Shown: piece after piece, positions 1 through 64,000 of the stretch
Numbering within the stretch: position 1 is the stretch's first letter
How the letters are laid out: the number at the start of each line of letters is the position of its first letter
From: Povalibacter uvarum
GTDB taxonomy: Bacteria > Pseudomonadota > Gammaproteobacteria > Steroidobacterales > Steroidobacteraceae
Direction: 5' to 3'
Assembly (NCBI RefSeq): GCF_014202975.1
Contig: NZ_JACHHZ010000002.1
Coordinates: 868,001-932,000 of the forward strand
Length of the DNA: 64,000 nucleotides
Notes under the pieces: generated by a model
Told to the model about the DNA's origin: nothing
What the model saw: the letters and a program-made list of their open reading frames with translations, nothing else
The model's database searches: none
Translations under genes and position numbers: made by a program

Positions 1-33
1 TCAAAAAGCAACCGCCGGCACGAGGTCCGACCC

Positions 34-657
34 ATGAAGCTCTACTACTCGCCGGGAGCCTGTTCGCTGGCTCCGCACATTGCGCTGATCGAAGCGGGTC
101 TCGAATTCGACAGGGAGCAGGTCGATCTGCGTGCACATCGGACGGCTTCCGGATCGGAGCTCGGGCAGGTTCACGGCAAGAACTACGTTCCCATTCTGGA
201 GCTCGACAACGGTGAGTGTCTGACGGAAGGGCCGGTCATCCTTCAGTACATCGCCGACCTGCAGCCGGACGCCGGGCTGATCTTCCGGCCCGGGACGATG
301 GCGCGATATCGGGTGCAGGAATGGCTGTGCTTCGTCGCGAGTGAATTGCACAAACCGTTCATTCCACTGCTGACCCGGGATCGCTCGTCGTCGGACTGGC
401 AGCAATGGGCGACGGCCACGCTGGGCCGGCGCTTCGAATGGATCAGCGGTCAGCTCTGGGAACGGCCGTGGGTGGCCGGCGATCACTACACCGTTGCGGA
501 CACGTATCTGTTCGTCGTGACCCGCTGGAGCGCGGCGGTGGGAATCGATCTGTCGCCGTGGCCGATCCTGCGGGACTACCAGGCGCGGATCGCGAATCGG
601 CCGGGGGTGGTGGAAGCGATGAAGGCGGAGGGGCTGGTTCAAGCGGCGGCGGCGTGA
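34..657 (+). CDS. Glutathione S-transferase, beta/GstA-like
   Basis: A 207-residue cytosolic glutathione transferase, which would conjugate glutathione to electrophiles or act as a thiol reductase. The N-terminal thioredoxin fold (about 1-80) begins YYSPGACSLAPHIAL, which places Cys10 where the beta-class catalytic cysteine sits. It continues with the cis-proline strand VPILELDNG and the glutathione-binding stretch LTEGPVILQYIADL (about 64-77). The helical C-terminal domain fills the rest and contains VADTYLFVVTRW. The length is normal for the family. A GAGG lies a few bases before the ATG. The gene runs convergently towards the receiver gene, with two palindromic repeats between them. The family call is firm; the substrate is unknown. 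Confidence 0.93.
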   Translation: MKLYYSPGACSLAPHIALIEAGLEFDREQVDLRAHRTASGSELGQVHGKNYVPILELDNGECLTEGPVILQYIADLQPDAGLIFRPGTMARYRVQEWLCFVASELHKPFIPLLTRDRSSSDWQQWATATLGRRFEWISGQLWERPWVAGDHYTVADTYLFVVTRWSAAVGIDLSPWPILRDYQARIANRPGVVEAMKAEGLVQAAAA

Positions 658-662
658 ATTCC

Positions 663-748
663 GTCACTCCCGCGCGGCTCTGTCACTCCCGCGTACGCGG
701 GAGTCCATCTGCATTTAAGACATGGATTCCCGCTTTCGCGGGAATGAC
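663..748. repeat. REP-like double hairpin, TCATTCCCGC family (copy 1)
   Basis: Two stem-loops in tandem (CCCGCGTACGCGGG and TTCCCGCTTTCGCGGGAA), enclosed by GTCACTCC at 682 and GGAATGAC ending at 748, so the whole unit can fold as a cloverleaf. A loose extra left arm, GTCACTCCCGCG, lies at 663. Other full copies are at 8636-8703 and 63171-63253. All three sit between convergent genes, where they could act as bidirectional terminators. Confidence 0.85.
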
Positions 749-764
749 ACCGCTCGTGTCTTGC

Positions 765-845
765 TGTGGGTCCGGCTTCAGCCGGACGTCATCGCGATAG
801 CGAAAGAGGCCTTCGGCCTGACGTCCCACTGAAGTGGGACCCACA
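765..845. repeat. REP-like double hairpin, TGTGGGTCC family (copy 1)
   Basis: Outer arms TGTGGGTCC (765) and GGACCCACA (to 845) enclose inner stems GTCCGGCTTCAGCCGGAC and GTCCCACTGAAGTGGGAC, plus a central GGCCTTCGGCC stem. Related copies lie at 46088-46160 and 62291-62363. The TGTGGG...CTTCAG core resembles REP elements common in xanthomonads and pseudomonads (from memory). It lies between convergent genes, directly beside a copy of the other REP-like family. Confidence 0.85.
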
Positions 846-848
846 GGT

Positions 849-1253
849 TCAGCGCCGCGTCACCGCCACATCGAGTTTTTCCAGCGCCTCGAGCAGCAAC
901 GGTTCGGTGTAGGGCTTCGCCAGAATTGCGACCGCGCCGTCATTCGCAAACCGGTCCCGCAGTTCCCGCTCGCTGCGGCCGCTGGCGATCACGATCGGCA
1001 GTTTCACATTCAGCCCGCGCAACTCCGCGGCAATTTCGTCGCCAGGGCGGTCCGGCAAACCGAGGTCGATCACGGCGGCGCTCAGATCGCTGGCCCGTGC
1101 GTGGTAGTGCTTCAGGGCTTCGGCGCCGCTGGCGGCCTGGACAACTTCGAAGCCGGCTTCCTCGAGGACATCGACGGCGAACATCCGGACTAGTACTTCG
1201 TCCTCGACGATGAGCACGCAGCGCACCGGCGCGCTGGAAGGGTCGTCTGCCAT
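849..1253 (-). CDS. Stand-alone response-regulator receiver protein
   Basis: A 134-residue protein that is one receiver (REC) domain with no output domain. The acidic pocket is VEDE (residues 16-19), the phospho-acceptor is Asp63 in AAVIDLGLPD, and the conserved lysine is in ILAKPY. Such CheY/Spo0F-like proteins relay phosphate or allosterically control a partner kinase. It is transcribed divergently from the HAMP-array hybrid kinase at 1605, which makes that kinase or the one at 6570 the likely partner; this is inference from position only. Confidence 0.9.
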   Translation of the reverse strand: MADDPSSAPVRCVLIVEDEVLVRMFAVDVLEEAGFEVVQAASGAEALKHYHARASDLSAAVIDLGLPDRPGDEIAAELRGLNVKLPIVIASGRSERELRDRFANDGAVAILAKPYTEPLLLEALEKLDVAVTRR

Positions 1254-1604
1254 AGGTTCCTTGGTTGTTCTCTGCGCGGGTTCTTGCCGCTGCCGCTGTT
1301 AGTAATCCGTCCCACGTCGAGCATGGGTGCACGCGAATTACGCCACAACGGCGGCAACCCCGCACGTCAGATATTCACCGTCTGTTATCGGTAAAGAACG
1401 CACAGCGGCGCGCCGGCGTTCCCTCCACAGGCCATTGAACGGAATACGAGAATTCTTCCAACGTAATGGAACCGCTGACAGTTCCCAGCCGTTGTCCCCG
1501 CTACGCTGGAGTCTGTAGCGAGTTCGGGTCCGGAGGGGGACTCGCACGAGAGCAAGCTCTGAGGCCGCAGCAAAAGAGACTGAAAATCCAAGCGGGAGAT
1601 CAAC
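1254..1604. promoter_or_regulatory. Divergent promoter region, receiver gene / HAMP-array kinase
   Basis: 351 bases without a convincing gene that must hold both divergent promoters. Visible structure includes the inverted repeat GGAAC-N8-GTTCC (1468-1485) and a 6-bp stem CGCTAC...GTAGCG (1499-1520). A GGAAC followed 17 bases later by CGTT (1468-1493) resembles an ECF sigma promoter layout, but this is weak. A purine-rich GGGAGA five bases before the GTG at 1605 is a good ribosome-binding site. Confidence 0.4.
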
Positions 1605-4600
1605 GTGGTCCTGGCAGCGAACGATGCGGCGAATCTGCAGCGCCGCGACATTCTCAAGGCGTTGCGGGCACTCAAGCGAGGCGATTTTTCGGTCCGGCTG
1701 CCGGATGACCTGTCCGACATCGATGGTGAAATTGCCAGTACATTCAATGAGGTAGTCGAGCTCAACGACTCGATGGCGCGGGAGTTCGAGCGCCTGAGCG
1801 CCATGGTCGGCCGCGACGGCAAACTGTCCGAACGCGCCAAGCTTCACGGTGCGACCGGGAGCTGGGCGAACTGCGTCGACTCCATCAACGGCCTCGTGAG
1901 CGACATGGCGTTCCCGCTCTCCGAAGTCGCGCGCGTGATCGGCGCGGTCGCGAAAGGCAATCTCTCCCAGGCCGTCAATCTCGAGATCGACGGCCGTCCG
2001 ATGCGCGGCGAGTACCTGCGCATCAGTACCGTCGTGAACACGATGGTCGACCAGCTCAATTCCTTCGCTTCCGAAGTGACGCGCGTGGCGCGCGAAGTGG
2101 GTACCGAGGGCAAGCTCGGCGGTCAGGCGAACGTGCGCGGCGTGGCCGGCACCTGGAAGGACCTGACCGATAGCGTGAACCACATGGCCGCCAACCTCAC
2201 CGGCCAGGTCCGAAACATCGCCGAAGTGACGACGGCCGTGGCGAGCGGGAACCTGTCGAAGAAGATCACGGTCGACGTCAAAGGCGAAATTCTCGAGCTG
2301 AAGAACACCATCAACACGATGGTGGACCAGCTCAACTCGTTCGCCTCCGAAGTGACACGCGTGGCGCGCGAAGTGGGTACCGAAGGCAAGCTCGGTGGTC
2401 AGGCAAAGGTGGAAGGCGTCGGTGGTACGTGGAAGGACCTCACCGACAACGTGAACCTGATGGCTGCGAACCTCACCGGCCAGGTCCGAAACATCGCTGA
2501 AGTGACGACGGCCGTGGCGAGCGGCAACCTGTCGAAAAAGATCACGGTCGACGTCAAAGGCGAAATTCTCGAGTTGAAGAACACCATCAACGTGATGGTG
2601 GACCAGCTCAACTCGTTCGCCTCCGAAGTGACGCGCGTGGCGCGCGAAGTGGGTACCGAAGGCAAGCTCGGCGGTCAGGCGCGAGTGGAGGGTGTAGCCG
2701 GTACCTGGAAGGACCTCACCGACAACGTGAACCTGATGGCTGCGAACCTCACCGGTCAGGTCCGCAACATTGCCGACGTCACCACGGCCGTGGCGAGCGG
2801 CAACCTGTCGAAGAAGATCACGGTCGACGTCAAAGGCGAAATTCTCGAGCTGAAGAACACCATCAACACGATGGTGGACCAGCTCAACTCGTTCGCCTCC
2901 GAAGTGACACGCGTGGCGCGCGAAGTGGGCACCGAAGGCAAGCTCGGTGGCCAGGCAAACGTGAAGGGCGTGGCCGGTACGTGGAAGGACCTCACGGATA
3001 ACGTGAACCTGATGGCCGCGAACCTGACGGGCCAGGTCCGCAACATCGCTGACGTCACCACCGCCGTCGCCAGCGGCAATCTGTCGAAGAAGGTGACCGT
3101 CGACGTCAAAGGCGAAATTCTCGAGCTGAAGAACACCGTCAACGTGATGGTGGACCAGCTCAACTCGTTCGCGTCCGAAGTGACGCGCGTGGCGCGCGAA
3201 GTGGGTACCGAAGGCAAGCTGGGCGGACAGGCGCGAGTGGAAGGTGTAGGCGGTACCTGGAAGGACCTCACCGACAACGTGAACCTCATGGCTGCCAACC
3301 TCACCGGCCAGGTGCGTGGCATCGCAGAGGTCGTGACCGGCGTCGCGAACGGCGACCTGACCCGCAAGCTGGTCGTGGAAGCGAAGGGCGAAATCGCGGC
3401 GCTCGCCAACACCATCAACGGCATGATCGGCACGCTCGCAACGTTCGCCGACCAGGTGACGAACGTCGCTCGCGAAGTGGGTACTGAGGGCGCGCTCGGC
3501 GGCCAGGCCAGCGTGCCAGGCGCGGCAGGCTTGTGGCGCGACCTGACTGATAACGTGAATCAGCTCGCCGCGAACCTCACCACACAGGTGCGCGCCATCG
3601 CGGAAGTCGCGACGGCAGTGACGAAGGGCGATCTCACACGGTTCATCACGGTGGAAGCCTCGGGCGAAGTGGCCGCGCTCAAGGACAACATCAACGAGAT
3701 GATCCGGAATCTCAAGGACACCACGCAGAAGAACACCGAGCAGGACTGGCTGAAGACCAACATCGCCCGCTTCACCCGCCTGCTGCAGGGCCAGCGCGAT
3801 ATCCGTCACGTGTCGAACCTGATCCTGTCGCAGCTGGTTCCGCTTGTGAATGCGCAGCAGGCGCTGTTCTATCTGACCAGGCCGACCGAGCAAGGCACGG
3901 TGCTGGAGCTCGTTGCAAGTTACGCGGCTCCGCATCGTCCCCGTCCACCCCAGCGCCTGCATCTCGGCGACGGGCTGATCGGGCAATGCGCGGTCGAGAA
4001 GCGCAGCATGCTGCTGAACGATGCGCCGCACGCCTACATGCACATCAGTTCGGGTCTCGGTCACTCGAAGCCGATCAGCCTCATCGTGTTGCCAGCCTTG
4101 TTCGAAGGCGAGGTGAAAGCTGTCCTCGAACTCGGCTCATTCGAGCGCTTCAGCACGATCCACACGCTGTTCCTCGATCAGCTGATGGAAAGCATCGGTA
4201 TCGTGCTCAACACGCTGGCCGCGAACATGCAGACGGAAGCGCTCCTCGCCCAGTCGCAGCTGCTCACGCGCGAGCTGCAGAGCCAGCAGGACGAGCTCAA
4301 GAACACCAACGATCGTCTCGAGCAGCAGGCGACCACGCTGCAGCGCTCGGAAGACATGCTGCGTTCGCAACAGGAAGAGCTGCGGGCCAAGAACGAAGAG
4401 CTGGTGGAAAAGGCGAACCTGCTGTCGTGGCAGAACAAGCAGGTGGAAGCGAAGAACCAGGAAGTCGAGCGCGCGAAGGAGCTGCTGGAAGAGAAAGCCG
4501 AACAGCTCGCGCTCACCTCGAAGTACAAGTCAGAGTTCCTTGCGAACATGTCGCATGAACTGCGCACGCCGCTCAACAGCCTGCTGATCCTCTCGAAGCT

Positions 4601-6557
4601 GCTCGCCGACAACGCCGATTCAAACCTGACCGGCAAGCAGATCGAGTTCGCGCAGACGATCAATCGCGCCGGCACCGAACTGCTCGCGCTGATCAACGAC
4701 ATTCTCGACCTGTCGAAGATCGAGTCCGGCACAGTCACGCTCGACGTCGGCACCGTGGAGTTCGCGGAAGTCGTCGACAACCTGCAGCGCGGCTTCGAGC
4801 AGATCGCCAGCAACCGAAAGCTGAGCTTCCGCATCGAGATCGACTCGACGCTCCCGCCCGCAATGACGACGGACGAGAAGCGCCTGCAGCAGATTCTCAA
4901 GAACCTGCTCTCGAACGCGTTCAAGTTCACGCACGAAGGCGGCGTCGAGCTCTCGATCCAACGCGCCCGCTCGGGGTGGAACCCGGCGAATTCCGTGCTC
5001 AGCAACGCATCGGCGGTCGTTGCCTATTCGGTAACCGATACCGGCATCGGCATCCCGAGCGACAAGCTGCGCGTGATCTTCGAAGCCTTCCAGCAGGCGG
5101 ACGGAACGACCAGCCGCAAATACGGCGGCACGGGCCTCGGTCTGTCGATCAGCCGCGAGATCTGCCGCATGCTCGGCGGCGAAATCACTGTCGCGTCGAC
5201 CCCCAACCATGGCAGCTCCTTCACCTTGTACCTGCCGCTGATGTTCGATATGGCCTGGAAGCCCGCCACGCACGTCGTGCACTCGCAGCCGGCGCCCGTA
5301 GTGCAGCCCGTTGCGATCGCCGATTCCGCGCCGCTGCTGATTGCCGCGGAGCTGACGGACGATCGACAGAGCATCGCGCAGGGCGACCCGGTGCTGCTCA
5401 TCATCGAAGACGACGTGAAGTTCGCGCAGATCCTGGTCGATCTGGCGCACGACCGCGGCTTCAAGGCCGTGGTGTCGTCGACAGGAAGCGGCGCGTTGCC
5501 GCTGGTGCGCCGATTCAATCCGTCACTCATTACGCTCGACATCCGTCTGCCCGACATGGATGGTTGGCGCCTGCTCGACATTCTCAAGCGCACCGCGGAA
5601 ACGCGGCACATCCCCATCCACATCATCTCGGTCCAGGATCCGCGCGAACGCGGTACGCAGATGGGTGCGTTCTCGGTGCTCGAGAAGCCGGTCGATCGGG
5701 CAATGCTGCAGCAGGCGCTGGGCAGGACCGAAGAATTCCTGGCGCGTCCGACCAAGGAGCTGCTGCTGATCGAGGACGACGACCTGCAATACAGCGAGAT
5801 CGCCAAGCTGATCGGCAACGGTGACGTCCAGCTCACGCGGGTGTGTACGGGACGCGAGGCTCTCGAGGTGCTGCAGACCCGGACTTTCGATTGCGTCGTG
5901 CTCGATCTCGTGCTGCCCGACATGGATGGGGTGAGCCTGATCGAAGTGATCCGGCGCGATCCCGCGCAGCGCCTGCCCGTCATCATTCATACCGCGAAGG
6001 ATCTGAGCCCGGAGGACGAGGCGAAGCTGCGCAAGCTCGCGGAGTCCTTCATCACCAAGGGACCGGAATCTCCGCAGCAGCTCTTCGACGAGACGGCGCT
6101 GTTCCTGCACCGCGAAGTCGAGAACATGCCGCCCGAGCAACGGCGCATCATCGAACGGGCGCGGCGGCGCGAACCGGGCCTGGCGGGCCGCAAGGTGCTG
6201 ATCGTCGACGACGATATCCGCAACATCTTCTCGCTGACCGGCGTGCTCGAGCAGCACGACATCCAGGTGCTGCACGCGGAGAACGGCCGCGATGGCATCG
6301 ATATGCTCGAAGACGCGCCCGACATCGACATGGTGCTGATGGACGTGATGATGCCGGACATGGATGGCTACGAAACCATGCGCCAGATCCGCTCGCGCGA
6401 GCAGTTCCGCAAGCTGCCCATGATCGCGATCACGGCGAAGGCCATGAAGGGTGACCGGGAAAAGTGCATCGAGGCCGGGGCTTCCGAGTATCTGTCGAAG
6501 CCCGTGGACGTCGATCAGCTGGTCTCCATGATGCGTGTCTGGTTGCGCCGTGTCTGA
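1605..6557 (+). CDS. Soluble hybrid histidine kinase with seven HAMP-type units and three receivers
   Basis: A 1650-residue kinase without membrane segments. The order is: a degenerate HAMP unit (about 13-115); five almost identical 92-residue HAMP/linker units and one diverged unit (about 145-710), each carrying [15 protein letters not shown] or a close variant; a GAF domain (about 714-860); a coiled coil (868-975); HisKA with His984 in [11 protein letters not shown]; an ATPase domain with DTGIGI and GGTGLGLSI; and receivers with Asp1312, Asp1434 and Asp1580. The 92-residue HAMP periodicity is that of fungal group III (Nik1/Os1) osmosensing kinases. The GTG start is set by GGGAGA five bases upstream. 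The next kinase begins 12 bases after the stop, so the two are probably co-transcribed. The signal sensed is unknown. Confidence 0.95.
2040..3730 (+). repeat. In-gene tandem array of 276-bp HAMP units
   Basis: The codons for [10 protein letters not shown] recur near 2100, 2376, 2652, 2928, 3204 and 3480, an exact 276-base (92-codon) period. The middle copies are close to identical even at third codon positions, for example the stretch encoding [19 protein letters not shown]. This suggests recent amplification or ongoing gene conversion. The sixth unit has diverged (ALGGQAS). Confidence 0.95.
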
Positions 6558-6569
6558 TCCCGCAACGGC

Positions 6570-8630
6570 ATGAACGCAGATCCAGCGACAACGACGTCGG
6601 AGCCCTTGCCGGACGTGCGCCCGGCGCAGCCGACCATCCTGATCGTCGACGACGAGGCGAAGAATCGCTATGCCCTGGTACAGGTGCTCGCGGAGCTCGA
6701 TGCCAATGTCGTCGAGGTCGCGTCGGGTGAAGACGCACTGCGGTTCCTTCTGCGCGAGGACTGCGCGGTCATCCTGCTCGACGCGAACATGCCCGGCCTC
6801 GATGGCTACACGACGGCGGAGCTGATCCGTCATCGCGATCGGTCGCGGCACATCCCGATCATCTTCGTCAGCGCCATCGACAAGACGGATCAGCATGTCC
6901 GGCACGCCTATGCGCTCGGCGCGGTCGATTACGTGTTCAAGCCCGTCGATCCGGTGATCCTGCGCTCCAAGGTGTCGGTGCTGGTCGATCTCTTCAAGAA
7001 GAGCGCTGAAGCACAGCGCGTGGCGCAGATCGAACGGCTGCTGCTGGAGGAAAATTTCCGCATCCGCCAGGAGAAGCTGGAAGCCGAACGGCAGCTGCGG
7101 CAGAGCGAAGTACAGCAGGCGCTCATCCTGCGTTCATTACCGATCGCCGTGTACAGCAGCGACTTGCACGCCGGCCTCGCCGGTCCGCGCTTCATCGGCG
7201 AGGACATCGCGAAGCTCCTCGGTTATTCGAGCGCGCAGTTCGGGTCGGAACCGGCGCTGTGGGTGTCGAGAATCCACGAAGAGGACCGGTCGCGCGTCCT
7301 GGCCAGTCTGGATGCGATCGTGCACGAAGGCGTGATGAGCAGCGAATACCGATGGCTCTGCGCCGACGGCACGGAACGATTCTTTCTCGATCAGGCAGTG
7401 CTCGTCGGTGACGATGCCGAGCAGGGGCGCAGCATCTTCGGCGTCTGTCTCGACGTCACCGAGCGGCGGCAGGCCGAGCAGCAGCTGTTCCAGTCGCAGA
7501 AGATGGAAGCGGTCGGTCAGCTCACCGGGGGCATCGCCCACGACTTCAACAACATGCTGACGGTCGTCATCGGCAATCTCGATGCGCTGACCCGCTCGCT
7601 CAAGGGGGCGGGCAAGAACTTCGATCGCGTCCAGATGGCGCTGATCGGCGCGCTCAGCTGCGCGGAACTGACGCAGCGACTGCTCGCGTTCGCGCGCCGA
7701 CAGCCGCTGCAACCAAAGACAGTCAATCTGGGTCAGATCAGCCGCAACGTATCGAAGCTCCTCGGTCGCACGCTCGGCGAAGGCGTCAGCATCGACCTGC
7801 TTGCGGATGAGGATCTCTGGCTCGTCCTGGCCGATCCCGCGCAAGTCGAGTCGTCGCTGCTCAACCTTGCTGTGAACGCACGCGACGCGATGACCGACGG
7901 CGGCAAGCTGCGTATCGAAGCCCGCAACGTCCGCTTGGAGCGTCATGAGGATGAAGTGCCGCCGGGCGAATTCGTGATGCTGGCGGTGACGGACAACGGT
8001 TCAGGCATGACGCGCGAGGTTCTGAGCCGCGCCGTCGAGCCGTTCTTCACGACAAAGAAGATCGGTCACGGCACGGGACTCGGCCTGAGCATGGTATACG
8101 GCTTCGCGAAGCAGTCCGGCGGCCACATGCACATCGACAGCGCGCCGGGTCGTGGGACGAGCGTACGGTTGTATCTGCCGCGAGTGATCGGCGCGGCCGC
8201 AGCCGACGCCATCGTTACGACACCGCACGCCGATGACTTCTCGGGTCAGGATCGAACGGTGCTGCTGGTCGAGGACGACGCCGGCGTTCGCGCGGTGACG
8301 GCGGCGTTGTTACGAGACCGGCAATTCCTGGTAATCGAAGCGGACAATGCCGTGCGCGCGCTCGAGATCATCGATCGCGAACCCGGGATCGACCTGCTCT
8401 TTACGGACGTCGTGATGCCGGGCGGGATGGACGGCTTCCAGCTCGGCAAGATGGCCCGCGAACGCCGGCCCGCGCTCCCCGTCCTCTACGCGACGGGCTA
8501 TGCCGCGTCATTCAGCGCGTCCGAACAGCATGCCGACGTGCTGGCCAAGCCGTACCGGGAGCGCGACCTGCTGACCAAGCTGCGAACGCTGTTACCGCAA
8601 GGGGTGGAGGCGGGGGCTGCGGCGTCCTAG
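6570..8630 (+). CDS. Hybrid histidine kinase, REC-PAS-HisKA-HATPase-REC
   Basis: A 686-residue cytosolic kinase. An N-terminal receiver (about 22-140, phospho-acceptor Asp71 in VILLDANMPG) leads through a helical linker into a PAS fold (about 190-290). HisKA follows, with His324 in GGIAHDFNNML (the HDFNN type typical of hybrid kinases), then the ATPase domain with GTGLGLSM, and a C-terminal receiver with Asp613 in TDVVMPGGMDG. It lies 12 bases after the HAMP-array kinase. Its N-terminal receiver could take phosphate from that kinase, so the pair may form one relay. No DNA-binding output domain is encoded nearby. Confidence 0.93.
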   Translation: MNADPATTTSEPLPDVRPAQPTILIVDDEAKNRYALVQVLAELDANVVEVASGEDALRFLLREDCAVILLDANMPGLDGYTTAELIRHRDRSRHIPIIFVSAIDKTDQHVRHAYALGAVDYVFKPVDPVILRSKVSVLVDLFKKSAEAQRVAQIERLLLEENFRIRQEKLEAERQLRQSEVQQALILRSLPIAVYSSDLHAGLAGPRFIGEDIAKLLGYSSAQFGSEPALWVSRIHEEDRSRVLASLDAIVHEGVMSSEYRWLCADGTERFFLDQAVLVGDDAEQGRSIFGVCLDVTERRQAEQQLFQSQKMEAVGQLTGGIAHDFNNMLTVVIGNLDALTRSLKGAGKNFDRVQMALIGALSCAELTQRLLAFARRQPLQPKTVNLGQISRNVSKLLGRTLGEGVSIDLLADEDLWLVLADPAQVESSLLNLAVNARDAMTDGGKLRIEARNVRLERHEDEVPPGEFVMLAVTDNGSGMTREVLSRAVEPFFTTKKIGHGTGLGLSMVYGFAKQSGGHMHIDSAPGRGTSVRLYLPRVIGAAAADAIVTTPHADDFSGQDRTVLLVEDDAGVRAVTAALLRDRQFLVIEADNAVRALEIIDREPGIDLLFTDVVMPGGMDGFQLGKMARERRPALPVLYATGYAASFSASEQHADVLAKPYRERDLLTKLRTLLPQGVEAGAAAS

Positions 8631-8635
8631 ATCCC

Positions 8636-8703
8636 GTCACTCCCGCGCAAGCGGGAGTCCATGCCTTCAGAGAAAGATGGATTCCCGCGTACGCGGGAAT
8701 GAC
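8636..8703. repeat. REP-like double hairpin, TCATTCCCGC family (copy 2)
   Basis: GTCACTCCCGCGCAAGCGGG and ATTCCCGCGTACGCGGGAAT stem-loops in tandem, with outer arms GTCACTCC/GGAATGAC. It sits six bases after the hybrid kinase stop and 12 bases before the minE stop, which are convergent genes. That position suits a bidirectional terminator. Confidence 0.85.
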
Positions 8704-8715
8704 CAGCAGAAAGCC

Positions 8716-8973
8716 TTATCCCGCCGCCTTCTCCGGCAGCGCCACGGAGAATTCGAGCACTTCCTGGCCGTCTTCCTTCTCCACGCTGATCTGCACGGCT
8801 TCGGGATCGACGTTCACGTACTTGCGGATCACCTCGAGTACCTCGCGCCGCAGCAGCGGCAGGTAGTCGGGTGCGCCACGCGAACTGCGTTCCTGCGCGA
8901 CGATGATGCGCAGGCGCTCCTTGGCCAGGCTGGCCGTCGGAGGCGTACGACGAAAGAGATCGAGTAGTCCCAT
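8716..8973 (-). CDS. minE: Cell division topological specificity factor MinE
   Basis: An 85-residue MinE. The N-terminal membrane/MinD-binding helix LLDLFRR is followed by the contact helix containing AKERLRIIVAQERSS and the beta-rich dimerisation domain with LPLLRREVLEVIRKYV. MinE stimulates MinD ATPase and drives the pole-to-pole oscillation that keeps MinC off midcell. It starts one base after the minD stop, so translation is coupled. Length and order match minCDE of other gammaproteobacteria. Confidence 0.97.
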   Translation of the reverse strand: MGLLDLFRRTPPTASLAKERLRIIVAQERSSRGAPDYLPLLRREVLEVIRKYVNVDPEAVQISVEKEDGQEVLEFSVALPEKAAG

Positions 8974-8974
8974 G

Positions 8975-9787
8975 TCAGCCTCCGAACATGCGGGCGAAGA
9001 AGCCCTTCTTCGGTTCTTCGAGGAAGCGCAGCGGCAGCGTCTCGCCCAGGAGCCGGCCCACCGAATCGTCGTACGCGCGCGCCACGTCGCTGTCCGGATT
9101 CAGGATGACGGGCGTTCCGGCATTGGAGGCCGACAGCACATCGGGCGATTCGGGAACCACGCCGATCACATCCAGCCCCAGGATTTCTTTCACGTCATCG
9201 ACACTCATCATCTCGCCGATCGCGACGCGCTTCGGGCTGTAGCGCGTGAGGAGGAGATGCTCCTGCACTTTGCTTTCGCCCTTCTCGGCCCGCTGGGTCT
9301 TGCTCGCGAGCAGGCCCAGGATCCGGTCGGAGTCACGCACCGAGGAGACTTCCGGGTTCACCACGACGATGGCGCGGTCGGCGTAGTACATCGCGAGATG
9401 CGCACCCTTCTCGATACCCGCCGGCGAATCGCAGACGATGTAGTCGAAGCCGTCGGCGATGAGCTCATCGAGCACCCGGCGCACGCCCTCGGTCGTGAGA
9501 GCGTCCTTGTCCCGGGTCTGCGAAGCGGCAAGCACGAAGAGCGTCTCGATCCGCTTGTCCTTGATCAGCGCCTGCTTGAGCGTGCAGTCGCCCTGGATCA
9601 CGTTCACGAAGTCGTACACGACGCGCCGCTCGCAACCCATGATGAGGTCGAGGTTGCGCAGGCCGATGTCGAAATCGATGACGGCAACTTTCTTGCCGCG
9701 GCGGGCGAGGCCGCAGGCCACACTGGCCGACGTCGTGGTTTTGCCCACGCCGCCTTTGCCGGACGTGACAACGATGATCTCAGTCAA
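8975..9787 (-). CDS. minD: Septum site-determining ATPase MinD
   Basis: A 270-residue deviant-Walker ATPase of the ParA/MinD family. The P-loop GKGGVGKTT is at residues 10-18, switch I contains DFDIGLRNLD, and Walker B contains VCDSPAGIE. The C-terminal amphipathic membrane-targeting helix ends KKGFFARMFGG. ATP-bound MinD binds the inner membrane, recruits MinC, and is released by MinE. A 116-base gap containing a strong palindrome (9826-9884) separates it from minC, which is unusual for a minCD pair. Confidence 0.98.
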   Translation of the reverse strand: MTEIIVVTSGKGGVGKTTTSASVACGLARRGKKVAVIDFDIGLRNLDLIMGCERRVVYDFVNVIQGDCTLKQALIKDKRIETLFVLAASQTRDKDALTTEGVRRVLDELIADGFDYIVCDSPAGIEKGAHLAMYYADRAIVVVNPEVSSVRDSDRILGLLASKTQRAEKGESKVQEHLLLTRYSPKRVAIGEMMSVDDVKEILGLDVIGVVPESPDVLSASNAGTPVILNPDSDVARAYDDSVGRLLGETLPLRFLEEPKKGFFARMFGG

Positions 9788-9825
9788 GGTCTGGGTCTCC
9801 TGAAAGACGTTTTGAGAACAAAGAG

Positions 9826-9884
9826 TTTCACACGGAGTCCACGCAGATCACGGAGGCCGGAGACTCCGTGATCTCCGTGTGAAA
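9826..9884. repeat. Nonad-word hairpin (copy 1) between minC and minD
   Basis: Long inverted repeat with outer arms TTTCACACGGAG and CTCCGTGTGAAA and inner arms ATCACGGAG and CTCCGTGAT. The left arm reads as 9-base units starting ACG (ACGGAGTCC, ACGCAGATC, ACGGAGGCC). Related elements lie at 52234-52369 and 57638-57707. Inside the min operon it could attenuate or process the transcript. Confidence 0.8.
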
Positions 9885-9903
9885 TCCGGTTCCGGCAAGA
9901 CAT

Positions 9904-10659
9904 TTAACCGCCGATCCGTTCGAAACGCAGATCGTCGCCATCCAGCCACGCCTGCACCGGCTTGCCGGCCAGCTCCGGGGGAATGGTTTCGAAAACGCGG
10001 AAGACGCCGGCGATGGAGACGAGCTCCGCATGGAAGGCCTGGCAGAAGACCCGCGCCGTCACTTCGCCGCGTGCACCGGCCATCGCACGGCCGCGCAGCG
10101 TCCCGTAGATGTGGACACAGCCGTCGGCCATGACTTCGGCGCCCGCGCCGACGACGGTCGTCACAATGAGATCGCGATTACGCGCATACACGCGCTGTCC
10201 CGAGCGGACCGGCTGGTGCTGCATCAGTGTCGGCAGCGACGGTTCGACGACGGGCGGCGGTGGAGGCGGAGCGATCGATTGAACGGCGGTGGGCCGTTGA
10301 GCCGGCGCCTTGCTCTGCGCGCGGAACTGGGTGAGTACGGGCAGATCGAGCGATCGCGCGAGGGTATTGATCGCTTCGGTACCGTCGAAGGCGACGCCGA
10401 CCGGCAACAGTCCGACCTGGCGGATCGCGTCGAACAGTTCGCGCGCCAGCGCTTCATCCGGCTGGGATTCCAGCGCGCTCAGGTCGAGGCAGGCCGCGGC
10501 GCGCTCGAACAATTGCGGCGCGGCGGCGATTCTCGCCGACAATTCATCCTGGATCGCCTTCCTGTCGGTGCTGCGCACGCGCAGCTGAACCAGACCCACC
10601 TGACCGAAGCGGACTTCACACGCAGTATCGATTGCGCTGGATACGGCTTTGTTATTCAA
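9904..10659 (-). CDS. minC: Septum site-determining protein MinC
   Basis: Inhibitor of FtsZ assembly, targeted to the membrane by MinD. The N-terminal MinC domain (VRFGQVGLVQLRVRST to LDLSALE) aligns with other MinC N-termini. A proline-rich linker with a PPPPPP run follows, then the C-terminal beta-helix containing RSGQRVYARNRDLIV, GAEVMADGCVHIYGTLRGRA and ARVFCQAFHAELVSI. The reading frame stays open upstream to 10887, but that part is low-complexity and family alignment places the start about 12 residues before CEVRFGQ. A TTG at 10659 (MNNKAVSSAI, with GAGAAAG eight bases upstream) fits and gives 251 residues. The start is uncertain; the identity is not. Confidence 0.9.
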   Translation of the reverse strand: MNNKAVSSAIDTACEVRFGQVGLVQLRVRSTDRKAIQDELSARIAAAPQLFERAAACLDLSALESQPDEALARELFDAIRQVGLLPVGVAFDGTEAINTLARSLDLPVLTQFRAQSKAPAQRPTAVQSIAPPPPPPVVEPSLPTLMQHQPVRSGQRVYARNRDLIVTTVVGAGAEVMADGCVHIYGTLRGRAMAGARGEVTARVFCQAFHAELVSIAGVFRVFETIPPELAGKPVQAWLDGDDLRFERIGG

Positions 10660-10892
10660 GAGCCTGACTTTCTCGGCAGACGTTCTTAAGAGGACGGCGG
10701 AAGGCGCAGGTCGCGGCGCGCTGCGCGGAGTGTAGCCGTTGCATGCGCTCGATGCAGGTCCGAATGCGGGAGGGTTTGCGCCCGCCTCGTGCGGCGGATT
10801 CCCCTGCAGGATGCGCGAGGTACGCGCCGCTACCGGTGAGCGCGGCAAATCTGATGTAATCGCTGCCCACTTTTCTGCGCAGCTCACCGCCG

Positions 10893-12419
10893 ATGAACAA
10901 GCCCCGCACCGCCATTGCGCCCACCCGCGAGGAAAACTACGCCGAGTGGTACCAGCAGGTCATCCGCGCCGCCGATCTCGCCGAGAATTCAGCCGTCCGC
11001 GGCTGCATGGTGATCAAGCCCTGGGGCTACGCGCTGTGGGAGAACATGCAGCGCGTCCTCGACGACATGTTCAAGGCGACGGGCCACCAGAACGCCTACT
11101 TCCCGCTGTTCATTCCGTTGTCCTTCATGCAGAAGGAGGCAGCGCACGTGGACGGGTTCGCCAAGGAATGCGCAGTCGTCACCCATCACCGGCTCGAAGC
11201 CGGCCCGGACGGCAAGCTCGTTCCCGCCGGCGAGCTGGATGAGCCGCTGATCGTCCGGCCGACGTCGGAGACGATCATTGGCGACGCGTTCTCGCGCTGG
11301 GTGCAGAGCTATCGCGATCTGCCGCTGCTCATCAACCAGTGGGCGAACGTCGTGCGCTGGGAAATGCGCACGCGCATGTTCCTGCGGACCACCGAGTTCC
11401 TCTGGCAGGAGGGTCATACGGCGCACGCAACGCGCGAGGATGCCATCGCTGAAACGATGCGGATGCTCGACGTCTACGCGACATTCGTCGAGGAATGGAT
11501 GGCGGTGCCCGTGATCAAGGGCGAGAAGACCGCCGGCGAGCGCTTCCCCGGTGCCGACAATACCTACTGCATCGAAGCCATGATGCAGGACCGCAAGGCG
11601 TTGCAGGCGGGAACGAGCCACTTCCTCGGCCAGAACTTCGCGAAGGCGAGCGAGATCCAGTTCCTCGATCAGAACGGCACGCGCCAGTACGCGTGGACCA
11701 CGAGCTGGGGCGTGTCGACGCGCTTGATCGGCAGCCTGATCATGACGCACTCGGATGACGACGGCCTCGTGCTGCCGCCGAAGATCGCGCCTGCCCAGAT
11801 CGTGATCGTGCCGATCTACCGTTCCGATGACGAACGCCCGCGCGTGATCGAATATTGCCAGCGCGTCGCACAGGAACTGCGTGCGCAGCGTTACGCGGAT
11901 CGCCCGGTCAGCGTCATCGTCGATGAGCGCGACGAGCGCGGCGGAGAGAAAGTCTGGCAGTGGATCAAGAAGGGTGTGCCGGTGCGGCTCGAGATCGGTC
12001 CGCGCGACATGGAAAAGGATTCGCTGTTCGTCGGCCGCCGCGACAAGGGTCACAAGGACAAGCAGAGCATCGCCCGCGGCGAGTTCGTGGCGAACGTCGC
12101 CGCGACCCTCCAGTCGATCCAGGATTCCCTGTTCGCCCGTGCCCGCCAGTTCCGCGAACAGCACCTGCAGCGCATCGACACGAAAGAAGAGTTCTACCGC
12201 TTCTTCACCGCCCCCCCGGCGCCGGAGAACGCACCGACGCCGATCCATGGCGGCTTCGCCCTGACCCACTTCAGCGGCGACGTCGATCTCGAACGCAGGA
12301 TCAAGGACGATCTCGGCGTCACCGTCCGCTGCATCCCGCTCGAAAAGAGCGAAGCCGGCACCTGCCCCTTCACGGGCAAGCCGAGCGCGCAGAGGGTGGT
12401 TTGGGCGAAGGCATACTGA
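10893..12419 (+). CDS. proS: Prolyl-tRNA synthetase, archaeal/eukaryotic-type
   Basis: A 508-residue class II aminoacyl-tRNA synthetase charging tRNA-Pro. It shows the class II catalytic core with RPTSETIIG, motif 2 around RWEMRTRMFLRTTEFLWQEG, and the proline-specificity stretch around NTYCIEAMMQD. The anticodon-binding domain (IVIVPIYR onward) and a C-terminal extension ending in Tyr (VVWAKAY) follow. The length, the lack of the large bacterial editing insertion, and the extra C-terminal domain mark the archaeal-type enzyme. It is divergent from minC across a 233-base region that must contain both promoters. Confidence 0.96.
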   Translation: MNKPRTAIAPTREENYAEWYQQVIRAADLAENSAVRGCMVIKPWGYALWENMQRVLDDMFKATGHQNAYFPLFIPLSFMQKEAAHVDGFAKECAVVTHHRLEAGPDGKLVPAGELDEPLIVRPTSETIIGDAFSRWVQSYRDLPLLINQWANVVRWEMRTRMFLRTTEFLWQEGHTAHATREDAIAETMRMLDVYATFVEEWMAVPVIKGEKTAGERFPGADNTYCIEAMMQDRKALQAGTSHFLGQNFAKASEIQFLDQNGTRQYAWTTSWGVSTRLIGSLIMTHSDDDGLVLPPKIAPAQIVIVPIYRSDDERPRVIEYCQRVAQELRAQRYADRPVSVIVDERDERGGEKVWQWIKKGVPVRLEIGPRDMEKDSLFVGRRDKGHKDKQSIARGEFVANVAATLQSIQDSLFARARQFREQHLQRIDTKEEFYRFFTAPPAPENAPTPIHGGFALTHFSGDVDLERRIKDDLGVTVRCIPLEKSEAGTCPFTGKPSAQRVVWAKAY

Positions 12420-12424
12420 CGGCA

Positions 12425-12514
12425 AGCGACGAGCGGCGAGCAATGAGCAGCGAGCCAGAAGGGAAGCGGCTTTCTTCTTCCGGCTCGTAGCTCGCAGCTT
12501 ACCGCTCGTCGGCT
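12425..12514. repeat. Heptad-word hairpin (copy 1), word NRCGAGC
   Basis: The left arm reads in 7-base steps (GACGAGC, GGCGAGC, AATGAGC, AGCGAGC). The complement of the right arm reads GACGAGC, GGTAAGC, TGCGAGC, TACGAGC, so the two arms pair over about 40 bases with scattered mismatches. It starts six bases after the proS stop and ends five bases before the transporter start. Confidence 0.75.
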
Positions 12515-12519
12515 CCTCC

Positions 12520-13416
12520 ATGTCCCCTCCCTCCCGCGCCTTCCTCCAGATCCACTTCTGCGTGGTTCTGTGGGGATTCACGGCGATCCTGGGCAAGCTG
12601 ATCACCCTGCCCGCCGTCACTCTCGTGTGGTGGCGCATGGTTCTGGTCACCGGTGCGCTGCTGCTCATCGGGCGATTCTGGGCGGGACTCAGGCACCTGC
12701 CGCGCAAGTTGATCTGGATCTACGCCGGTACCGGCGTCATCGTGGCATTGCACTGGGTTACTTTCTACGAATCAGTGAAGCTCGCGAATGCTTCGGTGGC
12801 AGCTACCTGCATGGGGCTCACGCCGGTCTTCGTGGCGTTCGTCGAGCCCTGGATCGCGCGCAGAAAGTTCGATGCACGCGAGCTGATCTTCGGTCTCGCG
12901 GTGATTCCGGGCGTGATGCTGGTCGTGGGCGGCACGCCGACCGGGATGCGCACTGGCATCGCGGTGGGGGCAGTCTCGTCTTTTCTCGTCGCTGTCTTCG
13001 GTTCGCTGAACAAGCGCTACATCGGCGACAGCGATGCGTTGAGCGTCACGGGTATCGAGATGGGGGCGGGCGCGATTGCGATGACGTTGCTGGTCCCGCT
13101 CATCATGGCCGAGAGCCAGGCGTTCGTGCTGCCGTCACAGAGCGATGCGATGTACCTGGTGCTCCTCGCAATCGGCTGCACCTTGCTGCCATTCGCGTTG
13201 TCACTCGTCGCGCTGCGCCAGTTGAGCGCCTTCAGCACCGCGCTCGCGATCAACATGGAACCCGTGTACGCGATCGTGCTCGCCATCCTGCTGCTGGGAG
13301 AGCAGCGCCAGCTCGATCCGGCGTTCTACCTGGGCGTCGCGATCATCGTCGGCGTCGTGTTCAGCCACCCCCTGTTCGTACGCAGGAAGCCTCCTCCTGT
13401 TGCGGTCCCGCCCTGA
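12520..13416 (+). CDS. DMT-superfamily transporter, EamA family
   Basis: A 298-residue inner-membrane protein with about ten hydrophobic segments in two EamA halves (PF00892-type). The first half contains WGFTAILGKLI and WWRMVLVTGALLLI; the second contains the typical TALAINMEPVYAIVLAILLLGE. The family exports small metabolites or amino acids, but the substrate cannot be read from sequence. It follows proS with the heptad hairpin in between, and its 3' end lies 19 bases from the convergent LytTR regulator. Confidence 0.9.
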   Translation: MSPPSRAFLQIHFCVVLWGFTAILGKLITLPAVTLVWWRMVLVTGALLLIGRFWAGLRHLPRKLIWIYAGTGVIVALHWVTFYESVKLANASVAATCMGLTPVFVAFVEPWIARRKFDARELIFGLAVIPGVMLVVGGTPTGMRTGIAVGAVSSFLVAVFGSLNKRYIGDSDALSVTGIEMGAGAIAMTLLVPLIMAESQAFVLPSQSDAMYLVLLAIGCTLLPFALSLVALRQLSAFSTALAINMEPVYAIVLAILLLGEQRQLDPAFYLGVAIIVGVVFSHPLFVRRKPPPVAVPP

Positions 13417-13435
13417 GAAGGGAGAAGAGTCCCCT

Positions 13436-14260
13436 CTAGGGCCGACGCTGCAGGAGCTGGTCAACCCGGTCGCGATAAGAACGGCTCAGCTTGATCTCCT
13501 GACCATCCTCCAGCGTCAGGAAGTATTCCCCGTTCGTGTGCGGACGCAGGCGGCGGACGCGCTTCACGTTCACGATCGTCGAGCGATGCACGCGCTGGAA
13601 GATTTTCGGGTCCAGGATCGCGGCGAGGGATTTCATCGTCTCGCGCAGGACGTAGGTGCGGCCTTCCGCGTGCACGCACATGTAATCGCCGGCTGCGTCG
13701 ATCCAGTCGATGGTCGCGACATTCAGTCGGACCGTCTCGCTGTCGTCGCGGATCGGCAGGATCTCCGCGTAGCGCTGTTCCTGCACCGGCTCGAGTTGTT
13801 CCCGCAGTGTCTGTTCATCGATCGAGCCTGCACCACGCGTGGCGGCGAGCAGGCTCATGAGCTTCTCACGCTGCGCGAGTGCATTGCGCTGGGCCCAGTG
13901 TTCGCGCACGCGATCGAGAGCCTGGGCGAAGCGGGCGTCGTTGATGGGTTTGAGCAGATAGTCGAGCGCGTGTGCTTCGAAGGCGTCGAGTGCGTAACGA
14001 TCGTAGGCCGTGACGAACACGATCATCGGCATCGATTCCTGCGGGACGCGGGCCAGCACGTCGAAACCCGACAGGCCCGGCATCTGGATGTCGAGGAACA
14101 TGAGATCCGGTTGCTCGGCATCGATGACGCTCAGGGCTTCGCGCCCGTTGACACACTGGGCGATGAGTTCGATGTCCGGGTGACTCTGCAGCCGCAGCTC
14201 GATGCCGCGGCGGGCCAGTTCTTCGTCGTCGACTACGATGGCGCGGATGGTTGAACTCAT
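13436..14260 (-). CDS. LytTR-family response regulator (LytR/AlgR type)
   Basis: 274 residues. The N-terminal receiver has VVDDEE (9-14), phospho-acceptor Asp57 in LMFLDIQMPG and lysine in YLLKPIND. A linker leads to a LytTR DNA-binding domain (about 165-270) containing IDWIDAAGDYMCVHAEG, VHRSTIVNV and LEDGQEIKLSRSYRDRV. Such regulators bind paired direct repeats upstream of target operons. The gene lies 28 bases after its cognate sensor (14289-15371), so the two form a two-component operon. Targets are unknown; the neighbouring urcA upstream region with repeated GCGGACA motifs is one candidate. Confidence 0.93.
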   Translation of the reverse strand: MSSTIRAIVVDDEELARRGIELRLQSHPDIELIAQCVNGREALSVIDAEQPDLMFLDIQMPGLSGFDVLARVPQESMPMIVFVTAYDRYALDAFEAHALDYLLKPINDARFAQALDRVREHWAQRNALAQREKLMSLLAATRGAGSIDEQTLREQLEPVQEQRYAEILPIRDDSETVRLNVATIDWIDAAGDYMCVHAEGRTYVLRETMKSLAAILDPKIFQRVHRSTIVNVKRVRRLRPHTNGEYFLTLEDGQEIKLSRSYRDRVDQLLQRRP

Positions 14261-14288
14261 GACGCTCGTCTCGAAAACTGTCTCTCTT

Positions 14289-15371
14289 TCATAGCGCCGG
14301 CGCGAACGCCGGGGCCCGTTCCGCCGGGAACTCCAGCGACACCTTCAGTCCCGGATTCGTGCCCGCGACCGCGACGTGCCCTCGTTCGCCGTATAGCACC
14401 TGCAATCGCTCGCGCGTATTACGGATGCCCACGCCGCGGCCATTCGTCAGCCGGCTCGGGTCGACCAGGCCCGGACCATCGTCGCCGACCGACAGTTGCA
14501 GGGTGGTGCCATTCACCCGGGCGGACACGCAGATGTGACCACCTTCCTCGCGTGGTGAGATCGCGTACTTGATGGCATTCTCGATCAGCGGCTGCAGCAT
14601 GAGGCTCGGCATCAGGATGTTCGTCGCTTCCTCGTCGATGTCGTGACGTACCGTCAGGCGCGAGCCGAACCGCATCTTCTCGATGTTGAGATACAGGTTC
14701 AGCGCTTCGAGCTCCTGGGCGACGGTGACTTTCTTCATCGGGTCCTGATCCAGCGTGTAGCGCAGGAACTCGGACAGCCCCGAAACCGCGGAGTTGGCGA
14801 CCGAGTTGCGGTTGTCGATGATCAGGGTGGAGATCGCATTCAGCGTGTTGAACAGGAAATGCGGATTGAGCTGGTAACGCAGCATCTTCAACTGCGCTTC
14901 CTGCGCGAGCGCGGAAGCACGCAGCGCGCTCTCGCGCTGCAGCTGCATCGATTCGTAGTACTTGAAGCCGAAGTAGAGCCCCATCCAGCACGCGAACAGG
15001 TACGTCGCGGTCATCGCACCGCTCAGGTACTCGTACCAGTGGACCATCGGCCAGTCCGACTCGACATATTTCTCGTAAGCGATGTTGATGATCACGCGCC
15101 AGATGAGCGCGGTGCCGTATGCCGCCGCGAGCGCGGAGCTGATGAGAACCGCAGGCGGCTTCGTCCACAGATAGCGGCCGAGATAGCGCAATGGCGCGCT
15201 CAGCAGGAACCCGGAGATCGTCGCGACGACGATGACGTTCTGGTACTGCGCCGCTTTGCCATACAGCAGAAAGCCGAGGTACTGCGAGATCGCGTAGCTG
15301 CTCCAGCCGATGATGTGCAGCGACCAGAACGCCAGGTCACGATTCTTCTTGAACAAGTGGGCGGTACTCAT
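14289..15371 (-). CDS. LytS/AlgZ-type sensor histidine kinase
   Basis: A 360-residue membrane sensor kinase. Four hydrophobic segments fill about residues 15-135. A short helix then leads to the HisK_5/LytS kinase signature YQLNPHFLFNTLNAISTLI, with the phosphorylated residue at His171. The ATPase domain follows (MLQPLIENAIKYAI, VGDDGPGL, GVGIRNTRERL). There is no separate extracytoplasmic domain, so the signal is probably sensed in or at the membrane. It is the first gene of a two-gene operon with the LytTR regulator. Confidence 0.92.
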   Translation of the reverse strand: MSTAHLFKKNRDLAFWSLHIIGWSSYAISQYLGFLLYGKAAQYQNVIVVATISGFLLSAPLRYLGRYLWTKPPAVLISSALAAAYGTALIWRVIINIAYEKYVESDWPMVHWYEYLSGAMTATYLFACWMGLYFGFKYYESMQLQRESALRASALAQEAQLKMLRYQLNPHFLFNTLNAISTLIIDNRNSVANSAVSGLSEFLRYTLDQDPMKKVTVAQELEALNLYLNIEKMRFGSRLTVRHDIDEEATNILMPSLMLQPLIENAIKYAISPREEGGHICVSARVNGTTLQLSVGDDGPGLVDPSRLTNGRGVGIRNTRERLQVLYGERGHVAVAGTNPGLKVSLEFPAERAPAFAPAL

Positions 15372-15840
15372 GACCTGTCCCGGCCAGTCCGGCCTTGTGG
15401 ATGAAACTGCAGCTTAAGCACTCGCTCTTTCCGCCCCCGACGCCTCGTCGCCCCCGCGGCACGTTTTGTCGCAATGAATGCTATCCGAAACCCGACCGTC
15501 ATGTCGTTTGCGCTCTTTCTGCAACGTGAGCCTGTAACTATCCCGCTCGCCGTCGTGTCCTGATCCTCGAGAGGCGATGGCCTGGCCGCATCGACTGCAT
15601 CGATACGGGGCAACTCGCCTGCGGACACTCGACTAGCGGCCCGCGGACATCAGCGGACACCGAAGCGGACGCAGGCGAGTCGCCGAGGCGATGGGCGAGC
15701 ACGACGAGCCGAAGAAACTCCGTTCGTGCGGGCGATCAAATCTCACGTAGCCGTTGCAACCATTTTCGCGGCGGCTGCATCTCAAGTTCGAACGCGCGCG
15801 CCGATGAGCATCACTACGGAATCAGGAACGGAGAAACATC
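15372..15840. promoter_or_regulatory. Divergent region, lytS-type kinase / urcA, with GCGGACA array
   Basis: 469 bases without a convincing gene. At 15613-15680 perfect 11-base arms ACTCGCCTGCG and CGCAGGCGAGT enclose four copies of GCGGAC(A/G) at 15621, 15643, 15653 and 15665. The same motif recurs three times upstream of the OmlA-like gene (58188-58232). The array may be a binding region for a regulator or a structured RNA leader; the sequence does not decide which. The AGGAACGGAG before the ATG at 15841 is a ribosome-binding site. Confidence 0.5.
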
Positions 15841-16209
15841 ATGTCATTCAAGTCAACGGTCACTTCCACAATCGCGAGCGTCATCGGCGTTGCAGCATTC
15901 TCATTGGTTGCGGCCAGCGCGCAGGCAGCGGAATCCCCCGCTCCGCGGATCACGGTGCAGCTCGCTGACTTCGATCTTTCGAAGTCGAAAGATGCGAAAG
16001 CGCTCTACACGCGTCTGCGCAGCGCGGCTCGCGGCGTCTGCAGCTCGATCGACGGCAACGATCTGCGCAGTCGTCGCGACAACCTCGAGTGCAAGCAGTC
16101 CGCCCTCGACAACGCCGTCGACGAAGTGGGCAACGCTCAGCTGAGCGCGCTGCATCGCTCTGAATCCGGCATCCGCATCGCATCGCGCAACGCGTCCGAT
16201 CGCAGCTGA
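15841..16209 (+). CDS. urcA: UrcA family secreted protein
   Basis: 122 residues. A signal peptide ends near AASAQA^AES (about residue 30). The mature part has the UrcA-family pattern: VQLADFDLSKSKDAKALYTRLRSAARGVC, a second cysteine in NLECKQSALDNAVDEV, and a basic/polar tail. UrcA proteins are small periplasmic proteins of unknown function, common in Caulobacterales, Sphingomonadales and Steroidobacter-like gammaproteobacteria. It stands alone opposite the LytS/LytTR operon and is followed by a strong terminator-like pair of stems. Confidence 0.88.
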   Translation: MSFKSTVTSTIASVIGVAAFSLVAASAQAAESPAPRITVQLADFDLSKSKDAKALYTRLRSAARGVCSSIDGNDLRSRRDNLECKQSALDNAVDEVGNAQLSALHRSESGIRIASRNASDRS

Positions 16210-16222
16210 TGCGCCTCGAATC

Positions 16223-16290
16223 CCCGATCGTGCCCGCGATCGGGTCGCCACCGGCGAGATCACCGAGCTGCGAATCGGTGTTCTCGCCGG
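16223..16290. terminator. Bidirectional stem-loop pair between urcA and the EamA gene
   Basis: Two stems: CCCGATCG...CGATCGGG (16223-16244), then a long composite stem with arms CCGGCGAGA/TCTCGCCGG and CACCGA/TCGGTG (16251-16290). They lie between convergent genes. There is no long T-run, so factor-independent termination is not certain. Confidence 0.6.
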
Positions 16291-16304
16291 ATGGTGCCTC
16301 CTGA

Positions 16305-17219
16305 TCATTCCGTTCGCGCCGGCGGCGTCTTCGGCACGCCGAGCCGGCTCTCGCGGATCGTGATGTAGAGCGTCGAGACGATGATGATCGATGCGCCGAT
16401 CATCGTGAGCGTGTTCGGGATGTCGCCGAACAGCACGTAGCCGAGAGCGACCGCGAAGATCAGCCGCGTGTAATCGACGGGTGCCATCACGGCCGCGTCG
16501 CCCTCCGCCATGCCTTTGATGTAAGTCCATTGCGTGATCGTGCCTAGCACGCCCATCGTCGCGAGCAACGCCAGATCGACGGTCGTCGGCCAGCGCCATA
16601 CGAACAGTGCGGGCGGCACGGCCAGCACGAATCCCAGCACCGCGGACCATGCCATGAGCGTCGTCGATGTGTGATCGCGTGTCATGAACTTCATGCCCGT
16701 GACCGTCAGCGCAACGAGCAGCGCCGATGCGAGTGCCGCGAGGACAGGAGCTTCCATCTCACCGTGCGCGGCGGGCTGCAACATCAACAACGCGCCGAGA
16801 AAGCCGACGACTGTCGCCGCGATGCGTCGCGGGCCGACCGCCTCCTTCAGGACGAAGGCGGCGAGCGGCACGAGCCACAGTGTCCGGGTGAACGACAATG
16901 CATTCGCATCGGCGAGCGGCAGCTTCGAATAGGCGTAGAACGCCAGGATCATTCCCATCGTCCCCGCCAGTGCGCGAAAGAGCAGGATTCCGGGGCGCGA
17001 CGTCCGCAGCGCGCCGGACGGATTGCGAATGATGATCGGCAGCATCACTACCAGACCAAAGGCCTGCCGATAGAAGGTCTGCAGCGTCGCGGGATAGTCC
17101 TCGCCCAGGAGCTTGATGAGCATCGTCATCACCGTAAAGGCGACGGCCGACAGCAGCATCCACAGCGCGCCGCGAGCATTCGGAGGCAGGCGGCGATAGG
17201 CGGCGGAGAGGGTGCTCAC
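16305..17219 (-). CDS. DMT-superfamily transporter, EamA family
   Basis: About 304 residues with ten hydrophobic segments in two EamA repeats (ALWMLLSAVAFTVMTMLIKLL opens the first; LTVTGMKFM and LIFAVALGYVLFGDIPN lie in the second). It is probably an exporter of small metabolites, substrate unknown. The frame stays open to an ATG at 17261, but I prefer the GTG at 17219 (MSTLSAAYRRLPPN), which has AAGAAG just upstream and removes an arginine-rich stretch atypical of the family. It is only distantly similar to the EamA protein at 12520. Confidence 0.88.
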   Translation of the reverse strand: MSTLSAAYRRLPPNARGALWMLLSAVAFTVMTMLIKLLGEDYPATLQTFYRQAFGLVVMLPIIIRNPSGALRTSRPGILLFRALAGTMGMILAFYAYSKLPLADANALSFTRTLWLVPLAAFVLKEAVGPRRIAATVVGFLGALLMLQPAAHGEMEAPVLAALASALLVALTVTGMKFMTRDHTSTTLMAWSAVLGFVLAVPPALFVWRWPTTVDLALLATMGVLGTITQWTYIKGMAEGDAAVMAPVDYTRLIFAVALGYVLFGDIPNTLTMIGASIIIVSTLYITIRESRLGVPKTPPARTE

Positions 17220-17329
17220 ATTCTTCTTGCGATACGGAAGGCGACGACCGTGCCGCCGCACGGTTGCGACTGTATCAGCAGAAGAGAGGATCGTGGGCTC
17301 CGCGGCTCACGACCGCAGAGCGGGAGAAA

Positions 17330-17473
17330 TCAGAAGCGCGTTCCGAACAATCCCACGACCCCGATGAGGATCAGGTAGATCGCGACGATGTAGTTGAGCA
17401 GTCGCGGCAGGATCAGGATGAGGATGCCGGCAATGAGTGCTGCGAGAGGGCCGATGCTGATGCCAATGTTCAT
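17330..17473 (-). CDS. DUF3096 family small membrane protein (47 aa)
   Basis: A 47-residue, almost entirely hydrophobic protein, MNIGISIGPLAALIAGILIL through to VGLFGTRF, with two helices broken at LPRLLN. This is the typical DUF3096 pattern (GP.AALIAGILILI.PRLLNYIVAIYLI..G..GL). The function is unknown; members are small inner-membrane proteins, often near stress genes. No clear ribosome-binding site precedes the ATG. Confidence 0.85.
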   Translation of the reverse strand: MNIGISIGPLAALIAGILILILPRLLNYIVAIYLILIGVVGLFGTRF

Positions 17474-17538
17474 GGAAGGAGGCCTCGTTATAGGAGACAC
17501 ACTCGTACGCGGCGATGGTGGGGAAGGTTCCGGGACCG

Positions 17539-17570
17539 GTCGGCTGCCGGCTTCTGGCCGCTGGCCAGAG
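17539..17570. repeat. Half heptad-word element, word YGGCYGC
   Basis: 7-base steps CGGCTGC, CGGCTTC, TGGCCGC, TGGCCAG. Only one arm is clear; GTTCC (17528) and GGAAC (17575) flank it. The same word is used in the coding element at 26506-26540. Confidence 0.5.
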
Positions 17571-17581
17571 AGCAGGAACGA

Positions 17582-18268
17582 TTAACTGGCCAGCTGCTTC
17601 TGGAGCCACGAAGAAATTGCACCGATCTCTTCCATGCACACTGAATGCTCCATCGGGTAGGCCTGCCAGTCGATCGCGTAGTTGAGCTTCTGCAGCAGGT
17701 CGCGTGAGGCGACGCCCATCGCGGCCGGGACGACCTGGTCGTAGGTGCCGTGGCACATCAGGATCGGAATGTCGCGATTCGCCCCCGACGCTTCGGATGC
17801 GACGGAGCTTTGCAGCGGCAGATACGTCGACAGTGCCATGATGCCGGCCAGTCGCTGCGGATAGCGCAGCGCCGTGTGGAGCGCGATGGCGCCACCCTGC
17901 GAAAACCCGGCGATGACGATGCGGTTCGCGCCGATGCCGGCTGCAACCTGCTCTTCGATGTACTTGCCGACGACCTGTGCCGATTCGCGAATGCCCGCGT
18001 CGTCCTCGACGCGGCTACCGCCGCCCAGGCTCTTGATGTCGTACCAGGCGCGCATCACGTAACCGTTGTTGATCGTCACCGGCCGCTGGCGCGCATGCGG
18101 AAAGATGAAGCGGACGGGCAGCGTCGCGGGCAGCTTCAACTCCTCGACGACCGGCACGAAGTCATAGCCATCCGCGCCCAGTCCGTGCAGCCAGATGACC
18201 GCGGCGGTCGGGGCCGCGGAGGGATCGAGGATGACGTGGGATTCGGATTCGGTGGCGGAGTAGGGCAT
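17582..18268 (-). CDS. Carboxylesterase/phospholipase family alpha/beta hydrolase
   Basis: A 228-residue serine hydrolase of the EstB/acyl-protein-thioesterase-like family (Abhydrolase_2). The oxyanion strand is VIWLHGLGADGYDF, the nucleophile Ser123 lies in IAGFSQGGAIAL, the acid is Asp177 in HGTYDQVVP, and the base is His208 in YPMEHSV. It lacks a signal peptide and is presumably cytosolic, hydrolysing short-chain carboxylic esters. It lies downstream of the hybrid kinase gene in the same direction, separated by a heptad hairpin. Confidence 0.93.
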   Translation of the reverse strand: MPYSATESESHVILDPSAAPTAAVIWLHGLGADGYDFVPVVEELKLPATLPVRFIFPHARQRPVTINNGYVMRAWYDIKSLGGGSRVEDDAGIRESAQVVGKYIEEQVAAGIGANRIVIAGFSQGGAIALHTALRYPQRLAGIMALSTYLPLQSSVASEASGANRDIPILMCHGTYDQVVPAAMGVASRDLLQKLNYAIDWQAYPMEHSVCMEEIGAISSWLQKQLAS

Positions 18269-18275
18269 GGTCGGA

Positions 18276-18362
18276 GGGTGACGCGTGATGGGTGACGATT
18301 GCCGCGAGCGAGAATAGCAGACACGATCCTGCCGGCCGAAACGTCACCCGTCACCCGTCACC
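18276..18362. repeat. Heptad-word hairpin (copy 2), word GGGTGAC
   Basis: The left arm at 18276-18296 reads GGGTGAC, GCGTGAT, GGGTGAC. The right arm at 18343-18362 is the complement of GGTGACG repeated. The right arm supplies the last codons (VTGDG) and the TGA of the kinase gene at 18344, so the element overlaps coding sequence. Confidence 0.75.
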
Positions 18363-20413
18363 TTCTCTGCCTTCAACACTTCAGCCACCGCCTCGCCCAG
18401 CGCCGCGCTGTCGAACGGCTTGCGCAGCAGCGAAATCGCGCCGAGCATCGATTCGATCGTGGCGCTGTCGGCGTAGCCGGAAACCATCAGAATCCGCAAG
18501 TCTTTGCGGCGCTGCTGTGCTCCACGTGCGACTTCGGCGCCGTTCATGCCCGGCATCGCGAAGTCGACAATCAGCAGATCGAAAGGCTGCGCATCGAGCA
18601 GCTCGAGTGCCCCTGCGCCGTTGTCGATATCGGTGACGCGATAGCCGAGCAGGCGCAGCGACTCCGTGATGAAGCGGCGCACCTGGCGATCGTCATCCAC
18701 GATGAGGATGGAAACATCCCGCACGTCGCGAGGCGTCGGTACGGTCGGCGGATGGCTTCGCGCATGAGCGATGTATCCGGAGACGGAAGGGTTGGCGGCG
18801 GCGGGGAGCACCATCCGGATAGTCGTGCCTTGCGCGACTGCGCTGTCGATGAACAAAGTGCCGCCTGACTCGCGCATCACGCCATAAACCTGCGACAGGC
18901 CGAGACCTGTGCCATGACCGACGCGCTTCGTCGTGAAGAACGGTTCGATCGCGCGTGCACGGATCTCGTCGGGCATGCCGCTGCCGGTATCCGAAACGCG
19001 AATCTCCACGTAGGGACGTCGTTGCAGTTCGCGCAGATCGAGATCGACCACGCGATGTGTCGAGATGGACAGCGATCCGCCGGCGGGCATGGCATCGCGG
19101 GCATTGACGATGAGATTGAGCAGCGCGAGCTCGAGCTGATTGGCATCGCTCATCACATAGCGCGCGTCGGGACCGACGCTGATGCGCACAGAGATGGCGG
19201 GTCCCGCGGACTGGCGCAGCAGCGCGCCCATGCCATCGAGTAGTTGATCGAGATCCACTGTCGCGAGCTGCATGCGCTGGCTGCGTGAGAACGCCAGCAG
19301 TTGTGACGTCACTTTCGCTCCGCGCCGGGCAGCCTCGAGCGCGTTGTCGGCGAGGCGCTGGAGTCTCTCGTTGCCCTCGACCCGGTTCCGGATCATGTCG
19401 AGGTTGCCGATGATCGCGGTCAGCAGGTTGTTGAAGTCGTGCGCGATGCCGCCGGTGAGCTGGCCGACTGCCTCCATCTTCTGGGACTGGCGCAACGCTT
19501 CGTCGGCCCGGCGCCGCTCCGCCATGTCGCGCAGCACGAGCAGAACCAGGATTGCCGCGAGCGCCGCGCTGCCCAATCCCGCGATACCGGCAACGACGAA
19601 CGACCACGAGGTGGGAGTGTCGATCAGCGTCGATGCAACGGCAACGTGGGCGGACCAGCCAGACCAGGGTGATGTCTGGAAAGCGGTGTAGTTGCGGAAC
19701 CCCTCGTATGTCACGCCCCTGTAGAAGCCGCTCAATCCGGTGCTGGCCGCATCGCGCAGGACCTGCGTCGCCGGCTGGCCGACGCGCTTGGCATAGTCAT
19801 GCGTGCGCGCGACGAAGTTGCCGTGTCGATCGACAACGGCGGCGATCGTGGACTTGGGCACCTGCGAGAGCAGGATGTCCTGGAAAACAGTGGCCCGGAC
19901 GGAGGCGACGAGAACGAACCTGACCGTGCCGTCGCGACGCACCGGCACATAGACGTGCACGACGGGTTCTTCTTCCATCGTGATGCCGCCGATCACGGGC
20001 TCCATCGTCGAAGCCAGTCGCTGCGCGCTTTCGGTTCCGGGAAGCGCGGCTGGATGGGGCGGGGCGAAATCCCGGGCGACGTTGAAGATCTCCTGCGCAT
20101 GCTCGAGATCGTAGATGCGCAGCGTCAGCCAATGCGGATTGGCGGCGAGCGTGCGCTGCAGACGAGGGTGAAAGTTGGTCCAGTCGAGCGACTCGAAGTA
20201 GACGGACGAGCTGAGCATGTTCAACGCACGAACGTCGCCGCGCAGGCTGGCCTCGCTGAGGTTCACGACCGTGGAGCTGCGGCGCAGGGTCTCGGTCTCG
20301 ATCTGGGAGCGTTCGGCCCGCAGGAAATAGAAGGCGCCCACGGCCCCGAACACGATGGTCGGCAACGTTGCCGCGACCCCGAGGGCAATCAGGGAACGCC
20401 GAAAGAACTTCAT
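18344..20413 (-). CDS. Membrane-bound hybrid histidine kinase with periplasmic sensor
   Basis: 689 residues. TM1 is at about 7-31. A large periplasmic sensor region follows (about 32-268; two Cache-like halves, with VVDRHGNFVARTHDY typical of the membrane-proximal half). TM2 is at about 270-295. Then come HisKA with His325 in GGIAHDFNNLL, an ATPase domain with GTGLGLSQ, and a C-terminal receiver with DFAMPGMNG. A periplasmic small-molecule ligand is likely but unidentified. The receiver gives it no DNA output, so a separate phosphotransfer partner is needed. Its final five codons and stop fall in a heptad hairpin. Confidence 0.92.
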   Translation of the reverse strand: MKFFRRSLIALGVAATLPTIVFGAVGAFYFLRAERSQIETETLRRSSTVVNLSEASLRGDVRALNMLSSSVYFESLDWTNFHPRLQRTLAANPHWLTLRIYDLEHAQEIFNVARDFAPPHPAALPGTESAQRLASTMEPVIGGITMEEEPVVHVYVPVRRDGTVRFVLVASVRATVFQDILLSQVPKSTIAAVVDRHGNFVARTHDYAKRVGQPATQVLRDAASTGLSGFYRGVTYEGFRNYTAFQTSPWSGWSAHVAVASTLIDTPTSWSFVVAGIAGLGSAALAAILVLLVLRDMAERRRADEALRQSQKMEAVGQLTGGIAHDFNNLLTAIIGNLDMIRNRVEGNERLQRLADNALEAARRGAKVTSQLLAFSRSQRMQLATVDLDQLLDGMGALLRQSAGPAISVRISVGPDARYVMSDANQLELALLNLIVNARDAMPAGGSLSISTHRVVDLDLRELQRRPYVEIRVSDTGSGMPDEIRARAIEPFFTTKRVGHGTGLGLSQVYGVMRESGGTLFIDSAVAQGTTIRMVLPAAANPSVSGYIAHARSHPPTVPTPRDVRDVSILIVDDDRQVRRFITESLRLLGYRVTDIDNGAGALELLDAQPFDLLIVDFAMPGMNGAEVARGAQQRRKDLRILMVSGYADSATIESMLGAISLLRKPFDSAALGEAVAEVLKAEKVTGDG

Positions 20414-20543
20414 TTATGCTTGTTGTCCGCTCGAACGCCGCAGCGGCGAACGCGCGGGATCGTCTCACTTCGCGCGGGGCGTTGCCAATCCCCGTGGGCG
20501 ACAACGGTGCAGTGAGTCGGCGATCTGGGGGGGTTCGGCCCAT

Positions 20544-20579
20544 GTTATCGGCCGGGTTATCGGCCGGGTTATCGGCCGG
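20544..20579. repeat. Three perfect 12-bp tandem repeats (GTTATCGGCCGG)
   Basis: GTTATCGGCCGG occurs three times without mismatch, immediately upstream of the hybrid kinase start (20413, minus strand). Each unit contains the palindrome CGGCCG. It could be a slippage-prone promoter element. Confidence 0.8.
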
Positions 20580-20598
20580 CGGATCGCGAAGGAGAAAA

Positions 20599-20671
20599 TC
20601 ACTCCGGGAGCGGCATCCTTACCGCACTTGAGCTCAGGGGGGATTGATCTCGAGTGCGCTTCCCGGAGTGA
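20599..20671. terminator. Nested stem-loop after the small secreted protein gene
   Basis: Outer arms TCACTCCGGGA/TCCCGGAGTGA (11 bp, perfect) and inner arms GCACTTGAG/CTCGAGTGC (one mismatch). It lies 38 bases after the stop of the gene ending at 20710 (minus strand), so it plausibly terminates it. No T-run follows. Confidence 0.5.
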
Positions 20672-20709
20672 GAAGAAGAATTACAAGAAACGTTCTTCCA
20701 GGCAGTCGA

Positions 20710-21096
20710 TCAGCGTGCGCTGAGCACCGTCGTCTGAGCGAGTGCGGTCGAGCTGTACGGCTTGCCGTTCAGCGAGAGCACGACACCCGAACGATCGACG
20801 ACGCAAGTCGCCTTGGCGACCTTCTTGCCGCTCGTCTTGCCGGTGGCAGTGAGCGCGATGCGATAAGCGCGGGCGTGCTGATCGAGCGGGCTCGCGGCCG
20901 ACTCGTTCTTCTGCACGGTGTAGGGACGTTCCTTCTCGAGGCTCGAGCTGACGAATGCATTGACGCATGCATCCATCGCGGCGTCCGAGTGAGCGCCGAC
21001 CGCGTCGGCTTGCGTCACGAGCGGTGCTGCAAAGAGGGGCAGCAGCGCGACGAGAAGAGTCTTTCTGGTGCGGGTACGAATCGTGGCAGTGTTCAT
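20710..21096 (-). CDS. Small secreted protein of unknown function
   Basis: 128 residues from the ATG at 21096, chosen because it begins a clear signal peptide (MNTATIRTRTRKTLLVALLP, cleaved near VTQADA). The mature part holds two cysteines (MDACVNAF and ATCVVDRSG), and the chain ends YSSTALAQTTVLSAR. The pattern resembles periplasmic proteins seen in Steroidobacter/xanthomonad relatives, but I do not recognise a named family. An in-frame ATG at 21147 would add 17 residues and bury the signal peptide. Confidence 0.7.
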   Translation of the reverse strand: MNTATIRTRTRKTLLVALLPLFAAPLVTQADAVGAHSDAAMDACVNAFVSSSLEKERPYTVQKNESAASPLDQHARAYRIALTATGKTSGKKVAKATCVVDRSGVVLSLNGKPYSSTALAQTTVLSAR

Positions 21097-21386
21097 GGCG
21101 GCATCCTTGAAGCGTGGCGAAGAGGGCAGAGCGGTTGAATCGGGCACGGTTTCAATTTACGAACCGCGTGTGCTCCCGACAAACGATATGAATTCACGCT
21201 CGGATGAATTTCGCTCACGTGCCGCCGGACAAAAATTCACCGGCGCTTAACGAAGCGTAAACATGCGCGCGGCACACTTGACCGAATCAGCTTTTCTTTG
21301 CTGATTCAGGCGCGAATGACACGCAGGGAATACCGAGGGAATGCGCTGAGAGCGCTGTGACCGGAATCAGATGTGTGTGACGTGCG

Positions 21387-22268
21387 TCACGCTGCGATCC
21401 GGAACTCGTTGAGCAGCCACTGAGTGAGCGCGCGCACGTCGGGACGATTCGCATCCTCGCGACGCAGGAGAAGGAAGTAGCTCTCGCCCGTCTGCAGCTC
21501 CGTGCTGAACAGGCGCACGAGCGATCCTTGCTCGAAGCGGTCATTGCCGATGCGCGAAGCGACGAGTGCGACGCCAACGCCATGCTCCGCGGCTTCGGCA
21601 GCGGCGGCCATCGTGTCGAAGCGCACGATCTTCTTCGGACGCAGGCGCGTGCCGAGCGATTCGGCCCAGCGCTCCCAGCCATCGCGACGCGCTTCGTGAA
21701 CGATCAGCGTGTGCTGGTTCAGATCCTCGACCGTATTGATCGGTGTCCGCAGCAGCAGTGAAGGCGAGCAGGCGGGCACGAACGCCTGCGAGAAGAGCTT
21801 GTGGCAATCGAGACCGGAGTCCGGCGTAGCGTTCACTACGATCGATACATCCGCATCGGACGGATGCGTCTGCATCGGCGCGAGAGCGGTGTTGATATGA
21901 ATGTCTGTGTCGGGTTGCGCTTCGAGCAGCGCGGGCAGCTTCGGCAGCAGCAGCTCAGTCGCGAAGAACGGCGGCATGTGCAGACGGACGACGCCGCGGC
22001 CGTAGCGGGCCTTGAGCTGTTCCGTCACCGATTCGAGGCGCGAGAACATCGAATCGATGTGCTGCAGATAATGTTCGCCGGCTTCCGTGAGCGTGAGCGA
22101 ATGCGGTCCGCGATCGAACAGCGGTACACCGAGCTGCTCCTCGAGCGCCTTGATCTGGTGACTCACGGCCGAGGGCGTGATGAACAATTCCTCCGCGGCC
22201 GCCTTGAAGCTCAGGCGGGCAGCGGCGACCTGGAAGGTCTTCAGAAATTTCAATGAAGGTAGACGCAT
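21387..22268 (-). CDS. LysR-type transcriptional regulator, GcvA-like
   Basis: 293 residues. The N-terminal winged helix (SLKFLKTFQVAAARLSFKAAA, ITPSAVSHQIKALEEQLGVP) has the GcvA/AmpR-type SAVSHQIK recognition helix. The effector-binding domain spans about 90-290 (IVVNATPDSGLDCHKLFSQ, AEHGVGVALVASRI). It probably activates an unlinked gene or one in the 537-base region upstream; no divergent partner gene is evident there. Confidence 0.9.
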   Translation of the reverse strand: MRLPSLKFLKTFQVAAARLSFKAAAEELFITPSAVSHQIKALEEQLGVPLFDRGPHSLTLTEAGEHYLQHIDSMFSRLESVTEQLKARYGRGVVRLHMPPFFATELLLPKLPALLEAQPDTDIHINTALAPMQTHPSDADVSIVVNATPDSGLDCHKLFSQAFVPACSPSLLLRTPINTVEDLNQHTLIVHEARRDGWERWAESLGTRLRPKKIVRFDTMAAAAEAAEHGVGVALVASRIGNDRFEQGSLVRLFSTELQTGESYFLLLRREDANRPDVRALTQWLLNEFRIAA

Positions 22269-22805
22269 ATCCCTTTGACGACGACTCGCGACGACAGATC
22301 CACTTTCTCTCTTGCGCAGGCTGAACCGTTTCGCCGCAAACCGGACGCGACGGTGTCGCCCAATGACAAAATTTCACCGCTCGCGCGGGCCTGGTTGCAC
22401 CGCCCGCGCGGGGCCTGGTTGAACGAATCCGGATGGTTGAGCGCAGCGGCGGCAGCGCTTGGATGACTGACACTGAGACAGATCACTCAGGGTCCGGTTC
22501 AGCGGTCCGAGAGCATCTGGCTGTGTGCCGATCACCCCCGGACGTATGCCGTCGGTTTCGTTCGGGGTTTCCCCGAATGCACGCGACGGCGCTTTCAACG
22601 ATGCAGATTTCCTTACCCTGGACAAAGCAAGTCCCGTGCCGACATGCGGAAGGCCGGTTTTCCGCCTTTCCGCTCGCGCCGAAGCAGCGTTGCTGCTCCA
22701 GCCGGGACAACGCATCCCTCGACACCGCACTTATACAGTGCGGCGCTGCGTGCGATTAACGCAAATATCCATGACAACAAAACGGGCGGCGATGGGACCG
22801 TTTCG
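22269..22805. other. Gene-free stretch upstream of the LysR gene
   Basis: 537 bases between the LysR start (minus) and the encapsulin stop (minus). Short frames on both strands look like GC-driven noise. The only clear structure is a stem GCGGAAGGC...GCCTTTCCGC (22646-22673) that could end the encapsulin transcript. I see nothing else I can name. Confidence 0.5.
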
Positions 22806-23630
22806 TTACGTCTTGCCGTTCGCCACCTTCGCATAGGTCAGCGGTACAGCCGCCTCGGGCGAAAGCACGCGAAACGTAAAACTCTCCTGCAGATAGAGCA
22901 GGACGGACGTGCTCGTGTGGTCGAGATAGCCGATGGAGAAGTCCTGGCCGACCGACAGTTCGAAGTCGCCGCCCCGCAGGCTCATCACGACGGCACCATC
23001 GGCGGCGGGTGCCCACACGATGGGACCATCGAGCAATTCGCGTACGTGATCGATGACGGGATAGCCGCGAGACGTGCTGCGCGTAAGCCCGGTGTAGCAG
23101 CGAGGACCGAGCGCGATGCCGTAGGGACCGTTCACTCCTTCGCTGCGCAGACGATGAGTCGCTTCGGCGACGACGTCCGGATAGGCCTCGAACGAATCCG
23201 GGATCGTGAGGCTCTGTGGTGCCGACGCACGGAAGATGCCGTCGATGCGCGCCGCATCGTAGCCCTGAAAAATAGCTCGATCCTCGGCCACAGCGGCGGC
23301 GCGTGCAGCGTTGCGCACGGAATCGAGATCAGGATCCTTCGCACCGCGCGCTACGGCTTCGAGCTCTTCGCGCTGCACTTCGAACGGAATGCGAATTTCG
23401 ACCATCGGCTGTACGAGGCGCACTCTCGATGCGACGCCTTCCTGAATCGGTGGCGACAATTTCTCCGCACGCCCGAGAGAGACAGCTGCGGTGTCCCAGC
23501 CCAGCGGACCATTGAAGTCGACGAGCTGGCGAGCCGCGAGCAGCACTTTCAGCGTGCGGCTGGCCTCCGCATCGATTTCCTTCCAGGCATCGGCCGAGAT
23601 CGGGGCGAGTGGGCGTAACAAATCGTTCAT
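22806..23630 (-). CDS. enc: Encapsulin shell protein (family 1, HK97 fold)
   Basis: 274 residues that self-assemble into an icosahedral protein nanocompartment. The N-terminus LLRPLAPISADAWKEIDAEA, followed by TLKVLLAARQLVDFNGPLGW, is the hallmark of family 1 encapsulins. The HK97-like core follows (P-domain and A-domain, with YGIALGPRCYTGLTR and the C-terminal YLQESFTFRVLSPEAAVPL). It lies 14 bases downstream of the cargo ferritin gene, in one operon. Such shells store iron oxidised by their cargo and protect against oxidative stress. Older annotation calls this family bacteriocin/linocin; that name is misleading here. Confidence 0.95.
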   Translation of the reverse strand: MNDLLRPLAPISADAWKEIDAEASRTLKVLLAARQLVDFNGPLGWDTAAVSLGRAEKLSPPIQEGVASRVRLVQPMVEIRIPFEVQREELEAVARGAKDPDLDSVRNAARAAAVAEDRAIFQGYDAARIDGIFRASAPQSLTIPDSFEAYPDVVAEATHRLRSEGVNGPYGIALGPRCYTGLTRSTSRGYPVIDHVRELLDGPIVWAPAADGAVVMSLRGGDFELSVGQDFSIGYLDHTSTSVLLYLQESFTFRVLSPEAAVPLTYAKVANGKT

Positions 23631-23644
23631 GAGCGCGACTCCAG

Positions 23645-24013
23645 CTACTTGCGCAGGCTGCCGATGTCGAGGCAGCCGTCGTTGTCGGCTCCGTCGCCGG
23701 ATCCGTGCTCCGCTTCGTGCTCGATCTCCAGCAACGGCTTCTCCGTGAAGAGATACGTGCGCAGGTGCTCATCGAGCTTCGGGTCGTGACGCCGCAGCCA
23801 TTCGAGCACCATCGCCGCGTGTTCTTTTTCCTCGTCACGATTGTGCGCGAGGATCTGGCGCAGCTGCGCGTCATCGGACGCATCGATACGCTGGTCGTAC
23901 CAGTCGACTGCCTCGAGCTCTTCCATCAGCGACGCGACCGCCCGATGCCGATCGATCGTTTCCTTTTTCAGTCGATCCGCATCCTCATGCAACCCGGCAC
24001 TGCTGGCAGTCAT
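23645..24013 (-). CDS. Encapsulated ferritin-like protein (EncFtn), encapsulin cargo
   Basis: 122 residues: a two-helix half-ferritin that forms a decameric ring with ferroxidase sites at subunit interfaces. The stretch SLMEELEAVDWYDQR, followed by AHNRDEEKEHAAMVLEWLRR, supplies the iron ligands Glu32, Glu62 and His65, with Trp38 and Tyr39 nearby, all at the residue numbers known for the Rhodospirillum EncFtn. An acidic/glycine linker (EHGSGDGADNDG) then leads to the C-terminal shell-targeting peptide CLDIGSLRK. It is first in the operon with encapsulin. The role is to oxidise Fe(II) and deliver it into the shell. Confidence 0.96.
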   Translation of the reverse strand: MTASSAGLHEDADRLKKETIDRHRAVASLMEELEAVDWYDQRIDASDDAQLRQILAHNRDEEKEHAAMVLEWLRRHDPKLDEHLRTYLFTEKPLLEIEHEAEHGSGDGADNDGCLDIGSLRK

Positions 24014-24096
24014 GGAAGGACTCCGTGAAGGAAGTAGGTAGTCGCCATTCGCAATGATGGCGTAGGGATGTACTGCAACTCTGTACGCATAGGACG

Positions 24097-24200
24097 AAGC
24101 GGTTGGCGGTTAGCGGTTGGCGGTTAGTTCGGACGAGAAGACGGGGGAACAAGCCACGAGCCGCTCCGGTTCCGAACCAACCGCCAACCGCCAACCGCTT
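24097..24200. repeat. Heptad-word hairpin (copy 3), word GCGGTTR
   Basis: The left arm is four exact heptads alternating GCGGTTG and GCGGTTA, followed by GTTCGG. The right arm is the complement of three GCGGTTG units, beginning CCGAAC. Pairing is nearly perfect over about 30 bases, and TTTTCTTT follows the right arm. It lies between the divergently transcribed encapsulin and MoxR operons, not at a gene end, so it could insulate the two promoters. Confidence 0.85.
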
Positions 24201-24204
24201 TTCT

Positions 24205-24232
24205 TTGCTTGCCACCATCAGATCCATAAACT
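24205..24232 (+). promoter_or_regulatory. Possible sigma-70 promoter of the MoxR operon
   Basis: TTGCTT (24205-24210), 16 bases, then TAAACT (24227-24232), just upstream of the first operon gene and just after the heptad hairpin. Transcription would begin only a few bases before the proposed GTG starts, implying a very short leader. Pattern match only. Confidence 0.3.
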
Positions 24233-24240
24233 ATTAGTGG

Positions 24241-26499
24241 GTGGTGTTCGAGCTCATGTTCACGCATCCGTTGTGGGCCTGGCGAACCGGCACATTTGCC
24301 CTTGCAAGCGGATGGCCACGCTGGATGCTGGCGGCTGCGTTCATCATCGGCGTCGCAGTGATTGCGGCGACGCTCTGGCGCAACCGGCCGCTTGGTGCAG
24401 CGAAGCTGGCCACGATCGGCGTTCTGCAGGCGGCCTTGCTCGCGTTGCTCCTGGGCATGCTCTGGCGGCCCGTACTGCACGTCGAACGGGTTCGCGACCG
24501 GGAGAACGTCCTGGCGATCGCCATCGATACGTCGGGCAGCATGGCCTACGACGACATGGTCGACGGCGACGGCGCTCGTTCGCGTCTGCAGCGCGCGGCG
24601 GCAGCACTGGACGAAGATGCGCTTGCCGCATTGCAGAGAAGCTTCGAAGTCCGGCTGTTCAGTTTCGCCGGCAAGGCAGAGTCGCTGCCGACCCTGCAGG
24701 CGATGCCGCCACCAGGAGCACAGACCCGCATCGGCGATTCGCTGATCCAGTTGCTGCAGACTGCCGGCAGCGTCCCGCTCGCCGGCATCGTCCTGATGAC
24801 CGATGGCGCGGAAAATGGCGAGACGCTGAGCGAAGAACAGCTCGCGGCGATTGCGTCCTATGGCGTTCCGGTTCACACCGTCGGGGTCGGTGCCGAGAAG
24901 ATCCCGGCCGATCTCGAGCTCGAACAAGTCCGTGTCGCACAGGTTGCGCCGGCGGGTGCAACGGTGACCGCTTCGGTTCGCGTCCGCCACGATGCGGGCG
25001 GCGAGAGTCGTCTGCGCGTTTACGATCAGGAGAAACTGCTGGCGGCGCGCGAGATCGTGCTGCCCGCGAGCTCATCGGTCAGCACGCACACCATCGAATT
25101 TCCGGCGGGCGATCCGGGCACGCACGACCTGCGATTCGCGCTCGACGGTCTCGAAGGCGAACCGGATCTCATCAACAATTCACGCGCGCATGTGCTGAAT
25201 GTGCCCGCGGCCCGCCGTCGCATTCTCTATGTCGAAGGCGAGCCGCGATGGGAATACAAGTTCCTGCGCCGCGCGATCGAACCCGAGCGATCGTTGCGGC
25301 TGACGAGCGCCGTGCGCACGACGCCGAACAAATATTTCCGCCAGGGAGTGAGCTCGGGCACCGAGTTGCCCGATGGATTCCCGTCCGATCTTGCCGAACT
25401 GTTTTCGTACGACGCGCTGATCATCGGCAGCTTCGATTCGGCCAGCCTGTCGACGCAGCAGCATCAGATGCTGCGCCAGTTCGTTGATCGGCGCGGCGGC
25501 AGCGTGCTGATGCTGGCAGGGCGAAACGGACTCTCGGCCGGCGGCTGGGACCGCACGGCCCTGGCGCAAACGTTGCCGACCCAGCTGCCGCAACGACAGC
25601 CACAGAGTTTCATTCAGCGGGTGGCGCTCGCGCGACCCACGCTGTACGCCACTGAATCCCCGATCACGCGCCTCCATGTCGATCCCGCCCGCAATGCGGA
25701 GTTGTGGCAGACCCTGCCGAGGCTGGCTGACTTTCAGGCGCTTGGCCGATTGAAGCCGGGTGCGATCGTTCTGCTCGAAGCAGGTGTCGAGCGGGGGGCG
25801 ACGCCCCTGTTGGTATGGCAACGGTTCGGTCAGGGAGCAACCTACCTGCTCGGCACCGCGAGCACGCTGCGCTGGCAGCTGAGTACGGAGCCGGCTGATC
25901 AGCGTCACGAATTGTTCTGGCGGCAGCTCGCTCATGCGCTGGCCGATGGCGCGCCGCCCCGGGCGTCCCTGACGAGCGAGCGGTCCGTGTACAACGACGA
26001 GCGCCAGGTGCACCTGGAAGCGCAGTTGCGCAATGCGCGCTTCGAACCGATCGACGGCGCGCAGGTCGAACTTCTGGTTGCGCCGGAACGCGACGAGCCG
26101 TACAGCGTTGCAATGCAGCCCTCGCAGTCCGGCGAAGGACGTTATGTCGCCAGTTTCGACGCGCCCGCGACCGGCCTGTATCGAATCGATATGACTGCCC
26201 GCACCCCGGAAGGCGAGCTGGAAACAGCCACCGCCTACGTCCGTCGCAACGACGGATTGCTGGAGCACTACGGCGTGCGCCAGAACCGTCCCGTGCTCGA
26301 GCGCATCGCTTCGGTCACCGGCGGCCGTTACTGGAAACTCACCGACCTGGATCAACTCGCCGCCGCCATCCCCTATTCGAAGGCGGGTATCGTCGAGCGG
26401 CAGACGCTCGATCTGTGGAATCTGCCGATTGTGTTTCTGGTCTTGCTGGCGCTGAAGCTCAGCGAATGGCTGCTGCGGCTAAGGTGGGGACGGCTGTGA
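24241..26499 (+). CDS. VWA-domain membrane protein, first gene of MoxR operon
   Basis: About 752 residues. Two N-terminal membrane segments (about 28-45 and 56-76) are followed by a VWA-like domain with the MIDAS motif DTSGSM at 96-101 and MTDGAENG. A beta-rich region and a glutamine-amidotransferase-like fold come next (LYVEGEPRWEYKFLRRAIEP, then ALIIGSFDS, a domain common in MoxR-linked proteins). A C-terminal membrane segment (IVFLVLLALKLSEWLL) closes the chain. The start is ambiguous: GTG at 24241 or 24244, or ATG at 24256. Its stop overlaps the next gene by GTGA. It probably serves as a membrane substrate or chaperone partner of MoxR. Confidence 0.85.
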   Translation: MVFELMFTHPLWAWRTGTFALASGWPRWMLAAAFIIGVAVIAATLWRNRPLGAAKLATIGVLQAALLALLLGMLWRPVLHVERVRDRENVLAIAIDTSGSMAYDDMVDGDGARSRLQRAAAALDEDALAALQRSFEVRLFSFAGKAESLPTLQAMPPPGAQTRIGDSLIQLLQTAGSVPLAGIVLMTDGAENGETLSEEQLAAIASYGVPVHTVGVGAEKIPADLELEQVRVAQVAPAGATVTASVRVRHDAGGESRLRVYDQEKLLAAREIVLPASSSVSTHTIEFPAGDPGTHDLRFALDGLEGEPDLINNSRAHVLNVPAARRRILYVEGEPRWEYKFLRRAIEPERSLRLTSAVRTTPNKYFRQGVSSGTELPDGFPSDLAELFSYDALIIGSFDSASLSTQQHQMLRQFVDRRGGSVLMLAGRNGLSAGGWDRTALAQTLPTQLPQRQPQSFIQRVALARPTLYATESPITRLHVDPARNAELWQTLPRLADFQALGRLKPGAIVLLEAGVERGATPLLVWQRFGQGATYLLGTASTLRWQLSTEPADQRHELFWRQLAHALADGAPPRASLTSERSVYNDERQVHLEAQLRNARFEPIDGAQVELLVAPERDEPYSVAMQPSQSGEGRYVASFDAPATGLYRIDMTARTPEGELETATAYVRRNDGLLEHYGVRQNRPVLERIASVTGGRYWKLTDLDQLAAAIPYSKAGIVERQTLDLWNLPIVFLVLLALKLSEWLLRLRWGRL

Positions 26500-27455
26500 A
26501 GAGATGGGCGACTGGCGACCGGCTGCTGGCTGCTGGCAAGGCGCGGGCCGCCAGCACTCAGTGGTTTTTCGCGGGCGCCGTCCTGCTAGCGAGTGGAGTC
26601 AGTGCGGATACGTATTCGCTGGTCGTCAGTGGGCTCGGTGGCGAGCCGGGCTATGAGCAGCGGTTCAGCGAACAGGCTGAGAAGATCGCGGCCGCGTCGC
26701 GCAATCTCACGGGCAGCGAAGCGACGACGACATTGCTGACGGGGGCGAAAGCCGATCGCGAGTCCGTGAGGCGCGAGCTGCGTTCGCTCGCTGCGAAGGC
26801 CGGGCCCGACGATGAAGTGATCATCACGCTCATCGGTCACGGAACGTTCGACGGCGAACAGTACCGGTTCAATCTGCCGGGTCCGGATCTCACCGCTGCC
26901 GAACTGGGCACGTTGTTCGATGCGCTTCGGGCACGGCGCCAGTTGATCGTGAATGCAACGAGCGCGAGCGGCGCCGTCGTCGACAGCTGGAAGCGTGAGC
27001 AGCGCCTCGTCATCACGGCTACGAAGAGCGGCGGCGAACGAACTGCGACACGCTTTGCCGAGCACTGGGTCAGTGCCCTCACGAGTCTCGAAGCCGACAC
27101 CAACAAGGACGACATCATCACGGCCACCGAGGCGTTCGAGTACGCCACGCGCAAGGTGACGGAGTCGTTCAAGTCCGATGCGCTCCTCGCCACTGAGCAC
27201 TCGCGTCTTTCCGGCGAGAACGCGGGGCGATTCCAGGTTGCGCGCATGGGCACGGCGGCTCGCGTGACATCCGATCCCGCGATGAACGAGATGTATGCGC
27301 AGCGCGTACGCATCGAGCGCGAACTGGATGCGGTGAAGGAGCGCAAGGCGTCGATGGTTGTGGACGCGTACTACGACGAGCTCGAAGGCGTGCTCGTCAG
27401 GCTCGCGCAACTGCAGCGGCAGATCGATGCGAAGCAACCGGCGGGGAGGGAATAG
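26496..27455 (+). CDS. Caspase-fold (C13/C14-like) protein, probable pseudoprotease, secreted
   Basis: About 319 residues from the GTG at 26496, which overlaps the upstream stop as GTGA and has AAGGTGGGG upstream. A signal peptide ends near SGVSA^DTY. The caspase-like core has LVVSGLGGEPGY, a histidine in VIITLIGHGTFDG, and a strand IVNATSASGAVVDSW. In active relatives that last strand carries the catalytic cysteine before S-G; here no cysteine is present. An EF-hand-like loop, DTNKDDIITATE, precedes AFEYA. Codons 4-15 come from a heptad repeat (26506-26540). An active protease with unusual geometry is unlikely but not excluded. Confidence 0.75.
   Translation: MKRWATGDRLLAAGKARAASTQWFFAGAVLLASGVSADTYSLVVSGLGGEPGYEQRFSEQAEKIAAASRNLTGSEATTTLLTGAKADRESVRRELRSLAAKAGPDDEVIITLIGHGTFDGEQYRFNLPGPDLTAAELGTLFDALRARRQLIVNATSASGAVVDSWKREQRLVITATKSGGERTATRFAEHWVSALTSLEADTNKDDIITATEAFEYATRKVTESFKSDALLATEHSRLSGENAGRFQVARMGTAARVTSDPAMNEMYAQRVRIERELDAVKERKASMVVDAYYDELEGVLVRLAQLQRQIDAKQPAGRE
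26506..26540 (+). repeat. Heptad-word array inside a signal-peptide coding region
   Basis: Five consecutive 7-base units GGGCGAC, TGGCGAC, CGGCTGC, TGGCTGC, TGGCAAG, followed by GGGCCGCCAGC, which can pair back with GCTGGC. They fall within the N-terminal codons of the caspase-fold gene. The same word occurs at 17539-17570. Confidence 0.65.
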
Positions 27456-27457
27456 CG

Positions 27458-29754
27458 ATGCGCGCCCTCCTTTCCACCATTCCGGTCGTGTGCTTCCTCG
27501 CACTGCCCCTCGCAAGTCTCGCGCAATCCATCGACTACGACCCGCGCCGTCCCGATGAGCTCAAGTCATGCGACGACCATGAGTACCGCGGCCGCGAAGG
27601 TGATGCACAGGAATGCTACACGCGCGTGCTCAACGGCCCGTACACAGCCGTTACCCGTGCAGAGGCGGCATGGCGGCTTGGCGATCTGCAGCGGGCGAAT
27701 CGATTGTTCCGCGATGCTGTCCGAGGCAATCAGCGATTGATTCATGCACGCGTGCGCTGGGCGCGACTCTTTGTCGAAACGCATCAGTACGCCGATGCGC
27801 AAACGCTGCTTCGCGAAGCGCTCGAGCTTTCTCCCAGCGACGTGTACGGACGCCTGGCGCTTGCCCATCTTTACGCCGAACGCTTCGATGGTCAGGCGAA
27901 AGCAATCGTCGAGCAGGTCCTGGGCGAAGACGATCGCAACTACGAGGCTCACTTGCTGGCAGCCCGCATGCTCCTCGAAGAGGGCCAGCTCGACGAGGCA
28001 GATGCATCGCTCGACCGCGCAGCGAAGAGCACACCGGACGGACTACCGCCGCTGGAGTTGTACTCCGCTCGTGCCACGCTCGATCTCGCCCGCGGACGCG
28101 ACAGCGCGACGATGGTGAAGAACACTTGGGTAACGCGCGCACTCAACTACAACCCGCGCTACGGTATGGTCTTCGACGATCTCGCGCATTTCGAAGTCAT
28201 GCGCCGCCGGTATCGCGAGGCGACGCCGCTGCTGCGCAAGGCGATCGAAGTCCAGCCCGATCTCTGGTCAGCGCATGCCGACCTCGGCGCCAACCTGCTG
28301 CGTCAGGGCCAGATCGAGGAGGCGCGACAGCATCTGCAGACCGCGTACAGCGGCGATCCGTACAGCCCGACGATCGTCAATACACTGCGCCTGCTGGATC
28401 GCGTCGATGAAGTGGACGTGTCGTCGAACAAGTTCACGCTGCCGGCAAGCGGCGAGACGGCCTCGACGGATGTCGAGATCCTGCTGCGATTGAATCGCAA
28501 GGAAGCCGGGGCGCTGCATCCCTATGTGCTCGAGCTCGCGCGCGACAGCGTCATCACATTCTCGCGTCGCTACGGCTATCGGCCGACCGAGCCGCTCACC
28601 GTCGAGCTCTACCCGAATCACGATGACTTCGCGGTTCGCGTTGCGGCGCTCCCGGGCATCGGACTGCTCGGCGTCACCTTCGGACCGCTTGTCGTGATGG
28701 ACAGCCCATCCGGCCGTGCGAGCGGCGATTTTCACTGGGGCACGACGCTGTGGCACGAGATGGCGCACGTGTTCACGCTGTCGATGACGGACAACCGGGT
28801 ACCCCGCTGGTTGAGCGAAGGTGTTTCCGTCTTCGAGGAATGGCGGACCGGACCGGTGCCCGGTGTCGTTGTGCCGCCGGAGGCGATCGCTGCGCTGCGC
28901 GCGAAGAAATTCCTGTCCGTTGCCGATCTCGACTCCGGTTTCATCCGGCCGCAGTACCCCGACCAGGTCCAGGTTTCCTATATGCAGGCAGGGCTCATCT
29001 GCCTGTTCATCGAACAGCGCTGGGGGTTCGAGCAGTTGCCCGTACTGTTGCGGCAGTTCAATCGCGAGATCTCCACGAAGGATGCGATCGAGGCAACGTT
29101 CAAGGTGCCGGTGAAGGAGTTCGACGAGCAGTTCGATGCCTTCGTCCGCCAGCGCTACTCGACGGCGCTCGCCCGTTTCGACGAGTGGCAGCGCGCGGCG
29201 ACGCTTGCACGCAAATCGGTCGAAGGCGAGCAATGGCAGGCTGTCATCGATTCAGCGCGCACAGCCATCGCGATCTTCCCGGAGGATATTGCCTCCGACA
29301 GCCCCTATCTGCTGCTCGCGAAGTCGCTCGACAAGACAGGCCAGCGTGAGCAGGCCATCGATGCGCTCACCCGCTATCGCCAGGCCGGTGGCTGGGATCC
29401 CCATGCGCTACGCCAGCTCGCTGAGTGGCTCGAGGCAGCCGGGCAATCGATGGCTGCAACGGAAGCACTCGCTGCGGTGAACTACGGTGATCCGCTCAAC
29501 TCGCAGCAGCACCTGAAGCTCGGCGAGCAGTGGCTCGAGGCTGGCCGCGCTGAAGATTCGTTGCGTGAATTCGAAGTGCTGCTCGCGCTCGACGCACACG
29601 ATCCGGCGACAGCCCATTTCGGAATGGCCCGGGCTTTCCGGGCACAAGGCGATCTCCAGGCGAGTCGGCGCCATCTGCTCGACGCCCTGGAAACCGCACC
29701 CCACTACAAGCCCGCGCAGTCCTTGCTGCTGCAGATGATCGAGGAGCGACAGGA

Positions 29755-29758
<4 letters not shown>
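27458..29758 (+). CDS. TPR protein with MA-type metallopeptidase domain
   Basis: 766 residues. A signal peptide (MRALLSTIPVVCFLALPLASL, cleaved near LAQ) leads into N-terminal TPR repeats (about 50-300) and then a gluzincin-like peptidase domain. Its zinc motif HEMAH is at residues 433-437, followed by WLSEGVSVFEEW, in which the Glu after WLS is the expected third ligand. A C-terminal TPR region (about 600-766) closes the protein. This is the Peptidase_MA_2 arrangement. It probably acts in the periplasm. It starts two bases after the caspase-fold gene and overlaps moxR by four bases (ATGA). Confidence 0.85.
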
Positions 29759-30782
<1,024 letters not shown>

Positions 30783-30786
<4 letters not shown>

Positions 30787-31682
30787 GTGCTGCGTCCCAT
30801 CTCCTGCCGCCCGCCACGCTCGCGAGTCTTGCGAATCTCGAGCTGATCGCGCGCACCGCGGTGCACGGGTTCCTGATGGGATTGCATCGTTCACCGCAGT
30901 TCGGCTTCAGCCAGGAATTTCGGGAATACCGCGCCTACACCGAAGGCGACGATCCGCGATTCGTCGACTGGAATGTCTATGCGCGCACTGATCGCACGTA
31001 CATCCGGCGTTATGAAGGCGAAACGAACACGCGATTGATGATTCTCCTCGACGCAAGCGCATCGATGGGATACGCCTCGCGACCGGGCGACGTCAGCAAG
31101 CTGCAGTACGCGAAGTACATCGCCGCCGCACTCGCTTACCTGGCTTCACGGCAGCACGACCCGGTCGGTCTCATCGTGTTCGATGAGAAGCTGCGGCAGG
31201 TCCGGCCCGCGACGAGCCGCAGCGGCAACCTGCAAACCATCATCCACACGATCGACGCTGTCACTCCGGGCGGCGGGACGGATCTCGAGGCCAGCTTCCA
31301 GACCTTCCGCGAGCATCTCTCGCGCCGCAGCCTCATCGCGCTCATCTCGGATCTCTACTGCGAACCTGCCGCAATGATGCGTGCGGTGCAGCCGCTCACC
31401 AGCCAGGGGCATGACGTGATGGTCCTGCAGGTGCTCGACCCCCAGGAGATCATGCCTCGATGGCAGGAATCCGTGCTGCTCGAGGATGTCGAGACCCGCG
31501 CCAGCCTGAATGTGTCGCCCGAGTTCCTGGAGCGTCGCTATCAACAGCGTCTGCAGGCGCATCTCGATGGATTGCGTTCGACGGCTGCCAGCGTCGGTGC
31601 GAGCTACGCCCTCCTGCCGAGTGATCAGCCGCTCAACGATGCACTGCGCCGTTACTTGCTCTTTCGCCAACGTCGTCACTGA
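30783..31682 (+). CDS. DUF58 domain protein (VWA-like)
   Basis: 299 residues from the ATG at 30783, which overlaps the moxR stop (ATGA). The frame is open further upstream inside moxR, but that part is antisense-like noise. The DUF58 signature is DDPRFVDWNVYARTDRTYIRR, followed by a VWA-like core with DASASMGY (degenerate MIDAS), LIVFDE and GGGTDLEASF. DUF58 proteins are the standard partner of MoxR. No membrane segment is evident. Confidence 0.95.
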
Positions 31683-31688
31683 ACCCCG

Positions 31689-33758
31689 ATGTTCCTCGCG
31701 CCCGCATTTCTCGCCGGATTGCTCGCCATAGCGCTGCCGCTGTGGCTGCACCGCGTCGCGCGCGCGAATCCGACGAGACACCCATTCGCATCCCTGATGC
31801 TCCTGGAAGCAAGCGAGACACAACGAACCGCGAAGCGTACGTTGCGCTACTGGTTGCTGCTTGCGTTGCGAATCCTGTTGCTCGTGTTGCTGGCGTTGGC
31901 GTTCGCAGGCCCGCTGGTGTCACCGCGCGCAGTGCCCGTAGTGAATCCGGATGCGCGACTGCATGCGATCGTGATGGATACGTCGTTGTCGATGCGGCAC
32001 GGCGAGCGCTGGCAGCGTGCGATCGACGTGGCGGGCAGCGTCATCGACGCAGCGAAGCCCGGCGATCAGTTGTTGCTCGTGGAAGCCGGTGGGCGTCGCA
32101 TCGATGTCGTGCACAACGCCGTGCCGGTGGGCGAGAGCGACAAAGTCCGCATGGCGCTACGGACGATTCAGCCGGGCGTCGATCGTCTCGACTACGGCTT
32201 GCTGATGTCGACTGCGTCCGGGTGGCTCGGCACGACACGCCTGCCGGTCGAGCTGCACCTGATCTCGGATCTGCAGCAATCAGCGGGCCCGTTGAGATTC
32301 GCCGATCTCGAGCCGCCGGCCGGCACGAAGCCCGTTTTCCATGACATCGGTGAGCCGAACGCGGCCAACACCTACATAGACGGCATCGAGCGGCCCGCCG
32401 CCGAGACGCTGGCCGTGAACGTGAAGACGAGCGCGACCAGCATCCAGCGCCGCGAAGCCGTCCTCTTCGTCGATGGCAGCGAAGTCGCCCGCCGTTCATT
32501 CCAGATCGGACCCGCGGTGACGGCAGCGAGCATGCACGAAGGTGAAGGCAATCCACCGCCGGATCTGCTTTCACAGTCGACGCAGTCCCAGGATCTGGCG
32601 CTGGCGAGCGCGCAGGTGCAACTCCCGCTGCCGCCGCCGACGCCCAGCGTGCGGCGGATGGAAGTGCGGCTGGAGCCGCAGGATGCATTGCCGCAGGACG
32701 ATCGCCACTACGCGATTCTTCAGCATGCCGATCCGCGTGTCCTGGTGCTGTCGCGCAATCGGGAAGCAGATGATGCCGTGTATGCAGCGGCGGCCATCGG
32801 TTCGCTCACGACGCCGCGCCTCGTGACCGAGCAGCGCAACACGCAGGAAGTCGAGAATCGGGGTTTGCAGAATTACGCGGCGGTCGTCGTGACCGACGTG
32901 AATGCGTTGAGCAGTGCGGCGAACACGAGGATCACCGACTACGTGCGCGCAGGCGGCGCTGCGCTTGTCATGCTGGGGCCCGGGGCGGCAGAACGCAGCG
33001 TGGGCTTGCTGGCCGACCTGCCCGTCCGCAACGTGGTTACTCAGCCGACACGAGTCGCACAAGTCGATACGAGCCACCCCGCGCTGCGGCAGGCGGAGGG
33101 CTGGCAGGACATTCACTTTTTGCGTCACCTGCAGATCACGCCGGCTGCAAGCGACAAGGTGCTGATCGAACTTCAGGACGGCGAGCCGCTGCTGATCGAA
33201 CGCGCCCTGGGGGCTGGCCGCCTGCTCGTGCTGGCGACGCCGCTGGCTCGTGACTGGAACGACTTCGCAACGCATCCCCTGTTCGTCAACTTCATGTCAC
33301 AGGCAACGACCTGGCTGACGGGTGCCGGTGCATCGACCACGAGCTCGCGTGTCGGCGCCGTCGTCCCAACCGGATTGACCGCGACGCATGGCGGGCAGAT
33401 ATTCGATCCAGAAGGCCGGCGCGTGCTGAATCTCAATGACACCGCGAGCGCCGACCGGTTGATTCCCACGCTCGCGGGGTTTTACGAGATCCGCAGCGAC
33501 GGCGGTGTCAGGTGGCTCGCAGTGAATACCGACATTCGCGAATCAAATCTGGCGCGCATGAGCGAGGCGAGCTTACAACGCTGGCAGAGCATGCAGCGCG
33601 CGGCGCCCATACCGGTGAGCCCTGAAAGCGAGGCCCCGGTTGAGGCCCCGCGAATCGCGATCGGCTACTGGGTGCTGCTGCTTTTCGCTTTGTTGTTCGT
33701 CGCAGAGATCCTTTATGGGAATCACGCGCTCGCCGTCCGGCGTGAGGTGCCCCGATGA
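31689..33758 (+). CDS. BatA-like membrane protein with VWA-type domain
   Basis: 689 residues. It begins with the BatA N-terminal pair of hydrophobic helices (MFLAPAFLAGLLAIALPLWL and YWLLLALRILLLVLLALAF). A VWA-like domain follows with IVMDTSLSMRHG (MIDAS-like D-x-S-x-S) and a beta-rich periplasmic or cytosolic region with ALGAGRLLVLATPLARDWNDF. One C-terminal membrane helix (YWVLLLFALLFVAEIL) ends the chain. It lies six bases after the DUF58 gene and overlaps the DUF4175 gene by four bases. Confidence 0.9.
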   Translation: MFLAPAFLAGLLAIALPLWLHRVARANPTRHPFASLMLLEASETQRTAKRTLRYWLLLALRILLLVLLALAFAGPLVSPRAVPVVNPDARLHAIVMDTSLSMRHGERWQRAIDVAGSVIDAAKPGDQLLLVEAGGRRIDVVHNAVPVGESDKVRMALRTIQPGVDRLDYGLLMSTASGWLGTTRLPVELHLISDLQQSAGPLRFADLEPPAGTKPVFHDIGEPNAANTYIDGIERPAAETLAVNVKTSATSIQRREAVLFVDGSEVARRSFQIGPAVTAASMHEGEGNPPPDLLSQSTQSQDLALASAQVQLPLPPPTPSVRRMEVRLEPQDALPQDDRHYAILQHADPRVLVLSRNREADDAVYAAAAIGSLTTPRLVTEQRNTQEVENRGLQNYAAVVVTDVNALSSAANTRITDYVRAGGAALVMLGPGAAERSVGLLADLPVRNVVTQPTRVAQVDTSHPALRQAEGWQDIHFLRHLQITPAASDKVLIELQDGEPLLIERALGAGRLLVLATPLARDWNDFATHPLFVNFMSQATTWLTGAGASTTSSRVGAVVPTGLTATHGGQIFDPEGRRVLNLNDTASADRLIPTLAGFYEIRSDGGVRWLAVNTDIRESNLARMSEASLQRWQSMQRAAPIPVSPESEAPVEAPRIAIGYWVLLLFALLFVAEILYGNHALAVRREVPR

Positions 33759-36700
33759 GCGCTCGCGAACGACTCGAGCAATATCTCCAGCAACTGCAGC
33801 GCCGGATTCGCGCACACATATATGTGCGAGCTGGTGCGGTGATTGCGGGTGTCGCACTGGTGATCGTGCTGGCGACTGTGTGGCTGCTTCACCGGGACGG
33901 GTTTGCTGGGCAGTGGGCTTCCATCGGCCGTGTGCTTCTTGCACTGACCGTCATCCTGGTGAGCGCAACGCTGATCGCGATTCCGCTGCATCGGCTGCGA
34001 CGTGGGAACGGAGCGCGCGAACTGGAGCGGTGGTTGCCAGAACAAGGTGGGCGCATCGAGACGTATCTCGACGCACGCCAGCGCGAGCAAAGTGGTCAGG
34101 TGTCACCGTTGGCGGAGTTGCTGGCCAGTGATGCGCTTGCAAAGGATCGCGCGACACCGGTACGAGAAGTCATTCCCGCTTCTCGCCTCTATGCGGCATC
34201 AGCGGCCATCGTGGCGGCCGTCGCCATTCTGGGATTCCTGTTGCTCGCAGGTCCGACGTTCTGGGGCTACGGCAGCCGGTATCTGCTGCTCGGCGCCGAA
34301 CTGCCGCGCGAAGCGGTGCCCGTCCGGCAGATCGACGTGAAGCCGGGCGATGTGACCGTCCGGCGCAACAGCGACCTGACGATTCGCGCAGACGTTCGCG
34401 GATTCTCGCCGCAAAGCGCCCAGGTCTTTGTGCGCTTCGCCGACCAGCAGGAGTGGGAACGCGCACCCATGCAGGTCGTCGGCGATGGCGAGAAGTCGCA
34501 CTGGGAATTCAGGTTGTTCGCGCTGCGCGGACCGCTGCAGTACTACGTCTCCGCCGATGACGGTCGCAACGCCGAGCGCAGCGCCGATCACAACGTCGCC
34601 GTCGTCGATCTGCCGAAGATCGAGCGCGTGAAGCTGACTTATCGCTATCCCGAGTGGACCGATCTGCCGGCGCGGACCGAGGACGTGGTGCGTGACATTC
34701 GCGCGGTCACGGACACAGAAGTGCAGGTCGAAGTATTCGCCGACGCGCCGCTGCAGGCACCCGCGCTGGTCGTCGACGGCACGCTCGTCGAGATGGAGCC
34801 GACGAAGACTGGCGGTACCGGCACGATCGCAGTCGCCCGCCCCGGCAACTATCACGTCAGTTCGCGCGTCGCCGAGGAGCAGGTTGCTCTCACAGACGAG
34901 TACCGGATCGACATCGTGAGCGACGAGAAGCCGACCATCGAGATCCGCAAGCCAGGTCGCGACTGGCGTGCAACCAACATCGAAGAAGTGCCGGTCGCCG
35001 TGCAGGCCCAGGATGATTTCCGTCTGCAGCAGGTCGAACTGCGCTACTCGGTGAATGGCGGGAAGGAACAGTCGCGCCGCGTTGCATCCGGCTCGAAGCA
35101 GGCAGACGTGGAGTCGCTGCTGCGGATGGAGGAGCTCGGGCCGTCGGCATCCGGTGGAGAATCACAACTGCTGGCACCGGGCGATCTCGTTTCCTATTAC
35201 GCGGTGGCCAAGGATCGCAAGCAGATCGTCGAAACCGATCTGTTCGTTGTGCAGGTGCAGCCGTTCGAGCGTCGCTTCCGTGAAGGACAGGGCGGCGGTG
35301 GAGGCGGTGGCGACGACGCGGCGGGTGAGCAGGGCGCGATCTCCGAACGGCAACGGGAAATCCTGCTCGCAACCTGGAATACGCAGCGCTCCGCCCGCAC
35401 GAACTCGCGATCGCGCGCGCAGCTCGAGGACAGCGCGAAAATGCTCGCGGAGTTGCAACTCAAGCTGGCCACTCAGGCGCGCACACTGTCGGAACGAACA
35501 CGGGCGCGCGCATCGATCGATCAGGACCCCCTCATCCGGCAGTTCGTCGAGAGTCTCGAAGCCGCCGTAAAGGCGATGGAGCCGGCGGCGAAGCACCTGA
35601 CCGATTTCGAGCTCGAATCCGCGATTCCGGCCGAGCAGCAGGCGCTGCAGCAACTTCTTCGCGCGGAAACGGCATTCCGCGACGTGCAGGTCGCGATGCA
35701 GCGCGATCAATCGGGCGGCGGCGGGCAGCAGGCGGAACGCAACTTCACGGAGATGTTCGAGCTCGAAATGGATGTCGACAAGAATCACTACGAGACGCAG
35801 TCACAGCTTTCGCAGCGCAACGAGCGCGAGGAACTGGACGACGCCTTGCGCAAGCTCAAAGAGCTCGCCGAGCGGCAGGAACGGCTGGCGCAGCAGGCAA
35901 ATCGTGCGGCGCAGTCTCGCGAACAGCGCTGGCAACAGGAGCAGTTACGACGTGAAGCAGAGGATCTGCGGCGGCGACTGGAGGAACTGACGCGCTCTCA
36001 GAACTCACAACAGTCGGCGCGCAACAGCGAGAGCACTTCGGCTCAGGAACAGTCAGAGACGGGACAGTCGCAAACGAGCCAGTCGCAAACCGGCCAGTCC
36101 CAGAACGGCCAGTCCCAGAACGGCCAGTCGGGATCGACCTCTTCAGCCGCGCTGCAGTCGATGCGCGAGGCGCTCGATGAAATGCGCGCTGCCAATCGCG
36201 ACTCCGATCCGCGCTCCGCCCAGGAAGCCAGTCGCAATCTGCGGCGGGCACTCGACCAGTTGGAGCAGCAGCCGCGAGGCGATTCGATGGCGGACGAAGT
36301 CGATCGGCTGGCGGATCGCGCGCAGAAGCTCGTCGGCGAGCAGCGATCGGTCGAGGCGGAGCTGTACGACGCGCTCGGCGATGCGATGGGATCGGCGCGT
36401 CAACGCGGGCAACTGCAGCCTGCACGGTCGCAACGGCTGGTCGAACGCAAACAGCAGATGGCCGACGAGGTGAACGACATCCAGCGTGAGATGCGCGAGG
36501 CATTGAACGATCACAGCGGGCGCAATCCCCAGTCGGCCAAGCGTCTGGGCGATACCCTCGGCGAGCTCGAAGGCGCCAACCTGGTTCACCGGCTCGAGCG
36601 CAGCGCTGCGGAGATTCGCTACGGTAGGGCGCGCGATGCAGCGCCCCGCGAGGGATTGATTGCCGAGGCATTGGAGACGCTCGAACGCGATCTGCGTGTG

Positions 36701-37360
36701 ATCTCTCGCGTCGCCGCGAACGAAGCGCAAGGACAACAGCAGGCGGCGGATCCACAGCAACTGCTCGCTGAGCTAGGCGACCTGCGTCGCGCACTTCGCG
36801 ACGCGGAATCGCAGCGGGGCAATAGCAGCGCTCAGCAGAATGGTGCTCAACAAGGCAGCCAGGGCGATGCAAACGGTCAGAGCGGAGAATCGTCGGGCGG
36901 CCAGGGCAACGGCACCGATCGAACACGCAATGGCCTGAGCGCCTGGGATCCGTCGAACACACGGCAAGGTACGAGCGGCACCAACACACCCACACTCGAA
37001 ACGGGCGCTGGCCAGTTCCGGTCGCGGGAAGCAGCAGAAATCGGGCAGCGCATCGAGGCAATGGCGAATCAGCCGGGCCTCGCGCTGCCGCAGGATGAGA
37101 TCAGCGCACTGCGACGCATGGCTCGCGAAGCAAGGGGCTTGAATGGCCGATCGCTGGGCGCGCAACTGGATGCGCTGTCGAAACTCGTGGATCGACTCGA
37201 GCTAGCGACGCTCGCATCGATCGAGAAATCGCGCAATGCACCATCGGCGCATACGTCGGCATCGATTCCGGACGACGCAGAGTATCGGGAAGCAGTCGCG
37301 GAGTATTACCGGCGCGTCGGCGGAAACTGCACGAACGCAGAGGGTGCGCGGCCGTGTTGA
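33755..37360 (+). CDS. Large DUF4175 membrane protein with coiled coils
   Basis: 1201 residues. Two or three N-terminal membrane helices (AGAVIAGVALVIVLATVWLL; VLLALTVILVSATLIAIPL; a third near AAIVAAVAILGFLLLAG) are followed by an Ig-like beta region and then a very long glutamine/arginine-rich helical region (about 540-1150), predicted coiled coil. Serine/glutamine/asparagine-rich linkers interrupt it, including an exact QSQ(T/N)(S/G) repeat near residues 770-790. The arrangement fits DUF4175, a frequent member of MoxR operons in alpha- and gammaproteobacteria. It may be a scaffold; the function is unknown. Confidence 0.88.
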   Translation: MSARERLEQYLQQLQRRIRAHIYVRAGAVIAGVALVIVLATVWLLHRDGFAGQWASIGRVLLALTVILVSATLIAIPLHRLRRGNGARELERWLPEQGGRIETYLDARQREQSGQVSPLAELLASDALAKDRATPVREVIPASRLYAASAAIVAAVAILGFLLLAGPTFWGYGSRYLLLGAELPREAVPVRQIDVKPGDVTVRRNSDLTIRADVRGFSPQSAQVFVRFADQQEWERAPMQVVGDGEKSHWEFRLFALRGPLQYYVSADDGRNAERSADHNVAVVDLPKIERVKLTYRYPEWTDLPARTEDVVRDIRAVTDTEVQVEVFADAPLQAPALVVDGTLVEMEPTKTGGTGTIAVARPGNYHVSSRVAEEQVALTDEYRIDIVSDEKPTIEIRKPGRDWRATNIEEVPVAVQAQDDFRLQQVELRYSVNGGKEQSRRVASGSKQADVESLLRMEELGPSASGGESQLLAPGDLVSYYAVAKDRKQIVETDLFVVQVQPFERRFREGQGGGGGGGDDAAGEQGAISERQREILLATWNTQRSARTNSRSRAQLEDSAKMLAELQLKLATQARTLSERTRARASIDQDPLIRQFVESLEAAVKAMEPAAKHLTDFELESAIPAEQQALQQLLRAETAFRDVQVAMQRDQSGGGGQQAERNFTEMFELEMDVDKNHYETQSQLSQRNEREELDDALRKLKELAERQERLAQQANRAAQSREQRWQQEQLRREAEDLRRRLEELTRSQNSQQSARNSESTSAQEQSETGQSQTSQSQTGQSQNGQSQNGQSGSTSSAALQSMREALDEMRAANRDSDPRSAQEASRNLRRALDQLEQQPRGDSMADEVDRLADRAQKLVGEQRSVEAELYDALGDAMGSARQRGQLQPARSQRLVERKQQMADEVNDIQREMREALNDHSGRNPQSAKRLGDTLGELEGANLVHRLERSAAEIRYGRARDAAPREGLIAEALETLERDLRVISRVAANEAQGQQQAADPQQLLAELGDLRRALRDAESQRGNSSAQQNGAQQGSQGDANGQSGESSGGQGNGTDRTRNGLSAWDPSNTRQGTSGTNTPTLETGAGQFRSREAAEIGQRIEAMANQPGLALPQDEISALRRMAREARGLNGRSLGAQLDALSKLVDRLELATLASIEKSRNAPSAHTSASIPDDAEYREAVAEYYRRVGGNCTNAEGARPC
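36065..36124 (+). repeat. Four 15-bp tandem repeats in the DUF4175 gene
   Basis: Four in-frame 15-base units, starting CAGTCGCAAACGAGC and CAGTCCCAGAACGGC, encode QSQTS, QSQTG, QSQNG and QSQNG. The last two are identical, which suggests a variable-number repeat in the linker. Confidence 0.85.
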
Positions 37361-38190
37361 GACCGCAGGTGCGAAAAGTCGCCGGCTACCTTTCGGTCCT
37401 GCTGGTTGCGGCGCTCGCCGCGGCCGATACGGATCTTCCCGGCGATGGCGGCCGCTCCGGCGAAACCCCTGATCTCTCGAAGCTCAATTTCGTCCGGGCG
37501 ATCTACAACAGCGAAGGCGGCATGGGCGAGGCGTACTACGTCTATGACGGCCGCTTCTGGGCGCGCTGGGAAACGGACTTTCCCGAGGGCGACGACAACT
37601 TCAGCCGTCGACTTTCCACCCTGACCCGCATCGACGTGAACCCCAAGGCGGCGAGCCGCCTGCTCACCGCGCCGGACCTGGGCGACTTCCCGATGCTGTA
37701 CATGTCCGACCCCGGCTACATGATCCTCTCGCGGCAGGAGATCGAAGCGTTCGCGCGCTATCTCGCCAACGGCGGTTTCGTGTGGGTCGATGATTTCTGG
37801 GGCGATGCCGAATGGCAGCAGTTCGCCACGGTGATGCGTGAAGTGCTCCCCGGCCGCGAATGGCGTGTGCTGACTCCGGAGCATCCGATCTTCCACACCG
37901 TCTTCGACCTGAAGGAAATGCCGCAGATTCCAGCCCTGCCCTTCGCGAGTCCGGGCGGCGACACCGCAGAACCCGCAGGCGCCCACAAGTACCCCGCTGG
38001 TTCTCTCCGCGATCCCCAGATGCGCGCCTGGGTCGACGATGATGGCCGCCTCATGGTCGTTGCCACGCACAACACCGACATCGGCGACGGATGGGAACGC
38101 GAAGCCTACGGCGAGTGGTACTTCGAAACTTTCTCCACGCGCTCCTACATGATGGGGGTGAATGTGGTGACGTATGCGATGACGCATTGA
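37354..38190 (+). CDS. DUF4159 domain protein, last gene of MoxR operon
   Basis: 278 residues from a GTG overlapping the DUF4175 stop by seven bases. A hydrophobic signal (VAGYLSVLLVAALAAADT) is followed by a DUF4159 domain: LNFVRAIYNSEGGMGEAYY, then YLANGGFVWVDDFWG, a class I glutamine-amidotransferase-like fold without a nucleophilic cysteine, and FETFSTRSYMMGVNVVTYAM. DUF4159 proteins occur in MoxR operons; the role is unknown. A heptad hairpin begins right at the stop (38191) and probably ends the operon. Confidence 0.9.
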   Translation: MLRPQVRKVAGYLSVLLVAALAAADTDLPGDGGRSGETPDLSKLNFVRAIYNSEGGMGEAYYVYDGRFWARWETDFPEGDDNFSRRLSTLTRIDVNPKAASRLLTAPDLGDFPMLYMSDPGYMILSRQEIEAFARYLANGGFVWVDDFWGDAEWQQFATVMREVLPGREWRVLTPEHPIFHTVFDLKEMPQIPALPFASPGGDTAEPAGAHKYPAGSLRDPQMRAWVDDDGRLMVVATHNTDIGDGWEREAYGEWYFETFSTRSYMMGVNVVTYAMTH

Positions 38191-38276
38191 GAGGCCGCGA
38201 GCTGTGAGCTGGTAGCCAGAGGGGCTCCGCTTCTCCTATTCTGGCTCGCCGCTCACAGCTCGTCGCTCATCGCCTC
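38191..38276. repeat. Heptad-word hairpin (copy 4), word YGYGAGC, after MoxR operon
   Basis: The left arm reads CGCGAGC, TGTGAGC, TGGTAGC, CAGA; the complement of the right arm reads GACGAGC, TGTGAGC, GGCGAGC, CAGAA. Outer ends GAGGC/GCCTC pair. It starts at the base after the DUF4159 stop and lies five bases before the next start. The word is close to that of copy 1 (12425). Confidence 0.75.
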
Positions 38277-38281
38277 CCCTC

Positions 38282-38461
38282 ATGTCCGTCGTCAGCCTTC
38301 GCAAATACAAACAAAAACGTGCCGAGGGCAAGACGCTCTGCACTTCGGGGTTTCACAAGTGGGAACTGCTGAACGAGCGCCGCTTCGACGTGAAGCAGGG
38401 GAAGCTCGTCAGCACCGAGCGGTGCAAGCGTTGTGGAGTGGAAAGGACTAAGCAGACGTAG
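38282..38461 (+). CDS. Small zinc-ribbon-like protein (59 aa)
   Basis: A 59-residue basic protein, MSVVSLRKYKQKRAEGKTLC onward, with Cys20, His25, Cys48 and Cys51 (CTSGFH and CKRCG), a plausible zinc site. The central FDVKQGKLVS is a feature I associate with small conserved hypothetical proteins of xanthomonad-like bacteria (from memory). The function is unknown; nucleic-acid binding is possible. It is flanked by heptad hairpins on both sides. Confidence 0.7.
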   Translation: MSVVSLRKYKQKRAEGKTLCTSGFHKWELLNERRFDVKQGKLVSTERCKRCGVERTKQT

Positions 38462-38466
38462 GGGAA

Positions 38467-38569
38467 GCCAGCTAGTCGGCTAGCGAGCTAGCCGCCAGCC
38501 CCAGGCCAATTTGCTGCAGCCGCTTTTTGTCTCTGGCCAATGGCCAGCCGGCTATTCTGGCTAGCTGGC
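38467..38569. repeat. Heptad/octad-word hairpin (copy 5), word CTAG-based
   Basis: Outer arms GCCAGCTAG (38467) and CTAGCTGGC (to 38569) pair perfectly. Inside, CTAG recurs at 8-base steps in the left arm, and GGCTATTCTGG lies in the right arm. Internal GGCCAATGGCC forms its own stem. It lies six bases after the small zinc protein. The same CTAGC word is used in the element at 62239-62429. Confidence 0.7.
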
Positions 38570-38688
38570 CGGCATCATGTGATCCGCTTCCCGTTTAGAC
38601 AGGTTTAGAGTTCATTCAGGTGCGCGGATGTAAGAGAGTGGCGTCTGGTCGGGAATAACAAGATTTCAGGAACCGTCAGGAGAACGGA

Positions 38689-40224
38689 ATGATCATCGGA
38701 TTGAATCGCACGGCCCGGGTATCGATGACCTGCCTGGCCCTCATGACTCTGGCTGCTTGCGGCGGGCAGAGCGACAGCCAGAGAGACGGCGGCAGCAACG
38801 GGGGCGGCAACGGGACGGTGTCCTATACGGCCGGCATTTTTCAGCCCTACAAGGGATTGGCCAACCGGTGCACGACGGCAGCCGAGGAGAACAACTGGCT
38901 GCGCTCCTGGATCAACGACACCTACCTCTGGTACCGCGAGGTGCCGGACCTGAATCCGAATTCGTACTCCGATCCGCTCGACTATTTCGACCGGCTGAGG
39001 ACCGCGGAGACGACACCGTCAGGAGCAGACAAGGACAAGTTCCATTTCTGGTATCCCACGGACGAGTGGGAACGCCTGTCTCAATCGGGCATATCGGCGG
39101 GCTACGGCGCGCAGTTCGCGTTGCTGGCGGCGACCCCGCCCCGTGACGTTCGCGTGGCCTACGTCGATCCGGGAACCCCGGCCGCGAACGCCGGCCTGCA
39201 GCGCGGCGATATGATCATTGCGATCGACGGCGCGGATGCGATCAACGGCAACACGGACGCGATCGTCGATACCCTCAATGCCGGCCTGTTCCCCGAGGGC
39301 ACCGGCGAGACCCATCAGATCCGGTTGCGCAGCAACGACGGTAGCGAGCGCACGGTGTCGCTGACCTCCGCGAACGTCACGTCGACCCCCGTGCAGAATG
39401 TGAAAGTCATCGACCAGGGCGTGCGTGTCGGTTACCTCCTGTTCAACGATCACATCGCGACGGCGGAGCAGCAGCTCATCACTGCGATCAATACGCTGAA
39501 TTCAGGCGCGGGCGTCGATGAGCTCGTGCTCGACATCCGCTACAACGGCGGTGGCTACCTCTACATCGCCAGCGAGCTTGCGTACATGATCGCGGGTTCG
39601 TCGCGGACGAGCGGCCAGACGTTCGAGCGCCTTACGTTCAACGACAAGTATCCGAACAACGATGCGGTGACGGGCCAGGCGCTGCAGCCCATCCCGTTCT
39701 TCTCGACCTCCGACAGCAACGCTCCGCTTCCCTCGCTGAACCTCAACCGCGTGTTCGTGCTGACAGGCGCGGGAACCTGCTCGGCCAGCGAATCGATCAT
39801 GAACGGCCTTCGGGGCGTCGGTGTCGAGGTCATCCAGATTGGCGGGACGACGTGCGGCAAGCCGTATGGCTTCTACGCCACCGACAACTGCGACACGACG
39901 TACTTCGCGATTCAGTTCAAAGGCGTGAACGATGCGGGATTCGGTGACTACACCGATGGCTTCTCTCCGCAGAACACCGTGACGGCGCCCGGCACGACGA
40001 TTCCAGGATGCTCGGTGCGCGACGACTTCATGCGTCAGCTGGGTGATCCGACGGAAGGTCGTCTTGCCGCGGCGCTTGGCTACATCGGCGGCGGAATGTG
40101 CCCAGCACCTCCCAGCGGACCTGTCGGTGTGACAAAGCAGGGAATGCCAGGCGCTGATGCCGACGCCGTGCTGCTGCGATCGCCGCTGCGTGAGAATCGT
40201 ATTCTCGGCCGTCCCGGCGCATGA
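38689..40224 (+). CDS. S41-family peptidase, lipoprotein
   Basis: 511 residues. The lipobox LAAC puts a lipidated Cys24 after a short signal peptide, and a glycine/asparagine-rich linker follows. An N-terminal helical cap (TTAAEENNWLRSWINDTYLW) precedes a PDZ domain (about 135-225; VRVAYVDPGTPAANAGLQRGD) and an S41 catalytic domain with DELVLDIRYNGGGYLYIA. The nucleophile is Ser365 or Ser367 in GTCSASESIMNGLRG, and the general-base lysine is probably in TTCGKPYGFY. It likely degrades misfolded envelope proteins. A good AGGAG precedes the ATG, and the stop overlaps the next gene (ATGA). Confidence 0.92.
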   Translation: MIIGLNRTARVSMTCLALMTLAACGGQSDSQRDGGSNGGGNGTVSYTAGIFQPYKGLANRCTTAAEENNWLRSWINDTYLWYREVPDLNPNSYSDPLDYFDRLRTAETTPSGADKDKFHFWYPTDEWERLSQSGISAGYGAQFALLAATPPRDVRVAYVDPGTPAANAGLQRGDMIIAIDGADAINGNTDAIVDTLNAGLFPEGTGETHQIRLRSNDGSERTVSLTSANVTSTPVQNVKVIDQGVRVGYLLFNDHIATAEQQLITAINTLNSGAGVDELVLDIRYNGGGYLYIASELAYMIAGSSRTSGQTFERLTFNDKYPNNDAVTGQALQPIPFFSTSDSNAPLPSLNLNRVFVLTGAGTCSASESIMNGLRGVGVEVIQIGGTTCGKPYGFYATDNCDTTYFAIQFKGVNDAGFGDYTDGFSPQNTVTAPGTTIPGCSVRDDFMRQLGDPTEGRLAAALGYIGGGMCPAPPSGPVGVTKQGMPGADADAVLLRSPLRENRILGRPGA

Positions 40225-40586
40225 AGCGGATCGCCGCGATCGGCGCAGCTCTGATCGTGACCGCGTGTGCGCAGTCGCCCTCGAAGGCGGATGCGCCCGC
40301 GGTCATTGTCGAAGCATCGGCGCAGAGTCGCGCTGAGTTGCTATCGACGGTGCAAAAGGCCCTCGGTGTCAGCTCGATCACGCTCGCCGACGACGCCCTG
40401 ACCCAATCGAGCACGCTCTTTGTCGAGCGTGCATCCGATGCAGGCGGCCGTCCCCTCGACGGCCGCAATCTGGGTCGGCCTGAGCGGTTCGATCTCATCA
40501 AGTCCGCCGACCACTGCGTGCTCATTTACGAGCGCACAGGCGAGCGCCACGAACTGACGAGCACGCGTTGCCACCCGACGGGCTGA
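40221..40586 (+). CDS. Small lipoprotein of unknown function
   Basis: 121 residues. Signal peptide MKRIAAIGAALIVTAC has a lipobox with Cys16. The mature part contains SRAELLSTVQKALGVSSITL and ends SADHCVLIYERTGERHELTS followed by TRCHPTG, so two cysteines could form a disulfide. The ATGA overlap with the S41 protease gene suggests a protein working with that protease, for example as an inhibitor or adaptor. That is inference from coupling only. Confidence 0.7.
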   Translation: MKRIAAIGAALIVTACAQSPSKADAPAVIVEASAQSRAELLSTVQKALGVSSITLADDALTQSSTLFVERASDAGGRPLDGRNLGRPERFDLIKSADHCVLIYERTGERHELTSTRCHPTG

Positions 40587-40657
40587 TTGCCGGCCGCCGC
40601 CGGAACTCCCGCTTTCCCTATTGAGTTGTCATTGCTTCAGGCAGCGAGGGACAGGGC

Positions 40658-40798
40658 ATGGCCTCCAGAAGCAAAGCCGGCGCGAAAGCCACCAGCAACG
40701 GATGGAAGACCTGCAGTCGCGGGCACAAGTATCGCGGCGCGGGGCCTTGTCCCGTCTGCTGGCCCGGCGGCGCGAGGAAGAGAAGCCCCAAGACCTGA
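40658..40798 (+). CDS. Small Cys/His-rich protein (46 aa)
   Basis: 46 residues, [20 protein letters not shown], then [17 protein letters not shown] and a basic tail. Cys19, His23, Cys31 and Cys34 could hold one zinc ion. The pattern [19 protein letters not shown] looks conserved in small bacterial proteins of unknown function (from memory). GCGAGGGA seven bases upstream is a plausible ribosome-binding site. Confidence 0.65.
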
Positions 40799-40885
40799 CC
40801 AGCCGATACCTTCCCGGTCCGGGATCGCCATGAGTGCTACTCTGCGCGCAGACTTCGCGCGGCGGCGATCATCCGGAGAGATATT

Positions 40886-41137
40886 GTGGGAATCGGATTC
40901 TGGCTGAAGCGACTGGTGCTGTCGTTCGTCGTCGCGTTTGCAATCCTGGTCGCCGCGCAGTTGCTCAAAGGTGCTTCATCCAACGCAGCGATCTCGCACG
41001 GCTTGTTGTGGGGAGTACTCACGGCCGCGGTCTTCACCGGGTCGGGCTACATTCGCTATCGCCGCAATCCAGCATGCATGGTGCCGGCGGCCGGACGAAA
41101 GCAAGGCGGCGAATCAGATCAGTCGTCGGATCGGTAG
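40886..41137 (+). CDS. Small membrane protein of unknown function
   Basis: 83 residues from a GTG with GGAGAG six bases upstream. Two membrane helices (VLSFVVAFAILVAAQLL and ISHGLLWGVLTAAVFTG) are followed by a charged tail ending GGESDQSSDR. No family is recognised. It lies six bases before the truncated HD-type gene. Confidence 0.6.
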   Translation: MGIGFWLKRLVLSFVVAFAILVAAQLLKGASSNAAISHGLLWGVLTAAVFTGSGYIRYRRNPACMVPAAGRKQGGESDQSSDR

Positions 41138-41143
41138 CAACTC

Positions 41144-41431
41144 ATGTCGACTCTGGAGCGCGCCATTGCCATCGCCGCCGCGGCACACGCGGGCCAGCTC
41201 GACAAGTCCGGCCAGCCCTACATCCTTCATCCGATCCGGGTCATGCTGCCACCCGGCGAATCGAGGCTGGACGCGGCGAAGCGAGCGGCGGCGAATCCGA
41301 TCGCCCGCACGGTGAAGCTCGCCGACAACTCAGAGAACATGGATCTGTCGAGGATCGCGAATCCGACGCAGAAGGATCATGAGCGGCTCGAAGAGTACAA
41401 GCGCGTTCGCGAAGTTCTTCTGGCTCCATGA
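41144..41431 (+). pseudogene. HD-domain (p)ppGpp-hydrolase-like protein lacking the HD core
   Basis: 95 residues. The N-terminus STLERAIAIAAAAHAGQLDK, then YILHPIRVML, and the C-terminus AAANPIARTVKLADNSENMD, then RIANPTQKDHERLEEY, match small Mesh1/SpoT-type HD hydrolases. The middle (about 60 residues in full-length relatives, containing the HD metal dyad LHDVVED) is missing and replaced by PPGESRLD. The frame is intact and the next gene overlaps by ATGA, so it may still be translated, but phosphohydrolase activity is not expected. Either a decayed gene or a remodelled binding protein. Confidence 0.65.
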
Positions 41432-41943
41432 GCGGCGCCGCCGTTCGAATCCGGGATGAGATCCGCGCCGACCAGGCGGCGATCGAAACAGTCACGGAAG
41501 CAGCGTTCAGGAACGCACCGCATGCCGGTCACACCGAGCAATTCATCGTCAACGCACTCCGCGCCGCGGGCAAGCTCTCCCTCTCCCTCGTCGCGGAGAT
41601 CGATGATGAGATCGTCGGGCACGTCGCGGTTTCGCCGGTCTCCATTTCCGACGGCACGCCGAGCTGGTTCGGGCTGGGGCCGATTTCGGTGGTGCCCCGG
41701 CATCAAGGCCACGGCATTGGCTCGTCGCTCATGAACGAAGCACTTCGCCGGCTTCGTGAGTCCGGTGCTTCCGGCTGCGTACTCGTCGGCAATCCAGCCT
41801 ACTACCGTCGCTTTGGGTTCCGCGCCGAACCGAACCTCGTCTATCCCGGCTTGCCACCCGAGTACTTTCAGGCGATCGCGTTCACCTCGGCGCTGCCGCG
41901 CGGCACGGTGTCGTACCACGAGGCATTCGGCGCCACGAGTTGA
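41428..41943 (+). CDS. GNAT-family N-acetyltransferase (YhbS-like)
   Basis: 171 residues. The acetyl-CoA site is in GPISVVPRHQGHGIGSSLMN (motif A, R/Q-x-x-G-x-G), with motif B VLVGNPAYYRRFGF. The C-terminal PPEYFQAIAF is typical of YhbS-type acetyltransferases. The substrate is unknown. The start overlaps the preceding gene (ATGA). Confidence 0.92.
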   Translation: MSGAAVRIRDEIRADQAAIETVTEAAFRNAPHAGHTEQFIVNALRAAGKLSLSLVAEIDDEIVGHVAVSPVSISDGTPSWFGLGPISVVPRHQGHGIGSSLMNEALRRLRESGASGCVLVGNPAYYRRFGFRAEPNLVYPGLPPEYFQAIAFTSALPRGTVSYHEAFGATS

Positions 41944-41955
41944 AGGCCAAAGCAC

Positions 41956-42034
41956 AAGCCGCGAGCTCCCGTCATGATCACGAAACTGAACGCCGCCGGC
42001 TTCCGGCTCGCCGCTCATCGCTCACCGCTCGTTA
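41956..42034. repeat. Heptad-word element (copy 6), mostly one arm
   Basis: On the minus strand it reads AACGAGC, GGTGAGC, GATGAGC, GGCGAGC, then CGGAAGC. The opposing arm is short (AAGCCGCGAGC at 41956). It lies between convergent genes, and its heptads supply the last codons (TSGER) and the stop of the PD40 gene ending at 42015. Confidence 0.65.
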
Positions 42035-42908
42035 TCAGCTGATACTTCACCACATACAGATCCATGCCGCGCGATCCAGGACGCTGCGCGGAAAACGTAA
42101 ATCGACCCTGCCCTGACCAGTCGAGCATCGGGCCATACGTATCCTTGTCAGGCATGTTGATGCTCGGCGGCAGAAGGCGACCGACGTCGTATCGTCCATC
42201 GCGCAGCGTGGCGACGAACAGGTCGACGCGATCGGTGCGGAAATCCCCCGCGCGAGCGAAGACGAGTGTGCGTCCGTCGGCGAGCAGCGTCGCGTCGAAT
42301 TCATCGCCGCCCGTGTTGATCTCGCCGGGCAGACGTTCGGCGACTTCGAATCGATCGCTGCGATGACGTGAGCGGAAGAGATCCTGCCGGCCGGCACCGC
42401 CCGCACGGTCACTCGAGAAGATCAGCGTCGAACTGTCGGCGGACAGCATCGGCGCGAACTCGTTGCCGTTGCTGTTCACCTCCGGGCCGAGATGTTCGAC
42501 CGCACCGAACCCGTTATGCGTGAAGCGCACTCGGTACACATCATCGCCACCGTGGCCGCCGGCGCGATCGGAACAGAAGTAGACGAACGCGCCGTCCGCG
42601 GAGAACGCCGGATCGAAGTCGCGCCCCGGAGAATTGAAGGGCACGGGTGTCGCCGTCGACCAATGATCGTTCGATCGGTGGGAGATCCAGATGTCGTAGC
42701 CACCAGCTCCGCCGGGCCTGTCACGACTGAACCACAGAGCGGTGCGGCCGTCCGGGCTCAAGGTCAGTCGCACTTCGGAGTACTGCGTCGACGCGATGTC
42801 CGGCGCGAATGCTTCGGCGTCGCCGACGATCTCGAGCGTTGCGGCATTCGCCGACGCGGATGCGATGAGGGTGATTCCCGCAAGAAGCAGGGAACGAGTA
42901 CGTGCCAT
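42015..42908 (-). CDS. Secreted PD40/WD40-like beta-propeller protein
   Basis: 297 residues from the ATG at 42908, chosen because it starts a signal peptide (MARTRSLLLAGITLIASASA, cleaved at ANA). It has at least four PD40 strand repeats: LSPDGRTALWFSRDRPGGAG, FSADGAFVYFCSDRAGGHGG, LSADSSTLIFSSDRAGGAG and LLADGRTLVFARAG. These are TolB-like propeller blades for protein or peptidoglycan contacts. It is the second gene of a pair with the Tat-exported protein upstream; the 47-base gap holds a single ACCCGC/GCGGGT stem. The last codons come from a heptad repeat. Confidence 0.85.
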   Translation of the reverse strand: MARTRSLLLAGITLIASASANAATLEIVGDAEAFAPDIASTQYSEVRLTLSPDGRTALWFSRDRPGGAGGYDIWISHRSNDHWSTATPVPFNSPGRDFDPAFSADGAFVYFCSDRAGGHGGDDVYRVRFTHNGFGAVEHLGPEVNSNGNEFAPMLSADSSTLIFSSDRAGGAGRQDLFRSRHRSDRFEVAERLPGEINTGGDEFDATLLADGRTLVFARAGDFRTDRVDLFVATLRDGRYDVGRLLPPSINMPDKDTYGPMLDWSGQGRFTFSAQRPGSRGMDLYVVKYQLITSGER

Positions 42909-42933
42909 GGATTTTCCTGTTGCTATGGATGGA

Positions 42934-42951
42934 CACCCGCTTTCGCGGGTG
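42934..42951. repeat. Single-hairpin remnant of the TCATTCCCGC family
   Basis: CACCCGCTTTCGCGGGTG stem with TTTC loop, matching the second stem of the REP-like copies at 663 and 63171 but without its partner. It sits between two co-directional genes. Confidence 0.6.
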
Positions 42952-42955
42952 AGGA

Positions 42956-44017
42956 TCAGCGCGTGTAGTCGCTCACCCAGTTCGTTTCCCATGTGACACC
43001 GCCGTCGACGGAGCCCGATTGCTCCCAGCGCGCGGAGTGTGAAGTGTGCGTCCACAGGACGCGGGTCTGAACGCGGCGGCCCTGTGACATCTCTTCGCCC
43101 ATGAACGTGCCGACGCCGTTGGAGAATCCGCCACGCACGGGAGAACCGATCACCGAAGGATTGCGGCCGTCGAGCCACCAGCTCGACCACTGCCTGCTCG
43201 CAGCGTCGAACGTGCGGAAGCCGATGCCCCGAACCGTTCCGCTCGGAAATTCCATGGCGTTGTCACCCACGTTGGCGTGGCCTCCGAGCACGGGCCAGTT
43301 CACGAATGTGCCGTCGCAGGTTTCCCATTCGCCGCTGTTCGCGAATCGCTGCTTCAGCTTGCGATGCCGGACTTTCCAGCGCCCCACGAGAAAATCGAAA
43401 TCCTTCGGCGCATCGGCGAGCGACGGCAACGGCGTCGGTGTCGACGCTGTGCGCGTGAAGTAGTTGCGCCAGTTCACTTCCCACGTTGCGCCTTCATCGG
43501 TCGAGAATGCCTGCTCCCACCACGGACGGGAACTATGAATGTCCTGCCAGCGAAAACGCATCACGATCGGACGGCCCTTGAGCACATCCCGACCGAGAAA
43601 CGTGCCGTGGTCGCCTTCGAAGCCGCCGACGACCGGCACATCGATGCTCGTCGGGTCGCGCCCGTCGATCCACCAGATCGACCACTTGCCGGTTGCGGGA
43701 TCGAACGCGCGCAAGGTCACTCCGCGATATGTGCCGCCCGGCAACTCGACGATGTTGTCGTCGATCGTCCCCAGGCCATTCAACGTCAGCCACAGCGCGC
43801 TCTTGCCGCCGAACTCTTCCCACTCGTTGCTGCCGACGAGTCGATCTTTCAGTCGACGATGGAAGACGTCCCAGTTCCCGACCAGCCATCGCCAGTCGCG
43901 TGAGTGATCGACCGGGCCCGCGAACACGGGGATTCCGATCGCAAGCGCGCTGCCAGCGAGCGTCGCGCGTGTAATGAAATGACGACGGGTGAGGCAGGCA
44001 GGCGATTCGTGCTGCAT
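42956..44017 (-). CDS. Tat-exported protein with duplicated DUF1579-like domain
   Basis: 353 residues. A twin-arginine signal TRRHFITRATLAGSALAIG is cleaved near VFAGP. Two tandem homologous domains follow (about 38-190 and 200-350). Each runs from WLVGNWDVFHRRLKDRL or FLVGRWKVRHRKLKQRF, through LNGLGTIDDN or LGGHANVGDN, to WSIWWIDGRDP or WSSWWLDGRNP. The WxVxxR...L.G....DN pattern recalls DUF1579/lipocalin-like barrels. The function is unknown; Tat export suggests folding or cofactor binding before secretion. It is divergent from the LysR gene at 44109. Confidence 0.8.
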   Translation of the reverse strand: MQHESPACLTRRHFITRATLAGSALAIGIPVFAGPVDHSRDWRWLVGNWDVFHRRLKDRLVGSNEWEEFGGKSALWLTLNGLGTIDDNIVELPGGTYRGVTLRAFDPATGKWSIWWIDGRDPTSIDVPVVGGFEGDHGTFLGRDVLKGRPIVMRFRWQDIHSSRPWWEQAFSTDEGATWEVNWRNYFTRTASTPTPLPSLADAPKDFDFLVGRWKVRHRKLKQRFANSGEWETCDGTFVNWPVLGGHANVGDNAMEFPSGTVRGIGFRTFDAASRQWSSWWLDGRNPSVIGSPVRGGFSNGVGTFMGEEMSQGRRVQTRVLWTHTSHSARWEQSGSVDGGVTWETNWVSDYTR

Positions 44018-44044
44018 GAAAAATCCATGGCGGGTGAAGGTGCC

Positions 44045-44094
44045 GCGATGATCGCGTTGCTGCCGGCGTTGACCATTCGAAGATCGGCCGGCAG
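44045..44094. promoter_or_regulatory. Palindromes between Tat-protein and LysR genes
   Basis: The 91-base divergent region holds CGCGATGATCGCG (44044-44056) and a perfect 8-base inverted repeat CTGCCGGC...GCCGGCAG (44060-44094). LysR-type regulators usually bind inverted repeats in such positions, so these are candidate operators for the LysR at 44109. Confidence 0.4.
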
Positions 44095-44108
44095 GCTAAG
44101 GCCGACTT

Positions 44109-45047
44109 ATGGTCAGCGATCGACGCTTTCCTTCCCTGGCATCCATCCGCGCCTTCGAGGCGGCGGCTCGCCTGGGCAGCTTCGCCAAGGCAGCCGAAGA
44201 GCTCGACACCACGGCGGCGTCGGTGAGCTATCACGTTCGCCAGCTCGAGAAGCAGGTGGGTGTCCCGCTGTTCGTGCGGCATCCCAACCAGGTCGTCCTC
44301 ACGGAGTCCGGCGAGATTGTGGCGCGCGAGGCGATGAACGCATTCGCGGCACTCCGCGCCAGCTTCATCCGCGCAGTCGACGCGGACGAATCGCGTCTCT
44401 CGTTGACGACATTGCCCACGCTCGGCACGAGCTGGCTGACGCCGAAACTCGGCCGCTTTCGCACCAGGCATCCCGCCATCCTGCTTGGACTCGACGTGTC
44501 AGCTGTTCCGGAGGATCTGACGGCCGGTCGTTTCGACGCGGCGATCCGCAACGGTCACGGACGCTGGCCCGGGCTGCATGCAGTCGAGCTGCTGCCCAGC
44601 ATTTTCATGCCGCTTTGCACCCCGGCGCTCAAGGAAGCCGCAAGGCTCATCGCCGACGCGCCTGAGCAAGTGCAGGTGCCGCTGCTGGGCCGGCCGGATT
44701 GGTGGACGATGTGGTATCGGGCGCTGGGCAAGGCGGATGCGATTCCGGCCGAGCGCTTCGGGACCCAGCTTGCCGCGGAGCATCTCGATATCGCGGCGGC
44801 CATCGCCGGTCATGGGATCGCGATCGGCTCCCCGATCCTTTTTCATCACGAGCTTGCTTCCGGACGGCTGGTGCCCGCGCATGACTTCGTCGCGAGCGAC
44901 GGGCGCGCCTTCTGGTTCTGTTACCCCGCCGCCCGGCACAGCAGCCGCAAGATCACGCTGTTCCGCGACTGGCTGGGCGAGGAAGCTTCAAACGACCGCA
45001 ACACTGCCCGCGCCTTCATTCGTGCCGCTGTCGCCGTTCAGCCTTGA
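44109..45047 (+). CDS. LysR-type transcriptional regulator, GcvA-like
   Basis: 312 residues. The winged helix contains FPSLASIRAFEAAARLGSFA and DTTAASVSYHVRQLEKQVGV. The effector domain covers about 95-300 and contains HGIAIGSPILFHHELASGRL. It is divergent from the Tat-exported protein and PD40 genes, and so probably controls them. Sequence similarity to the LysR at 21387 is limited to the family level. Confidence 0.9.
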   Translation: MVSDRRFPSLASIRAFEAAARLGSFAKAAEELDTTAASVSYHVRQLEKQVGVPLFVRHPNQVVLTESGEIVAREAMNAFAALRASFIRAVDADESRLSLTTLPTLGTSWLTPKLGRFRTRHPAILLGLDVSAVPEDLTAGRFDAAIRNGHGRWPGLHAVELLPSIFMPLCTPALKEAARLIADAPEQVQVPLLGRPDWWTMWYRALGKADAIPAERFGTQLAAEHLDIAAAIAGHGIAIGSPILFHHELASGRLVPAHDFVASDGRAFWFCYPAARHSSRKITLFRDWLGEEASNDRNTARAFIRAAVAVQP

Positions 45048-45086
45048 GACAGCCTGCGTCGGTATGATCTGATCCGTCCGGGGCGG

Positions 45087-45632
45087 ATGGGCGAAGACAT
45101 GACGGCGGCACTTCTCATCATCGATATGCAGCAGGCGCTTTGCGCGGGCCGCTATGCCGCGTTCGATGCGGCGGGATTGATTCAGCGCATCAACGCCGTT
45201 GCGGCGAAGGCGCGCTCCGCCGCAATTCCCGTCGTGCTGATTCAGCACGAGGAAGATGATGAACTGCTGCGATTCGAATCGGCAGGCTGGCAGATCGCCG
45301 AGGGGCTCACCACGACAGCAACGGACCTGCGCGTGCGCAAGGCGACTCCCAACTCGTTTCATCGCACGCCGCTGCAGGAAGTGCTGCAGTCACGACGCAT
45401 CGATCGTGTGATCGTGTGCGGTTTGCAGAGCGATTACTGCGTCGACACGACGGTGCGCCAGGCGCTCGCCCTGGGCTACGAGGTGACGCTCATTTCGGAT
45501 GGACACTCGACGGTCGACAATGAAGTCCTGAGTGCCGTGCAGATCATCGCGCACCACAACACGACGCTGAAGAACATGAACAGCTTCGGCCAGCGAACGA
45601 CGCTGGTCCGCGCGAACGATCTGACCATCTGA
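45087..45632 (+). CDS. Cysteine hydrolase, isochorismatase fold
   Basis: 181 residues. The isochorismatase-like triad is visible: Asp13 in LLIIDMQQAL, Lys85 in RVRKATPNSF, and Cys118 in GLQSDYCVDTTV. The cysteine marks an amidohydrolase (nicotinamidase-like) rather than a true isochorismatase, but the substrate is not readable. An alternative ATG at 45099 (MTAALLIIDM) would drop four residues. It is followed 11 bases later by the GFA gene. Confidence 0.9.
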   Translation: MGEDMTAALLIIDMQQALCAGRYAAFDAAGLIQRINAVAAKARSAAIPVVLIQHEEDDELLRFESAGWQIAEGLTTTATDLRVRKATPNSFHRTPLQEVLQSRRIDRVIVCGLQSDYCVDTTVRQALALGYEVTLISDGHSTVDNEVLSAVQIIAHHNTTLKNMNSFGQRTTLVRANDLTI

Positions 45633-45643
45633 GATCGACGCTC

Positions 45644-46069
45644 ATGGAAATCGCAGGTCGCTGTCACTGCGGAAACATTTCCTTCCTGTTCACCATTACG
45701 CCCGATCCGATCGAGATTGCGGCGCGGGCGTGTTCCTGTTCCTTTTGCGTGAAGCACGGCGGCGTCTGGACGTCGTCTCCCTCGGGATCGCTGTCGGTCA
45801 CCGTGAGGTCGCCAGCGCAGGTATCGCGATACTCGTTCGGTACGCGCACCGCCGACTTCCATGTGTGCACGGCCTGCGGCGTCGTGCCGCTCGTCACCAG
45901 TCGCATCGAAGACCGCGAGTACGCGGTCGTCAGTGTGAATGCATTCGAAGGCGTTCCGGAATCGATGCTTCGTCGCGCGTCCGCGTCTTTCGACGGTGAA
46001 GGGCAGGGCGAAAGGCTTGAGCGTCGTGCGCGCAACTGGATTCCGGACGTCACCTACGCGAGTTCGTGA
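45644..46069 (+). CDS. GFA-family (glutathione-dependent formaldehyde-activating-like) protein
   Basis: 141 residues. The zinc-binding cysteines of the GFA/CENP-V fold are in order: Cys7 and Cys9 (GRCHCGNISF), Cys30, Cys32 and Cys35 (RACSCSFCVKHGG), and Cys75 and Cys78 (HVCTACGVVPLV). The family name comes from an enzyme adding formaldehyde to glutathione; most members have no proven activity. It probably sits in an operon with the upstream hydrolase. Confidence 0.88.
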   Translation: MEIAGRCHCGNISFLFTITPDPIEIAARACSCSFCVKHGGVWTSSPSGSLSVTVRSPAQVSRYSFGTRTADFHVCTACGVVPLVTSRIEDREYAVVSVNAFEGVPESMLRRASASFDGEGQGERLERRARNWIPDVTYASS

Positions 46070-46087
46070 GACGTCTGTCCGTCGTGC

Positions 46088-46160
46088 TGTGGGCCGGCTT
46101 CTGCCGGACGTAATCCCCAAGGGATGCTTCGCATGACGTCCGACTAAAGTCGGACCCACA
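46088..46160. repeat. REP-like double hairpin, TGTGGGTCC family (copy 2)
   Basis: TGTGGGCCGGCTTCTGCCGG and GTCCGACTAAAGTCGGAC stems with outer arms TGTGGG/CCCACA. The central stretch GGGATGCTTCGCATGACGTC is the reverse complement of that in copy 3 (62291), so the two copies lie in opposite orientation. It sits between the co-directional GFA and VOC genes. Confidence 0.85.
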
Positions 46161-46271
46161 ACAAGAACAGCACCACCGGCTGAACGTGCTGCTCCCGCCG
46201 CGGGCGATGCTCGCCTTCGCCGTCGATCTGCGCAATGATGATCCGATGGAGCGTCTGCAGCGGAGCATCTC

Positions 46272-46646
46272 ATGCAGCCAGTGAGTGCGGTGTTGTTCGT
46301 CATGGATCTGAGACGCGTCGCGACGTTCTACGAACAGGCGCTCGGCATGACGTGCATGAGACGTGACGAAGACCACGCGCAGTTCGATTGCGAGGGATTT
46401 TCTTTCATCGTTCACCAGATCCCCAAAGCCATGCTCCGCGGCGCAACGTCAGGAGCAACCGAGCGTCGTACTCAGGCGGCGCTGCGATTGGACTTTCCGG
46501 TGCCAAGCATCGAAGCGAGCCGTCGAATCGCGCGCGCACTCGGGGGCGACGTCGACGCCTCGCCGCCGCCGTGGGCCGATGCGAACGCCGGCCTGTTCCT
46601 GGGCAATGACCCTGAAGGCAACGTGTTCCTGCTGAAGCAGGCGTAA
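46272..46646 (+). CDS. VOC-family (glyoxalase/bleomycin-resistance-like) protein
   Basis: 124 residues, one vicinal-oxygen-chelate unit made of two beta-alpha-beta-beta-beta modules: AVLFVMDLRRVATFYEQALG with FSFIVHQIPK, and LRLDFPVPSIEASRRIARAL with GLFLGNDPEGNVFLLKQ. A dimer would form the metal site. The His/Glu ligands are plausible (HQI; DPEGN). The substrate is unknown. Confidence 0.85.
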   Translation: MQPVSAVLFVMDLRRVATFYEQALGMTCMRRDEDHAQFDCEGFSFIVHQIPKAMLRGATSGATERRTQAALRLDFPVPSIEASRRIARALGGDVDASPPPWADANAGLFLGNDPEGNVFLLKQA

Positions 46647-46651
46647 CGCGC

Positions 46652-47119
46652 ATGTTCGCGAAAGCGCTGTTCGCATTTCTCGCCATGCCGGGCATCGTGG
46701 CGTTCGCAGTTCCGGCGATATGGATGTGGCGTGCGAATCGCTGGACGGTCATTCACCCGGCGGGCTTCATCGTACTGATCGTGGGAACACTGGGATTGCT
46801 CTGGTGCGTGCGCGATTTCTACGTGAGGGGCAAGGGGACGCTGGCTCCGTGGTCGCCACCGAAGAACCTGGTCGTTATCGGGCTGTATCGCTACAGCCGC
46901 AATCCCATGTATGTCAGCGTGGTCTCGATCCTGCTGGGCTGGGCACTGACGTTCGATTCATCCGGCGTGCTGATCTACGCGCTCGCCGTCGCTTTGGCGT
47001 TCCATCTTCGCGTCGTTTATGGCGAAGAACCCTGGCTTGCGCGCACGCATGGAGATCACTGGCACGGATATGTGCGGGCTGTACCACGCTGGATCGGGTT
47101 CACGCGGTCGCATCAGTAG
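46652..47119 (+). CDS. Membrane methyltransferase of isoprenylcysteine/phospholipid type
   Basis: 155 residues with about four membrane helices and the ICMT/PEMT pattern: LVVIGLYRYSRNPMYVSVVS (SAM-binding RNPMY) and the C-terminal EEPWLARTHGDHWHGYVRAV. Bacterial members methylate lipids or unknown acceptors. It starts five bases after the VOC gene stop. Confidence 0.85.
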   Translation: MFAKALFAFLAMPGIVAFAVPAIWMWRANRWTVIHPAGFIVLIVGTLGLLWCVRDFYVRGKGTLAPWSPPKNLVVIGLYRYSRNPMYVSVVSILLGWALTFDSSGVLIYALAVALAFHLRVVYGEEPWLARTHGDHWHGYVRAVPRWIGFTRSHQ

Positions 47120-47160
47120 CGTGTAAGATTCCTGGCATGACGAGCGACGGGAGTCGGAGC

Positions 47161-47472
47161 ATGCGCGGCTGGTTACTTGCAGCGGTCCTTGCAACGTGCG
47201 CGCACGCGGCGCAGGCCGATGAAACGATTCGTTGCGGAAAGTGGGTCGTGAATTCGTCTCTCACCGTGGGCGAGCTTCTCAACAAGTGCGGCGAGCCCGC
47301 GGCGAAGGAACGAAAGGAAGAAGACGTCTGGACCCGGAACGTCAATGGCGGCAGCTATCGTTCTGGAACCACGGTCGTCGAGTACTGGACGTACGATCGC
47401 GGCTCGCGGGCCGCGCCGATCCGCGTGAAGATCGTCGACAACAAGATCCGCTCGATCGAACGCATTCTCTGA
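47161..47472 (+). CDS. DUF2845-like secreted protein
   Basis: 103 residues from the ATG at 47161, preceded by GGAG and opening a signal peptide (MRGWLLAAVLATCAHAAQA^D). The mature part IRCGKWVVNSSLTVGELLNK, then CGEPAAK, contains Cys25 and Cys43 and ends VKIVDNKIRSIERIL, as in DUF2845. An in-frame ATG at 47137 would add eight residues. The stop overlaps the methyltransferase start by one base (TGATG). Confidence 0.8.
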   Translation: MRGWLLAAVLATCAHAAQADETIRCGKWVVNSSLTVGELLNKCGEPAAKERKEEDVWTRNVNGGSYRSGTTVVEYWTYDRGSRAAPIRVKIVDNKIRSIERIL

Positions 47473-48155
47473 TGACGCCCGATGCGCCTGCGGCGCTGCC
47501 GATGGGATACAACGTTCAGATCGTCGCGGTGCAGGTCGGTGCCGATGAGTATCGGCTGCGGATCCTTGCGGACAAGCAGCAGTACTACGATCCCGATGGC
47601 GCGGCGGAGCGAGCCGGCATTTCCTCCGCGACGTGGCCGATCTTCGGAATGATCTGGCCGGTCGGCATCGCGCTCGCCTACGAGATGACGCAATTCCCGA
47701 TCGACGGCAAACGGATCATCGAAGTCGGTTGCGGGACGGCCCTGTCGAGTCTGGTGCTGAGCCGGCGCGGCGCCGATATCACTGCGAGCGACAATCACCC
47801 GCTCGCGGAAGAATTCCTGCGCCATAACGCAGGGCTCAATGCAGTGCCGCCGGTTCCTTATCGCCAGGCGCCCTGGGGTGAGGAAAATCCGGACCTCGGC
47901 CGGTTCGATCTGATCATTGGTGGGGACGTGCTGTACGAACCAGATCATGCGGCATTGCTGGCCGGGTTCATTTCCAGGCATGCGCAGCCCGCCGCGGAAG
48001 TGCTCGTCGCAGACCCTGGGCGCGGGTATCGCGGCCAGTTCAGCAAACGGCTGGCTGCGGAGGGATTCGCGCGGACCGAGATGCCCTGTCGCGCCGGCGG
48101 CGCCGAGATTGAGTCTAAAGGCAGAATCCTGCGGTTTACGCGCACCGCAGTGTGA
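47472..48155 (+). CDS. Class I SAM methyltransferase, METTL21/protein-lysine type
   Basis: 227 residues from the ATG overlapping the previous stop (TGATG). The Rossmann SAM site is RIIEVGCGTALSSLVLS with acidic residue ASDNHP. The substrate-side motif GGDVLYEPD corresponds to the D-x-x-Y motif of seven-beta-strand lysine methyltransferases such as METTL21/ETFKMT. It probably methylates a protein; the target is unknown. Confidence 0.85.
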   Translation: MTPDAPAALPMGYNVQIVAVQVGADEYRLRILADKQQYYDPDGAAERAGISSATWPIFGMIWPVGIALAYEMTQFPIDGKRIIEVGCGTALSSLVLSRRGADITASDNHPLAEEFLRHNAGLNAVPPVPYRQAPWGEENPDLGRFDLIIGGDVLYEPDHAALLAGFISRHAQPAAEVLVADPGRGYRGQFSKRLAAEGFARTEMPCRAGGAEIESKGRILRFTRTAV

Positions 48156-48275
48156 TCCGTGACGTTGGATTTGCGGGGCGGATAGCTCATGCTCCCGCAG
48201 CCTGCCGCCAGGGACGCGGCCGCACCGGGTTACCCGCTCTCAGCGCCTTTATTCAGCTTTTGCCGATGATTCTGG

Positions 48276-50102
48276 ATGGCTATCGCCGCCACTAACGCAT
48301 CCCTGTCGCGTCCTTTCTCGCACTGGTCAGTCGCGGGCCTCTGGCTCGTGGGCCTGATCGCGTACGGCGTTCTCGTATGGCTGCTGGATGACGTCACGAC
48401 GCGAGCAGTCAACGACGGCGCGTGGACGCTCGCCTCCGCGGCTGCAGCTTGGTCCTGCTTCATCACAGCGCGGCAATTGCCTTCGTCATCCGCACGCGCG
48501 TGGTGGCTGTTCGGTACGGGTTGCCTGTGCTGGTTCATCGGCCAGCTCCTCTGGAACTACAACCGCTGGATGCTCGGCATCGACATGCCGTTCGAGAGCA
48601 TCGGCCAGATTTTCTACCTGCTCTTCCCGCTGCTGGCGATCGGCGCGATCAGCCAGCTGCCGGAATCGCATCACGGCTCGCCGATCATGCCCAAGCAGCT
48701 CGGCAACGTTGCGCTGGTGCTGTGCTGTCTTGCCGTCACGGTCGTCCTTGGGCTGATCGAGCCCGCGATTCAATCCAATGTGCCGCGGTACTACCTGTGG
48801 CTGGGCGGCGGTCGCAGCGTGTTCGTCGCGGCGACGTTCCTCTACGCGCTGTACACGCTGTGGACTTATCGCTGGAGCGCGATGTGGACGGTCGTACTCA
48901 AGATCGTCGTGGCGGCGGGCGTGTATGCCGTCGGCAACCTGATCTATCTGCACGCATTGTTCACGCGCACCTATCTGCCGGATGACTTGATCAATGTCAG
49001 CTGGCTGCTGGTATTCGCGTTCCTCTCCTGGGCTGCGGTGGAGCGGCACTGGTCGCACCTGAATCCGCGCGAGCTTCCGCCGGCGCGACTACTGATGCAG
49101 GAGCGCTGGATCGAGGCTGTCATTCCGGCGCTGCTGATCATCATCATGGTGATCGTCGCTGTCTCCAGTCACGCCACGCTGACGACGCGCGTCCTTACAT
49201 GGACGGCAGTACTGTTCATCATCTTCGCGATCGTTCTCGGTGTCCGCGAAGCGCTGGTGCAGAACGATACGCAGCGCCTGAACAACGATCTGATGGATTC
49301 GAACCGGCGGCTGAATGAAGCGAATGCCGATCTGCGCGAAAGCGAGAAGCGTTATCGCGATCTGAACACGGTGCTGGAGAAGCGCGTCGCTGAACGAACG
49401 GCGCAGCTCGAGCGCGCCTACGGCGAGCTGGAAGGTTTCTCGTATGCTGTTGCACACGATCTGAAATCGCCATTGCGGGCCATCGACGGATTCGCGCACC
49501 TGCTGCGTGAGGAAGTGAATGACATGTCGCCGCAGGGCGATGCTCATCTGCGTCGTATCCGCAGCGGTGTGCTGAGAATGTCCTCGCTGATCGACGATCT
49601 GCTGTCCTACGCGAGCATCGAACGTCGCGACCTCCATGCCACCGATGTCGATGTCCCGGAGCTGGTGCAGTCGGTGCTGGAGGGCTGCGCGGAGGAGATC
49701 CAGCGCCGCAATATCAAAGTAGAGCTCGAGATCGAGCCTCTGATCGTGTTCCTCGATGCCGAAGGGTTGGCGCTCGCCGTTCGCAATCTCATCGGCAATG
49801 CGATCAAGTACTCGACGAGTGTCGAGTCACCGACGCTGACTGTCCGCGCTGTGCGCACGGAACATGGGGCGCGATTGACCGTAGCCGACAACGGTATCGG
49901 CTTCGACATGCAGTACCACGACACCATCTTCAAGATCTTCCAGCGCCTGCATCGCGAGGATCAGTATCCGGGCACGGGCATCGGACTCGCGCTGGTGCGC
50001 AAGGCGGTCGAACGAATCGGCGGTCGAGTCTGGGCGGAGAGCGCGATCGGTCGTGGCGCGACGTTCTTTATTGAACTGCCGCAGCGCGTGATCAGATCCT
50101 GA
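48276..50102 (+). CDS. Sensor histidine kinase with multi-pass membrane sensor
   Basis: 608 residues. Eight to nine hydrophobic helices (about 20-325) form a membrane sensor resembling a MASE-type domain. A coiled coil (NNDLMDSNRRLNEANADLRE onward, about 330-385) leads to HisKA with His394 in SYAVAHDLKSPLRAIDGF (the phytochrome-like HDLKSPL type) and an ATPase domain with TVADNGIGFD and GTGIGLALVRK. There is no receiver and no adjacent regulator gene, so its partner is elsewhere. It is convergent with the transporter, with only four bases between the stops. Confidence 0.92.
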   Translation: MAIAATNASLSRPFSHWSVAGLWLVGLIAYGVLVWLLDDVTTRAVNDGAWTLASAAAAWSCFITARQLPSSSARAWWLFGTGCLCWFIGQLLWNYNRWMLGIDMPFESIGQIFYLLFPLLAIGAISQLPESHHGSPIMPKQLGNVALVLCCLAVTVVLGLIEPAIQSNVPRYYLWLGGGRSVFVAATFLYALYTLWTYRWSAMWTVVLKIVVAAGVYAVGNLIYLHALFTRTYLPDDLINVSWLLVFAFLSWAAVERHWSHLNPRELPPARLLMQERWIEAVIPALLIIIMVIVAVSSHATLTTRVLTWTAVLFIIFAIVLGVREALVQNDTQRLNNDLMDSNRRLNEANADLRESEKRYRDLNTVLEKRVAERTAQLERAYGELEGFSYAVAHDLKSPLRAIDGFAHLLREEVNDMSPQGDAHLRRIRSGVLRMSSLIDDLLSYASIERRDLHATDVDVPELVQSVLEGCAEEIQRRNIKVELEIEPLIVFLDAEGLALAVRNLIGNAIKYSTSVESPTLTVRAVRTEHGARLTVADNGIGFDMQYHDTIFKIFQRLHREDQYPGTGIGLALVRKAVERIGGRVWAESAIGRGATFFIELPQRVIRS

Positions 50103-50106
50103 GCAC

Positions 50107-51351
50107 TCAGATCCCTCGTGCGCCCCACGCCTCCGCGACACGCGCAGACGTCGGCTTCCGATCGAGCACAACCACAACGGCGATCACGCCAGCAGCGGCG
50201 AGTATCGTGCCGATACTGAAAGCCGGTGGATAGCCAAACGCATCCGCGATGGCTGCGGCGCTGAACGTGCCGGCGCTGTTGACCAGCACAAAAATGCTGG
50301 CGAGCAACGTGTAGTCCGTACCTGCATGCTCAGGATCGGACGCATCCATCATCAACGTGAAGAGAGCGACTGTTGCCATCGTGCCGATGAGGCCTTCCGC
50401 GATCGTCGCCGTCCACAACAGCGTAATCCCGCCCACACCAAGCGCTGCGACGACGTACAGAACGAAGGTCGCCGCCTGTGCAAGGCCGGTGACGAGGATC
50501 GCAGTGCGACGGTTCACGCGCATCGCATACCAGCCGCCGATCAATGCGCCCAGCAGACTCGTGGAAGAACCCACGATGCCCTTCATCACACCGATCGTTT
50601 CGTTGCTCAGGCCGGAGTCCTTGAGGAAAGGGTTCAGGATATTCGAGACCATCGCATCGCCGAAGCGATAGCAGAAGATCAGGCCGGCGATCGTGAGCAT
50701 GCCAGGCGCGGCCAGCCGCCTGGCCCAGCCGATGGAAAGCGATCGAAAGGAGGGCGGTGCCGCCGTGCCCGGCCGGACATCGCGCAGCGGCAGGACGGGC
50801 AGCATCGTCAATGCAAGCAATCCGGCGATGCAGAGGAAGGTGACGGACCAGCCCGTCTTCGCGAACACGATGAGCAGCACTCCGCCGCCGAGAATCATGC
50901 CGATTCGATAGGCACCCACCTGGATCGCGTTGGCTCCGCCACGCTCGTGACTGTCGAGCATCCGCACGGCGAGTCCATCGGTGATCACATCCTGCGAGGC
51001 GGCAATGATGTTGAACGCAAAGGCCGCGACGAGAATGACGACGAGCCCGTGGTCGAGGTTCAGCTGGGTCAGCAGCAACGCCGCCGCAATCGACGCAATC
51101 TGGAAAGTGAGCAACCACGCGCGAGCCGTGCCTCGATGATCCAGATAAGGCGCCCACAGGAATTTCAGTGCCCACGGCAAGTACAGCAGACTCAGTGCAC
51201 TGATTGCCTTCAGCGAGTAGCCGGCTTCGCGCAGCAGCACCGGCAGCGCCTGTGTAAAGAATCCATAAGGCAGCCCCTGCGCGAGATAGAGCGCAACGAG
51301 TAGGGCAATCTTGTGACCGCGACTGAGCGTCGTCGGAGGATTCTCGGACAT
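50107..51351 (-). CDS. MFS transporter, AmpG-type
   Basis: 414 residues with 12 membrane helices. The opening HKIALLVALYLAQGLPYGFF, followed by AGYSLKAISALSLLYLPWAL, and then FLWAPYLDH is the AmpG/acetyl-CoA-transporter-like signature. AmpG imports anhydromuropeptides for cell-wall recycling; related proteins have other substrates, and this one has no linked recycling gene to decide. The ATG at 51351 is chosen because the upstream open frame lacks membrane character. It is divergent from the SDR gene across 55 bases. Confidence 0.88.
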   Translation of the reverse strand: MSENPPTTLSRGHKIALLVALYLAQGLPYGFFTQALPVLLREAGYSLKAISALSLLYLPWALKFLWAPYLDHRGTARAWLLTFQIASIAAALLLTQLNLDHGLVVILVAAFAFNIIAASQDVITDGLAVRMLDSHERGGANAIQVGAYRIGMILGGGVLLIVFAKTGWSVTFLCIAGLLALTMLPVLPLRDVRPGTAAPPSFRSLSIGWARRLAAPGMLTIAGLIFCYRFGDAMVSNILNPFLKDSGLSNETIGVMKGIVGSSTSLLGALIGGWYAMRVNRRTAILVTGLAQAATFVLYVVAALGVGGITLLWTATIAEGLIGTMATVALFTLMMDASDPEHAGTDYTLLASIFVLVNSAGTFSAAAIADAFGYPPAFSIGTILAAAGVIAVVVVLDRKPTSARVAEAWGARGI

Positions 51352-51406
51352 GGCGTGCGGTGGCAGACTCTTCGAACGACACACGGAAAGAGACGCAGGG
51401 GGAATT

Positions 51407-52222
51407 ATGGCAGGCAGGCTCGATGGAAAAGTAGCGATCGTTACCGGGGCAACGAGCGGCATCGGCGAAGCGACCGCGCGACGATTCGCCGAGGAGGGCG
51501 CGACCCTGATCCTGGCCGGTCGTACCGTCGACAAGGGTGAGGCGCTGGCGAAGGAACTCGGCGGTCGCGCCCTGTTCCAGAGAGCCGACATTCTTCGCGA
51601 GGCGGATATTGCTGCGCTCGTGAACACGGCCTCGGAGCGCTTCGGCCGTCTCGACATCCTGTTCAACAACGCAGGTGCGCCGACGCCTGGTACGTTCGAT
51701 GACGTTACCGAAGCGCAGTTCACGTACGCGATGCAGTTGCTCGTCGGCAGCGTCGTGTTCGGCATCAAGCATGCGGCGCGTTTGATGAAGCCCCAGAAGA
51801 GCGGCAGCATCATCAACAACGCGAGTATCGCCGGTCACCGCTACGGACAGGGGCAGATGCTCTACTCGGCGGCGAAGGCCGCCGTTGCTCATCTCACCCG
51901 CATCGCCGGCGTTGATCTCGGTCAGTACGGGATTCGCGTGAACGCAATCTCGCCGGGCGCGATCGCCACGCCGATCTTCTGGGGCGGATCAGCCCGGGCC
52001 AATACGCTGAGCGACGAAGAGAATCAGCGCAAGCTCGCGAAGCTCGAACACAATCTCGCACACGCGACCCCCCTCCCTCGCAGCGGCCATGCGCTGGACA
52101 TCGCGAACGCAGCGCTGTTCCTCGCGAGCGACGAGGGCAGCTACGTCAACTCGCACGATCTCGTCGTGGATGGTGGGCGGATCTCGCAGTTCCATGAGAG
52201 GCCAGTAGGTCAGCAGGGCTAG
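51407..52222 (+). CDS. Short-chain dehydrogenase/reductase
   Basis: A 271-residue cytosolic SDR. The cofactor motif is TGATSGIG; NNAG is present; the catalytic Ser is in IINNASIAG; and YSAAK supplies the catalytic Tyr and Lys. The C-terminal DLVVDGGRISQFHE closes the fold. It is probably NAD(P)-dependent and acts on a hydroxylated substrate that cannot be named. The ATG at 51407 is preceded by AGGGGGA. Confidence 0.92.
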   Translation: MAGRLDGKVAIVTGATSGIGEATARRFAEEGATLILAGRTVDKGEALAKELGGRALFQRADILREADIAALVNTASERFGRLDILFNNAGAPTPGTFDDVTEAQFTYAMQLLVGSVVFGIKHAARLMKPQKSGSIINNASIAGHRYGQGQMLYSAAKAAVAHLTRIAGVDLGQYGIRVNAISPGAIATPIFWGGSARANTLSDEENQRKLAKLEHNLAHATPLPRSGHALDIANAALFLASDEGSYVNSHDLVVDGGRISQFHERPVGQQG

Positions 52223-52233
52223 GAGTTCAGATG

Positions 52234-52369
52234 AAGAGTTTCCACGGGGAGCACGGGGACACATGGGGCGGAGCACACGAGCTCAACTGAAGTACTTGAT
52301 GCTCCGTGGATAAATCTCCGCCCCGTGCACCCCGTGGCCACCCCGTTCATGCCCCGTGGAGATTCTTTG
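52234..52369. repeat. Nonad-word hairpin (copy 2), word ACGGGG
   Basis: The left arm has ACGGGG steps (CCACGGGGAGC, ACGGGGACAC, ATGGGGCGG). The right arm complement has ACGGGGCATGA, ACGGGGTGGCC, ACGGGGTGC, ACGGGGCGG. Outer arms are AAGAGTTTCCACGGGG and CCCCGTGGAGATTCTTTG. It lies between convergent SDR and reductase genes and is expected to terminate both. Confidence 0.8.
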
Positions 52370-52376
52370 TTTTCGT

Positions 52377-53480
52377 CTACTCACTCACCTGCACCAGCAA
52401 CTTCCCGAAGTTGTTTCCCTTGAACAACCCCATGAACGCTTCCGGTGCGTTCTCGAGGCCCTTCGTGATGTCTTCGCGATACTTGATCCGGCGCTCGCGG
52501 ATCCAGATGCTCATGTCGTTGATGAACGCGGCCTGGCGGTTGTAGTAGGTCGAGATGATGAAGCCCTGAACCTTGATCTGCTTGACGAGGAACGTGGCCA
52601 TCAGTTGCGAGCTGCGATCCGGGCCGGCCGGCAGGCTCGTGGCGTTGTACTGGGCGATCAGACCGCACAACGGGATGCGAGCGTGCGTGTTCAGCAGCGG
52701 CAGAACCGCGTCCCACACAGCGCCGCCGACGTTCTCGAAGTAGACGTCGATGCCCTTCGGGCACGCCTGCTTCAGGAGACCCGGCATGTTCGCGTCGCGG
52801 TGATCGATGCAGGCGTCGAAGCCGAGTTCCTTCACGGCGTACTCGCACTTCTCCGGTCCGCCGGCAATGCCCACAGCCCGTAGTCCCTTGATCTTCGCGA
52901 TCTGGCCGACGACTGAGCCGACGGCACCGGTCGCCGCGGCGACAACGAGCGTCTCCCCAGCCTTGGGTGTACCGAGATCCAGTGTGCCGACATACGCGGT
53001 AAGTCCCGGCATGCCGAGCACGCCGAGCGCATAGGAAGGCTTCGGAATACGAGGGTCGAGCGGCGTGATGCCCATGCCGGTGGAGACTTGATACTCCTGC
53101 CAGCCGCTGAAGGAATTGACCAGGTCGCCTTCCTTGAAGCGGGAGTTGCGCGAGGCGACGATGCGACTGACGGTACCGCCGATCATCACCTGATCCAGCT
53201 CAGTGGACGCTGCGTACGATGCGGCTTCGCTCATGCGGCCGCGCATGTAGGGATCGAGGGAGAGATAGACGGTCTGGAGCAGCATCTCCCCATCTTTCAG
53301 CGCCGCGATGGGCACTTCCTCCAGGCGGAAATCCGCCGGTGTCGGCTCGCCCTGCGGGCGCTTCGCCAGCACGATGCGCCGATTGACCTTCGGCGTCTCA
53401 GCCCCCAGTGCCGCGCCCGCAAGCAGCGTTGCACCAACAACAGCACTACCCGATGCGATGAACTCTCTGCGCGTGGACAT
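52377..53480 (-). CDS. NADPH-dependent medium-chain reductase with Tat signal
   Basis: 367 residues. The body is a CurA/leukotriene-B4-reductase type MDR enzyme: LSLDPYMRGRM, then MPGLTAYVGTLDLGTPKAGE, NADP motif AAATGAVGSVVGQIAK, YFENVGGAVWDAVLPLL and IPLCGLIAQYN. The N-terminus is a twin-arginine signal (STRREFIASGSAVVGATLLA, cleaved near LGAE), which is odd for an NADPH enzyme of the cytosol. It follows the 3-hydroxybutyrate dehydrogenase gene in the same direction after a 71-base gap. It may be exported with bound cofactor, or the signal may be vestigial. Confidence 0.88.
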   Translation of the reverse strand: MSTRREFIASGSAVVGATLLAGAALGAETPKVNRRIVLAKRPQGEPTPADFRLEEVPIAALKDGEMLLQTVYLSLDPYMRGRMSEAASYAASTELDQVMIGGTVSRIVASRNSRFKEGDLVNSFSGWQEYQVSTGMGITPLDPRIPKPSYALGVLGMPGLTAYVGTLDLGTPKAGETLVVAAATGAVGSVVGQIAKIKGLRAVGIAGGPEKCEYAVKELGFDACIDHRDANMPGLLKQACPKGIDVYFENVGGAVWDAVLPLLNTHARIPLCGLIAQYNATSLPAGPDRSSQLMATFLVKQIKVQGFIISTYYNRQAAFINDMSIWIRERRIKYREDITKGLENAPEAFMGLFKGNNFGKLLVQVSE

Positions 53481-53551
53481 GCGGATCCCCCTGGTCGGCC
53501 GAGTTGTTGTGGCCGGAGGGTAGCATTCTTGTGGAGGGAGTTACTCCGTGT

Positions 53552-54304
53552 TTACTGCGCCGTCCATCCCCCATCGATCGTGATGCTCTGCCCGGTGATG
53601 TTCCGGGCCGCATCGCTCAGCAGAAACTCGACCGTTCCCGTGAGCTCTTCGAGGCTGATGAACTGCCGCTTCGGCATGGGCTTGAGCATGATCTCATCGA
53701 CGACTTGCGCCGGGCTCATGCCGTGAGTCGCGGCCAAAGAGGCGATCTGCGCGTCGACCAGCGGCGTCTTCACGTAGCTCGGACAGACGGTGTTGATCGT
53801 GATGTCGTTGTTGCCGGTCTCCAGCGCGATCGATTTGCTGAAACCGATCAAGCCGTGTTTCGCGGCGACATAGGCGCTCTTGAACGGTGATGCGATGAGG
53901 CCGTGGATCGAGCCGATGTTCACGATCCTGCCGTAGTTGCGCGCCCGCATCGCGGGAAGGACAGCGCGAGTCAGCAGGGCAGCGCCGGTCAGCATCACTG
54001 CAATCAATTGCTGCCACTTCTCAGGGGGGAACTGTTCGAGTGGCGAGACGTGCTGCAGACCGGCGTTGTTGATCAGGACCGCGGGAGGATCATCGGCGAC
54101 GCTGGCAATGGCAGCTTCGATCTGCTTCGCATCAGCCACGTCGAACGCGAGCGTTCGCACACCGGCAATGCTCTGCTGCAACCGGTCGAGCGATTCGCGA
54201 TGCAGATCGCACGCGATGACTCGCTGACCGGTCGCAACGAAGCGCTGGGTAAGTGCCAGGCCGATGCCGCTCGCAGCGCCGGTGATGAGAATGGTTCGGG
54301 ACAT
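53552..54304 (-). CDS. bdhA: 3-hydroxybutyrate dehydrogenase (SDR)
   Basis: A 250-residue NAD-dependent SDR interconverting 3-hydroxybutyrate and acetoacetate. Evidence: TGAASGIG; NNAGLQHVSPLEQFP, which is characteristic of this enzyme; Ser in GSIHGLIASPFKSAY; Tyr/Lys in YVAAKHG; and VCPSYVKTPLVDAQI, the substrate-loop signature. The ATG lies four bases after the TonB-receptor stop, so the two are co-transcribed. The link suggests use of an imported hydroxyacid or its oligomers. Confidence 0.93.
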   Translation of the reverse strand: MSRTILITGAASGIGLALTQRFVATGQRVIACDLHRESLDRLQQSIAGVRTLAFDVADAKQIEAAIASVADDPPAVLINNAGLQHVSPLEQFPPEKWQQLIAVMLTGAALLTRAVLPAMRARNYGRIVNIGSIHGLIASPFKSAYVAAKHGLIGFSKSIALETGNNDITINTVCPSYVKTPLVDAQIASLAATHGMSPAQVVDEIMLKPMPKRQFISLEELTGTVEFLLSDAARNITGQSITIDGGWTAQ

Positions 54305-54308
54305 CACA

Positions 54309-56627
<2,319 letters not shown>

Positions 56628-56676
56628 GCTGATTCCCCCGGGTACCAGAACAGATCGGTGATATGTCATCGCATTA

Positions 56677-56694
56677 ATTCATCAGGCGATGATT
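56677..56694. promoter_or_regulatory. Candidate TetR operator 1, ATTCAT-N6-ATGATT
   Basis: ATTCATCAGGCGATGATT, containing the perfect TCATC-AGGC-GATGA palindrome, 50 bases upstream of the TonB-receptor start. It shares half-sites with the site at 56735. It is likely the autoregulatory and receptor operator of the divergent TetR protein. Confidence 0.5.
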
Positions 56695-56734
56695 TATGCG
56701 GCAGATTGCTCCGGCGGCGGGCTCGCTGTCAAAT

Positions 56735-56752
56735 ATTCATTGTCCGATGAAA
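56735..56752. promoter_or_regulatory. Candidate TetR operator 2, ATTCAT-N6-ATGAAA
   Basis: ATTCATTGTCCGATGAAA inside a longer near-palindrome AAATATTCAT...ATGAAATATTT (56731-56757), centred 58 bases from operator 1. Both sites lie in the receptor/TetR divergent region, which is locally AT-rich in an otherwise GC-rich window. Confidence 0.5.
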
Positions 56753-56877
56753 TATTTTGCAGTGCCGCGAGCGCCGCCGGACCGCGAGGTCTGTTACAAA
56801 GGATTTGCCCGCTGCACCGGCGCGGTGCTTTCATTGCGGTGCGTCGGCGAGGGCAGGCCGGCGAAACGGGAGAAAAG

Positions 56878-57633
56878 GTGAAGACTGCAGTGAAGAAGAA
56901 GCCGGGGCGACCGCGGACGGCCGCCAGGGCGACGGGGCGGAAGCGGGGTCGGCCACCAGGCCGGCCGTCACGCACCGACGTCCCCTTGGATACGCGCGAA
57001 CGCATTCTCGATGCGGCGGAGGCGCAGTTCTCCGCTCACGGATTCTGGGGCGTGACGATCCGTGAAGTGGCCGAGGAGGCCAAAGTCGACACGGCCCTGC
57101 TGCATTACTACTTCAACACGAAGCGCGGCCTGTTCGATTCGGTCTTCTCACGACGCGCCGAGATCATGAACCGCGAGCGCATCGACTCGATCGATGCGTA
57201 CGAGAAAGCCCACGGCGCGAACATGACCGTCGAGGGTGTCATCAACGCGTTCCTGCAGCCCACTCACGATCTCGCCGCGCAGGGCGATCCGGGCTGGCAC
57301 AACTACTTCGCGCTCGTCGCCCAGGTGAACAACACACCCGCGTGGGGCGGCGAGACGATGGGCAAGACATTCGATCGCGTCATCCACCGGCTGCTCGATG
57401 CGCTGCGCAAAGTGCTCCCCGACACGGATGAGAAGGACCTGTTCTGGAGCTATCACTTCCTGTCGGGCGCACTCACGCTGACGCTGTCACAGACAGGTCG
57501 CATCGATCGACTGTCGAATGGCCTGTGCAAATCGAGCGACTTCACCGCGATCCACTCGCGCATGGTGCCGTTCATCGCGAGCGGCTTCGAGCGGCTGTGC
57601 CGGGCCCGGGCGGCGTCGAAGAGCAGGAAGTAG
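56878..57633 (+). CDS. TetR-family regulator with AT-hook-like N-terminus
   Basis: 251 residues from the GTG at 56878, with GGGAGA five bases upstream. Residues 6-32 are a basic arm with three GRP cores (KKPGRPR, RKRGRPPGRPSR) like AT-hooks. The TetR helix-turn-helix follows (TRERILDAAEAQFSAHGFWG, TIREVAEEAKVDTALLHYYF), then the ligand domain (about 95-245). It probably represses the TonB-receptor operon and itself. The AT-hook arm could bind the AT-rich flanks of the paired operators. The frame is open upstream, but without coding character. Confidence 0.88.
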   Translation: MKTAVKKKPGRPRTAARATGRKRGRPPGRPSRTDVPLDTRERILDAAEAQFSAHGFWGVTIREVAEEAKVDTALLHYYFNTKRGLFDSVFSRRAEIMNRERIDSIDAYEKAHGANMTVEGVINAFLQPTHDLAAQGDPGWHNYFALVAQVNNTPAWGGETMGKTFDRVIHRLLDALRKVLPDTDEKDLFWSYHFLSGALTLTLSQTGRIDRLSNGLCKSSDFTAIHSRMVPFIASGFERLCRARAASKSRK

Positions 57634-57637
57634 GAGG

Positions 57638-57707
57638 AAGAAAGATTCTCCACGGGGTACACGGGGAGCACCGGATCCCCGTGTCCCCCGTGGAAAATCT
57701 CTTTCTT
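57638..57707. repeat. Nonad-word hairpin (copy 3), word ACGGGG
   Basis: Near-perfect palindrome with outer arms AAGAAAGATT/AATCTCTTTCTT and inner CCACGGGG/CCCCGTGG. The left arm reads ACGGGGTAC, ACGGGGAGC; the right-arm complement reads ACGGGGGAC, ACGGGGATC. It fills the gap between convergent TetR and OmlA-like genes. Confidence 0.85.
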
Positions 57708-57718
57708 GATCTGTTGCC

Positions 57719-58180
57719 CTACCTCAGCGTCGGCACCTGAACCTCCGCGACGCGACGATCCTTGAGCAGCACGCTGCCGCCAAGGAAACCTGACGAGCCG
57801 ATCTCCATCGCATACAGCAACTGGCGTGTGCCGGAGTCGGCGGCGCCACGCATTGATGTCGGTGGGCCCAGGAGTCCGAGCACCTCCAGTTCCGTCATGC
57901 CCGGGCGGACGCGTTTCCAGGCGTCTGCGTTCAGCCATTCGGTGGAGGGTGCAGGCGCGGCGGAAGACGACGGCGCCGAACTGGGCCGATCACCGGCGCG
58001 GCTCGCCCGTTGCTGCAGTTCGTTCAGCTGCCGGGACAGGTCCTGCACCTGCCTTTCGATATTTCGCATGTCCTGCTCGAGCTTCATGACCTTGAAGTCA
58101 TCGGCGGCTGCGGCGGGTATGCGGGTCAGCGCCGCGGGCACAAGGAGCAGCATCAGCAACGCAACGTGGGACTGGCGCAT
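57719..58180 (-). CDS. Secreted coiled-coil protein with SmpA/OmlA-like domain
   Basis: 153 residues from the ATG at 58180 (signal peptide MRQSHVALLMLLLVPAALTR, cleaved near AAA^DDF). A coiled coil (MKLEQDMRNIERQVQDLSRQ, about 30-60) and a Ser/Ala/Pro linker precede a BamE/SmpA-like fold with WKRVRPGMTELEVLGLLGPP, the helix-Gly-Met pattern of that fold, and SSGFLGGSVLLKDRRVAEVQ. There is no lipobox. Three AAGYGTCCG motifs lie upstream. It may be an envelope assembly factor; the function is not established. Confidence 0.75.
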   Translation of the reverse strand: MRQSHVALLMLLLVPAALTRIPAAAADDFKVMKLEQDMRNIERQVQDLSRQLNELQQRASRAGDRPSSAPSSSAAPAPSTEWLNADAWKRVRPGMTELEVLGLLGPPTSMRGAADSGTRQLLYAMEIGSSGFLGGSVLLKDRRVAEVQVPTLR

Positions 58181-58187
58181 GGGGACT

Positions 58188-58232
58188 CCGGACACTTTGC
58201 TCGACGTAGCGGACACTTCGGGGCGGACGCTT
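58188..58232 (-). promoter_or_regulatory. Three GCGGAC motif copies upstream of the OmlA-like gene
   Basis: CCGGACACTT (58188), GCGGACACTT (58209) and GCGGACGCTT (58223), spaced 21 and 14 bases apart, directly upstream of the start at 58180. The core is the same as in the array at 15621-15671 upstream of urcA. This suggests a shared regulator or a shared structured leader. Confidence 0.45.
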
Positions 58233-58429
58233 CTGGCCATCCCATGGCCTGACCTTCGACGAGTCGTGATCGCGGCGCGATCAGTGACACCCCCGAACAT
58301 TGATCGGCATCGCCGACGCGGGCAAGTTGTCTGCTACCCGGCCGGCCGCTAGGCTTGCCCGCTGCCGAAAGAAACCGACTTATCGCCACAACTCGCGATC
58401 GAGTGTTCCGGATCCTGGAGTATCCAACG

Positions 58430-60493
58430 ATGAAATTTTCGCGTGCCGCCCTGGGCAGCGCAGCCGCCCTGATGGTTCTCGCTGCCTGCTCGCGTTCGCC
58501 CCAGACCTCGCCGACACCTGCCGAAACTCCGCCCCCGAAAGCCGTCATCGGCGCCTGGGGATTCGATCTCGACGGCATGGACCGGAGCATCAAGCCGGGC
58601 GATGACTTCTACAAGTTCGCGAACGGGAAGTGGCTGACGTCGAACACGATCCCGCCGGATCTCAGCTCGTGGGGCGCCTTCACGAAGCTCGCCCTCGAGG
58701 CCGAAGAACACGTGCAGGAGATCATCAAGACGCTGCCGGCGAATGCACCCGCGGGCAGTGCCGAGCAGAAAGTCCACGACTTCTATGAGTCGTATCTCGA
58801 TGTCGGCGCCATCGACAAGCTCGGCCTGGAGCCGGCCCGGCCCGCGCTGAACGATATCGCGGCCGCGAAGACGCATGCGGATATCGCGAAGCTGATGGGC
58901 CGCCCGGATCTCGGCCTCGACACACCCATCAACGTGTCGGTCACGATCGACGACAAGAATCCCGATCGTTACATCGTCGGCATCGGCCAGAGCGGCCTGA
59001 GCCTTCCCGAGCGCGACTATTACCTGAAGGACGATCCGGCGTTGAAGGAGATCCGTGCAAAGTACGTCGCGCACGTCGAGCGCATGCTCGCGCTGGCCAA
59101 AGAACCGGAACCGGCGAATCAGGCCAAGGCCATCCTCGACCTGGAAACACAGATCGCGAAGCGTCACTGGCCGGTGGCGAAGCGTCGTGAGCGCGAGCTG
59201 ACGTACAACCTGCGCACTCGCGAACAGCTCGATACGCTCGCGCGCAGCTATCCCTGGAAGGATCTGCTGGGCGCAGCCGGCTTCGATGATCAGAAGGAAT
59301 TCATCGTCGCGGAGCTCGACGCCGTCGAGGCGCTGGGCAAGTGGTTCACCACGGTGCCCGTGCAGCACTGGCAGAGCTACCTCAAGTACAACTACCTCGT
59401 CACTCACGGCGCCGTTCTGCCGCAGGCGATCGACGACGAGCGTTTCGATTTCTACAACCGCACGTTGAACGGACAGCAGCAGAAGCGCGAACGCTGGAAG
59501 CGCGCGGTGCAGACGCTCGATGGCGCTGTCGGTGAAGTGCTCGGTCAGCTCTACGTGAAGAAGTATTTCCCGCCGGAATCGAAGGAGAAGATGGTCGAGC
59601 TGGTGGAAAACCTGCGTCGCGCCTACGGCCAGCGCATCGACAACCTTCCGTGGATGACGGCGGAGACGAAGAAACTGGCGAAGGAAAAGCTCGCGACGTT
59701 CCGCCCGAAGATCGGCTATCCCGACAAGTGGCGGGACTACAGCAAGCTCGAAATACGCGCTGGCGACGCGTTCGGCAACGCGGTGCGTGCGCGCGTATTC
59801 AACGCGGAGTTCGATCGTGAGCGCCTCGGTCGTCCGACCGACAAGGACGAATGGTTCATGACGCCGCAGACCGTCAACGCGTATTACAACCCGCTCTTCA
59901 ACGAGATCGTGTTTCCCGCGGCGATTCTGCAGGCCCCGTACTTCGATCCCAACGCCGACGCAGCGATCAACTACGGCGGCATCGGCGGCGTGATCGGTCA
60001 CGAGATGGGTCACGGCTTCGACGACCAGGGTGCGAAGTCCGATGCACGCGGCATCCTGCGTACGTGGTGGAAACCCGAAGACGAAACAGCGTTCAAGAAA
60101 CTCGTCGACGCACTCGTCGGCCAGTACGACCAGTTCGAAGCGCTTCCCGGCCTGAAGTTGAACGGGCGCCTGACGGTCGGTGAGAACATCGGCGACCTCG
60201 GCGGCCTCACCGTCGCGCTCGAGGCCTATCACCTTTCGCTGGGCGGCCAGCAAGCTCCGACGCTCGATGGCTTCACCGGCGAACAGCGCTTCTTCATGTC
60301 ATGGGCCCAGGCATGGCGTGAACTTGCCCGTGACGAATCACTGCGCAACAAAGTGATGAGCGATCCTCACAGCCCCGCTGTCTTCCGCGTGCAAGGCGTC
60401 GTCCGCAACATGGACGCCTGGTACACCGCCTTCGACGTAAAGCCGGAAGACAAGATGTATCTGGAGCCGGAGAAGAGGGTGAGGATCTGGTGA
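58430..60493 (+). CDS. pepO: M13-family zinc metallopeptidase (PepO/neprilysin-like), lipoprotein
   Basis: 687 residues from the ATG at 58430 (GGAG upstream, lipobox LAAC near residue 21). The N-terminal M13 domain begins MDRSIKPGDDFYKFANGKWL. The catalytic domain has VNAYYNPLFNEIVFPAAILQ (substrate-binding NAYY), the zinc motif HEMGH at 524-528, the third ligand in GENIGDLGGL, and the C-terminal W. It degrades oligopeptides in the periplasm or on the outer membrane. It is divergent from the OmlA-like gene and nearly touches the convergent thioesterase (8-base gap). Confidence 0.96.
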   Translation: MKFSRAALGSAAALMVLAACSRSPQTSPTPAETPPPKAVIGAWGFDLDGMDRSIKPGDDFYKFANGKWLTSNTIPPDLSSWGAFTKLALEAEEHVQEIIKTLPANAPAGSAEQKVHDFYESYLDVGAIDKLGLEPARPALNDIAAAKTHADIAKLMGRPDLGLDTPINVSVTIDDKNPDRYIVGIGQSGLSLPERDYYLKDDPALKEIRAKYVAHVERMLALAKEPEPANQAKAILDLETQIAKRHWPVAKRRERELTYNLRTREQLDTLARSYPWKDLLGAAGFDDQKEFIVAELDAVEALGKWFTTVPVQHWQSYLKYNYLVTHGAVLPQAIDDERFDFYNRTLNGQQQKRERWKRAVQTLDGAVGEVLGQLYVKKYFPPESKEKMVELVENLRRAYGQRIDNLPWMTAETKKLAKEKLATFRPKIGYPDKWRDYSKLEIRAGDAFGNAVRARVFNAEFDRERLGRPTDKDEWFMTPQTVNAYYNPLFNEIVFPAAILQAPYFDPNADAAINYGGIGGVIGHEMGHGFDDQGAKSDARGILRTWWKPEDETAFKKLVDALVGQYDQFEALPGLKLNGRLTVGENIGDLGGLTVALEAYHLSLGGQQAPTLDGFTGEQRFFMSWAQAWRELARDESLRNKVMSDPHSPAVFRVQGVVRNMDAWYTAFDVKPEDKMYLEPEKRVRIW

Positions 60494-60501
60494 GAAGCTT
60501 C

Positions 60502-61290
60502 TCACCCAAACACCGCAAACAACTGCCGCGTCAGCGCCACCGGCTTTCCGTCGGGGGCGTTGAGCACTCCCGTCTGATTCACGTAGCCATCGCCGGCAGC
60601 GTCGAGGTCGGTGTCGATGCGCCACCACGCATCGGGCGGAAAATCGAAGCGGTGGTCGAAGAACTCCAGAGTCCACACTAGAGAGCTCGAAGGCGCGGGG
60701 GCGAGGAACATCGACATCGCGGGGGTGGGAATGCAGTCGATCAGTGCGACGACGTGCGATTCAGTCAGCGGTGTTGGATCACGATGGCGGATGAATGCTT
60801 TCGTCGGTGTACGTGGGGAGCCTGAGAAGGGCTTCGCGCCCTGCACCCACCGCACGGCGAAATGCTGAAGGAACTGCGGTGCGCCGTCCTTGAACTGGAC
60901 TTCGCGAGCTTCATCGACACCGCGTGGCGCAGGTGTCGGCTCGGGCTTCAGCTTCACCGCTGAAGCGCGTGGGCCGCCGTACACACCCACCACTGTCGCC
61001 GCGACCTGTCCTCCATCCAGCACATCGCAGTGTGCAATCGTCACTGCCTTGCCGACTCGCAGCACACGCGCATTGATCTGCCACGTGCCCGCTGTGGCCG
61101 GGCCCACGAACGTTGTCTGCAACGAACGCAACAATCGATCCTGCGGCACCAGCTTTCGCAGCACCTCGTTGCCGACGGCCGCGATCAATCCACCGAACAT
61201 CGCACGACCCTGGCCCCAGTCGTCGGTCACCGTCACCTGGAACGTCGAGCCGTCACCACGAATCGTCTGGAGAATCTCGGAGAGTGTCAT
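60502..61290 (-). CDS. Acyl-CoA thioesterase, double hotdog (TesB-like)
   Basis: 262 residues from the ATG at 61290 (MTLSEILQTIRGDGSTFQVT). Two hotdog halves follow: AMFGGLIAAVGNEVLRKLVP, then LRSLQTTFVGPATAGTWQIN in the first, and SLVWTLEFFDHRF with YVNQTGVLNAPDGKPVALTR in the second. It hydrolyses acyl-CoA thioesters; the chain-length preference is unknown. The open frame continues upstream to 61452 without coding features. Confidence 0.88.
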   Translation of the reverse strand: MTLSEILQTIRGDGSTFQVTVTDDWGQGRAMFGGLIAAVGNEVLRKLVPQDRLLRSLQTTFVGPATAGTWQINARVLRVGKAVTIAHCDVLDGGQVAATVVGVYGGPRASAVKLKPEPTPAPRGVDEAREVQFKDGAPQFLQHFAVRWVQGAKPFSGSPRTPTKAFIRHRDPTPLTESHVVALIDCIPTPAMSMFLAPAPSSSLVWTLEFFDHRFDFPPDAWWRIDTDLDAAGDGYVNQTGVLNAPDGKPVALTRQLFAVFG

Positions 61291-61602
61291 GAGCGCAGCG
61301 GAGCAATTGAACGAGCACGCAGAGTAACCGTCCTGCGAAGGACACTCCACTGGCGAAACGTCAGCCGGTTCGTCTGTTCCGCTACGCGAGGCGGAGGGTG
61401 CTGATTCAAGCGTCGTTTGCGCGCGCCTTCGGCCGGGGTGAACGTGGGGCAATTGTTGCGCCTGGGTAGCGATCCGTTACCGGCTGATACAAATCGCGGG
61501 CATTTCCCGCTTACGGCTTACAAAGCCGCGACAGCTTTCGCGTGGGTCGGTCCCTAGCATCTCCTGCATGGTTGAAGCATCGCCGATTCACCAGGAGGTG
61601 AA
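61291..61602. other. Divergent region, thioesterase / outer-membrane protein
   Basis: 312 bases with no gene. It must hold both promoters. A partly repeated GCTTACGGCTTACAAAGC lies at about 61510-61527, and CCAGGAGGTGAA before the ATG at 61603 is an almost ideal ribosome-binding site. I see no repeat family here. Confidence 0.4.
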
Positions 61603-62238
61603 ATGAAGACTCCCATCGAACCCGCCAAGACGGTACCGCGCACGCTGATTGCTGCGGGTGCACTCCTCGGCTTCCTCGCGACGGCGTCGACAACTGCTTT
61701 CGCCAGCGATCTCGGACTGTATATCGGCGCATCGTTCGTGCAGACGAAGTTCGAGCACGACTGGAACGAGCTTCCCGCTGGGCTGACGGTCCGCGACGTG
61801 GATGACGAGGATCAGGGCTTCAAAGTGCTGTTCGGCTGGCGGCCGATTCCGTGGTTCGCGCTTGAAGCGAGCTATGCCGACCTCGGCGCGGCGAGCGGCA
61901 ATACCAACGCCGTGTGCCTCGCGGTGCTGGGCTACCCGTGTCCGACCCGACTGTCGGCTGATGTTCAGTCCGCGCAACTCGCGGCGTTGGGCCTGTGGCC
62001 GGTCGGCGATTTCGATCTCTTTGCGCGTGCCGGCATTCAGCGATGGGAAGCGGATGCGGAGATCGGCGACGCCGTAACGGTGATCGCTCGCGCCAGGGAA
62101 GACGACACGGACCTCGTCTATGGTGTAGGTGCGCAGTATCGATACAAGCGTGTCGCCGTGCGGCTCGAGTTCGAACATCTCGAGCTGGAGGAGTCTGAAG
62201 CGGAGGCGGTGTCGATGGGAGTGATGTACAGCTTCTGA
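61603..62238 (+). CDS. Small outer-membrane beta-barrel protein
   Basis: 211 residues. The signal peptide ends at STTAFA^SDLG (about residue 34). An eight-stranded barrel of the OmpA/OmpW-like kind follows, with alternating strands such as DLGLYIGASFVQTKF, FKVLFGWRPIPWFALEASYA, FDLFARAGIQRWEADA and DLVYGVGAQYRYKRVAVRLE. It ends in the canonical C-terminal Phe (VMYSF). A cysteine pair (AVCLAVLGYPCP) sits in an external loop. There is no peptidoglycan-binding domain. The function is unknown. Confidence 0.85.
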   Translation: MKTPIEPAKTVPRTLIAAGALLGFLATASTTAFASDLGLYIGASFVQTKFEHDWNELPAGLTVRDVDDEDQGFKVLFGWRPIPWFALEASYADLGAASGNTNAVCLAVLGYPCPTRLSADVQSAQLAALGLWPVGDFDLFARAGIQRWEADAEIGDAVTVIARAREDDTDLVYGVGAQYRYKRVAVRLEFEHLELEESEAEAVSMGVMYSF

Positions 62239-62429
62239 AGAAGCCAGCTAGCCGCTAGCTGTTAGCCGGCTAGCCAGAGTGTTGTCTTTCTGTGGGTCCG
62301 ACTTCAGCCGGACGTCATGCGAAGCATCCCTTCGGCTTACGTCCGGCCAAAGCCGGGCCCACAACAAGACGCGAGCGTCCGATCTCGTCTGGCTAACGGC
62401 TAGCTGGCTAGCCGGCTAGCCGGCTAGCC
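62239..62429. repeat. Heptad/octad hairpin (copy 7) with a REP-like element nested in its loop
   Basis: The left arm at 62239-62281 reads AGCTAGC, CGCTAGC, TGTTAGC, CGGCTAGC, CAGA. The right arm at 62388-62429 is TCTGGCTAAC, GGCTAGCT, then GGCTAGCC three times. The arms pair over about 36 bases. The loop holds the TGTGGGTCC-family copy at 62291-62363. The element lies between two co-directional genes. Confidence 0.8.
62291..62363. repeat. REP-like double hairpin, TGTGGGTCC family (copy 3)
   Basis: TGTGGGTCCGACTTCAGCCG, then GTCCGGCCAAAGCCGGGC and a terminal CCCACA. The centre GTCATGCGAAGCATCCCTTC is the inverse of that in copy 2 (46088). It is nested between the arms of the CTAGC heptad hairpin. 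Confidence 0.85.
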
Positions 62430-62495
62430 CGAGCTTGAATCAGCCCCATCCCGCCCGCATCTCCCAGGTCTCAACTCTCCGCCGAGGCCTCCCCC

Positions 62496-63161
62496 ATGCC
62501 TGCTCCCCTCAAGATCGACTTCGTCTCCGACGTTTCCTGCCCCTGGTGTGTCATCGGGTTGCGGGGGCTCGAGCAGGCGCTCGAGCGCATCGGCGGCGAG
62601 GTTGCCGCGGACATTCATTTCCAGCCGTTCGAGCTGAATCCGCAGATGGCGGTCGAAGGCGAGGACATCGCTGAGCACATCGCACGGAAATACGGTTCGT
62701 CGCCGGACCAGCTGGCGCGCAATCAGGAAGCGATTCGCGCTCGTGGGGCGGCGCTGGGCTTTACGTTCAACATGGAGAAGCGTGCGCGCATCTACAACAC
62801 GTTCGACGCACATCGGCTGCTGCACTGGGCCGAAGCCGAAGATCGTCAGCATGAGCTGAAGCGTGCGCTGTTCGCGACGTACTTCACCGAGGGGCGCAAT
62901 CCCAGTGATCGCGAAGTACTCATCGACGCCGCGAAGGAAGCGGGTCTCGATCCGGCGAAGGCGCGCGAAGTCCTCGAGTCAGATCGCTACGCGAAGGAAG
63001 TTCGCGATCGTGAGCAGTTCTATCAGCGTAGCGGCATTCACGCCGTGCCTTCGGTGATCATCAACGATCAGTACCTGATCCAGGGCGGTCAGCCCGTCGA
63101 GGTTTTCGAGCAGGCGTTGCGGAAGATTGCCGCGGAGAGCCAGAGCGCTGCGGCGACCTGA
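62496..63161 (+). CDS. DsbA-family oxidoreductase, FrnE-like
   Basis: A 221-residue cytosolic (no signal peptide) thioredoxin-fold protein with an inserted helical domain. The active site is Cys15-Pro-Trp-Cys18 in DVSCPWCVIG, the helical insertion carries FNMEKRARIYNTFDAHRLLH, and the cis-proline loop is GIHAVPSVIINDQYLIQGGQ. This is the FrnE/polyketide-isomerase-related branch, linked to disulfide or glutathione chemistry under stress. It follows the nested repeat element. Confidence 0.93.
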   Translation: MPAPLKIDFVSDVSCPWCVIGLRGLEQALERIGGEVAADIHFQPFELNPQMAVEGEDIAEHIARKYGSSPDQLARNQEAIRARGAALGFTFNMEKRARIYNTFDAHRLLHWAEAEDRQHELKRALFATYFTEGRNPSDREVLIDAAKEAGLDPAKAREVLESDRYAKEVRDREQFYQRSGIHAVPSVIINDQYLIQGGQPVEVFEQALRKIAAESQSAAAT

Positions 63162-63170
63162 GCGAGGATC

Positions 63171-63253
63171 GTCATTCCCGCGCAGGCGGGAATCCATCTG
63201 GGGTTTGGCGCGCTCGGTCAGCAAGGATGGATCCCCGCTTTCGCGGGGATGAC
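63171..63253. repeat. REP-like double hairpin, TCATTCCCGC family (copy 3)
   Basis: ATTCCCGCGCAGGCGGGAAT and ATCCCCGCTTTCGCGGGGAT stems, with outer arms GTCATTCC/GGATGAC and inner ATGGAT complement. It lies between convergent genes, as in the other two full copies. Confidence 0.88.
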
Positions 63254-63264
63254 GTCCGGCGGTG

Positions 63265-63987
63265 TCAGCCGATCAATTCCCCCGCACGCGTCAGCGACAG
63301 CCACTCTTCTTCGCTCGGAAACCCGTCCACCGCGAATCGTGCCGGGAATTCGCTCGTCGCTCTCATGCGATGACCGCAGGTCGCAATCAGCGCGGACCAC
63401 GGCACGAGCAGAAGGTTGTGTGAGCCGTCCGGCTTCGGTCGGCCCAACGCGACCAGATCCGTTTCGGGCAGCAGCGTCGCGACACCTTCGGTCCAGGTCG
63501 ACCAGCTCCAGAGCCCTCCGTCGCCTTCCCGTTTGCTCATCAGCGAGTACGTCGCTACGAACACATCCTCACCGAGATGTTCCTGCAGCGCGGTCTGCTG
63601 GTCGCTGTAGGTCACGGCCATGCTGATGCGCTGAACCGACTGGTGAAGGTCCTGCGTATCGCCCTGGGGAACGAACTCGATCCACTCACCATTCCTTCGT
63701 TGCAGGAGCGTCCCCGACAACGGCCACGGCGCTTCGCGCAACGATCGGTCAGCGTGCGCCAGCAGGCTGCGAATAGCGGCATCGTCTGATCCGTCGCAAC
63801 TCAGCAGCACGCCGCGATTCGCAGGCATCACTACCGCGGTAGCTGCGAAGGGCAGTGCATCGATGACCGCGTCGACGAGCAGGAAGCTTTCTTCGTATGA
63901 GACCGCGGAGACGATCTGGTAGACACCATCGCCGAGCAGCTGCCAGTGCGGACGCTCCAGGGCGCGAAGGTTCTGCAGTGCCTTCAT
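63265..63987 (-). CDS. Conserved hypothetical protein
   Basis: 240 residues without signal peptide or membrane segment. A mixed alpha/beta chain starts MKALQNLRALERPHWQLLGD and includes VYQIVSAVSYEESFLLVDAV, VVMPANRGVLLSCDGSDDAA, LFVPQ-like beta stretches and DLVALGRPKPDGSHNLLLVP. I do not recognise the family. The start is close to the window edge, and the upstream neighbour is unseen. The closing segment GFPSEEEWLSLTRAGELIG is acidic. Confidence 0.65.
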   Translation of the reverse strand: MKALQNLRALERPHWQLLGDGVYQIVSAVSYEESFLLVDAVIDALPFAATAVVMPANRGVLLSCDGSDDAAIRSLLAHADRSLREAPWPLSGTLLQRRNGEWIEFVPQGDTQDLHQSVQRISMAVTYSDQQTALQEHLGEDVFVATYSLMSKREGDGGLWSWSTWTEGVATLLPETDLVALGRPKPDGSHNLLLVPWSALIATCGHRMRATSEFPARFAVDGFPSEEEWLSLTRAGELIG

Positions 63988-64000
63988 CCTGATCGAATCC

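What the first reader, a model, noticed from the sequence alone, without database searches (positions are those of the whole stretch)
12425..62429. A family of intergenic hairpins built from locus-specific 7-base words
Seven or more elements (12425, 17539, 18276, 24097, 38191, 38467, 41956, 62239; one more in coding DNA at 26506) have arms made of 7-base units, sometimes 8. The word differs between loci (GCGGTTR, GGGTGAC, NRCGAGC, YGGCYGC, GGCTAGC), yet in the complete elements the two arms of a hairpin carry the same word in inverted orientation. Ordinary REP elements conserve sequence between loci; here the architecture is conserved and the sequence is not. That points to a generating mechanism, such as templated slippage plus inversion, or to selection on hairpin shape only.
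Basis: seen in the sequence. Interest (0 to 1): 0.85.

Follow-up and report, generated by a model that had tools for sequence, protein, structure and literature searches.

The report
Paired seven-base-word hairpins between genes
Hundreds of DNA hairpins sit between genes in this bacterium; their arms repeat a seven-base word that is shared across the genome but replaced by other words in sister species, in some cases at the very same gene junctions.

Summary
The elements are real, but "locus-specific words" is wrong. The words belong to genome-wide classes: GAGCNRY has 363 and GCGGWTR 349 three-unit matches here. What varies is the species: relative G002 has 21 and 3 of those, but 199 of GGCKACW against 9 here. 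At ribF-ileS and mlaE-mlaF, congeners carry the same architecture with different words, others none. Two-arm GAGC/GCGGWT pairs are convergent in 36 of 36 cases. The two arms are not copies of each other, and neighbouring units of typical arms are less alike than chance, against templated slippage plus inversion. A sister pair shows whole elements gained at two junctions and, at one other site, a conserved loop between arms of another word. Best reading: a REPIN-like population of hairpin insertion elements with species-specific arms. A terminator role stays open for GCGGWTR, whose hairpins often have T-rich tails (13 of 43 arms). Closest published case found: convergent GGGAATC pairs of Xanthomonas (PMC4692102); the main words here lack GGG runs. 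The mobilising or arm-writing machinery is unidentified and was not searched for.

The parts
12425..12515 (.). Element 1, complete hairpin, word GAGCNRY; left arm about 12425-12459, right arm about 12480-12513; fills the gap between a stop codon (12419) and a start codon (12520)
   Evidence: the G002 ortholog of the gap carries a hairpin of another word, GGCKACA
17541..17568 (.). Element 2, single arm of TGGCNRC type
18270..18365 (.). Element 3, complete hairpin, word GGGTGAY; arms 18277-18297 and 18342-18362
   Evidence: no such arms in the stretches printed for six relatives, though in G002 the second neighbour gene was not found
24097..24200 (.). Element 4, complete hairpin, word GCGGTTR, between divergent genes
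   Evidence: G001 and G011 have a one-unit AACCGCTTCTTC sequence there, G002 none
26507..26538 (.). Element 5, single arm GGCKRCY at the junction of two co-directional genes
   Evidence: the G002 ortholog is a complete GGCKACW hairpin
38191..38276 (.). Element 6, complete hairpin, word GAGCNRY; starts right after a stop codon and ends just before a start codon
   Evidence: no arms in the stretches printed for six relatives; in G002 and G013 the downstream DNA differs
38467..38575 (.). Element 7, degenerate GGCTAGC-type arms; the core GCTAGC is self-complementary
   Evidence: fold not better than shuffles
41956..42031 (.). Element 8, one good GAGCNRY arm (about 42002-42031) and a left remnant, between convergent genes
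62239..62432 (.). Element 9, complete hairpin, word GGCTAGC; its loop holds a second palindromic repeat (GTGGGTCCG...CGGGCCCAC)

Best explanation
These are members of a dispersed family of small hairpin insertion elements, REPIN-like in population behaviour. An element is two convergent arms of about 3-5 degenerate 7-base units, purine-rich strand reading inward, closed by a short inner motif (often CAGA or CGGA) and a loop that differs at every copy examined. Species amplify their own few words, up to hundreds of copies. Elements are gained as whole units at gene junctions, where they fill the gap and may supply the stop codon; the same junctions are used in different species with different words. 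The arm word, not exact arm-to-arm pairing, is what is preserved, so I infer that a class-specific factor in trans recognises or writes the arms. Shown: word classes, polarity, species specificity, gain at two junctions, unlike loops. Inferred: mobility in trans and the factor.
For: Words per genome (GCGGWTR/GAGCNRY/GGCKACW): own 349/363/9; G002 3/21/199; G012 236/0/0; G011 70/0/0; G001 0/0/0. Two-arm GAGC and GCGGWT pairs: 36 of 36 convergent; over five classes 36 same class, 1 mixed. Same polarity elsewhere: in the 112 loci, 18 convergent, 0 divergent, 3 same-direction pairs; 7 of the 18 are Steroidobacteraceae, 11 others (10 Verrucomicrobiota, 1 Polynucleobacter). ribF-ileS: element in 5 of 13 congeners (own and G011 GCGGTTR/V; G012, G007, G013 NGTTGAC), no arms in 8; mlaE-mlaF: 4 of 11, four words; mutL: 3 of 14. 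G011 gains at ileS and mlaF are polarised by G001, G003, G008 and G010, all short or overlapping there. 48 loops show no mutual homology beyond a 13-base end match; 7 loops searched in two whole genomes match only themselves. Both G002 heptamer hairpins in the part syntenic with the window sit where the window has an element; the third has no counterpart in the window.
Against: No consistent target-site duplication: at L252 and L255 about 13-17 native bases are replaced, at L253 at most ATG is doubled. No transposase or other factor was searched for. At mutL the loop core of the G011 element is native DNA also present without arms in G001, G003 and G008, and at L254 the loop is shared but G001 has arms of another word; this fits arm loss or arm writing in place better than transposition of a closed unit. 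Loops without any source in the genome are odd for a copied element. Junction sharing rests on three junctions chosen because G011 has an element there.
Confidence: 0.47

Rival explanations
1. In-place writing and rewriting of arms: units are added, lost and replaced locally (slippage, strand switching or conversion between loci) around a passive native loop, so the site persists and the word drifts.
For: L254: loops of G011 and G001 homologous (score 21 vs shuffle mean 7.0, 0 of 5000), arms GCGGTTV vs GGTGTTS. mutL: native loop core with intact arms in G011, divergent arms in G010, none in G001/G003/G008. L126: left arm four GAT units, right arm five TAC units; L134: seven AAT units.
Against: Neighbouring units of typical arms share fewer bases than chance in both classes; the word is genome-wide, not local; the ileS and mlaF gains include the loop.
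Confidence: 0.25
2. Selection on an RNA hairpin at transcript ends or between cistrons (terminator, mRNA stabiliser, insulator), with the word free to drift.
For: Five of nine window elements fold far better than shuffles. GCGGWTR arms have T-rich tails: 13 of 43 with at least 5 T in 8 bases, mean 3.98, vs 1.5% and 1.55 for intergenic background. Purine-rich 5' and pyrimidine-rich 3' halves also in 38 of 43 loops (3 reversed).
Against: GAGCNRY arms show no such tail (0 of 43), though that count starts inside a degenerate outer unit. Arm differences in transcript orientation are A.C 32 vs G.U 16, the reverse of pairing selection. 4 of 10 two-arm pairs lie between divergent genes, where 51 of 207 gaps of 60 bases or more are divergent. 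The terminator scan is no evidence either way: it allows loops of 3-8 bases only.
Confidence: 0.18
3. G-quadruplex-forming repeats, as proposed for Xanthomonas GGGAATC.
For: Same unit length, about four units, convergent pairs, gene-end placement (PMC4692102).
Against: By word content GAGCNRY, GGCKACW and GCGGTTR have no GGG run, yet the architecture is the same. GGGTGAC and the period-9 CACGGGG words do have GGG.
Confidence: 0.02
4. Chance or coding artefact.
For: 7 of 36 matches of at least two units lie inside genes.
Against: Period-7 excess over neighbouring periods, reversed-pattern controls 7 vs 363 and 19 vs 349, polarity 36 of 36.
Confidence: 0.01

Closest known systems
GGGAATC / GGGGA(C/T)T heptamer repeats of Xanthomonas and Nostoc (Rehm et al. 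2015, PMC4692102; passages and sections 13 and 16 read)
   Same: 7-nt units, preference for four, convergent inverted pairs (70 and 75 cases in two Xanthomonas genomes), near gene ends within 0-50 bp: on the coding strand after the stop, on the non-coding strand before the start
   Different: One G-quadruplex-capable word studied there, most repeats kept between the same genes in two Xanthomonas; here several words, the main ones without GGG runs, species-specific, and different words at the same junction
REPINs (Bertels and Rainey 2011, PMC3116915; abstract and passages read)
   Same: Two inverted conserved ends around a spacer, many copies, proposed unit of movement, several sequence groups per genome
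   Different: REPIN ends are palindromic REPs tied to RAYT transposases; here arms are 7-base arrays with internal stems of at most 3 pairs (three example arms), loops of widely varying length with no shared sequence; RAYT not searched for
Four-heptamer elements of Geobacter metallireducens (PMC2700814; passages read)
   Same: Tandem heptamers (consensus GGACCGG) at 49 places
   Different: No inverted pairing mentioned in the passages seen; also within genes
TAACTGA repeats of Beggiatoaceae (PMC4679880; passages read)
   Same: Abundant intergenic heptamer arrays
   Different: Direct repeats; one inverted case in 170 sets

Membership tests
REPIN/REP | Two inverted copies of a conserved end around a spacer, high copy number | tested here: met
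   many arms are single in the strict pattern (26 of 36 elements)
REPIN/REP | Each end is itself a palindromic REP with a GTAG (or CGTC) tag | tested here: not met
   longest internal stem 2-3 pairs in three example arms; GTAG in 5 and CGTC in 2 of 43 GCGGWTR outer flanks, 0 and 0 of 43 for GAGCNRY
REPIN/REP | RAYT transposase in the genome, next to the elements | not tested
MITE | Target-site duplication on insertion | tested here: inconclusive
   three sites compared: replaced bases at L252 and L255, at most ATG doubled at L253
MITE | Copies share an interior | tested here: not met
   48 loops; 7 loops against whole genomes
Slippage-made simple sequence repeat | Adjacent units identical more often than chance | tested here: not met
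   typical arms show the opposite at base level; with rare long arms 18 of 242 vs 14.3 expected
Xanthomonas-type convergent heptamer pairs | 7-nt units, convergent pairs at gene ends | tested here: met
Xanthomonas-type convergent heptamer pairs | G-quadruplex-capable word (GGG runs) | tested here: not met
   word content of GAGCNRY, GCGGTTR and GGCKACW; no folding assay
Intrinsic terminator | T-run after the stem | tested here: inconclusive
   13 of 43 GCGGWTR arms and 0 of 43 GAGCNRY arms with at least 5 T in 8
Intrinsic terminator | Not between divergent genes | tested here: not met
   4 of 10 two-arm pairs lie between divergent genes

The most novel reading that the evidence does not exclude
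A genome-wide arm-writing system: an unknown enzyme with a species-specific template or specificity adds about four 7-base units to both sides of a gene junction (or a break), with the purine-rich strand running inward as if both 3' ends had been extended, and can overwrite old arms with the current word. This would explain a fixed period with changing words, the same polarity in different words and in Verrucomicrobiota and Xanthomonas, loops without a source and replaced native bases.
Probability: 0.12. Interest if true: 0.92.

Novelty: new variant of a known kind. Interest (0 to 1): 0.62.

Why it matters
Heptamers are reported as the most abundant 5-11 nt repeat class in most genomes surveyed and have been put down to polymerase slippage (cited in PMC4679880 and PMC4692102) or linked to G-quadruplexes. 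Here the same architecture appears with words that lack GGG runs, with neighbouring units less alike than chance, and with different words in sister species at one junction. That makes the origin of these repeats a testable question: compare junctions across a genus and look for the factor that sets the word.

Tried and rejected
RNA pairing selection was tested by wobble direction and not found. Capture of loops from elsewhere in the genome: 7 loops tried, none found. Rfam: no match in the window at gathering thresholds. The idea that the words fit one formula (GCNRYNR or looser) was considered by eye and dropped as post hoc. Sharing of G011 and own element sites: 12 G011 loci against the part of the own genome held locally gave one case, ribF-ileS. 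The third G002 heptamer hairpin has no counterpart in the window. Two of the ten G011 loci compared with G001 had no flank in the pieces fetched (L257, L259); L258 and L263 were not compared. G004, G006, G007 and G008 were not among the 120 genomes. Literature: the listings (one search returned none) showed no title or abstract start on multi-word paired heptamers; the library holds open-licence papers only and I read passages or sections of seven papers.
Full report
What was checked. The window is bases 868001-932000 of contig 2 of a 6.32 Mb genome. The family is Steroidobacteraceae by inference: G011, listed as the same genus, has a 1912170-base contig, the length of Peristeroidobacter agariperforans KA5-B scaffold 2. 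All nine elements are present as described; five are complete hairpins that beat all 200 shuffles, four are single or degenerate arms.

More than chance. In the window plus 20 stretches of 20 kb (464 kb), 4-mers repeated three times at spacing 7 number 134, against 11-22 at spacings 4, 5, 8, 10, 11, 13 and 14. There are 50 inverted repeats against 5 in one shuffle. Of the 50, 14 have a clear period 7 and 7 a clear period 9 (CACGGAG/CACGGGG words); the left arm is purine-rich in 13 of 14 (the exception, L049 12954, is at 0.48) and in 6 of 7 (one equal); of the other 29, 17 have a pyrimidine-rich left arm. Many of those look like ordinary palindromic REPs.

Words are genome-wide classes. GAGCNRYGAGCNRYGAGC has 363 matches (7 for the reversed pattern) and GCGGWTRGCGGWTRGCGG has 349 (19 reversed) in this genome; matches overlap within an arm, so loci are fewer. 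In 54 GAGC arms anchored on the inner end, 170 of 183 triplets between GAGC cores fit N-purine-pyrimidine, and 46 of 54 arms have three or four such units. Of 47 GCGGWTR arms with at least two units, 43 have three or four. Both classes end inward in a related motif (GAGCCAGA; GTTCAGA, GTCAGA, GCAAGAG, GTTCGGA).

Polarity and pairing. Pairs of GAGC or GCGGWT arms within 300 bp: 22 and 14, all convergent; the looser GGC pattern gave one convergent and one same-direction pair, and many arms have no partner in the strict pattern (32 GAGC, 19 GCGGWT). Across five classes 36 pairs are same-class and one is mixed. The two arms of one element match at variable positions no more than shuffled partners (81 of 165, 49%, vs 45.9 +- 3.7%; 397 of 2000 shuffles as high, 18 pairs; 22 of 41 vs 49 +- 5%, 12 pairs). 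Adjacent units share fewer bases than expected (144 of 387 vs 169 +- 9.4; 40 of 111 vs 55.2 +- 5.2, 7 of 5000). Results the other way: identical adjacent triplets in the set are 9 of 129 vs 12.2 +- 3.1 (not significant), and over all 128 GAGC matches, long arms included, 18 of 242 vs 14.3 expected (5 of 216 vs 12.7 without arms of five or more units, but that expectation counts the terminal CAG unit). L126 has four GAT units left and five TAC units right, L134 seven AAT units, so slippage occurs. Oriented by co-directional genes, arm differences are 32 A.C and 16 G.U (unoriented 37 and 30). So neither recent inversion nor pairing explains the variable positions, and slippage does not explain the typical arm.

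Loops. 48 loops (36 own, 12 G011) have no mutual homology beyond a 13-base end match. Seven loops (four own, three G011) match only themselves in the two whole genomes. One own loop (L062) contains a common palindromic REP. Of 43 loops long enough, 38 have a more purine-rich left half and 3 the reverse (mean 0.60 vs 0.40).

Gene context and tails. A home-made gene caller on 464 kb gives 386 genes and 365 gaps. Of 36 GAGC/GCGGWT elements of at least two strict units, 29 lie in gaps (22 co-directional, 5 divergent, 2 convergent) and 7 within genes; 10 are two-arm (6 co-directional, 4 divergent), 26 single. Elements 1 and 6 of the window run from just after a stop codon to just before a start codon. 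The eight bases outside the arm hold at least 5 T in 13 of 43 GCGGWTR arms and 0 of 43 GAGCNRY arms, against 1.5% of intergenic 8-mers; the GAGC count starts inside a degenerate outer unit. This leaves a terminator-like role open for the first class.

Species specificity. In 120 genomes of the family, words per genome (GCGGWTR/GAGCNRY/GGCKACW) are: own 349/363/9, G002 3/21/199, G012 236/0/0, G011 70/0/0, G003 10/0/0, G010 2/0/0, and none in G001, G005, G009 and G013; outside the genus no genome has more than 11. G002, the closest of 40 relatives by protein P0001 (95%), has mainly another word.

Orthologous junctions. Window element 1 (GAGCNRY) corresponds in G002 to a complete GGCKACA hairpin in the same gap; element 5 (one arm) to a complete GGCKACW hairpin; elements 3, 4 and 6 have no arms in the G002 stretches printed, though at 3 and 6 the second neighbour differs in G002. 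Elements 2, 7, 8 and 9 were not resolved. Both heptamer hairpins of G002 in the syntenic part are at window element sites; the third has no counterpart in the window. At ribF-ileS (gene names by recall from the protein sequences) 5 of 13 congeners have an element: own and G011 with GCGGTTR/V, G012, G007 and G013 with NGTTGAC; in all five I read the upstream stop codon inside the first units; eight have no arms. At mlaE-mlaF 4 of 11: G011 GCGGTTV, G012 GGCGATA/GGGGATA, G002 TGGCKRC, own a GAGCNRY left arm only. At mutL 3 of 14: G011 GCGGTTV, G010 divergent arms, G007 with GGGGATA-like left and GCGGTTA right arms. Leaving out G011, by which the junctions were chosen, 9 of 35 are occupied. With a flat density of 8% (about the own-genome value, 29 of 365 gaps) the binomial chance is 0.0014, and with 12% it is 0.02; true densities differ by genome, so this is only a guide.

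Gain and rewriting. G011 and G001 are 87-97% identical in the flanks. Of ten G011 loci compared, eight had both flanks in the G001 pieces. G001 has no arms at seven: 13 bases at L252, a stop/start overlap at L253, 31-64 bases between aligned ends at L255, L256, L261 and L262, and 248 bases at L260 (mutL) with only the loop core. At the eighth (L254) it has a GGTGTTS array around a homologous loop (score 21 vs shuffle mean 7.0, 0 of 5000). G003, G008 and G010 share the short state at ileS and mlaF, so G011 gained there. At mutL the loop core is significantly alike in G001, G003, G008 and G010 (0 of 2000 shuffles each), so arms were lost or added around native DNA. Both whole gain and arm change are therefore seen; I give whole-element gain more weight because ileS and mlaF are polarised by four genomes, but the arm-writing reading is open.

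Breadth. Pairs of such arms there are 18 convergent, 0 divergent and 3 same-direction; 7 of the 18 are Steroidobacteraceae and 11 are others, 10 Verrucomicrobiota and one Polynucleobacter. Other hits are long perfect arrays without a partner (output partly cut).

Comparison with the known. Convergent heptamer pairs near gene ends were described for GGGAATC in Xanthomonas, with a preference for four units and no assigned function (PMC4692102). That paper cites the proposal that heptamers arise from polymerase slippage. The present elements share that anatomy, and their main words lack GGG runs. They behave like REPINs (PMC3116915) but fail the palindromic-end test, and the RAYT link was not tested. 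I therefore file them as a new variant of a known kind, not as REPINs.

Noticed in passing
window 57643-57700, 52242-52337; L033, L034, L039, L043, L047, L050: A second class of hairpins has period 9 (CACGGAGNN, CACGGGGNN) with the same purine-inward polarity; G002 has CGCAAARNN-like ones.
   Followed up: partly
window 681-749, 764-846, 8636-8703, 63170-63254: Ordinary palindromic REPs (CGTCATTCCCGCG..., GTGGGTCCGGC...) resembling the CGTC-tagged repeats of PMC3733652; one such palindrome lies in the loop of element 9.
   Followed up: partly
L067 about 440-620: Two heptamer elements of different words flank what looks, by recall, like the small SRP RNA.
   Followed up: no
L126, L134: Rare arms with runs of identical units (GAT x4 opposite TAC x5; AAT x7), so slippage acts on single arms.
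   Followed up: partly
L029 about 1520-1585: The loop of one GAGC element encloses a GC-rich hairpin with a short T-run that looks like a normal intrinsic terminator.
   Followed up: no
L148, L162, L190, L200: In Methylococcales, Planctomycetota and other hits, long perfect heptamer arrays occur, some near arrays of other words (GAATGGT, GAAACTT), unlike the short degenerate arms here.
   Followed up: no
G012: G012 has 12 matches to the reversed GAGCNRY control pattern and none to the pattern itself; perhaps another word.
   Followed up: no
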